Below, in pieces: positions 1 through 25,694 of a DNA stretch of 25,694 bases. The position numbers and the translations under genes were made by a program. Location: positions 1 through 25,694 of the IMG/VR virus record IMGVR_UViG_3300045912_000927; one strand, given 5' to 3'. Every line of letters starts with the position of its first letter. Positions within the stretch are counted from its first letter, which is position 1. This DNA comes from a virus. Under the pieces are notes generated by a model. It ran no database searches. It was not told where the DNA came from and saw only the letters and a program-made list of their open reading frames with translations.

Positions 1-267
1 TTACGATCCTTGCAGGAGCATCCTGCGGAGCATGGCGCAGTCGGCAGACAGGTCGACAAGCAGCTTCTTCAGCCTCTCGTTCTCCTCCTCGAGCTGACGC
101 AGACGCTTCATCTTCGACGGCTGCAGCCCGGCGTACTTCTTGCGCCAAGCGTAGAAGGTCGCCTCGCTGATGCCGGCCTTGCGGCATACGTCGGCAATCG
201 CCGCTCCCTCTGCCGCCTGCTTCAGGATCGAGGCGACCTGCGCGTCTGTGAACCTCGACCGCTTCAT
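1..267 (-). CDS. IS3-family transposase ORFA (IS407-type), element runs off the left edge
   Basis: The 88-residue product opens MKRSRFTDAQVASILKQAA and carries a helix-turn-helix (about residues 14-45, with ADVCRKAGISEATFYAWRKK). A leucine-zipper-like coiled coil follows (LEEENERLKKLL, then MLRRMLLQ). This is the standard ORFA architecture of IS3-family elements, and 88 residues is the usual length in the IS407 group. In these elements ORFA binds the terminal inverted repeats and is joined to the DDE catalytic ORFB by a -1 frameshift; ORFB would lie to the left of base 1. The stop codon occupies bases 1-3. The frame stays open upstream to an ATG at 477 with AGGAG one base before it, which would add 70 residues unlike transposase. 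The start at 267 has no good ribosome binding site, so it is chosen by family similarity. No terminal inverted repeat was identified. Confidence 0.85.
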   Translation of the reverse strand: MKRSRFTDAQVASILKQAAEGAAIADVCRKAGISEATFYAWRKKYAGLQPSKMKRLRQLEEENERLKKLLVDLSADCAMLRRMLLQGS

Positions 268-477
268 ACGCGGGCTTCGTTTGATGGCTCGCTCCCAAAG
301 CGGAAAGGCCTGTCCAAGGCGAGCGAACAGAAGTGCTCGCAGGTCGGAAGCGTCGTCGGTCACGGCACGCAGCCCGGCTGTCCCCATGTCAGAGATCATT
401 GTTACTGCGGCAGGCAGGCTGCCGACCCAGGGTGTCGTCTCCGTGGCTGCTTCGAGAAGTCGCGAGCACGCGGACAT

Positions 478-745
478 ACTCCTACTAAATTGGTTTATCG
501 TACCGATTCGTGCCAGCTCGGTTCAGAGGCGACCGATAGGCCAGCGCTTGTCAAAATTGGATTAACATATGGTCAGTACACTACAGTCCTAATTCCATCT
601 TTGTTTCCTCAAGAATGCCTGCCGACATGATCAGGACCATGACATTGAAGCGGCCCCTGAATTGATAGGGCACGGTCTCCAACTCCCGTAAGGGTGAGGA
701 GTATGACCGTGCGTATGGCTGACACGCCCGAGACGGTGGAGGTGA
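478..745. other. Intergenic stretch with no supportable gene
   Basis: I see no convincing gene here. Bases 480-610 are clearly richer in A and T than the rest of the window. A TTGACA-like hexamer reads on the minus strand at 554-549 but has no convincing -10 element at normal spacing. Bases 640-700 are a GC-rich spacer with weak inverted repeats that might be an old insertion-sequence end; this cannot be resolved by eye. Confidence 0.4.
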
Positions 746-991
746 TCACTTCTGTGCAGCGGCTGATTGCGCGTTCACCGCGGCGGCGGCCGGCGAGGAG
801 GTGGGCGCCCGCTGGGCCACCGCCAGGGTGGGTGAGCCACAGAACAACGCCGGTGCTGCCTCGGGCAAGCCGTAGAGGCGCAGCGCCTTGATTTCGATCG
901 GCCCGTCGAAGCCGACCACGCCGACCTGCGCGAAGGCTACCTGCGGCCCGAGGCGGAGGGTCTGCCGGCAGTTGAGGTTGGCGTCGTCCAT
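746..991 (-). CDS. Small hypothetical protein, divergent from recD2
   Basis: This 81-residue frame begins MDDANLNCRQTLRLGPQVAF and continues with a plausible folded segment (GVVGFDGPIEIKALRLYGLP) before an Ala/Pro-rich tail. I do not recognise the family. The frame is open further upstream to about 1087, but that extension is Arg/Gly-rich and reads like a GC shadow, so the ATG at 991 is preferred. There is no clear ribosome binding site. It would be transcribed away from the helicase gene that starts at 1009 or 1051, so the two do not collide. It may be a remnant or a real small gene; confidence is modest. Confidence 0.35.
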   Translation of the reverse strand: MDDANLNCRQTLRLGPQVAFAQVGVVGFDGPIEIKALRLYGLPEAAPALFCGSPTLAVAQRAPTSSPAAAAVNAQSAAAQK

Positions 992-1008
992 CGGCGCGGC
1001 TGCGCGCC

Positions 1009-3252
1009 ATGCTCCTCGCCCGGAGCCTTGCGGCCGTCTATCACCCCCAGATGCAGAGCAACGGGAGCAGGGACCAGTCCGGCGCACCCGCCGAAGTCCT
1101 CGCCGGCACGATCGAGCGGGTGACCTTCCACAACACGGAGAACGGCTTCTGCGTGCTGCGTGTGAAGGCGCGCGGCCGCCGCGACCTGATCACCTTGGTC
1201 GGCCATGCGGCGTCGATCTCGGCGGGCGAGTGGGTCACAGCCACAGGCGAGTGGGTGAACGACCGCACGCACGGGCCGCAGTTCCGCGCACGCTTCCTGC
1301 GCGCCTCTGCACCGACCACGGCCGAGGGGATCGAGAAGTACCTGGCGTCAGGGATGATCCGCGGCATCGGCCCCGGCTACGCCAAGCGCCTGGTGCGCAC
1401 CTTCGGCACCGAGGTGTTCGACGTCATCGAGCAGTCGCCCGCGAAGCTGCGCGAGGTCTCCGGCATCGGGCCGCTGCGCGCCGAGCGGATCTGCGCGGCC
1501 TGGGCCGAGCAGAAGGTGGTGCGGGAGATCATGGTGTTCCTGCACAGCCATGGGGTCAGCACGGCGCGCGCGGTGCGGATCTTCAAGACCTACGGCAACG
1601 ACGCCGTGCAGGTGATGTCCGAGAACCCCTACCGGCTCGCCCGCGACATCCGCGGCATTGGCTTCAAGACCGCGGACCAGATCGCGATGCGGCTGGGGAT
1701 CGAGAAGACCGCGCTGATCCGGATCCGGGCAGGGATCTCGCACGCGCTGGCCGAAGCGATGGACGAGGGCCATTGCGGCCTGCCAGCCGACGAGCTGGTG
1801 CCGCTGGCGGAGACGCTGCTCGAGGCGCCGGCGCCGCTGGTCGAGACCGCGCTCGATCTCGAGCTTGGCGACGGCACGGTGGTGGCGGCGGAGGTGGACG
1901 AGCGGCGGGTGATCTTCCTCGCCGGGCTTCATCGTGCCGAGCGGGGCATCGTGGAGCGCCTCGCGGCGATCGCGGCCGCACCTTCGCCCTGGCCGGCGAT
2001 CGATCCCGGCAAGGCGATCCCGTGGGTCGAGCAGCGCGCCGGCATCGTGCTCGCCGACAGCCAGCGCGCCGCTGTCTCTGCGGCGCTGGCGAGCAAGGTG
2101 CTGGTGATCACCGGCGGCCCCGGGGTGGGCAAGACCACGATCGTCAACGCGATCCTGAAGGTCCTCGCGGCCAAGGGCGTGCGCATCGCGCTCTGCGCCC
2201 CCACCGGTCGGGCAGCAAAGCGGGCGAGCGAGGCGACGGGGATGGAGGCCAGGACCATCCACCGGCTGCTCGAGGTGAACCCAGCCTCGGGCGGCTTCCG
2301 GCGCGATGCCGAGCACCCGATCGACGCCGATCTGGTCGTGGTGGACGAGACCTCGATGGTGGACGTACCGCTCATGCACGCGCTGCTGCGAGCGGTGCCG
2401 GACCAGGCCGCAGTCCTGCTGGTGGGCGACGTCGATCAGCTTCCCTCCGTCGGCCCCGGCCAGGTGCTCGCCGACCTGATCAGTTCCGGCGTGGTGCCGG
2501 TGGTGCGCCTGACCGAGGTGTTCCGCCAGGCGGCGCAGAGCCGGATCGTCCAGGCGGCGCACCGCATCAACCGCGGCGAGATGCCGGAGGGCACGCCGGC
2601 GGGCCAGGACGGAGACTTCTACATCGTGTCCGTCGACGGGCCGGAGACCGCGGCCGAGCGGATTGTGGCGCTGGTGACGCAGCGGGTCCCCGAGCGCTTC
2701 GGCCTCGACCCCGTGCAGGACATCCAGGTGCTCTGCCCGATGAACCGCGGCGGCTCGGGCGCGCGGGCGCTCAACCTCGCCTTGCAGGAGGCGCTGAACC
2801 CGGAGCCCGCGCAGAAGGTCGAGCGCTTCGGCTGGCGCTTCGCGCCCGGCGACAAGGTGATGCAGATCGACAACGACTACGAGAAGGAGGTCTACAACGG
2901 CGACCTCGGCCGCGTCGTGGCAATCGACGAAGAGCTGGGCGAAGTGGTGGTGCAGTTCGATGGCCGCGATGTGCGGTACGGCTTCGGCGAGCTCGACTCG
3001 CTGGTGCCGGCGTTTGCGACCACGATCCACAAGAGCCAGGGGTCGGAGTACCCTGCGGTGGTGATCCCGGTGGTCACCCAGCACTACCCGATGCTGCAGC
3101 GGAATCTGCTCTACACCGGGGTGACGCGGGGCAAGCGGCTGGTGGTGCTCGTCGGGCAGCGCCGTGCGATCGCGATCGCGGTGCGTGGCGGGGTGGCGCG
3201 CCGTCGCTGGTCACGACTTGCGACGTGGCTGCGGGAGGTCATGGGCCCATGA
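1009..3252 (+). CDS. recD2: RecD2-type ATP-dependent DNA helicase
   Basis: This is a superfamily 1B helicase of the RecD2 class, which unwinds DNA 5'-to-3' and acts in repair independently of RecBC. The 747 residues show the family order. An N-terminal OB-like segment precedes helix-hairpin-helix motifs (GIGPGYAKR near 119-127, SGIGPLRAERI, RGIGFKTADQI). Walker A GGPGVGKT lies at 369-376, Walker B DE at 446-447, GDVDQLPSVGPG at 473-484, and a C-terminal UvrD-like part has ATTIHKSQGSEY near 670-681 and YTGVTRGK at 702-709. All ATPase motifs look intact, and the length matches the usual 720-750. Two starts are possible: ATG 1009 and ATG 1051 (residue 15). The second fits homologues at least as well, and neither has a strong Shine-Dalgarno. 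The stop overlaps the next gene by four bases. Such genes are common on plasmids and integrated elements; a link to the neighbouring prophage is inference. Confidence 0.93.
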   Translation: MLLARSLAAVYHPQMQSNGSRDQSGAPAEVLAGTIERVTFHNTENGFCVLRVKARGRRDLITLVGHAASISAGEWVTATGEWVNDRTHGPQFRARFLRASAPTTAEGIEKYLASGMIRGIGPGYAKRLVRTFGTEVFDVIEQSPAKLREVSGIGPLRAERICAAWAEQKVVREIMVFLHSHGVSTARAVRIFKTYGNDAVQVMSENPYRLARDIRGIGFKTADQIAMRLGIEKTALIRIRAGISHALAEAMDEGHCGLPADELVPLAETLLEAPAPLVETALDLELGDGTVVAAEVDERRVIFLAGLHRAERGIVERLAAIAAAPSPWPAIDPGKAIPWVEQRAGIVLADSQRAAVSAALASKVLVITGGPGVGKTTIVNAILKVLAAKGVRIALCAPTGRAAKRASEATGMEARTIHRLLEVNPASGGFRRDAEHPIDADLVVVDETSMVDVPLMHALLRAVPDQAAVLLVGDVDQLPSVGPGQVLADLISSGVVPVVRLTEVFRQAAQSRIVQAAHRINRGEMPEGTPAGQDGDFYIVSVDGPETAAERIVALVTQRVPERFGLDPVQDIQVLCPMNRGGSGARALNLALQEALNPEPAQKVERFGWRFAPGDKVMQIDNDYEKEVYNGDLGRVVAIDEELGEVVVQFDGRDVRYGFGELDSLVPAFATTIHKSQGSEYPAVVIPVVTQHYPMLQRNLLYTGVTRGKRLVVLVGQRRAIAIAVRGGVARRRWSRLATWLREVMGP

Positions 3253-3494
3253 GCCGCGGCGCTCTCACCCTCGCGATGTATCCGTTCGACGAGGTGCGCA
3301 TTTGCTGTGAGCCCTACGGTCGCGAAGTGCGAGACCGACGCAACGGATTGATCGAGCGTTTCGGCGCGGACATGTCCATGCCCGAGGTGCTCGGCTGGAT
3401 CACGGCCGACTGCCCTCTCAAGCGACCCTTCGGCGCCGAACGCTGTCGTGCGATCTATCCGGACCTGGTGGGGCAGTCCGCGGGAGCACGATGA
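3249..3494 (+). CDS. Small hypothetical protein coupled to recD2
   Basis: This 81-residue gene starts at ATG 3249 inside the recD2 stop (ATGA overlap), so it is probably translated by termination-reinitiation from the helicase message. The sequence has a mixed, folded-protein composition: ICCEPYGREVRDRRNGLIER, then MSMPEVLGWITADCPLKRP and AERCRAIYPDLV. Four cysteines are present but not in a clear metal-binding spacing. Short proteins with a similar charged and aromatic pattern occur in alphaproteobacterial mobile elements, but I cannot name the family. The tight coupling suggests a role linked to the helicase; this is inference from position only. Confidence 0.65.
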   Translation: MSRGALTLAMYPFDEVRICCEPYGREVRDRRNGLIERFGADMSMPEVLGWITADCPLKRPFGAERCRAIYPDLVGQSAGAR

Positions 3495-3522
3495 CGCGAT
3501 GAGTCGTAGGATGCAGCGCCGG

Positions 3523-3999
3523 CTACTGGCACACCGCTTCGCGGGCGTCCCACGCCTCGACGACCTGCGACCCGCCGTCTCGGGCATGGAGCTCGACGGC
3601 ATAGGTCCAGCCGCGCTGCGGCCATGTCACGGCGACGGTGTGAAGCCGTCCATGGCGGGTATCCTGGATACGGGTGTTCAGATGTGCAGGGCCGAGGCTC
3701 AGCGTCGCCATGTGCACCAGTTCGATGAAGGTGGTCGGAGCGGTGCCGCGGGACCGTGAGAAGTCGAACAAGCGATCCCGGCAGAAGCCCAACAGAACGG
3801 GCTCCACCTCATCGGTCTCGTAGATCGCGAGGCCGGGCGCGGCACCGTCAGTCAGCCGAAGCGCCGTGCCGCGGGCGGCCGCGACGGCGACGGCCTCGGA
3901 CGGGCTCATCCCGGCGCGGTAGCCCTCGACCTCGAAGGCGTTCGCTGAGCAGGCGAGCCAGGCTGCCGCTGCCACGGTCGCAAGGGCCGCTTGCTTCAG
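3523..3999 (-). CDS. Secreted small hypothetical protein, probable CTG start
   Basis: The product has a typical Sec signal peptide (LKQAALATVAAAAWLACS, likely cleavage after SANA) and a mature domain of about 135 residues starting FEVEGYRAGMSPSEAVAVAA. It is predicted to be periplasmic; the cysteine in the signal does not form a proper lipobox. Three cysteines occur in the mature part. I do not recognise the family, but the opening resembles small exported proteins that sense or bind through an 'xGMSxxEA' turn. The preferred start is CTG at 3999. It overlaps the upstream gene's TGA as CTGA and has AAAGGA nine bases before it, and it places the signal peptide at the N-terminus. The only alternative is GTG 4068, which lacks a ribosome binding site and adds 23 residues rich in Cys and Ser. 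It is the third gene of a coupled minus-strand operon. Confidence 0.7.
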   Translation of the reverse strand: MKQAALATVAAAAWLACSANAFEVEGYRAGMSPSEAVAVAAARGTALRLTDGAAPGLAIYETDEVEPVLLGFCRDRLFDFSRSRGTAPTTFIELVHMATLSLGPAHLNTRIQDTRHGRLHTVAVTWPQRGWTYAVELHARDGGSQVVEAWDAREAVCQ

Positions 4000-4196
4000 T
4001 GGATGCCGTCCTTTGCTCCAGGGGTCACACGACGAAGCTCGGAGATCGCAGCTGCAATGGCTACCCACGCGCGCGCGCCGGCTTCATCCCCTGCGCGCCG
4101 AAGCGTTGTGACGCGCTCTTGCGCGACCGCAGGCGCCTCGGCGCCCTTGACGTCGATCAGCAGCTTGGCGGCGCGCCAGAGGTCCAGCTCGTTCAC
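3996..4196 (-). CDS. Conserved small hypothetical protein (DUF6961-like)
   Basis: This 66-residue protein begins with GTG at 4196, overlapping the upstream stop by four bases (GTGA). The pattern MNELDLWRAAKLLIDVKG, then AQERVTTLRRAGDEAGARAW and AIAAAISELRR, matches a widespread alphaproteobacterial small-protein type. In that type a helical N-terminal segment is followed by a 'GD..GA..W..I..AI..L' repeat, similar to DUF6961. These proteins are cytoplasmic and mostly helical, and no function is known. The assignment rests on remembered family pattern and is tentative. It is the middle gene of a three-gene operon (4426 to 3523). Confidence 0.7.
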   Translation of the reverse strand: MNELDLWRAAKLLIDVKGAEAPAVAQERVTTLRRAGDEAGARAWVAIAAAISELRRVTPGAKDGIH

Positions 4197-4426
4197 GAGG
4201 TCAACCGTAGGCCCAGGCTTCGTGACGCGACAACACGCGAGGCGTACTCGGTCGCCTCGAGATACGACCCGCAGCGTCGCTGCCCCTGCTGGCCCTCCTC
4301 ATGCGTCCAGGTCAGGAGCACCTGTCGCGCCGAGGCCGGTTCAGCGTCCATCACGAGGCGGAACGCCACACCAGGCCCGTCGAAGGCCTGGAAGTGCTGA
4401 ACCACCCCGCGCTCATCTGAGGCCAT
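4193..4426 (-). CDS. Small hypothetical protein, first gene of a three-gene operon
   Basis: The product of 77 residues starts MASDERGVVQHFQAFDGPGV and contains two segments typical of a compact beta-rich domain (VAFRLVMDAEPASARQVLLT, then YLEATEYASRVVASRSLGLR). I do not recognise the family. The frame also has a GTG at 4468 that would add 14 residues, but the added stretch is Arg/Gln-rich and unlike the rest, so ATG 4426 is preferred; neither start has a strong ribosome binding site. The stop overlaps the next start by four bases, making the three minus-strand genes one translationally coupled unit opposite in direction to the nuclease gene at 4514. Confidence 0.6.
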   Translation of the reverse strand: MASDERGVVQHFQAFDGPGVAFRLVMDAEPASARQVLLTWTHEEGQQGQRRCGSYLEATEYASRVVASRSLGLRLTS

Positions 4427-4513
4427 CGCTTGGCTTGGCTGCCTACGTCCATTCCTGACAGAGATCACCGACGACGCGGTAGCACAGTCGCCGAGGTCTG
4501 GTAGTCATGAGGC

Positions 4514-5017
4514 ATGGAGCTTCGGGGTCGCGCAACAGGGATTGGTCTGGCCGTGGCGCTCGCGTGGTTTACTCCTGGGAGCCTCGCGTCGGATCGGATC
4601 GTCGGTGTGGCGAGCGTGGTCGATGGGGATACGATCGAGGTTCACGGCACGCGGATCCGCCTGCACGGCATCGATGCGCCGGAGAGCGCGCAACGCTGCC
4701 TCGACGCGTCTGACCGGCCATGGCCCTGCGGCCAGAGGGCGGCCTTCGCTCTGGCCGATCGGATCGGCAGATCCACTATCTCGTGCCGTCGCACCGACAC
4801 GGACCGATACGGTCGGGTGATTGCTGTCTGCTCCTTGGGCCGTGAGGATCTGAATGCCTGGATGGTCGCGTCCGGCTGGGCGGTCGCGTTTCGCCGTTAC
4901 TCGACGGACTACGTGGCGCAGGAGGAGCGGGCGCAGGCACGCCGGGTAGGCATCTGGGCAAGCCGCTTCGTGATGCCGTGGGACTGGCGACGCGGGGCGC
5001 GGATAGTCGAGCGGTAG
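4514..5017 (+). CDS. Thermonuclease-like secreted nuclease (SNase fold)
   Basis: This is a staphylococcal-nuclease homologue, a Ca2+-dependent phosphodiesterase that cuts DNA and RNA. Of the 167 residues, the first 25 or so form a Sec signal peptide (GIGLAVALAWFTPGSLA), so the enzyme should act outside the cytoplasm. The active-site pattern is complete: VVDGDTIEV (D37, D39, T40), IRLHGIDAPE (R49, D54, E57) and DRYGRVIAVC (R101), equivalent to D19/D21, R35, D40, E43 and R87 of the S. aureus enzyme. Three cysteines (62, 72, 91) precede C106, so disulfides are possible. The C-terminal helix YVAQEERAQARRVGIWAS is standard for the family. Such genes are frequent on alphaproteobacterial plasmids and prophages. 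Confidence 0.9.
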   Translation: MELRGRATGIGLAVALAWFTPGSLASDRIVGVASVVDGDTIEVHGTRIRLHGIDAPESAQRCLDASDRPWPCGQRAAFALADRIGRSTISCRRTDTDRYGRVIAVCSLGREDLNAWMVASGWAVAFRRYSTDYVAQEERAQARRVGIWASRFVMPWDWRRGARIVER

Positions 5018-5115
5018 GGGGTGGCGCCTGCCGACGCGGAGCACCCTGGATCATCAGGGAGCGTATGTGAGAACTGGAGGAACGCGTTAGGGTCGGCGCA
5101 CCCTTGGAGGATGGC

Positions 5116-5655
5116 ATGACGACAGATGCCGAGCGCGCGGCGGCCGTCGAGCGCTTCAACCGGATCCACCGGGAATCCCGGGTGGCCGTGCGGATCGCGG
5201 GCGCGACGCCGGACCAGAACGCCGAGGCGGAGCAAGCCATTGCCGATTACCTGGCCGCGCACGGCTGGTCGGCCCTGGACATCGCCAACGGCCAGCAAGT
5301 GCGCGAGAGATGGGATATTGGCGGCTTCGCGCCGGAGGATGCTCCGTCCGATCAGCAGATGGACGCTGCGGCGGCATGGGACGAGGCCGAGGCGATCGCC
5401 AAGCGGATTGCCCAGCGCGTGCTGGGGCAGCTTCATCCGACCTCGGAGATCGAAGTGCTCTACGACCGGGACGGGTTTGACGCCGTCTGCGAGGTCCTCT
5501 GGCCCAAGGCGCCGTTCAGCGACGAGGATCCCGCGGCCGAGGCAGCGCTCAAGGCGGCCATCGTGGCCGCCGAAGGCGTCCCGCAGGAGTGCTCGACCTC
5601 CCCACCGTCGAGCGGAGCGCGCGACCGGCGCGCGCCTCCGACCCGTGATGCTTGA
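5116..5655 (+). CDS. Hypothetical protein
   Basis: The ATG at 5116 follows GGAGG (5106-5110) at good spacing, so this start is preferred over the in-frame TTG at 5104. The 179-residue product is acidic, mostly helical and without signal peptide or membrane segment: TDAERAAAVERFNRIHRESR, a middle QAIADYLAAHGWSALDI, and a region rich in Asp/Glu/Ala around DEAEAIAKRIAQRVLGQL. The last 20 residues are Ser/Pro/Arg-rich and may be disordered. I do not recognise a family or motif. It lies between the nuclease and the SRAP gene in the same direction, with 98 and 49 bases of spacer. Confidence 0.7.
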   Translation: MTTDAERAAAVERFNRIHRESRVAVRIAGATPDQNAEAEQAIADYLAAHGWSALDIANGQQVRERWDIGGFAPEDAPSDQQMDAAAAWDEAEAIAKRIAQRVLGQLHPTSEIEVLYDRDGFDAVCEVLWPKAPFSDEDPAAEAALKAAIVAAEGVPQECSTSPPSSGARDRRAPPTRDA

Positions 5656-5704
5656 TCCGGTTCAGTTGTTCCCAGCTCGGCGCCAACGGGATCGGTAGAG
5701 GGCC

Positions 5705-6400
5705 ATGTGCGGGCGATTCACCAAGCATCTGTCGCACGGAGAGCGCGCGGCCCTTCGGGCGCAGGAGTTCAGGGAGATCCCGAGGACGACACCGAACCCG
5801 CTGGCGGTGTCGCGCGCCCGCTACAACGTCGCGCCCTCGCAGCCGATCGACGTGATCCGCCGCCACCCCGAGACCGGCGCGTTGCAGGAGGACCCGTTGA
5901 TCTGGGGCTTGGTGCCACGCTGGACCAAGGATCTGAAATCGGCACGGAAGCCAATCAACGCGCGCTCGGAGACGGTGCGGACCAGCGGGATGTTTCGCGA
6001 CAGCTTCATCCGCCGCCGCTGCCTGGTACCGATGGATGCCTTCTACGAATGGTCGGGCGAGAAGCCTCCGAAGCAGCCATGGGCGATCGCGCGGCGCGAT
6101 GGTCAGGAGATGCTGGTCGCGGCGATCTGGGACGGCTGGCGCGACCCGACCAACGGCGAGGTCCTGCGCACGGTCGCCCTGCTGACGACTGACGCGAATG
6201 AGACGCTGCTGCCGATCCACCACCGCATGCCGGTGATCATCGAGCCGGCTGATGTCGAGACGTGGGTAGGCGACGACGCGGACGCAGCTGCCGAGCTCAT
6301 GCGGCCAGCACCCGACGATGTGCTGCGCGCGTGGCCCGTCTCGCGCGCGGTGAACGACGTGCGGCGGGACGGCCCCGAGCTGCTGGAGCCGGTCGAGTAG
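5705..6400 (+). CDS. SOS response-associated peptidase family protein (SRAP, YedK/HMCES-like)
   Basis: SRAP proteins react through the amino group and thiol of Cys2 with the aldehyde of an abasic site in single-stranded DNA, forming a protective covalent thiazolidine crosslink. All hallmark residues are visible: MCGRF with Cys2, PINARSET with N85, FYEWSG with E115, and IHHRMPVI with H172, matching C2, N75, E105 and H160 of YedK. NVAPSQ and WGLVPRW are further family signatures. At 231 residues it has the usual length. ATG 5705 must be the start because Cys2 has to follow Met1; a GAGGG-like ribosome binding site precedes it. Stand-alone SRAP copies are common on plasmids and phages. The gene converges on the prophage operon across the terminator at 6433-6506. 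Confidence 0.95.
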   Translation: MCGRFTKHLSHGERAALRAQEFREIPRTTPNPLAVSRARYNVAPSQPIDVIRRHPETGALQEDPLIWGLVPRWTKDLKSARKPINARSETVRTSGMFRDSFIRRRCLVPMDAFYEWSGEKPPKQPWAIARRDGQEMLVAAIWDGWRDPTNGEVLRTVALLTTDANETLLPIHHRMPVIIEPADVETWVGDDADAAAELMRPAPDDVLRAWPVSRAVNDVRRDGPELLEPVE

Positions 6401-6432
6401 CGTCGCGCGATCCGCCCTCCAGACGCGCGAAA

Positions 6433-6506
6433 GGCCCCGCCGGCGCGTCCCTGATCGGGCTCCCAGCGCGCTCGCGCGCTGGGAGCCCGGGACGGCCGGC
6501 GGGGCC
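6433..6506 (-). terminator. Nested hairpin terminator of the prophage late operon
   Basis: The outer arms 6433-6451 and 6489-6506 pair over 18 bp (12 + 6, with one unpaired G at 6445). On the minus strand the right-to-left transcript leaves the stem into TTTCG, giving a short U-tract just after the last tail gene. The loop holds TGATC plus a second perfect 14-bp hairpin (6457-6488), which belongs to the dispersed palindrome family. With the inner element removed, the outer arms close over a five-base TGATC loop, as expected of an ordinary intrinsic terminator. The site also separates the converging SRAP and tail genes. Confidence 0.75.
6457..6488 (+). repeat. Dispersed palindromic element, copy 1 (intergenic, in terminator loop)
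   Basis: This is a perfect inverted repeat: a 14-bp stem beginning GGGCTCCCAGCGCG, a four-base loop CTCG, and the exact complement. It shares the GGG-NN-CCCA ... TGGG-NN-CCC frame and a central CTCGCGCG with copies 3 and 5 read on the minus strand; it differs from copy 3 at 3 of 32 positions. It lies between the two arms of the operon terminator. Confidence 0.85.
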
Positions 6507-6529
6507 GGAGCGGCGGCGGGAAGCGGCGA

Positions 6530-7810
6530 TCAGGGGAGGCGGAACACGGTGCCGTCGTGGACCACGGTGACGAGCGCGGATGCCGGCAGGTCGCCGGCGG
6601 CGAGATCGACCGTGCCGTCGCCCTTGCGGATGGCGACTGCGCCGAGCCCGTCGACGTTCAGCGTGGCGGCGCCGGTGTTCGCGGCCGCACCGTTGATGAA
6701 GCGGACGGTCAACCCAGCGAAGTACGACCCGAGCGCCGGCGTGAGCCCAACCGTGCGCGCGTTCGCGCTGCCGCCGGCGGCGCCGCCCCAGGTATTCAAC
6801 CCGCGCGCGCCGGCGATCGACGGCGCCTGCTCGGCGGTCGAGACCTCGATGACCTCGATGGCGAAGAAGGTCGCGGCATCGGCGAGCACCGTCGTCGGCG
6901 TACCAAGCCCGGTGCGGTTGACGCGCAGCTCGAAGTAGTCGCCCGGCGAGACCGCGAGCACCGGGGAGATCAGGAAGGCGGCGTTGTCCGTGAAGCCGGT
7001 GCCGCCGACGCGCACCGCCCACATGGCGGTGCCTGGGAAGGCTGGGCTCGGCGTGGCCCCGTTGCGCAGGAACTGCAGATTGATCGCGCCGACGCTGGCG
7101 GCGTCGGGGAAGCGCACCGAACCGTGCAGCCGCACCCGTGTCACACCGGCGGGCACGGTGAGCCGCGTCGGATTGCCGGCGGACCAGAAGGCGTCGGTGT
7201 CGTAGACGGCGGTCTGCCAGGCGGCGATCCAAGGGAATGACAGGCTCGTGGCGTCTGCGGTGCGGCGGAGCAGCGCGCCGCGGAACGGTACGGCCCAGTT
7301 GCCGGCGGAGAGGCCCGGGGTGAAGAATTCGAGGCCGGTCTCGCCGAGGTTCATCCGCACCGGCTTGAGCGACTGGCCGGCATAGGACGAGGGCGTGTCG
7401 TCGAGGTCCCGGAAGTTGGCGGCGCCGCCGCCCCCGCCGCCGCCGCCGATCGGGCGGATGCCGTTCGTGGTGCCGTCCGTGTACACGGTGAGCGCAGCGC
7501 CGGCGGGCACGGCCACGCTGCCCGCGCCACGCGCCACGGTGAGTGCCTCGGCCCCGTCGGCGTTGTCCACGGCGACCTCGCGGCGGATGGCCGGCACGGT
7601 GAGCGTGCGCGGCACGCTGACGCCGACGGCGCGGAAGACCCGATGCCGGCGGTACTGCTCGGCGGTGAGCGCGACGTCACCGGCGGAGAGGTCCACCGTC
7701 AGCACCTCGGTCACGGCGCGGTCGAGCAGATCGACCGCCTGGTTGATGGTGACCTCCTTCTGCGCCTGGGCGGCGGCGAGGTGCGGGACGGCAAGGTTCG
7801 GGCTGGTCAT
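6530..7810 (-). CDS. Tail fibre-like protein with DUF2793-type N-terminus
   Basis: The 426-residue product is the last gene of the late operon and probably forms a receptor-binding fibre or appendage attached to the tail tip. Residues 1-35 (PHLAAAQAQKEVTINQAVDL) match the start of DUF2793 tail proteins. After a beta-rich segment there is an eight-glycine hinge near residue 125, then FRDLDDTPSSYAGQ, a motif recurring in phage fibres. A jelly-roll-like region (about 215-330, with VRLHGSVRFPDAASVGAINL) resembles C1q-type carbohydrate- or protein-binding domains. The C-terminus (VRFINGAAANTGAATLNVDG) is a common fibre repeat module. Its ATG overlaps the stop of the tip protein (ATGA). No chaperone gene follows before the terminator. 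Confidence 0.8.
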   Translation of the reverse strand: MTSPNLAVPHLAAAQAQKEVTINQAVDLLDRAVTEVLTVDLSAGDVALTAEQYRRHRVFRAVGVSVPRTLTVPAIRREVAVDNADGAEALTVARGAGSVAVPAGAALTVYTDGTTNGIRPIGGGGGGGGAANFRDLDDTPSSYAGQSLKPVRMNLGETGLEFFTPGLSAGNWAVPFRGALLRRTADATSLSFPWIAAWQTAVYDTDAFWSAGNPTRLTVPAGVTRVRLHGSVRFPDAASVGAINLQFLRNGATPSPAFPGTAMWAVRVGGTGFTDNAAFLISPVLAVSPGDYFELRVNRTGLGTPTTVLADAATFFAIEVIEVSTAEQAPSIAGARGLNTWGGAAGGSANARTVGLTPALGSYFAGLTVRFINGAAANTGAATLNVDGLGAVAIRKGDGTVDLAAGDLPASALVTVVHDGTVFRLP

Positions 7811-10800
7811 ACGATGGCTGTTCCCCGGCGGCCGCGGCCGACCACGGCGCTGATCTGATGGACGTGCACGCGGACCGGCTCGCCGGGCGTCAGCCCGTCA
7901 TCGGTCTGCTGCGCGGCGGTGTAGGTGACGGTGGGGCTCGCCAGCCCGGCAAAGGTCCGCAGCGTGGCGGTGTCCGCGGCGTCGCGGATGTCCACCTCGT
8001 AGAGCTCGCTCTCCTCGCCAAGCGGGACGGCGCCGGTCAGATCGACGAGCTCGCCGCCGAGACGCGTCCGCCGCACCCAGGTGACGGTGAGGTTGTTTGC
8101 GCCGTCGCGGCTGCCGGCGATGTGCACCGGGGCATAGGGCTGCTCGGCACGGCCGATCATGAGGCGGCGCACCTCGGTCGCGGTCTGGACGGTCTGGAAC
8201 AGGCCGACGAAGCGGAACCGCTCGATGGTGTTGAGCGCGCCGAGCGGCGAGGTGCCGCGCACCGGCACGTCGAGCAGCAGGAACACCGCCCCCGTAGCGA
8301 AGGCGCCCGCGTCCTCGGTGCCGCGCCGGCCGCGCAGCAGGCGGCGGAGCTCGAACCGACCGTCGCCGAGCGGGGTGACGTCGGCGAACTGGATCAGCTC
8401 GACCCGCCCGTCCTCGGCGATCAGCGCGGCGGGATTGGCACCGTTCAGCACCTCGAGCTCGGTCGCGCCCTCGATGCGCTCCGCGCCGGTCTGCATCTGC
8501 ACCGCGAGCACGGTGGCGTTGTCCCAGGTCCAGTACGACCCCGGCGCCGGCACCGCGCCGAGCACCGCGCCCCAGGCGGCCACGTCCAGCACCGCACCGG
8601 CAGGCTCCCACGCCGTGCCGTCGGCCGAGCGGAACACCTCGGCCCGGCGCCAGGTCTGGCCGCGCAGCCCGCCGGCGAGCAGGTAGGAGCGCAGTGCACC
8701 GGCGAGAGCGTCGGCATCGGCGAGCAGCGGCAGGTTGAGCGCGAAGCCGCGCGTGGCATAGGGCGCCGGCAGCGCATCGGGCACGAACCCGGCGCCGCCG
8801 TCCGCGATTGCGACCACTGCGTAATCGCCGGGCGCCTCCTCGACGGCTTCCAGCGCCACGGTCCAGTCGGCACCGAGCTGCGCCGAGATCAGCCGCACGC
8901 GGCTCTGCGATCCGTCACCGCGCACCAGCGTCGCCGGGTCGGTCGGTTCGAGCCGCAGGTGCTGCGTGGTGCCGGCGAAGCCGAAGCGGGTGCGCTCGCG
9001 CCAGGCCGCCAGGATCAGCCGGCGCGCGATCGCCTTGGCCTCTGTCGCGGTGAGCACCAGCGGCAGATCGACCGTCGCCTCCGCCGTGGACGCCATGGTG
9101 GCGGAGGGCGCGCGCGGGCGCTGCCAGCGCTGCGTGCCGATCTCGTAGGCGCGCTCGGGGTCGATGTGACGGACGCTGATCGCGCGCGGAAGCTCGGCGT
9201 CCTGCGCACGCTGCTCGTCGATCACGGGGTTGTCCCCACGCCGGACCAGATCGGCGTGCTGCACGGGCGCGACGGCCCCGCCGCCGCGCGCGCGGAAGAC
9301 CAGCACGTCGTCGCGCTCGACCGCGTCGAAGGCGTAGGCGGTGGCGAGCGGCTCGATCGCCTGGCGCGCCGGCATCGGCCGGGCGACCACGAAGCCGCGC
9401 ACGCTGTCGGTCAGCCCGGCGACGTTGATGTCCGGGGCCGCGAGCCCGGCGCGCTGGCAGAGCGCGGCGACGATCGAGGCGAGCGGCACGGTGTCGCTGC
9501 CCTGCCGCAGCACCAGCAGCCGCCGATAGACCCCGCCGGGGCCCGCGTAGAACGCGGCCTTGATGTCCGAGTCCCAGGCGAAGGCGGCATTGGTGGGCAT
9601 GGTCGAGGTCGCGGCGGTCTGCACGGTCGCGCCGGTGCGCGTATCGAGCACGATGACCTGGTTCGCGCCGGTGCTGTGGATCGCCCAGGTGCCGCCGAAG
9701 GCGCGCTTGCTGCCCGATCGCGCCGCGGAGAGGAAACTCGGGACGTATCGCTGCCAGGCGATCGAGCCGTCCGCGCGCAGCTTGGAGATCGCGGTCTCGC
9801 CGGGCGAGTTGGGCGATACGGCGAGGATCAGCGCGTTGTCGTCGGGGTCGTGGTCGAAGGCGACGGCGGTGAGCGGACTGGTGCCGGTCAGACCGAGCGC
9901 GGCATTGGTGTAGGTGGCGACCAGGGACGCCCACACGCCGGCGATCTGCTGCCCGCCGGTCGCGCCATGGGTGGGCACGATCCGCCAGAGCTCGATGCCA
10001 CCGCCGGCGACCGGCGCGGCATACCAGATGTCGGAGGCGCCCTCGCGCTCCTCGCCCGCCGCCAGCCAGCCGTTCGCCGGCGCCTCCATGATCCGCTCGT
10101 CGCCGGTATCGGACGAGCCGAACACGTAGGTCATGGTGTCGGCGTCGATGCCGTAGACCGCCGCCGGGCTGGCTTGCGGCGGGGTGAGGAAGAACCGCCG
10201 CCAGCCGAACGGCCCGAGCACGCGGGCGACCAGGCAGTCACCGCGCAGCGGCACACGGAAGCGGGTGCGGGTGGTGGTGAAGGCCGAGGTCGTGGACTCG
10301 AACGATCCGAGCAGCGCGCCGGTGTCGAGATCGTACTTCCGCAGCCAGACGTCGCCGGTCGGCCCGTGCACGACGTAGACCTTGCCGTCCTGCGTGGCGA
10401 TCGCGTGCGCGAACTGCGCCAGGCTGGGGCCGAAGGCGCGCCGCGCCTCCATCGTCAGCGTGTTCACCGCGGCGAGGAAGCGCTGCGTCGCATCGTGCGG
10501 CTCGGTGCCGAGCAGCAGCACGGTGGCGCGTTCGAAGTCCGTCGTGGAGAGCGTGCCGGAATAGGCGGACGCCGGCGGCAGCGATACGGTCTGCTCGATC
10601 GTGGACTGCCCGCCGGACGCGACGACCTCCGCGCTCACCGAGGGAATGCGGTTGCCGAAGGCGTCGAGCGGCACGTCCTCGAACACCAGGTAGCAGAGGC
10701 CGCGATGCGCGACCGCGTTCGCCGCGCCGACGCTCGCCTCGATCAGCGGGTCGGGGAACTGGCTCTCGTCGCCGGGATGGAAGCGCCAGCGCAGGCCGGG

Positions 10801-11253
10801 CACCTGCAATTGCAGCGAGCCACCGGAGGCGTCGTAGACCAGCTTGTCGTCCATCCAGAGCCGCAGCACTGCGGTCATCGGCCCGACGCAGAGGGCGGAG
10901 GCCCAGGAGGCGAAGTAGGAGTAGGTGGTGACGCTCTGGCGCCGGCCGCCCTTGCCGGCGCGCACGCGCTGGGTGTTGCTCTGCTCGCGCAGGCCCGAGG
11001 ACCAGATGATGTTGCCGGCGACGCGGGCGGTGCCGAACACGAGCGGGATGGCGGCGCCGTAGGTGCTGGTCTGCACCGCGAGATCGCCGAGGCGCGGGCC
11101 GGTGAGTGCGGGCGGCTTCGGCCCGAACAGCATGTTGCCGGCGAGCCCGCCGAGCGCCCAGCCGACCGAGACGCCGAGGCTGGCCGCACCGAGTGCGCCG
11201 CCGATCGCACCGCCGAGCGCGGCGCCGCCGGCCGCGAGCGCGAGGACTGCCAT
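7807..11253 (-). CDS. Tail tip/host specificity protein (gpJ-like, Phage-tail_3 domain)
   Basis: At 1148 residues this is the largest gene, in the position of lambda J and of the gene transfer agent megaprotein. It should form the central tip that contacts the host and directs DNA ejection. The N-terminus is a glycine-zipper hydrophobic stretch (GGAALGGAIGGALGAASLG) followed by PALTGPRLGDLAVQTSTYG, typical of alphaproteobacterial tip proteins. Residues about 640-810 (AFDAVERDDVLVF, LPRAISVRHIDPERAYEIGT, EAKAIARRLILAAWRERTRF) match the putative phage tail protein domain PF13550. The C-terminal part contains fibronectin-like strands ending YTAAQQTDDGLTPGEP. Between about 285 and 550 are propeller-like repeats (KVYVVHGPTGDVWLRKYDLD, VIVLDTRTGATVQT) where the GTA protein has a TIM-barrel domain. 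One base separates it from the peptidase gene. Confidence 0.88.
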   Translation of the reverse strand: MAVLALAAGGAALGGAIGGALGAASLGVSVGWALGGLAGNMLFGPKPPALTGPRLGDLAVQTSTYGAAIPLVFGTARVAGNIIWSSGLREQSNTQRVRAGKGGRRQSVTTYSYFASWASALCVGPMTAVLRLWMDDKLVYDASGGSLQLQVPGLRWRFHPGDESQFPDPLIEASVGAANAVAHRGLCYLVFEDVPLDAFGNRIPSVSAEVVASGGQSTIEQTVSLPPASAYSGTLSTTDFERATVLLLGTEPHDATQRFLAAVNTLTMEARRAFGPSLAQFAHAIATQDGKVYVVHGPTGDVWLRKYDLDTGALLGSFESTTSAFTTTRTRFRVPLRGDCLVARVLGPFGWRRFFLTPPQASPAAVYGIDADTMTYVFGSSDTGDERIMEAPANGWLAAGEEREGASDIWYAAPVAGGGIELWRIVPTHGATGGQQIAGVWASLVATYTNAALGLTGTSPLTAVAFDHDPDDNALILAVSPNSPGETAISKLRADGSIAWQRYVPSFLSAARSGSKRAFGGTWAIHSTGANQVIVLDTRTGATVQTAATSTMPTNAAFAWDSDIKAAFYAGPGGVYRRLLVLRQGSDTVPLASIVAALCQRAGLAAPDINVAGLTDSVRGFVVARPMPARQAIEPLATAYAFDAVERDDVLVFRARGGGAVAPVQHADLVRRGDNPVIDEQRAQDAELPRAISVRHIDPERAYEIGTQRWQRPRAPSATMASTAEATVDLPLVLTATEAKAIARRLILAAWRERTRFGFAGTTQHLRLEPTDPATLVRGDGSQSRVRLISAQLGADWTVALEAVEEAPGDYAVVAIADGGAGFVPDALPAPYATRGFALNLPLLADADALAGALRSYLLAGGLRGQTWRRAEVFRSADGTAWEPAGAVLDVAAWGAVLGAVPAPGSYWTWDNATVLAVQMQTGAERIEGATELEVLNGANPAALIAEDGRVELIQFADVTPLGDGRFELRRLLRGRRGTEDAGAFATGAVFLLLDVPVRGTSPLGALNTIERFRFVGLFQTVQTATEVRRLMIGRAEQPYAPVHIAGSRDGANNLTVTWVRRTRLGGELVDLTGAVPLGEESELYEVDIRDAADTATLRTFAGLASPTVTYTAAQQTDDGLTPGEPVRVHVHQISAVVGRGRRGTAIV

Positions 11254-11254
11254 G

Positions 11255-11665
11255 TCAGCCGACCCTCAACCGGAACGCGCCCGTGAGCGTGCCGGCGTCG
11301 AGCGATGCGAGCGGTTCCTCGACCACGCGCCGGCGCGGCGCATAGGCGTGGATCACGCTCGGCACGCGGTACTCAGGATGCTCGGCACACACGCCGAGAT
11401 GGCCGGCATAGAGGCCGAGATTGAACAGCAGGACGTCGCCGGCGCGCGCCTCGGCGAGCGGCACTTCGTCGAGCACTTCCGCCAGCTCCTGACGCAGCCG
11501 GTGCGAGGACGGCTCACGTGCATAGGGTGCGGGATCGTCTGCGGCGATGCCGCACTCGCGCGCCGCGAGCAGCACGAGCCCGATGCAGTCGATGCCCTCG
11601 CGCGAGCGGCCGAGATGGCGCCAGGGCACGCCGATGTAGCGCCGCGCTGCCTCGTCGAGCGTCAT
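11255..11665 (-). CDS. NlpC/P60 family tail peptidase
   Basis: This 136-residue cysteine peptidase probably cleaves peptide crosslinks in peptidoglycan during DNA entry, the role proposed for the lambda gpK C-terminal domain and for gene transfer agent gp14. The triad is visible: GIDCIGLVLL with Cys27, GHLGVC with His89 and IHAY with His106. The opening DEAARRYIGVPWRHLGRSRE is the family's usual lead-in. It is a stand-alone domain without the MPN (JAB) half found in lambda gpK. ATG 11665 overlaps the upstream stop by four bases (ATGA), which fixes the start; longer readings of the frame upstream are GC-rich shadow of the neighbouring gene. Confidence 0.92.
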   Translation of the reverse strand: MTLDEAARRYIGVPWRHLGRSREGIDCIGLVLLAARECGIAADDPAPYAREPSSHRLRQELAEVLDEVPLAEARAGDVLLFNLGLYAGHLGVCAEHPEYRVPSVIHAYAPRRRVVEEPLASLDAGTLTGAFRLRVG

Positions 11666-12726
11666 ACGCCGATCCCGACGATGCCTTTGTCGCCGGGGAT
11701 ATGCGGCTCGCCGCGGAAGTTCAGACGATTCGCGAACTTGTCCCGGCAGGTGGAGAGACGCTTGTCGCAGCCGGGTTGGAGCCGCACAACGTCGCCGGCG
11801 GAGGCAGGAAACGGCAGCGGCAGGAACAGCGCCAGGGTGCGCGTGGCCTGCGTCCAGGCGAGCACGTCGCGCGCCACGCCGGCATTGAGCCCGGTCTCGA
11901 ACACCGCCACGCCATGCTCGAACCAGCCGTCCGGGCGCGCGGGCGCAGCGCCCGTGTTGGCGATCATGACGGTACTCAGGTCGGGTGCACTCTCGACCGT
12001 CGCCGGTAGGGTCCAGGCCATGCGCGCGGTCCAGACCGCGGTGCCGTCCGTCGTGGTGGCGCCGATGGTCGTGTCGAAGGTCGGCGCGGCGCTGTCCGTG
12101 GTGCCCGCGGTCGTGCACTCGTAATGGCGTTCCTGCTCGCGGTAGCTGCCCACCGCGGGCGGGTCGGTCTCGACGCGCACGAAGGTGCCGAGGACGTAGG
12201 CCGTGCTGTTCGCCCGCAGGGACGGGCGCAGCGGCAGACGGCAGCGCGCATCGCCGAGATCGGCGCGGCACTCGGGCGTGTAGAGCTCGCCCACCGTGAC
12301 GTTCAGCGCCTGCGCCAGCCCGCGCAGCTCGGCACGGAAGGTGCCGTCGTCGCGCGCGATCACCTCGCCCAGGCGGCCGCGGCGCAGCCGCAGCGTCGCC
12401 TGCGTAAGATCGGACCAGTTGACCAGGAAGATCCGCACCTCGGCGCCGTCCCACAGCCCGGCGCGCAGGGACGCGGCATCGATCTCCGCCGCATCGAGGA
12501 TGCCATCGACCTCGGTATCGTCCACGCTGAGATCGGCGCGGGCGGCGATCGCGGCGCGCCGGTAGCCGGTCTTCGCCCGGTAGGTCACGCCGTCCACCAC
12601 CAGGTCGGCGTCGTGGTCCGTGAAGCCAAACACGCCGCCGTCGCGCCGCTCGACGCGCCAACAGGTCGCGAGCGTGGTGAGAAGCTCGCCGAGATGCGTC
12701 GCCAGCGCGGAGGAAACCGATTTCAC
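11662..12726 (-). CDS. DUF2163 tail-tip protein
   Basis: This 354-residue protein corresponds to gene transfer agent gp13 and the hub proteins of related siphophages; it probably forms part of the baseplate hub between the distal tail ring and the tip. Family features are the N-terminal ALATHLGELLTTLATCWRVE, GFTDHDADLVVDGVTYRA, LYTPECRADLGDARCRLPL, and the C-terminal PGCDKRLSTCRDKFANRLNF ending in PHIPG. The cysteines in these motifs are a conserved feature of the domain. The start is GTG at 12726, overlapping the upstream TGA as GTGA. Longer in-frame readings are rejected because they cross the DUF2460 gene. The stop overlaps the peptidase start by four bases. Confidence 0.9.
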   Translation of the reverse strand: MKSVSSALATHLGELLTTLATCWRVERRDGGVFGFTDHDADLVVDGVTYRAKTGYRRAAIAARADLSVDDTEVDGILDAAEIDAASLRAGLWDGAEVRIFLVNWSDLTQATLRLRRGRLGEVIARDDGTFRAELRGLAQALNVTVGELYTPECRADLGDARCRLPLRPSLRANSTAYVLGTFVRVETDPPAVGSYREQERHYECTTAGTTDSAAPTFDTTIGATTTDGTAVWTARMAWTLPATVESAPDLSTVMIANTGAAPARPDGWFEHGVAVFETGLNAGVARDVLAWTQATRTLALFLPLPFPASAGDVVRLQPGCDKRLSTCRDKFANRLNFRGEPHIPGDKGIVGIGV

Positions 12727-13343
12727 AACCGCACCTCGATGACGGGGATGTCCGCCCACTGGCCCTGGAAGAAGTTGTCCAGCGTCAGGCCCAGATCGTC
12801 GGCGTCGAAGCGGACCGGCACGTCGAACTCGCACTGCGCTTCGACCGCATGGCCGACCACGCTGCGCAAGGACGAACCGAGTGTGATCGTGCCGGTGACG
12901 GTGTTCACCTGGAACTGGCTCGCGCCCGTCCCCTCGCTGCGCTCAATGCCGTCGGTCCAGCAGCGCACCGTGCCGGCCACGGGAAGCTGGATCACGCGCG
13001 CCTGGCTCGCCGGGCCGGACGTGTAGCTGCGCACGATCTGGAACGTCGCCGTCGTGCCGTCCGTCGTGCCGATCTGCTGACGCGGCATGGCGAAGTCCGA
13101 CCAGTCCTTGAAGCGGAAGGCAAAGGCGCGACCGCGCCGGGCGCGGAAGAACGCGATCAGGGACGTGAGGTCCTCGCGCGTCTTCAGCCCGCTGCCGACG
13201 TTCCAGCGCCCGCGCGAGGCGGACCAGTTCTGGTTGCGCCGCTCGTGCCCGCCGGCGGTCGTCACCACGTTGGTGGACCACAGCGGCCCGCCGGTCGCGC
13301 CGAGCGCGATCTTGTCGGGGAAGCGCACGTCGTGGAACGCCAT
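12723..13343 (-). CDS. DUF2460 distal tail protein
   Basis: The 206-residue product begins MAFHDVRFPDKIALGATGGP and contains NWSASRGRWNVGSGLKTRED, LIAFFRARRGRAFAFRFKDW and VQCEFDVPVRFD-like segments characteristic of DUF2460. In the gene transfer agent this family (gp12) forms the distal tail ring joining the tube to the hub, and its length of about 200-210 residues agrees. It sits directly after the tape measure gene; its ATG shares one base with that gene's stop (TGATG), which fixes the start. The last residues IPVIEVRL are the usual family ending. Confidence 0.92.
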   Translation of the reverse strand: MAFHDVRFPDKIALGATGGPLWSTNVVTTAGGHERRNQNWSASRGRWNVGSGLKTREDLTSLIAFFRARRGRAFAFRFKDWSDFAMPRQQIGTTDGTTATFQIVRSYTSGPASQARVIQLPVAGTVRCWTDGIERSEGTGASQFQVNTVTGTITLGSSLRSVVGHAVEAQCEFDVPVRFDADDLGLTLDNFFQGQWADIPVIEVRL

Positions 13344-15586
13344 CAGAGGCTCCGCTGCGCGCGCTGGAGCCCGCGCGCCATCGCCGCGGTGATCTGCGCC
13401 TGCGACGCGCGGAAGCTGTCCGCGTCGGCGGCGGTGACGTTCATGATCACGGTCGGCGGGCTCCCATCGAACGGAGTTCGATGGGGACCCGCGCCGCCGA
13501 GCGCGCGCTGCGCATCGCGCTTCGGCACCACCACCTCGCCGCGCTGGAGGATCGCCGGGTACTCGTCGGGCCGGAACCAACCGTCATGCAGCCGCGGCGC
13601 GCCGGTGAAGGCGAGCGCGGGCACGCGCCGCATCGGCACGGCGCTCGCACCGACCTCGCCGCCCTCGTGGAACAGGCCCGCCAGGAACGAGCCGATGCCG
13701 GAGAAGATGCCGCCGATCCCGCCGCCGGAGATCCCGCCCAAGGCCGAGTTGAACAGCGCCAGCAGCGGCTCGGTGACCAGCTTGCGCGTGCCGAGCCGGA
13801 GAAGATCCTGCTCGATGCCCTTCAGCACATCGCCGAAGCTCTTTCCGCGCACGATCGCGCCCTCGAATGCGCTCTCGAAGGTGAGCCCGAGCTGGCGCGC
13901 GACGTCATCGACCTCGGCGGTCTTCTGCTCGGCGCGGCTGAGCTCGTCGAGTAGGGTCTGCGCACGCCGGCCGATGATCGCGTCGGCCTCCGTCGCACCG
14001 AAGCGGCCTTCGAGCACGGGGCGGAGCTCGCCCAGGCGTTCGAGCGCGGCGACGTAGCGTTCCAGCGGCGTGCGGGTCTCCTCATAGAGCCGCCCCGCCT
14101 CCTGAAGCGCCGTGTTCTCGGCACGCCGCGCCTCCTGAAGATCGAACAGCGCGTTCGCCAGACGCTCGGCCTCCGCGCGTTGGACTCCACTGACGCCCGC
14201 GATCCGCTCGGCGACGAAGCGCTCGCGCTCGTCGGCCAGCCCGGCAAGCTCGACCTGCCGGCGGAGTGCGTCGATGCGGCGTTCCTCGGCGCCGACTGCC
14301 GTGGCGGTGGTGCGTGTGAGCCGCTGCAACGCCTCGTCGCGGGCGCGCAGCGCATCGGTATCGAGACGCTGCCGCTCGGCCGGATCGACCGCCCCGGCCT
14401 CGGCCGCACGGCGGATGCGGTCGAGCCGCTCCTGGTACTCGCGCTCGATCCGCACACGCGCATCGAAGGTCTCGCGCAGCCCGGCGATATCCTCGGCCGC
14501 ACGCTGACGGCGGAGCTCCGCCTCGTTCGCGCCGGCGCGCGTGCGGCCCTCGACGATCTCGCGCGCGCGCTCCTCGAACTGCGCGTTGCGCTGACGCAGC
14601 GCTTCCAGCCGCTGGTCGATCTCCGCGAGCTCGCGGTCGATCTCCTGGACGGTGACGCGCAACGGACTGGCAAGACCGCGTTCCTCCAAGGCGCGCCGCG
14701 TCGCGTCCTGGGAGAAGACCACCCCGCCGCCGGCCTCGCGCGCCCGCAAGAGGTCGGCCCGCCGCGCTTCCAGCCGCCCGATCTGCTCTGAGACCGGCAC
14801 GCCGAAGGCGACGCGGCCGATCTGGTCGGCGATCGCGCCGAGCGCCGGAGCGACGCTGGCCAGGAGGTTGGTCGCCAGCGTCGAGAACGCACTGTTCAGC
14901 TTGGCGATGCGATCGGAGGCCTGGTCGGCGCGCGCGATCAGCTCCGCATCCGCGATCTGGCCGAACCGCAGCGCCTCGGCGGTGAGCCGTTCCAGTCCCT
15001 CGCGCCCCTGGGCGAGGAAGGGAATGAGTCGCTGGCCGAGCCGGTCGCCGAACACCTCGGTGGCGATGCGCGCCCGCTCGGCGGGGCTTTCGACCGCGGC
15101 GATGCGGTCGGCGATGTCCGCGAGCACGCCCTCGGTTGCGCGCGCATTGCCGGAAGCATCCAGGAACGCGACGCCGATGCGGCGGAAGGCTTCCTCCGCC
15201 TGCCGCCCGCCGGTCGCGGCATCGCCGATGCGGCGCGTCAGCGCCGCAAGGCCGCGGTCCAGCTCCTCGTTGCGCAGCCCGACCTCGACCGCGGCGAAGC
15301 GGAACGCCTGCAAGGCATCGGTGGACACGCCGACCTGATCGGCGAGTTCGCCCAGCCCGCCCACCGCATCGACCGCGCGGCGGGCGAAGTTGGCGAGTGC
15401 GCCGACCGAGAGCGCGCCAAGGCCGATGCCGAGCAGGTTGAGCGCGGATGACGCGCGCTGCGCCCCGCCGACGATCCGCGCAAGCGCCTGGTCGCCGGCC
15501 TCGCCGGTACGCGTCAGTTCCTGACGTGCCTGCTGCGCGCCGTCCACCGACAGCCGAACCGAGAGCCGGCGCGTCGCGTCAGTCAT
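13343..15586 (-). CDS. Tail tape measure protein (lambda gpH-like)
   Basis: The 747-residue protein sets tail length and is expelled with DNA. An N-terminal helical lead (RLSVRLSVDGAQQARQEL) precedes a hydrophobic stretch near 50-65, a tape-measure core (FGDRLGQRLIPFLAQGREGL), and long charged coiled coils (about 270-520). The C-terminal lambda-type region is FESAFEGAIVRGKSFGDVLK, then LALFNSALGG and a glycine-rich hydrophobic segment. The end (FHEGGEVGASAVPMRRVPAL, then EYPAILQRGEVVVPK) is common in this class. Start ATG 15586 has GGAGG seven bases upstream. Near residue 700 the gene carries an in-frame copy of the dispersed palindrome (13458-13490), read as AGPHRTPFDGSP. The gene overlaps the T reading frame by eight bases. 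Confidence 0.93.
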   Translation of the reverse strand: MTDATRRLSVRLSVDGAQQARQELTRTGEAGDQALARIVGGAQRASSALNLLGIGLGALSVGALANFARRAVDAVGGLGELADQVGVSTDALQAFRFAAVEVGLRNEELDRGLAALTRRIGDAATGGRQAEEAFRRIGVAFLDASGNARATEGVLADIADRIAAVESPAERARIATEVFGDRLGQRLIPFLAQGREGLERLTAEALRFGQIADAELIARADQASDRIAKLNSAFSTLATNLLASVAPALGAIADQIGRVAFGVPVSEQIGRLEARRADLLRAREAGGGVVFSQDATRRALEERGLASPLRVTVQEIDRELAEIDQRLEALRQRNAQFEERAREIVEGRTRAGANEAELRRQRAAEDIAGLRETFDARVRIEREYQERLDRIRRAAEAGAVDPAERQRLDTDALRARDEALQRLTRTTATAVGAEERRIDALRRQVELAGLADERERFVAERIAGVSGVQRAEAERLANALFDLQEARRAENTALQEAGRLYEETRTPLERYVAALERLGELRPVLEGRFGATEADAIIGRRAQTLLDELSRAEQKTAEVDDVARQLGLTFESAFEGAIVRGKSFGDVLKGIEQDLLRLGTRKLVTEPLLALFNSALGGISGGGIGGIFSGIGSFLAGLFHEGGEVGASAVPMRRVPALAFTGAPRLHDGWFRPDEYPAILQRGEVVVPKRDAQRALGGAGPHRTPFDGSPPTVIMNVTAADADSFRASQAQITAAMARGLQRAQRSL
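13458..13490 (-). repeat. Dispersed palindromic element, copy 2 (in tape measure gene)
   Basis: Two perfect 10-bp arms (CCCATCGAAC and GTTCGATGGG) close over a three-base loop and are flanked by GGG and CCC. It is identical at 31 of 33 positions to copy 4 in the protease/scaffold gene and encodes nearly the same peptide (HRTPFDGSP against HRTLFDGSP), in two unrelated proteins. Confidence 0.85.
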
Positions 15587-15893
15587 GCGCAGGCCTCCGC
15601 GATGCGAGCCCCTCGTGCCAGCCGTGGCGCAGTGCGCTGAGCAGCGTCACGGCGAGCGGGGGAGGCACGCCGAGGCTCTCGGTGATGCGCAGCGCGGCCG
15701 GCAGATCGAGCTCCGGCCCGGCGAAGCCCGAGCCGATGCAGAGCATCGCCGCTTGCCAGCATGCGGCCCCTTCGATCGTGGTCGGTGCGTTGGCCGCGTA
15801 GGGACACACCGGGCCGCACTCGCGCTCGGTCGCCGCGCAGCCGCGGCAGTACTCCGGCCCGCCGCCGCCATGCCAGGCGGCGCGGGCCTTCAG
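15579..15893 (-). CDS. Tail assembly chaperone T region, made as GT fusion by -1 frameshift
   Basis: This reading frame overlaps the end of the G gene in the -1 frame and has no ATG, GTG or TTG start of its own near its beginning. It encodes about 105 residues: WHGGGGPEYCRGC, then ERECGPVCPYAANAPTTIEG and ITESLGVPPPLAVTLLSALR. By analogy with lambda G/GT it should be produced as the C-terminal extension of G through slippage at GGGAAAC (15896-15902), giving a 229-residue fusion. In lambda the T part recruits the tail tube subunit to the tape measure. An unusual trait is a CX2C-X6-CX3C cluster that could bind zinc. A CTG at 15893 in a CTGA overlap is a possible independent start, but frameshifting explains the arrangement better. 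Confidence 0.82.
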   Translation of the reverse strand: MKARAAWHGGGGPEYCRGCAATERECGPVCPYAANAPTTIEGAACWQAAMLCIGSGFAGPELDLPAALRITESLGVPPPLAVTLLSALRHGWHEGLASRRPAHD

Positions 15894-15902
15894 CCGTTTC
15901 CC
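15856..15902 (-). promoter_or_regulatory. Programmed -1 frameshift signal: GGGAAAC heptamer plus downstream hairpin
   Basis: Read on the minus strand, the zero frame ends GAG GGA AAC GGC TGA, so GGGAAAC (15902-15896) fits the X XXY YYZ rule in the correct phase. Seven bases later a stem begins: 15888-15876 pairs with 15869-15856 over 13 GC-rich pairs with one bulged base and a six-base loop (TGGCAT). Heptamer, 5-9 nt spacer and stable stem are the textbook elements. The position between tail tube and tape measure is where tailed phages conserve this event. Confidence 0.88.
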
Positions 15903-16267
15903 TCCGCCTCCGCGGGGTCCGGCCGGCCGATCACCGCGTCCCAGATCGCGACCGCCATATCGTCGCGCTCCATCAGCGCATCGAGCGCCGCCGGCGAGAA
16001 CGCGAGCGGCGCACCGTCGCGGTCGCCCACACCCTCCCAGGCGGTGACGATGCGGCGCGCGATCAGCCGCACCAGCAGCATGAAATAGAGGCCGTTGAAG
16101 ACGCCGCGCTCCTTCTGCGCGGCCTCGCCGAGCAGCGCCTTCGCCTCGGCGAGTGCGGCACCCTCCGCCGCCGCGCGCGTGATCCGATCCAGCGGCTGCG
16201 CCAGCAGCCGCACGCCCTGCGGCAGGTCGAGCCAGCGAGGTTCGCGGGGGATGTCGAGAGTGAGCAT
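15890..16267 (-). CDS. Tail assembly chaperone G (lambda gpG-like)
   Basis: The 125-residue zero-frame product starts MLTLDIPREPRWLDLPQGVR with GGAGG seven bases upstream. It is mostly helical (AAEGAALAEAKALLGEAAQK, NGLYFMLLVRLIARRIVTAW) and ends in the acidic stretch DPAEAEGNG at the slippery site. In tailed phages G binds the tape measure protein and keeps it soluble before tube polymerisation; it is absent from the mature virion. Sequence similarity to known G proteins is weak by eye. The call rests on position between tube and tape measure, length, and the frameshift signal at its 3' end. The gene begins 71 bp from the divergent antitoxin gene. Confidence 0.85.
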   Translation of the reverse strand: MLTLDIPREPRWLDLPQGVRLLAQPLDRITRAAAEGAALAEAKALLGEAAQKERGVFNGLYFMLLVRLIARRIVTAWEGVGDRDGAPLAFSPAALDALMERDDMAVAIWDAVIGRPDPAEAEGNG

Positions 16268-16295
16268 GGGTACCTCCGGTCTTGAAACTGCGTGG

Positions 16296-16321
16296 CGGTA
16301 TGTCAAAGTCTGACATGACCG
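16296..16321 (+). promoter_or_regulatory. Inverted repeat, probable ParD operator
   Basis: The arms CGGT-ATGTCA and TGACAT-(G)-ACCG pair over 10 bp around a five-base AAGTC centre, with one unpaired base in the right arm. The repeat ends 17 bp before the antitoxin ATG and lies between the divergent G and parD-like genes. ParD antitoxins usually repress their own promoter through ribbon-helix-helix binding to such repeats. A TTGAAA at 16282-16287 could be a -35 element, but no convincing -10 is seen. Confidence 0.55.
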
Positions 16322-16338
16322 AGTCACAGGAGGTCGGG

Positions 16339-16611
16339 ATGCCGAACGTCAGCCTGACGCCCGAGCTCGAAGGCTTCGCCGAGCAGTGCGTAGCCTCGGG
16401 GCGCTACGGCAATGTCAGCGAGGTGATGCGCGCGGCCCTGCGCCTGCTGCAGGAGCAGGAGGCCAAGCGGGAGGCCTTCACACGGATGCTGGAAGCGGCG
16501 GAGCGTGAGGGCGACGAGCGCGGCTGGTTCGAGATCGACCAGGTCGCCGAGGAGATGGATGCGATCATCGCCGAGGCCGAGGTGAAGCGGAGCCGGGAGA
16601 CGGCACGCTGA
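16339..16611 (+). CDS. ParD-like ribbon-helix-helix antitoxin
   Basis: The 90-residue product begins MPNVSLTPELEGFAEQCVAS, then GRYGNVSEVMRAALRLLQEQ. This is the ribbon-helix-helix fold and signature of ParD (type II) antitoxins, where the N-terminal half binds operator DNA and the acidic C-terminal tail wraps the toxin. The tail here (EAFTRMLEAAEREGDERGWF, EEMDAIIAEAEVKR) fits. AGGAGG precedes ATG 16339 at normal spacing, so it is preferred over the upstream in-frame ATGs. The gene lies on the strand opposite to all prophage genes around it and is followed with a four-base overlap by its probable toxin. It is a moron-like insertion between tail genes. Confidence 0.92.
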   Translation: MPNVSLTPELEGFAEQCVASGRYGNVSEVMRAALRLLQEQEAKREAFTRMLEAAEREGDERGWFEIDQVAEEMDAIIAEAEVKRSRETAR

Positions 16612-16940
16612 GCTCGGCGCATGAGCGCCCGGCGATCCTCTCTCCACGGGCGCGGCGGGATCTTGCAGAGGCTGCCGCCTACATCGCCGGCGACAACCCC
16701 GCTGCCGCACGCCGTCTGCGGGAGGAGGTCGTGGCGGCTGCGGTCCGGATCGGCCAGTACCCGCTGATCGGCTCGGTGCGCCCTGTGCTTGCGCCCGAGA
16801 GTGTTCGGTTCCTGATCGTGACGGGCTTTCCCTACGTCATTGTCTATCGCAGCACGGTGACGCCGCCGCGGATCCTGCGCGTCCTGCATGGCGCGCGGGA
16901 TCTGCCGGATGCGCTGCGTGGCGTGTCTGGCGAACGCTGA
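16608..16940 (+). CDS. ParE-like toxin (RelE/ParE superfamily), probable CTG start
   Basis: The protein reads ILSPRARRDLAEAAAYIAGD, NPAAARRLREEVVAAAVRIG, SVRFLIVTGFPYVIVYR and PRILRVLHGARDLPDAL. This is the full ParE pattern: N-terminal helical hairpin, antiparallel sheet, terminal HGARD. ParE toxins generally inhibit DNA gyrase. No ATG, GTG or TTG lies in this frame from about 16551 to the GTG at 16731, and that late start would remove the helical hairpin. CTG 16608 overlaps the antitoxin stop as CTGA and has GGGAGA seven bases upstream, giving 110 residues, near the usual 95-105. The start is inferred from this context. Its 3' end is three bases from the converging tail tube stop. Confidence 0.87.
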   Translation: MSSAHERPAILSPRARRDLAEAAAYIAGDNPAAARRLREEVVAAAVRIGQYPLIGSVRPVLAPESVRFLIVTGFPYVIVYRSTVTPPRILRVLHGARDLPDALRGVSGER

Positions 16941-16943
16941 CGC

Positions 16944-17894
16944 TCACGCGTAGCTCTCGACGCCGTTCCTGAGCGTGACGGTCATCATCCGTCCTGCGGC
17001 GGCATTGAAGGCGGCGCGGAACTCGAAGGCGGCCTCGATGCCGGCGGGTCCCTGGATGGGTGTCTTGGCGAGCGCGAGATAGGTCTCGTGCAGCGTCACG
17101 GTCAGCCGGCGGGTCGGGCTGATGCGATACTCGAACGCGACCTCGAGTGCGGCGTTGTTCGCGGCATCATCGAGCAGCAGGCTGTTCTCGAACCGGCTGG
17201 TGATCTGGCCGGTGGCGCGGGCGAGGCCGGGATCGACGCCCTCGATCTTGAGGTCGTCGCGGATCGTGCGGACGATCTCCGCCCCGTTCGAGTAGGTGAG
17301 CCGTCCGCCGGTGATCTGCGCGAGGCTGCTGCCGTTGCGACGGATCGCGCCCTGCGCCTTGTTGAAGGCGACGTAGTCGCGCGTGGTCGGCGTGCCGGCC
17401 GAGGACGTGGCTGAGCGGGTCGAGCCCTGGCCGATCAGGCCGATTGTGGCGGTGGCGGCGCCGGAGGGAGAGAAGTCGATCTCGCAGGTGTCCGCGCGCA
17501 CGCCGGCGATCACGTCGAAGCTCGGCACGTCCGGATGGGCGAGCTCGATGCTGTTGGACGGCAGCGGCGAGGCGCCCGAGACGAACACGTGCTCGAAGTC
17601 GGGCTCCGAGCCGCTGCTCGCGGGCGGCCCGAGCAGCAGCGCGAGCCAGTCACCGATGAATTCGAGATCGACCGGCACCACGGCCTGGCCCTGCACGGTG
17701 ACGATATCGCGGAACGGCGGGGCCACGTCGCGGTTCGGCGCGAGGCCGATCACGTCGGCGTCGATGAAGGGCTGCTCGGCGCCGAGATCGCAGGACACGA
17801 ACGGCATCAGCCGCCAGTCGCCGCCCGGTGCGTCGCCGTATTCGGTCTCGACGGCCATGTGCAGCTTGCTGTTCGCGCCGATGGCACGCGGCAT
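16944..17894 (-). CDS. Phage tail tube protein (lambda gpV position)
   Basis: The 316-residue protein should polymerise into the hexameric rings of the tail tube. It starts MPRAIGANSKLHMAVETEYG with GGAGG five bases before the ATG. It is rich in beta strands with segments of the tube fold (FRDIVTVQGQAVVPVDLEFI, LALLLGPPASSGS, HVFVSGASPLPSNSIEL, IRDDLKIEGVDPGLARATGQ, YRISPTRRLTVTLHETYLAL). It ends MMTVTLRNGVESYA. It lies between the probable tail terminator and the G/GT pair, as in lambda U-V-G. The ParDE pair on the other strand now separates it from G. I cannot tell whether a C-terminal Ig-like domain is present. Confidence 0.85.
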   Translation of the reverse strand: MPRAIGANSKLHMAVETEYGDAPGGDWRLMPFVSCDLGAEQPFIDADVIGLAPNRDVAPPFRDIVTVQGQAVVPVDLEFIGDWLALLLGPPASSGSEPDFEHVFVSGASPLPSNSIELAHPDVPSFDVIAGVRADTCEIDFSPSGAATATIGLIGQGSTRSATSSAGTPTTRDYVAFNKAQGAIRRNGSSLAQITGGRLTYSNGAEIVRTIRDDLKIEGVDPGLARATGQITSRFENSLLLDDAANNAALEVAFEYRISPTRRLTVTLHETYLALAKTPIQGPAGIEAAFEFRAAFNAAAGRMMTVTLRNGVESYA

Positions 17895-17909
17895 GGGAAC
17901 CTCCGCTGG

Positions 17910-18362
17910 TCAGGAGAGCGGCGTCTCGCGGGTGGTGAACCAGAGCGAGACGGGCACGGACGCGGCGCGGACCGAGGCGGCGCCCTCGACGTCCAGGGTG
18001 TCGAAGGAGGGGCTGTCGGGCTGCGCCCACTCGACCGCGCCGCCGAGCGTGCGGTCCGCGACCACGACGTCGGCGATATCAACCAGCAGCGCGTCGAGCG
18101 ATGCAGCGCGCGCCTCTGGGGTCGCGCCCGGCACGGCGGTCACAACCTCGGCGACGTGCCGCACCTGCCAGCGCAGCGGCGAGAGGATCGCCGTCTCCTC
18201 GACGGTTTCGCCGTCCTGGATCATGACCAGACCGCCGGGCGCAAGCCGCTGCGGCACGATCTCGCTCCGCAGCACCTGCGGTGCGGGCGAGCGCGACGCG
18301 AGCGCGGTCGAGATCGCGGCGTGCAATGCGGCGATCGCCGCCTCGCGCGTGCTCACAGCCAT
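17910..18362 (-). CDS. Probable tail terminator/completion protein (lambda gpU position)
   Basis: The 150-residue product has an N-terminal helix (STREAAIAALHAAISTALAS) and alternating strands and helices: QDGETVEETAILSPLRWQ, RHVAEVVTAVPGATPEARAA, VDIADVVVADRTLGGAVEWA, ASVPVSLWFTTRETPLS. This alpha/beta order, length and ending resemble siphophage tail terminators that cap the tube. The position immediately before the tail tube agrees. ATG 18362 has GGAG eight bases upstream. Homologues are sometimes labelled 'acyl-CoA transferase' in databases, which the sequence does not support. Family membership is inferred mostly from context. Confidence 0.7.
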   Translation of the reverse strand: MAVSTREAAIAALHAAISTALASRSPAPQVLRSEIVPQRLAPGGLVMIQDGETVEETAILSPLRWQVRHVAEVVTAVPGATPEARAASLDALLVDIADVVVADRTLGGAVEWAQPDSPSFDTLDVEGAASVRAASVPVSLWFTTRETPLS

Positions 18363-18493
18363 CCGAGCAGCTCCGCGGCCCAGTGCCCGAGCACGTGGAT
18401 GACCGCAAGGGCGACGAAGGCGACGAGCCAGCTCAGCACGACGCCGAGCGTGAGCAGCGCCAGGCAGCGCCGCGGCGAGAACCTCTCTGTCAC
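18353..18493 (-). CDS. Small single-span membrane protein
   Basis: This 46-residue frame starts at GTG 18493 inside the upstream stop (GTGA overlap) and overlaps the next gene by ten bases. It reads TERFSPRRCLALLTLGVVLS, then a continuous hydrophobic run (WLVAFVALAVIHVLGH) and WAAELLGWL. A basic start followed by one long membrane span suggests N-in orientation. I do not recognise it. Translational coupling on both sides makes it likely to be a real gene. A holin-related or membrane-anchoring role is possible but unproven. Confidence 0.6.
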   Translation of the reverse strand: MTERFSPRRCLALLTLGVVLSWLVAFVALAVIHVLGHWAAELLGWL

Positions 18494-19191
18494 GGGGTGA
18501 TTGCCTCCCATTCTCGCGCGATCACTGCGGGCAGGCGCGCGAGCGCCCGATGGCCGGCACCGCGTACATCCAGCCGCTTGGCGAGCTGCACCTGCGGGAC
18601 GAGCAGGAACATCGGCACGAAGCCCTGGCGCAGCAGGTCCGCCTGCCAGCGCGGCGCACCGCGGCGATTGCCGGTCGCCACGGCCGCCAGACCGCCGGCG
18701 ATCAGCGGTGCCCGCCGCCGGCCAACGCGCTCCCCTTGGCGCACCGGCAGGCACCAGACGAAGCCACGGCCGGAGCGGAACGGCCGCAGGAACGCCTGCC
18801 GGCTCGCCACCATCTGCTGCGGTGTAACGCGCAGGCCGCGCCCCCGACGCCCTTGCGGCGCGTTGAAGCCGGTCGGGATCGCGAGGTACCGGCCGCCGCG
18901 GGCGCGGATCGTCGCGCCGCGCTCGAACGCGTCGATGATGCTCGGCACCTTGGTCCAGACGATGCCGGCCGCGCCAAGGCTCTCGCCGGATTGCGGGAAC
19001 ATCCGCGCGCGCCAGGCATTGGCGATGCCGCGGCCGCGCGCACCGAACGCCGAGACCACCTGCTGGCGCAGCTCGGTCTTCAGCCGCTCGGTCTCCGTCC
19101 GCACGCCGCGCGTCACCGCGCGCTCGCCCGTGCGTACCTCCTGCTCAAGGATCCTCGTCAGGCTGGCGCCGAGCGAAGCGACGAGACGCAC
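18490..19191 (-). CDS. DUF6441 family protein
   Basis: The 233-residue protein matches what I recall of DUF6441: RILEQEVRTGERAVTRGVRT, LGAAGIVWTKVPSIIDAFER, ATIRARGGRYLAIPTGFNAP and a C-terminal FVPMFLLVPQVQLAKRLDVR. These proteins occur in alphaproteobacterial prophages between head and tail genes. The position corresponds to lambda gpZ and similar head-tail or tail-completion factors that stabilise the connector, but the function of DUF6441 is not established. The start is GTG 19191, four bases after the upstream stop. The protein is strongly basic, with no membrane segment. Confidence 0.8.
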   Translation of the reverse strand: MRLVASLGASLTRILEQEVRTGERAVTRGVRTETERLKTELRQQVVSAFGARGRGIANAWRARMFPQSGESLGAAGIVWTKVPSIIDAFERGATIRARGGRYLAIPTGFNAPQGRRGRGLRVTPQQMVASRQAFLRPFRSGRGFVWCLPVRQGERVGRRRAPLIAGGLAAVATGNRRGAPRWQADLLRQGFVPMFLLVPQVQLAKRLDVRGAGHRALARLPAVIAREWEAITP

Positions 19192-19195
19192 GCGC

Positions 19196-19429
19196 TCAGC
19201 CGCGCCGCGCGCCCTGGGTCAGCTGGGCGAAGGTATCCGCGCCGAGCAGCACGATGAACGACATCACCACCGAGGCCAGCGCCATGATGATCAGCGCCTT
19301 CAAGAGCCAGTCCATGCGGGTGTCGATCAGGTGCCGGATCGCGCGCATCTCCTCCTTGGTCTCGCGATAGCGCTCGGCGCAGTCGCGCTCGTGCCGCTCC
19401 AGCCGTGCCAGCGCATCCATCTCAGTCAT
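19196..19429 (-). CDS. Small coiled-coil protein with C-terminal membrane span
   Basis: The 77 residues begin MTEMDALARLERHERDCAER, continue as a charged amphipathic helix (YRETKEEMRAIRHLIDTRMD), then a single span (WLLKALIIMALASVVMSFIV) and a short polar tail. This topology, a charged helix followed by one C-terminal span, resembles XhlA-type haemolysin/holin-accessory proteins, so a role in lysis is possible but not demonstrated. ATG 19429 overlaps the stop of the lipoprotein gene by four bases (ATGA), so the two are co-translated. The stop is four bases before the DUF6441 start. Confidence 0.7.
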   Translation of the reverse strand: MTEMDALARLERHERDCAERYRETKEEMRAIRHLIDTRMDWLLKALIIMALASVVMSFIVLLGADTFAQLTQGARRG

Positions 19430-19632
19430 CGGGCGCAGAGCTCGTGGATGAGCGCGGTCTGAGCGGCGACCTGGCGCAGCGTCTCGGCGGTGTCGCGCGG
19501 GCTCGGCAGGATCGGCTGGATCTCGGCGCAGAGATCGCGCGGGAACAGCGCGTCCCAGAGGTCGGACGAGCACCCGCCGGCCAGCAGCAGCACGACCGCG
19601 AGCATGCTGGTCCGACCAAGGAGACGGCTCAT
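19426..19632 (-). CDS. Small prophage lipoprotein
   Basis: The 68-residue product has a short basic start, a hydrophobic core (MLAVVLLLAGG) and a cysteine in the context LAGGCSSD, consistent with a signal peptidase II site, so the mature protein of about 47 residues should be membrane-anchored. The mature part has two more cysteines (DLCAEI, HELCAR) and one short helix. Size and paired cysteines recall outer-membrane spanins (Rz1), but it lacks their proline richness. ATG 19632 overlaps the upstream stop by four bases, which decides the start over an ATG nine codons upstream. It is followed, with overlap, by the coiled-coil membrane protein. Confidence 0.7.
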   Translation of the reverse strand: MSRLLGRTSMLAVVLLLAGGCSSDLWDALFPRDLCAEIQPILPSPRDTAETLRQVAAQTALIHELCAR

Positions 19633-19976
19633 GGCTCTCTCCGGCAGTAGACGCGCCACGCCACGCCGATCGCCGGGACCCCAGCGCGCGAGCGCGCTGG
19701 GAACCCGTCGCGCTCGGCGTGCGTGACGATCAGCACGTCAGGGCCAACGGTAACGCTGTCGCCCGCGGCGAGGTCGGGAACGTCCGCGACCGCGACGGTG
19801 AGCACGTCGGTGGCCTGGATCACGGCGACGTCGAAGGCGGACGCCACCCGATCGGGCGACGACCGCACCACGCGCACGGGTACTGGCTCCCCGGTTCCGC
19901 CCTGGCGCCACGCCGCATCCACCCCGACGTGCGGGTCGGCGAGGATGTCGCCGAGCGCCGCGGCGAAGACGTCCAC
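19629..19976 (-). CDS. Probable head-tail joining protein (lambda gpFII position)
   Basis: The 115-residue protein begins MDVFAAALGDILADPHVGVD, contains AAWRQGGTGEPVPVRVVRSS and ATDVLTVAVADVPDLAAGDS, and ends in a strand (AIGVAWRVYCRREP). This resembles gpFII-type connector proteins, small beta-barrels that bind the portal end of the filled head and receive the tail. The position one base after the major capsid gene agrees with lambda E-FI-FII. Near its end the gene carries an in-frame palindrome copy (19675-19706), read as GFPARSRAGVP. It falls between two strands, where homologues usually have a short turn. Family call is by order and pattern, so moderate. Confidence 0.72.
   Translation of the reverse strand: MDVFAAALGDILADPHVGVDAAWRQGGTGEPVPVRVVRSSPDRVASAFDVAVIQATDVLTVAVADVPDLAAGDSVTVGPDVLIVTHAERDGFPARSRAGVPAIGVAWRVYCRREP
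19675..19706 (-). repeat. Dispersed palindromic element, copy 3 (in head-tail joiner gene)
   Basis: The element is 32 bp, with outer GGG/CCC and ten consecutive inner pairs from CCCAGCGCGC around a two-base centre, broken only by two mismatches after the outer GGG. Read on the minus strand it matches copy 1 at 29 of 32 positions, including the central CTCGCGCG. It is read in frame as GFPARSRAGVP. Confidence 0.85.
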
Positions 19977-19977
19977 C

Positions 19978-21000
19978 TCAGTTCGAGGAGAAGATGCGCA
20001 CCGCCAGCCGCGGCCGCTTGTTGACCGGCAGGATCGAGGCCTCGGTCTTCACCTCGATCGCGGAGCCATCGGGGCGCGCGAGCTGCCGCGCATAGATTGG
20101 CAGCCCGACCGTGTTCACGGTCTCGATCAGATTCGCCGGAGCGCCATAGGTGACGAAGGTGTCGAGCGTGCCGAGCGGGAACGCGATCCCCTCGCCCACT
20201 GGCACCAGCTTCTCCGTGCCCCCCGTGGAGAGCGTCACCGTCGCGTTGTACTCCTCGAACACCACGCCCGAGAACGGGAAGCGCCGGCGGGTATCCTCCC
20301 GCAGCGGCTGCGCACCGGTGGACGCGTAGTACTTGTAGGCGTCCTCGACCTTGGCGTGGCCGATCAGCTTGTCGAAGAACTCGGGGCTGACCAGCGCGTG
20401 CACGCCGGTCATGGTCTCGCCCTTCAGCTCCTCCTCCACCAGCCGCAGCAGGGTCCGCACCTTGGCCTGCACGTTGGTCGTCGCGGTACCGAGCACGAAG
20501 TCCACCTCGAGCTGGGTCAGGCCGAACTCGGTGAAGTAGTTGTAGAGCGTCACCCCGGCGCCGTCCTTCACCACCCCCCGGAGCGCGTTGACCTCCATGT
20601 ACTCACGGGTCTGGGCGTGCTTCACGCGCATGCGGGTGAGCTTGCGCTCCATCACGGTGGCGAGCGGGTCGGCGGCGTCGGCCACACCGAAGCCGCGCAC
20701 GCCCTGGATGTCCTGGGGGGTGATGGCGTCGTCGTGCGGGATCCAGGGCACGGTGAAGGAGCGCATGGAGCGGAGGTCGCGGTTGGCGACCGTGGCCGGC
20801 CCGCCGAGCGGCACGGTGGGGAGCAGGTTCAGCACGCCCTCGGCCTGCTCGATGATCACCGAGCGCTGGGTGACGCCCTCGAAGCGGAACAGGCCCATCT
20901 GTCCGAGCCTCGTGTAGACGTTGGGCAGGATGTTGATGGCCTGGGTCATCTCGGCGAGCGAGTAGCCGCCGGCGTCGAACGGATTGATGATGGCGACCAT
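19978..21000 (-). CDS. Major capsid protein (lambda gpE family)
   Basis: The 340-residue product matches the lambda major capsid family (HK97 fold) in length (gpE has 341) and pattern: NPFDAGGYSLAEMTQAINIL, NVYTRLGQMGLFRFEGVTQR, RSFTVPWIPHDDAITPQDIQ, REYMEVNALRGVVKDGAG, ALVSPEFFDKLIGHAKVEDA and the C-terminal LPVNKRPRLAVRIFSSN. It assembles with the nested scaffold, is decorated by the D protein, and forms the icosahedral shell. ATG 21000 follows a GGAG at good spacing; the frame is open 13 codons further but that part (MAPSSSLPEGVRP) reads as leader. The decoration gene lies 74 bp upstream. Confidence 0.95.
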   Translation of the reverse strand: MVAIINPFDAGGYSLAEMTQAINILPNVYTRLGQMGLFRFEGVTQRSVIIEQAEGVLNLLPTVPLGGPATVANRDLRSMRSFTVPWIPHDDAITPQDIQGVRGFGVADAADPLATVMERKLTRMRVKHAQTREYMEVNALRGVVKDGAGVTLYNYFTEFGLTQLEVDFVLGTATTNVQAKVRTLLRLVEEELKGETMTGVHALVSPEFFDKLIGHAKVEDAYKYYASTGAQPLREDTRRRFPFSGVVFEEYNATVTLSTGGTEKLVPVGEGIAFPLGTLDTFVTYGAPANLIETVNTVGLPIYARQLARPDGSAIEVKTEASILPVNKRPRLAVRIFSSN

Positions 21001-21074
21001 CGGTCGGACTCCTTCGGGTAGAGACGAAGACGGCGCCACGAGGGCGCCGCGTCGAACGAGCGTGTGGGGCGGGA

Positions 21075-21464
21075 TCAGGCGGTGTCGCGCGGGACGATGC
21101 CGGCGGCGCTGAGTTCGGCGTGCTTGGCGGCGATCTCGGCGGGCTGATCGACCGAGGGGTCGAAGACGAGCGCATCCTTCGAGACGATCGCCGGCCCGCG
21201 GACGACCACCAGCCCGCGGCGATCGCCGGCGGTCGCATCGACCGCCTCGATCAGCACCGCGACCGCGGTCTCCGCCCCTTCATCGCCCGTGACCGTGGCC
21301 GCCGGCGAGAAGCGGAACACACCGGTGGCCGTGATCTTCCCGAGCACGGCACCGAGCGGATAGTTGGTGCCGCCCTTCAGCGTCACGACCTCGCGGCTGT
21401 AGTTGCCATTGAGCTCGTACTTCAGCAGGTCGCCGAGGGTCGGCGCCATCACCAGAACGGACAT
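21075..21464 (-). CDS. Head decoration protein (lambda gpD family)
   Basis: At 129 residues this is slightly longer than lambda gpD (110). The N-terminus (LLKYELNGNYSREVVTLKGG, then NYPLGAVLGKITATGVFRF) and the middle ETAVAVLIEAVDATAGDRRG with VVRGPAIVSKDALVF are clear family features. The trimeric protein binds the three-fold sites of the expanded capsid and stabilises it against DNA pressure. ATG 21464 has AGGAG upstream. The C-terminus adds a short helix (EIAAKHAELSAAGIVPRDTA) as in many bacterial prophage versions. It lies between protease/scaffold and capsid genes, as in lambda C-D-E. Confidence 0.93.
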   Translation of the reverse strand: MSVLVMAPTLGDLLKYELNGNYSREVVTLKGGTNYPLGAVLGKITATGVFRFSPAATVTGDEGAETAVAVLIEAVDATAGDRRGLVVVRGPAIVSKDALVFDPSVDQPAEIAAKHAELSAAGIVPRDTA

Positions 21465-21479
21465 GGGTCGGTCTCCTGG

Positions 21480-21893
21480 TCAGTGCTGCGCGGCCGCGGC
21501 GCGCGCGCGTGCGCGGCGGACGATCGGGCTTTCCGGGCTCCCATCGAACAGAGTTCGATGGAGACCCGCGTCGCTGCTGCCCGGCTTGGGTGCGGCGGCG
21601 ATCACGGCGCTCGCTTCGGCGCGCGCGGCGAGGGTGTCGAGGACCGAGCGGCGCAGCGCGTGGGCGGCGACGCCGCGGCGGATCGCGTCCGCCGCATCGA
21701 CCGTGACGCCGAGCCGCGCGGCCTGCGCCGCGACCTCGGCGATCTCCGCGGCGGCAGCGCGCGCGGCGTCGTCCGGTGGTGCCGGCGCAGGCTCCGGCGG
21801 CGTGACCTCGCGAGGCTGCGGCGGATCATTCTGCTGCGCCTCTTCGGGGATGTCCTCCCGGCGCGCATCGTCGGTCGGGGTCTGCTCAGTCAT
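21480..21893 (-). CDS. Nested scaffold protein (lambda Nu3-like internal start)
   Basis: Inside the protease gene and in the same frame, Met300 (ATG 21893) is preceded by AGGAG seven bases away, a strong ribosome binding site in the middle of a coding region. The 137-residue product (TEQTPTDDARREDIPEEAQQ, then helical EIAEVAAQAARLGVTVDAAD and HALRRSVLDTLAARAEASAV) has the acidic, disordered start and helical end typical of scaffolds. Lambda Nu3 arises exactly this way from gene C. The scaffold directs capsid protein assembly and is removed by the protease. A further in-frame ATG (residue 273) has no comparable ribosome binding site. Confidence 0.82.
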   Translation of the reverse strand: MTEQTPTDDARREDIPEEAQQNDPPQPREVTPPEPAPAPPDDAARAAAAEIAEVAAQAARLGVTVDAADAIRRGVAAHALRRSVLDTLAARAEASAVIAAAPKPGSSDAGLHRTLFDGSPESPIVRRARARAAAAQH

Positions 21894-22790
21894 GGTGGTT
21901 CTCCTGATGGCTCCGGGCGTGGCGACGCCACGTGCGCCGCGCCGGCTCGGCGGCAATGCGAGTGCGGTAGTCATGTGACCTCTGGTCGCCTTCATCTCCG
22001 CGAGTGCGGTCTCGACGGTGCCGATGCGGTCGGCGAGACCCATCGCGATGCCCGCGCGGCCGCGATAGATCGCCGCTTCCGTGCCGCGCACCGCCTCGGG
22101 CGCCAGGTTGCGGTTGCGCGCGACCAGGGCGACGAGCTCGCCGTACAGCGCGTCGACGTCCGCCTGGACCGCCGCACGCGCGGGATCCGACAGCGGCTCG
22201 TGGGGATTGCCGTCGAGCTTGCGTGCGCCCGCGTGGATGAAGGTCCAGGCGAGCCCGGCCTTGGCATCGGCGCCGCTCTGGTCGATGTGCGCGGCCACCA
22301 CGCCGATCGAGCCGACCTCGCCGGTCCGGGTGACGTAGATCCGCTCCGCCGCACTGGCGATCGCGTAGGCCGCCGAGGTCGCGCTCTCGCTCGCCACCGC
22401 CCAGAGCGGCTTGGCAACACTCTGGCGGAGAGCGCCCAACCGATCGACGAGATCGAACATCCCGGCGACCTCGCCGCCGGGGGAGTCGATCTCCATCACC
22501 ACGCCGCGCACCGACGGATCGGCCAGTGCGGCCGCGACCGCGTCGCCGACCTCGCCGTACACGGACGCGCCGAACAGCTCCGTCAGCCAGTCGCCACGCG
22601 CGACCAGCGGACCCAGCACCGGCACCACCGCGATACCGGCGTCGGTCACCGCGTAGCCGCGGCCGCGCGTCGCAATCTCTCCGGGAGGAGCGAGCGCCAC
22701 ACGGCTCGCGGCGAGCAGCGTTTCCAGCGCGCGCGACGCGATCGCCAACGGCCGGCTGGTGAGCCGGAGCAGTGCAGCCTCGATGCTCAT
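21480..22790 (-). CDS. Prohead protease, S49 family (lambda gpC-like), fused to scaffold region
   Basis: The 436-residue protein is an SppA-type serine protease that matures the prohead and degrades the scaffold. The protease part (about 50-270) shows VRGVVMEIDSPGGEVAGMFD, the nucleophile region SATSAAYAIASAAERIY with Ser139, EVGSIGVVAAHIDQSG and the base region ARKLDGNPHEPLSD with Lys191, the Ser-Lys dyad of family S49. Residues 300-436 are acidic, Pro/Ala-rich and helical, and correspond to the nested scaffold. The start ATG 22790 has AGGA six bases upstream and is nine bases after the portal stop. An in-frame palindrome copy (21535-21567) near the C-terminus is read as AGLHRTLFDGSP. Confidence 0.93.
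   Translation of the reverse strand: MSIEAALLRLTSRPLAIASRALETLLAASRVALAPPGEIATRGRGYAVTDAGIAVVPVLGPLVARGDWLTELFGASVYGEVGDAVAAALADPSVRGVVMEIDSPGGEVAGMFDLVDRLGALRQSVAKPLWAVASESATSAAYAIASAAERIYVTRTGEVGSIGVVAAHIDQSGADAKAGLAWTFIHAGARKLDGNPHEPLSDPARAAVQADVDALYGELVALVARNRNLAPEAVRGTEAAIYRGRAGIAMGLADRIGTVETALAEMKATRGHMTTALALPPSRRGARGVATPGAIRRTTMTEQTPTDDARREDIPEEAQQNDPPQPREVTPPEPAPAPPDDAARAAAAEIAEVAAQAARLGVTVDAADAIRRGVAAHALRRSVLDTLAARAEASAVIAAAPKPGSSDAGLHRTLFDGSPESPIVRRARARAAAAQH
21535..21567 (-). repeat. Dispersed palindromic element, copy 4 (in protease/scaffold gene)
   Basis: This 33-bp copy differs from copy 2 at only two positions, one in the loop and one in the stem (breaking one pair). Arms CCCATCGAAC and GTTCGATGG remain paired. 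It lies about 8 kb from copy 2 in an unrelated gene, in the same reading phase and orientation. Confidence 0.85.
21901..21905 (-). promoter_or_regulatory. Internal ribosome binding site for the scaffold
   Basis: On the minus strand this reads AGGAG, seven bases before ATG 21893, within the protease coding sequence. The neighbouring in-frame ATG at residue 273 lacks such a site. It decides the scaffold start. Confidence 0.75.
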
Positions 22791-22799
22791 TGCTGGTCC

Positions 22800-24272
22800 T
22801 CAGGCCGGCGCCGCGGCCGTTTCGTCTTCCGCGGGAGCGGCGCCATCATCAGACGGCGACCCGCTCGGCGCACTCCCGAACACCAACCCAAGCTGCCGCT
22901 CGCGCGCACGGTCGGCGGCGATCTCGGCATCGACCTGCTCGGCGTCGTAGCCGCGCTCGGCGAGCGCCTGGGTGCGGCTCTTCAGCCCAGCCTCGATCTG
23001 CTCGATCTCCGCGCGCGCGTCCTTCAGCGGATCCACCCAGTCCCAGCGCGGCGGCAGCCAGGCACAGGCGAGATAGCCGCGCCGGTTCCGCTCGTAGTCG
23101 GGGAGCGGCAGCGCTCCGCTCAGCACAGCCACGTCCATCCAGCGCGCCCAGACGCGCCGGCAGATCTGCCACACCATCACCGCGTGCTGGTACGCCTCGA
23201 TGCGGCGGCGGAACTCCAACAGCGCCAGGCGCGAGTTCGAGTAGTTCGCCTTCAGCATGTCGTTGGAGAGATAGGCGTAGGGAATGCCCAAAGCCGCCGA
23301 GACCTGAAGCAGCGTGCGGTACTGGAACGGCTCGTAGGTCTGGCCGACGTCGGCCGGGGCCGAGGTCTGGATCTCCTCCCCAGGCTCCAGCATCACCACC
23401 TGGCCCGGCTGCAGGTCCATGGTCCGCTCGCCGTCCGCGCCCTCGTCCTCGGCGGCGTCGAACGGCTCCGCCGGGGCCGGAGTGGTGATGAACAGCGCAT
23501 GCATCGCCGCGACCTTCTTCCGGTCGAGCTCGGCGTCGTCGTACTGGTCGAGCAGGAACAGCTTCACGATCCCCGGGGCGAAGCGGGAGATGCCGCGCAG
23601 CTGGCCGGCATCCACCGGGTCGATCACGTGGATCACCTCCGCGGCCGGCACGCGCACGGTCTCGCCGGTGAGGCCGGGATCGGTCACGTCGCCCGGATGG
23701 CGGCGCAGGAAGTGGTACGCGACGCGGCGACCGATGCGGTCGAACTCGATGCCCTGGCGGATCACGTTGCCATTGGCCGCCCGCTCGTTGCGGTGCAGCG
23801 GCAGCATCTCCGAGGGCAGCATCTGGATCTGCAGCGGCACGGCGAGCCCGTCCTCGGGGCGACGCGGGCGGAAGCGCAGGAACACCTCGCCGGCGATGAA
23901 CACCTCGCGCGCGGCACGGCGCTGCTGGCCGTAGAAGTCGGTGAAGCCCTCGGCATCGCTCTCGTCGGTCCAATCGAGCCAGAGCCGCTGCACGGTCGCC
24001 TTGAGCGCGCTGTCGGTGATCAGGGACGACGGCTTGATGCCGTTGCCGACCACGTTGCCGGCCCAGGACTCGATGGCGTTTGCCGCATAGCCGTTGTTGC
24101 GCACCAGCCAGCGGGCGCGGGCGGTGATGTCTGCGCCGGCGGCGGCGATCAGGGTGTTGAGATGCGCCCGGCTCGGCTGGAAGTGGCGCAGCCGGCGACT
24201 CGCCTCGCCCGCCTCGAACCCGCCGAGCAGCGCGCCGACGCGCCGGCGCAGGCGCGAGAGAGTGGCCAGCAT
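22800..24272 (-). CDS. Portal protein (lambda gpB family)
   Basis: The 490-residue protein forms the dodecameric portal through which DNA is packaged and to which the connector binds. It belongs to the lambda-type portal family: ARWLVRNNGYAANAIESWAG, NVVGNGIKPSS, YGQQRRAAREVFIAGEVFLR, EVIHVIDPVDAGQLRGISRF, LNDMLKANYSNSRLALLEFR-like YLSNDMLKANYSNSRLALLE, and YQHAVMVWQICRRVWARWMD. Length is close to lambda gpB (533). The C-terminal tail (RARERQLGLVFGSAPSG) is acidic and Ala-rich at the end. ATG 24272 lies six bases after the gpW-like gene; no strong Shine-Dalgarno is visible, which suggests coupling. Confidence 0.94.
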   Translation of the reverse strand: MLATLSRLRRRVGALLGGFEAGEASRRLRHFQPSRAHLNTLIAAAGADITARARWLVRNNGYAANAIESWAGNVVGNGIKPSSLITDSALKATVQRLWLDWTDESDAEGFTDFYGQQRRAAREVFIAGEVFLRFRPRRPEDGLAVPLQIQMLPSEMLPLHRNERAANGNVIRQGIEFDRIGRRVAYHFLRRHPGDVTDPGLTGETVRVPAAEVIHVIDPVDAGQLRGISRFAPGIVKLFLLDQYDDAELDRKKVAAMHALFITTPAPAEPFDAAEDEGADGERTMDLQPGQVVMLEPGEEIQTSAPADVGQTYEPFQYRTLLQVSAALGIPYAYLSNDMLKANYSNSRLALLEFRRRIEAYQHAVMVWQICRRVWARWMDVAVLSGALPLPDYERNRRGYLACAWLPPRWDWVDPLKDARAEIEQIEAGLKSRTQALAERGYDAEQVDAEIAADRARERQLGLVFGSAPSGSPSDDGAAPAEDETAAAPA

Positions 24273-24278
24273 CCGGAC

Positions 24279-24491
24279 CTACAGCCCCTTGCTCGCCGCG
24301 GTGCGGACGATGCGGCGCCGCGCGCCCGCGGAGGCGTCGGCGATCCGGCGCTCAAGGTCGGCGATCGCCGCGGCCATCTCGGCGTCGGTGGCGTATGTGA
24401 TGCGCCGTCCGTCGATATCGACCGTGCGCACGCCGCGCCAGCGCGCCTCGAGCAGCGCATCACGCCGCGCCGTCATCTGCTCGATCGTCAC
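24279..24491 (-). CDS. Head-tail joining protein (gpW-like)
   Basis: The 70-residue protein, starting GTG 24491 with GAGG seven bases upstream, matches the gpW family in size, order (terminase-W-portal) and pattern: RDALLEARWRGVRTVDIDGR, ITYATDAEMAAAIADLERRI. The strand pair around VDIDGRRITY and the two flanking helices are the gpW fold. In lambda gpW binds the filled head and is needed for connector completion. The last residues (RRRIVRTAASKGL) are basic. The start is nine bases after the terminase stop. Confidence 0.88.
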   Translation of the reverse strand: MTIEQMTARRDALLEARWRGVRTVDIDGRRITYATDAEMAAAIADLERRIADASAGARRRIVRTAASKGL

Positions 24492-24500
24492 AACACCACC

Positions 24501-25694
24501 TCAGCGCAGGTAGGACGGGGTGAACACGCGCCGGCCGCGCAGCAGACGACGACGGAGGACGCCGGCAGAGGGTGGCGGCGCATCGCCCACATCCGGTTGG
24601 TGCGACGTCACTGGTGCAGGCACGTCATCATCACCGCTGGGCGCGACCGGGTGCCCATCGCGCGAGCAGGATGGGAACCCGACCTGCGCCTCGAGATCGC
24701 GCCAGGTCGCCTCGGTCCAGCGATCCGCGCCGGCGATCCAGGCCGCGGCGCGGGCATAGACGCGGCAGTCCAGCACCTCGTTGCGCTCCCTCAGCTTCTG
24801 CCACTCGAGCCGGGCGAAGCCGCGCTTCGTGCGCACGCTCACCAGCTGCTCGGCCACCAGCTGCTTCACCCACTCCGCCTCCATGCCGCGCGGCAGGTGG
24901 ACGTAGCCGGCGGGGTATGGGGTCCCAGCCGCGATCTCCTCGTCGGTGGGGCGGCTGAGCCGCAGGAAGCGATAGGTCTCGCTCTTGAACGTGGCGACGG
25001 CGACGGTCCAGAGCCGCGCACCACGACGCAGCTTGCGCCCGCCCTCGGTGACATCGACGTAGCTCGGACCCGCGATCGGCGCGGCACGGTTGAACCCGTC
25101 CACCCCCTTCACAGGCACCACCTGGGCATGCCCGGCTCGGCGCGCCCAGGCATACACCGCGGGCGCCTCGTAGCCGGTGTCGATCGCGAGCTTGGCGAGG
25201 CCAAGCCGCGCCCCGCTCGCATGCACCCACGTGCGGCCGAGCAGCGCGGTCAGGCTCGCCCACGTCCCCGCATGCTCCGGGCCGCCGTCGATCACCACAT
25301 GGTCGAGGAACCAGCTCTCGAGGCCACGCCCCCAGGCCCAGATCGAGACCTCGATCCGATCCCGCTGCACGTCCGCCCCGGCAGTCAGGAACAGCGCGCC
25401 AACCGGCACCGTGCCGATCGCCCAGTCCTCGCGGCGCTCATAGAGCCGCTGCCAGTCCGGCGCGTCGCCGCGCTCCTGCCAGGTCTCGCCCAGCACCGTG
25501 TTCCTGAACGTCTTCAGATCCTCGGGCTTGCCCTGCGCGGCCTCCCAATCGCGCGCGATCTGCTCCCAGGACAGCCACCCGACCGGGGAGTAGAGCGCCG
25601 AGATGTGGAAGCCGACCGTGTGCGGATCCTCAGCCACGGCGGTCGCGCGCCACTCGCCGCGCGCGAGCATCGCCGTCTTGTGGTGCTCCTCGAC
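24501..25694 (-). CDS. Terminase large subunit (lambda GpA family), C-terminal part
   Basis: The frame is open to the right edge, so this is the C-terminal about 397 residues of a protein normally of 600-700; the packaging ATPase domain lies outside. The visible part begins in the linker (HHKTAMLARGEWRAT, VGFHISALYSPVGWLSWEQI) and continues into the nuclease domain: FLTAGADVQRDRIEVSIWAW with the catalytic Asp, LAKLAIDTGYEAPAVYAWAR with the second Asp, and DCRVYARAAAWI near its end. The enzyme cuts concatemeric phage DNA and drives packaging. The tail after about 25 kb-1 kb is low-complexity and carries an in-frame palindrome copy (24649-24680), read as GFPSCSRDGHP. The stop TGA-equivalent lies at 24501-24503. 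Confidence 0.93.
   Translation of the reverse strand, partial: VEEHHKTAMLARGEWRATAVAEDPHTVGFHISALYSPVGWLSWEQIARDWEAAQGKPEDLKTFRNTVLGETWQERGDAPDWQRLYERREDWAIGTVPVGALFLTAGADVQRDRIEVSIWAWGRGLESWFLDHVVIDGGPEHAGTWASLTALLGRTWVHASGARLGLAKLAIDTGYEAPAVYAWARRAGHAQVVPVKGVDGFNRAAPIAGPSYVDVTEGGRKLRRGARLWTVAVATFKSETYRFLRLSRPTDEEIAAGTPYPAGYVHLPRGMEAEWVKQLVAEQLVSVRTKRGFARLEWQKLRERNEVLDCRVYARAAAWIAGADRWTEATWRDLEAQVGFPSCSRDGHPVAPSGDDDVPAPVTSHQPDVGDAPPPSAGVLRRRLLRGRRVFTPSYLR
24649..24680 (-). repeat. Dispersed palindromic element, copy 5 (in terminase gene)
   Basis: This 32-bp copy keeps the GGG-NN-CCCAT ... ATGGG-NN-CCC frame and the central CTCGCGCG (minus strand). It is the most decayed copy, with three mismatched pairs in the stem. 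It is read in the same phase as copy 3 and gives the similar peptide GFPSCSRDGHP. Confidence 0.75.

Follow-up and report, generated by a model that had tools for sequence, protein, structure and literature searches.

The 25,694-nucleotide stretch analysed here (the window) is an IMG/VR virus record and is closely related to prophages of Elioraea, namely those in E. tepidiphila and Elioraea sp. Yellowstone. It holds five short palindromes, and the question is what these sequences are and how they came to lie where they do. Sequence comparison points to a family of mobile hairpins, very small and non-autonomous, a reading that we regard as highly probable.

Five Related Hairpins in the Window

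All five palindromes were found where the preliminary description had placed them (Table 1), and its statement that four lie in frame within morphogenesis genes and the fifth between genes was confirmed. The common frame that it proposed, GGGNNCCCA...TGGGNNCCC, is exact in four copies, copy 4 having TGGAG for TGGGG. The division into two subtypes holds in part: in copy 3 the CTCGCGCG centre is present as its reverse complement, and in copy 5 in imperfect form. Since C precedes and G follows all five copies, the unit is better written as CGGG...CCCG. A fixed 35-nt pattern with mismatches gave no match in the window, whose copies measure 32 and 33 nt.

Table 1. Hairpin copies, their surroundings and empty sites in the window
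Feature	Position	Location	Description
Copy 1 (W1)	6456..6489	intergenic	CGGG...CCCG unit, perfect palindrome, AGCGCGC stem
Neighbours of copy 1	5705-6400 (+); 6530-7810 (-)	convergent	SRAP gene; tail gene
GC-rich hairpin with copy 1 in loop	6433..6506	between convergent genes	arms 6433-6451 and 6489-6506, no T run
Copy 2 (W2)	13457..13491	tape measure protein gene 13343-15586 (-), in frame	ATCGAAC stem, encodes GPHRTPFDGSP
Copy 3 (W3)	19674..19707	head-tail attachment protein gene 19629-19976 (-), in frame	AGCGCGC stem, encodes GFPARSRAGVP
Copy 4 (W4)	21534..21568	S49 protease/scaffold protein gene 21480-22790 (-), near end, in frame	ATCGAAC stem, encodes GLHRTLFDGSP
Copy 5 (W5)	24648..24681	terminase large subunit gene 24501-25670 (-), in frame, after nuclease domain	imperfect, encodes GFPSCSRDGHP
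Empty site	25273..25274	window terminase gene, inside nuclease domain, near residue 132	filled in G001 (= L164), G002, L009
Empty site	15596..15597	last codons of gene before tape measure gene	36-nt in-frame insertion in L008

The tape measure label follows PF10145, which scored just under its cut-off; the scaffold label is presumptive, being based on gene order and an internal start with no family match. In each of the four proteins the insert (copies 2-5) lies toward the C terminus, where it would most easily be tolerated. The predicted structure of the terminase with its insert had a mean pLDDT of 46, too low for use.

The window (71% GC) has 12 clusters of palindromes with 13-nt arms; six third-order Markov sequences had 5, 7, 12, 12, 8 and 8. 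Being palindromic is not rare at this composition, whereas sharing a frame is. The shared-frame pattern matched four times on each strand and its reversed control not at all, and the ATCGAAC core with up to three mismatches occurred twice, against 0.00 expected from 100 shuffles. The abundance of long-armed palindromes would suit a local origin by template switching at replication forks, with the copies alike only as GC-rich hairpins. This origin is contradicted by the shared ends, as the same ends and CCCATCG arms recur across unrelated sites and genomes, and it is extremely improbable.

A Dispersed Family in Acetobacteraceae

The five palindromes are members of a dispersed family, of which about 100 distinct copies were read. 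Its unit, usually 33-36 nt long, reads C-GGG-N1-2-CCC-(stem)-(short loop)-(stem)-GGG-N1-2-CCC-G. The covariance-model search suggested in the preliminary description revealed further copies in Elioraea and other Acetobacteraceae. At least 28 of 200 sampled Acetobacteraceae genomes carry the family, a lower bound like all copy numbers and carrier counts from the whole-genome searches, in which the best 18 to 150 candidates per genome were scored. Elsewhere the family is sporadic, plasmids of Methylobacterium included. The motif matched 217 times and its reversed form once, in loci that had for the most part been chosen for containing copies. Scan hits with fewer than six matching box letters were dropped before later counts, window copies 4 and 5 were added by hand, and six hits judged to be non-members were removed from an early site set. 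In G065/G140 and in G098, the unit is part of longer repeats whose spread may follow another route.

Several searches delimit the family. Eight sources (147,962 bases) gave no Rfam match at the gathering score, and hence no known structured RNA. Among phage records, a 2.8-kb capsid stretch retrieved only distant relatives (24 records, 60-80% identity), and one typed hairpin unit had no match at E 0.1. Matches in Exiguobacterium and Flavobacteriales, as well as L007, have no GGG-NN-CCC boxes and were taken as unrelated. Ten E. coli plasmids, one Sphingobium record and one archaeal record retrieved with a Methylorubrum unit (E 0.3-0.9) were taken as chance.

The density in the window is five copies in 25.7 kb. 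A 400-kb portion of E. tepidiphila DNA showed no excess over the control: a scanner that recovers three of the five window copies, and whose densities are therefore lower bounds, gave two hits there, equal to its reversed control. The covariance model found at least 15 sites outside the prophage in the 4.3 Mb of E. tepidiphila; 15 sites predict about 1.4 per 400 kb, so their absence from this portion is no contradiction.

Filled and Empty Alleles

Each of the five window copies has both filled and empty alleles, and the prophages compared in such pairs mostly share 82-95% DNA identity. The preliminary description had asked whether an 11-residue block is missing in homologues, and residues of copies 2, 3 and 4 (11-12 each) are indeed missing in related prophages, as is copy 5 in G001. 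For copy 2, the missing block comprises 12 residues (L143-L147). Copy 3 accounts for an exact 33-nt difference from 11 aligned rows, representing 8 distinct records, and its 11 residues are missing in G001 and G002. For copy 4, whose 12 residues are missing in the same two genomes, 22 rows were comparable. Eleven of them, representing 10 distinct records, differ from the window by exactly 36 nt; ten more are likewise without the unit, at differences of 30-33 nt, and the last, L173, has 21 nt of unrelated sequence. Copy 5 is carried by L144, L152 and L155. At its site, G002 and L009 have a second copy nested inside the first, adding 36 nt, and L146 and L161 have a stretch of the same length with little pairing left. 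Sequence comparison revealed loss of pairing in place for some copies. The copy 1 site is filled also in L144 and G001 and empty in L147 and L008, with a net difference of 35 nt from L008 and 36 nt from L147; L008 has arms similar to those of the outer hairpin of copy 1. As copy 1 is intergenic and the difference is 35 or 36 nt, this site does not help to separate insertion from selection.

Further sites are filled in other records. At 25273..25274, the 36-nt insertion is present in four rows and absent from 31 rows including the window (30 distinct records). One in-frame phage-gene site is filled in three different records (L147, G094 and G133). A copy ahead of the capsid gene in L142 is of unsure exact length, differing by 35 nt from L144 and by 40-42 nt from several others. 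The rows are not fully independent: L144 and L159 show a single contig, as do L146 and L160, and L164 has the same sequence as the G001 prophage, which contains all of its 21-mers. At single sites, deletion could explain the difference between alleles, but this could hardly apply to sites filled in one record alone.

Insertions in Genes and the Length Rule

The hairpin is found in a wide range of unrelated genes, as well as in hairpins between genes. All 13 insertion events in open genes are 33, 36 or 39 nt long and keep the reading frame, so that 11 to 13 amino acids are added to an unbroken protein, even in essential genes. One 37-nt insertion, in a transposase gene of G053, causes a frameshift; the enzyme is of the Mutator/IS256 type, IS256 being presumably the insertion sequence name of Pfam's Mutator family. 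In seryl-tRNA synthetase (PF02403, PF00587), a 12-residue insert is present in two Elioraea genomes (G002 and G006) and absent in 19 other aligned loci.

Filled and empty alleles, the nested copy and insertions in unrelated genes, including those for seryl-tRNA synthetase and Mutator/IS256-type transposases, argue for the mobility proposed in the preliminary description. Conservation of the peptides in all four sets of homologues, or a lack of further copies, had been named there as grounds against it, and neither was seen.

These observations also bear on whether the hairpins might be functional phage sites, such as an operator, a packaging or recombination site or an RNA hairpin, kept by selection. 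The high density in the prophages is what such sites would give. However, most positions are not common to prophages that are 82-95% identical, some copies no longer pair, copies occur in seryl-tRNA synthetase and transposase genes as well, and the stem sequence varies freely while pairing is kept. A functional phage site is therefore very unlikely.

Stem, Spacers and Insertion Sites

The observation that differences between subtypes mostly change both partners of a pair extends to the whole family. Covariation was measured on 47 distinct sequences, those with 2-nt spacers and a distance of 16-19 nt from box to box. The value at stem positions 10-14 was reached in 0 of 2000 shuffles and that at position 9 in 4 of 2000, copies being treated as independent here and in the spacer counts. 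Watson-Crick pairing at the spacer positions was found in 6/47 and 5/47 cases, against 15 and 20 expected, and was as low in at most 3 of 2000 shuffles. The 2-nt spacers are thus paired less than by chance, so that the hairpin keeps an internal loop. Certain spacer pairs are enriched, namely {AC,TT} (17/85 versus 5.3 expected) and {CT,TC} (11/85 versus 2.6). The same spacer stands at both ends in 9 of 85 copies (10.8 expected); there is no overall avoidance, and hence no fixed polarity is evident.

For the flanks, 56 of 100 sites were kept, and a stricter set of 23 was also made. The outer C/G is nearly constant, being present at 52 of 56 sites on each side. Flanks of one copy pair with each other beyond swapped flanks (0 of 200 swaps as low), with copy 1 showing the strongest pairing among the 56 distinct sites (-49.4). 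Since strong pairing is confined to few sites (3/56 beyond the 1% level), a step involving a hairpin target would be a tendency.

Inverted ends and a near-constant outer C/G are also features expected of a short MITE, a DDE transposon of these genomes reduced to its two ends by loss of the interior, and a transposase acting in trans would account for the spread. Against this, target duplications of 3, 4 and 5 nt were seen at 0, 1 and 0 of 48 sites, none beyond chance. Repeats of 2 nt at the ends were seen at 8 of 48 sites (3.5 expected; 18 of 1000 shuffles), and a 2-nt target duplication is possible. Full units contained 194 occurrences of the half-site CGGGN1-2CCCATCG, and another 23 lay elsewhere, overlapping loci being counted more than once; all but about three of these 23 are decayed, nested or cut-off units. 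Within the 2.19 Mb scanned, there was neither a half-site pair bracketing a gene nor an autonomous partner. A MITE origin thus seems unlikely.

The ends likewise bear on membership in a REP family, either of the GTAG type with a RAYT transposase or of the CGTC type found in other alphaproteobacteria and Rickettsia. According to PMC3733652, REPs are likewise hairpins of 20-40 bp that may lie within genes or be inserted inside other palindromes, and CGTC REPs, which predominate in alphaproteobacteria, also have no known transposase. However, GTAG/CTAC lies within 8 nt of either end at only 3 of 69 sites and GTC directly at an end (C-GTC) at 19 of 69, so that neither tag is conserved. The Y1 transposase family PF01797 was found in one of the 24 genomes searched (G098, one of 11 carriers); five of 14 control genomes matched. 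In CGTC REPs, the stem has 8-9 bp and begins with A-T pairs, the loop has 4-5 nt and a CCA tail is usual; the type is reported to be missing from Acetobacteraceae (PMC3733652). The present family instead has a GGG/CCC clamp, a 1-2 nt mostly mispaired spacer and then mostly CCCATCG arms. Membership in either REP type is decidedly improbable.

Proposed Explanation and Significance

The best explanation is that the hairpins are REP- and RPE-like in behaviour while failing the defining features of both, with prophages as one carrier; the first interpretation of the palindromes was, accordingly, largely right. Movement is read from traces between lineages, and its manner is inferred. The unit would move as a single-stranded hairpin, the mispaired spacers forming an internal loop that may help a putative protein acting in trans to recognise it, and would be joined into single-stranded or hairpin target DNA. 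Insertions that break the frame would be purged by selection, and those that survive would add a short peptide; no benefit to the host would be necessary for the hairpin to persist.

How transposase-less hairpin repeats spread is a question left open by the 2013 survey of CGTC REPs (PMC3733652). The present family provides unusually clean material, with filled and empty alleles of single genes, a nested copy, decaying copies and a frame rule that shows selection acting, and one of its hosts, Elioraea tepidiphila, has a type strain (DSM 17972). It also shows needed genes of phage and host taking up a mobile element in frame, which supplies proteins with new segments, and phages as one vehicle for the hairpin.

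Comparison with Known Systems

The comparison with Rickettsia palindromic elements (RPEs) made in the preliminary description is apt for behaviour, RPEs being palindromic repeats of an alphaproteobacterium that lie in frame in protein genes unrelated to each other, but does not extend to membership, since RPEs are about 150 bp long (PMC10969869) and the net gene insertions here are 33-39 nt. In addition, RPEs of R. conorii are described as ending in CGTC (PMC3733652), whereas the present family has no conserved tag and counts phages among its carriers. The CGTC REPs of Di Nocera et al. (2013) are hairpins of similar size, some intragenic and some inside other palindromes, but are defined by an unpaired CGTC end (PMC3733652), which is not conserved here. 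GTAG REPs and REPINs are also hairpins, proposed to be spread by a trans-acting enzyme (PMC3116915, PMC3733652). They differ in having a GTAG tag and a RAYT gene, while the present units have no conserved tag and a Y1 gene was found in G098 alone among the carriers searched. Small dispersed repeats of filamentous cyanobacteria, reportedly described by Elhai and colleagues, are likewise very small and mobile without a known enzyme; by description, they differ in being 21-27 nt long and cyanobacterial. More tentatively, and with somewhat more doubt than conviction, the family may represent a separate minimal class of mobile DNA, distinct from REPs, RPEs and MITEs: a 33-36 nt hairpin recognised through its internal loop without a terminal tag, inserted by a putative enzyme into single-stranded or hairpin DNA and travelling between bacteria inside phage structural genes.

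Palindromic units in the window

The five palindromes claimed in the preliminary description (copies 1-5) are present, and the placement of four in frame within phage morphogenesis genes and one in an intergenic position was confirmed. Window GC content is 71%, and palindromes as such are not unusual there; the common frame of the copies gives four exact matches per strand and none for the reversed pattern, and the ATCGAAC core occurs twice versus 0.00 expected. C precedes and G follows every copy, and copies 2-5 sit near the C-terminal ends of their proteins.

Table. Positions of palindromic units and neighboring features
Feature	Record	Position	Setting
Copy 1	window	6456-6489	intergenic, flanked by two convergent genes
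Copy 2	window	13457-13491	putative tape measure gene (PF10145 just under cut-off), in frame
Copy 3	window	19674-19707	head-tail attachment gene, in frame
Copy 4	window	21534-21568	S49 protease/putative scaffold gene, in frame
Copy 5	window	24648-24681	terminase gene, in frame
orfA-like transposase (HTH_Tnp_1)	window	1-477	left edge of record
RecD2 helicase, SNase-domain protein and SRAP protein genes	window	888-6400	adjoin structural block
ParD/ParE toxin-antitoxin pair (PF03693, PF05016)	window	16267-16943	opposite strand, within tail gene block
37-nt unit insertion	L051 (genome G053)	1501-1534	Mutator/IS256-type transposase gene

Among the neighboring features, the HTH_Tnp_1 transposase is presumably of IS3 type, and the 677-nt ParD/ParE stretch is missing from the homologous contig L008.

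Filled and empty sites in related phages

Five stretches were returned when genome contigs were scanned for the exact pattern. Two of these belong to Elioraea sp. Yellowstone (G001) and E. tepidiphila DSM 17972 (G002), and both genomes contain a prophage that shares 63-99% identity with the 25.7-kb virus record in its head and upper tail proteins. Identity falls to just 31-35% for the tape measure protein of these prophages, and no match to lower tail and accessory genes was found in the stretches compared. The tape measure and terminase proteins served as queries to collect related viral contigs, the terminase scan being represented by its best 80 matches. In the prophage alignments, the palindromes appear as clean insertions. 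Copies 3 and 4 occur in the window only, the former being absent from 11 aligned rows (8 distinct records) and the latter accounting for a difference of exactly 36 nt relative to 11 rows (10 distinct records); L143-L147 lack copy 2, G001 lacks copy 5, and L147 and L008 lack copy 1. Conversely, a copy in the terminase nuclease domain is present in G001, G002 and contig L009 and absent from 31 rows (30 distinct records), including the window. The homologue alignment proposed in the preliminary description revealed that homologues lack the residues encoded by copies 2, 3 and 4 (12, 11 and 12, respectively). The copy-5 unit of G002 and L009 has another unit nested within it (+36 nt), and L146 and L161 carry at the copy-5 place a stretch of equal length in which most pairing is gone. 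One phage gene site is occupied in L147 and, in frame and at the identical position, in genomes G094 and G133; this points to phage transfer. At the position of copy 4, L144, L156 and L158 have a small palindrome of another sequence (CCGAT, about 5 nt, ATCGG).

Reading frame

The palindromes at the compared sites are 32-35 nt long, and the net insertion at 13 gene-borne sites is 33, 36 or 39 nt, with the frame shown for each. These sites are the terminase internal copy, the nested copy, copies 2 (33 or 36 nt, varying with the relative compared), 3 and 4, the second S49 site of G002, three sites farther up in the G001 and G002 prophages, one site each in L008 and L147, the G002 transposase and seryl-tRNA synthetase. 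The 37-nt insertion in G053, the single direct sighting of a frame-breaking event, disrupts a Mutator/IS256-type transposase gene and thereby links the frame rule to selection. On the simplest reading, the insertion process itself is indifferent to multiples of three, and selection is not. Net differences at intergenic copy 1 (35 nt versus L008, 36 nt versus L147) and at the L142 copy (35-42 nt) vary with the relative, and both are therefore uninformative on the frame rule.

Occurrence outside phages

The covariance-model search suggested in the preliminary description, performed with a model built from 15 copies, revealed further copies in genomes of the genus and family. With thresholds and filters that are unequal between levels, positives were 4 of 7 Elioraea genomes (E up to 0.01), 28 of 200 Acetobacteraceae genomes (E up to 1e-4) and 2 of 385 genomes of the class (E up to 1e-5). 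One of the last two is G002; the family of the other has 4 positives among 119 genomes, that genome counted. Five plasmid records from Methylobacterium or Methylorubrum also carry units, and all four tested were confirmed by the model; the copies in L276-L279 lie on such plasmids and not in Acetobacteraceae. About 100 distinct copies were read. A copy lengthens seryl-tRNA synthetase by 12 residues in both G002 and G006, and the 19 other aligned loci lack these residues. A Mutator-family transposase of G002 contains an in-frame copy. The window holds five copies, and the count in 400 kb of E. tepidiphila DNA did not exceed control; at least 15 sites (E up to 0.01) lie outside the prophage in that genome. 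In G065 and G140 (L044, L045, L088, L089), the unit often adjoins CCCTCTGGC-like arms and belongs with them to a longer hairpin that is itself repeated; in G098 (L090-L105), it is embedded in a different long repeat, which has TTGCGAGCA-like flanks.

Structure of the unit and putative mechanism

Pairing was analyzed in 47 distinct copies with 2-nt spacers between the GGG and CCC blocks. Pairing at stem positions 9-14 occurs in 43-47 of the 47 copies, involves as many as three pair types and far exceeds that in shuffles. At the two spacer positions, it occurs in just 6 and 5 copies and falls far short of shuffles. The shuffles take no account of relatedness among copies. Therefore, a small internal loop is retained in the hairpin. 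The spacers come from a small set of words; the unlike pairs {AC,TT} (17/85 versus 5.3 expected) and {CT,TC} (11/85 versus 2.6) are overrepresented, and identical spacers at both ends (9 versus 10.8) show no overall avoidance. A fixed polarity of the unit is possible. C precedes and G follows the unit in 52 of 56 sites each. No target duplication of 3 nt or more was found beyond chance at insertion sites; a 2-nt duplication may occur. Copy flanks pair together better than swapped flanks (mean -24.0 versus -20.7; 0/200 swaps), and the long GC hairpin whose loop is occupied by copy 1 also exists in L008, where the copy is absent.

At the level of sequence comparison, insertion, spread, pairing loss in old copies, nesting, the frame rule and prophage carriage are documented. 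The unit may move as a single-stranded hairpin recognized via its internal loop, and an enzyme acting in trans would join it into single-stranded or hairpin DNA. The obvious candidate mover, a Y1/RAYT transposase, is present in only 1 of 11 carrier genomes, and no insertion sequence with ends matching the unit was found in the 2.19 Mb examined.

Comparison with known systems

Rfam gave no match for the unit in eight sources, and no published description of the family was listed in searches of an open-access library with most subscription journals outside its range. The proposal of a small mobile palindrome tolerated in coding sequence is upheld, and it now has more support and a broader range than the preliminary description could offer. 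In behavior, the family resembles Rickettsia palindromic elements (RPEs) and REPs, and cyanobacterial small dispersed repeats are a further system for comparison. The family departs from RPEs in size (PMC10969869, also the source for in-frame insertion) and from REPs in tag, stem and enzyme (REPIN model, PMC3116915); CGTC REPs, according to PMC3733652, are absent from Acetobacteraceae and have no dedicated transposase. This is a new family of a kind already known, namely short mobile palindromes tolerated in coding sequence, and its size, mispaired spacers, phage carriage and nesting make it a distinct variant.

Follow-up and report, generated by a model that had tools for sequence, protein, structure and literature searches.

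The window, that is, the whole stretch of 25,694 nucleotides of viral DNA analysed here, contains a GC-rich hairpin at positions 6433-6506 that lies between two convergent genes. One is a tail-fibre-like gene whose transcript is predicted to end at the hairpin; the other, recognised by sequence alone from its start (MCGRFTKHLS...), is a gene that we take to be SRAP/YedK-like. An inner palindrome, copy 1 of the element described below, occupies the loop formed by an outer stem (Table 1). The calculated RNA folding energy of the hairpin is -85.0 kcal/mol for the plus strand and -82.4 kcal/mol for the minus strand, with z-scores of -6.68 and -6.44, respectively, and none of 200 shuffled sequences was equally stable. 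The minimal hairpin has 32 base pairs, in agreement with the double hairpin of about 32 stem pairs described in an earlier note on this DNA. A simple terminator scan of the window hairpin called no terminator; the stem is strong and the U tract is just UUU. An Rfam search of the window returned zero matches.

Several other features were observed in the window. Positions 1-477, at the contig end, hold an open reading frame resembling the first subunit of an IS3-type transposase, and positions 1009-3252 encode a RecD-like helicase that is 73% identical to Acidiphilium plasmid genes. On an Acidibrevibacterium plasmid, a RecD-like helicase gene likewise adjoins a YedK-like gene. At 16282-16940, small plus-strand genes oppose the phage operon and resemble, by eye, a ParD/ParE toxin-antitoxin pair.

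Table 1. Coordinates of the hairpin components, the flanking genes and the element sites in the window
Feature	Position	Strand	Remarks
Left outer arm, GGCCCCGCCGGCGCGTCCC	6433..6451		Conserved in L005, L006 and L009
TGAT spacer	6452..6455		Missing in empty L005; TAAT in L006/L009
Palindromic element copy 1, CGGGCTCCCAGCGCGCTCGCGCGCTGGGAGCCCG	6456..6489		34 nt visible; 16 bp perfect arms
Right outer arm, GGGACGGCCGGCGGGGCC	6489..6506		G6489 common to arm and element
Short U tract	6430..6432	-	UUU then CGCGCG, 3' of the stem
Tail-fibre-like gene	6530..7810	-	Predicted transcript end at the hairpin
SRAP/YedK-like gene	5705..6400	+	Convergent with tail-fibre-like gene
Element copy, 3' part of tape-measure-like gene	13457..13491		In frame; relatives empty
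Element copy, small head-tail gene	19674..19707		In frame, net 33 nt; L056, L063, L058 and L065 empty
Element copy near 3' end of S49-protease-like gene	21534..21568		In frame, net 36 nt; L019, L057 and L076 empty
Decayed element copy, 3' part of terminase gene	24648..24681		L076 empty; second element nested inside in L019
Empty site in terminase gene	25270..25280		In-frame element in L019 and L020

A family of short palindromic inserts

The inner palindrome is not a chance one, since four further copies of its family occur in the window, for a total of five in 25.7 kb; a reversed-pattern control gave zero matches there. A search of viral contigs with a degenerate pattern identified 66 stretches, to which a second core type added a few. 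After removal of duplicates, the catalogue comprises approximately 48 sites in approximately 70 viral contigs; a few of the sites are decayed or doubtful, and because the catalogue was built with exact patterns it is biased toward well-paired copies. When oriented, the copies read CGGG-YT-CCC-core-GGG-GW-CCCG, such that a core stem of about 8 bp is extended by CCC/GGG, followed by a 2-nt mismatch and then by an outer GGG/CCC. The core types are TCGCGGC/GCCGCGA, TCGCAGC/GCTGCGA, TCGAAC/GTTCGA, TCGCGC/GCGCGA and AGCGCGC/GCGCGCT.

An empty counterpart at the orthologous position could be matched to 29 unique sites. The net insert size is 36 nt at 16 of these sites, 39 nt at four, 35 nt at three, 33 nt at three, and 37, 38 and 45 nt at one site each. 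In coding site pairs the net size is a multiple of three in every case (16/16), indicating that selection certainly acts on insertions, and in intergenic pairs it is 35-38 nt. Neither a target motif at any position around the empty-site junctions nor a consistent target-site duplication of fixed length, a feature of MITEs, was detected among the 29 filled/empty pairs; a possible GACG duplication is seen at one site only (L029:498). The earlier description of copy 1 as a discrete unit with defined ends holds for the unit, which is mostly 36 nt net across the 29 sites, and is not supported for the exact ends, as the junctions vary by 1-3 nt.

Within the window, the flanks of the copy in the small head-tail gene make a weaker hairpin of their own. 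The empty site in the terminase gene encodes GGP-E-HAG, versus GGP-DRAPIEQSSMGSR-HAG in L019 and L020. At L019:2355-2415, one element appears to be nested in the left arm of another, with a net difference of 36 nt relative to L057, suggesting that elements can enter each other. In addition, an element lies right after a TGA stop codon, beside a small hairpin, at seven loci (L029:498, L034:5554, L047:1078, L059:2677, L064:2694, L068:4972 and L074:1025), and its presence or absence at these sites is scattered among close relatives.

Conservation of the core stem through compensating core types (TCGCGGC/GCCGCGA, TCGAAC/GTTCGA, AGCGCGC/GCGCGCT) is what would be expected of a functional signal for protein binding, DNA uptake, packaging or mRNA processing, as opposed to a selfish repeat. 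However, orthologous sites are present or absent in a scattered manner and the copies lie in unrelated genes and in several reading frames, and we consider a signal function quite improbable. Readings of the element as an uptake sequence, an att site or an assembly artefact were set aside because it occurs as an indel of 36 nt in numerous genes that are unrelated to one another, and in many samples.

Searches of cellular sequences were also carried out. When genomes were scanned with the fibre protein, a single distant match resulted. The element pattern was essentially absent, with one lone match, from 385 genomes of the class of that match and from the genomes of several families and orders picked by RecD or terminase matches, and these genome searches revealed neither a cellular genome with many copies nor a transposase linked to the family. 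Weak copies occur on plasmids of Methylobacterium and Methylorubrum. Degenerate family copies were observed at L021:2500-2533 and L022:1499-1680, in Methylorubrum and Methylobacterium records, and a 2.8 Mb M. bullatum record contains no canonical copy.

Empty and filled hairpins

The earlier note proposed looking for the empty terminator in related prophages that share this fibre gene at the end of the late operon, and this test succeeded. L005, which is on the same contig as L012, has a fibre gene that is 78% identical to that of the window, followed by an empty hairpin that is exactly 36 nt shorter. This empty site reads GGCCCCGCCGGC-CGTC-TCC-GGGACG-CGCTGGCGGGGCC-TTTC and shares the tail TTTCGCGCGTC with the window hairpin. 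In L006/L008 and L009 the element is present at the same position as in the window, with ATTA in place of the window's ATCA. Both outer arms are intact in empty L005 and in filled L006 and L009, bearing out the observation that the element leaves them whole, and the TTTC that follows the outer stem is conserved in all four relatives compared. In this comparison of relatives, the folding energy of the fibre terminator changes from -36.5 kcal/mol when empty to between -63 and -77 kcal/mol when filled. A search for additional filled copies of the fibre terminator turned up just L008 and the contig of L009.

The sequence TGATC, which had been regarded as the ancestral loop, is missing from L005, whose empty loop is TCCGG/CCGGA. 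Given that TGAT is missing there and is replaced by TAAT in L006/L009, the spacer would have come with or after the insertion. The description of the outer arms as an ordinary terminator with a short minus-strand U tract is correct as to the stem and the UUU (6432-6430) and incorrect as to the TGATC loop. The outer and inner arms, both GC-rich inverted repeats that fold as one structure, could conceivably have arisen jointly as one long hairpin by local duplication, in the absence of any mobile unit. This joint origin, named in the earlier note as the result that would have spoken against insertion, is contradicted by L005, which has the same outer arms without the inner ones, and by the recurrence of the inner sequence at approximately 48 unrelated sites with orthologous empty sites; it is barely credible. 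Orthologous sites of the family occur both filled and empty, with a difference of mostly 36 nt net that stays in frame within genes, and the outer hairpin is conserved with or without the element. These comparisons support insertion into a pre-existing hairpin, as the earlier note had read the locus, and we infer that copy 1 entered the loop of the fibre-operon terminator hairpin.

Of the loci with a second hairpin, GAGCCCCGCCGGC-nnn-GCCGGTCGGGGC, two (L050 and L069) carry the element in the loop and 16 others are empty. In L061 the stem of this hairpin has changed in a compensatory manner, from GGC/GCC to GGG/CCC. In a tree of the flanking sequences, L069 is sister to empty L061 and L050 falls among empty loci, and the two filled junctions differ from one another; two independent entries into this hairpin are thus likely. 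A third hairpin, downstream of a capsid gene, carries the element in its loop in L031, L054 and L078 and is plain in L026, L042 and L081, none of which is an exact empty counterpart.

The second hairpin bears on whether the element could instead be ancestral at the fibre hairpin, with the empty hairpin of L005 as the product of a deletion. The window, L006 and L009 are filled and only L005 is empty. Identities at the fibre end are about 79-82% (81.4% for the window and L005, 81.1% for the window and L006, 82.5% for L006 and L005), so the lineages are about equidistant, and at this terminator gain elsewhere and loss in L005 fit alike. Palindromes are deletion-prone and are often lost through replication slippage. 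Nonetheless, the second hairpin is empty in 16 of 18 loci and its filled copies are scattered, which would require many losses, and we regard deletion as doubtful. Even if the element was deleted in L005, it would be a discrete unit in a loop.

Loop occupancy was assessed by folding the flanks of each site, because a simple gapless score did not detect the terminator stem, which contains a bulge. Taken over all sites, the flanks are no more stably folded than random positions (Mann-Whitney P 0.37), and coding insertions show no hairpin preference. In the extreme tail (flank fold ≤ -30 kcal/mol), there are 4 of 48 sites versus 0.25 expected, two of which (L031 and L054) represent the same orthologous site. 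Among intergenic sites, as defined by home-made codon-model gene calls, 3 of 18 lie in very strong hairpin loops by this same threshold, where positions drawn at random between genes would give an expected 0.14 (P ~3e-4); when the window's own site, the case that prompted the search, is left out, the count is 2 of 17. This excess consists of few events and concerns intergenic copies only, and it suggests that the family may favour loops. Of the two causes proposed earlier, preference for hairpin loops or selection, the first may be reflected in the excess of loops among intergenic copies and in the one other loop entered twice, and it does not extend to coding copies.

Proposed origin of the filled terminator

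The reading that we favour, with a probability of roughly 0.7, is that a REP/RPE-like, non-autonomous palindromic repeat of approximately 36 nt entered the loop of the fibre-operon terminator hairpin and that the outer stem was kept, loops being either tolerated or preferred. Such repeats would have dispersed among the phages compared here, whose bacterial hosts are GC-rich. The target may be structured or single-stranded DNA, as suggested by the loop excess among intergenic copies and by the other loop that was probably entered on two separate occasions, with a putative Y1/HUH transposase acting in trans or, alternatively, template switching at a hairpin-stalled fork. The insert would pair with itself and the outer stem would still form, taking the fold from about -36 to -77 kcal/mol. 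Since the insert folds on itself and the outer stem persists, the hairpin probably still terminates the fibre mRNA or protects its 3' end.

Selection surely plays a part as well, removing insertions that disrupt a stem or a reading frame. Insertion could even be blind to structure, with selection alone keeping harmless copies, namely those in frame within genes and those in loops rather than stems between genes. The in-frame state of all 16 coding sites, the lack of hairpin preference among them, and the short, hairpin-rich intergenic space of phages are all consistent with this explanation, which we place somewhat below an even chance. It does not readily account for the excess of loops over random intergenic positions, because plain spacer should tolerate the element equally well or better, or for two entries into one loop of 3-7 nt, although the numbers are small in both cases. 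At the other extreme, and only tentatively, a 36-nt repeat directed by secondary structure may enter loops, notably those of terminators, in single-stranded form, with no motif or target duplication and with a length that keeps reading frames.

Given many orthologous filled and empty sites and a near-constant insert of 36 nt, the insertion rule is directly testable. The family bears on how the smallest bacterial repeats with no known transposase move, and it indicates that terminator hairpins can be lengthened, with the stem unbroken, by loop insertion.

Comparison with known repeats

The CGTC-tagged REP superfamily (Di Nocera et al. 2013, PMC3733652) is alphaproteobacterial and includes RPE-4 and RPE-6 of Rickettsia conorii; the available part of that account describes palindromes of 20-40 bp with no known transposase. 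Like the phage family, these repeats are short and palindromic and occur both between genes and in frame within genes. They have one stem of 8-9 bp, a 4-5 nt loop, CGTC as a tag on one end and a tail of CCA, whereas the phage family has a longer stem with a 2-nt internal mismatch (GGG-NN-CCC...GGG-NN-CCC) and no CCA tail. CCCGTC is found at 12 of 64 family ends versus a 5% background (P 6e-5), and most ends are without it. Hairpin-loop insertion is a feature of the phage family that was not encountered for CGTC REPs in the same part of PMC3733652.

The GTAG-tagged REPs mobilised by RAYT/TnpA-REP (PMC8266576) resemble the phage family in forming an imperfect single hairpin with internal mismatches and in possible single-stranded movement. 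The GTAG tag used by RAYTs is absent from the phage family, and neither GTAG nor any conserved flanking tetranucleotide was found in 37 oriented sites. Organelle palindromes, namely yeast mitochondrial GC clusters and double-hairpin or repetitive hairpin elements, have inserted into RNA genes and into the coding sequence of var1, within its reading frame (PMC4478555, PMC2800124). They share with the phage family GC-rich hairpins of 30-45 nt, scattered presence, and merging or nesting; the differences are that these palindromes are organellar and that direct AG/ACT repeats border the yeast clusters, with no consistent ones at the phage copies. Finally, certain insertion sequences are likewise mobile DNA that chooses palindromic targets, in their case REPs (PMC1525189), but they are full elements with a transposase, whereas the phage element is a gene-free insert of 36 nt.
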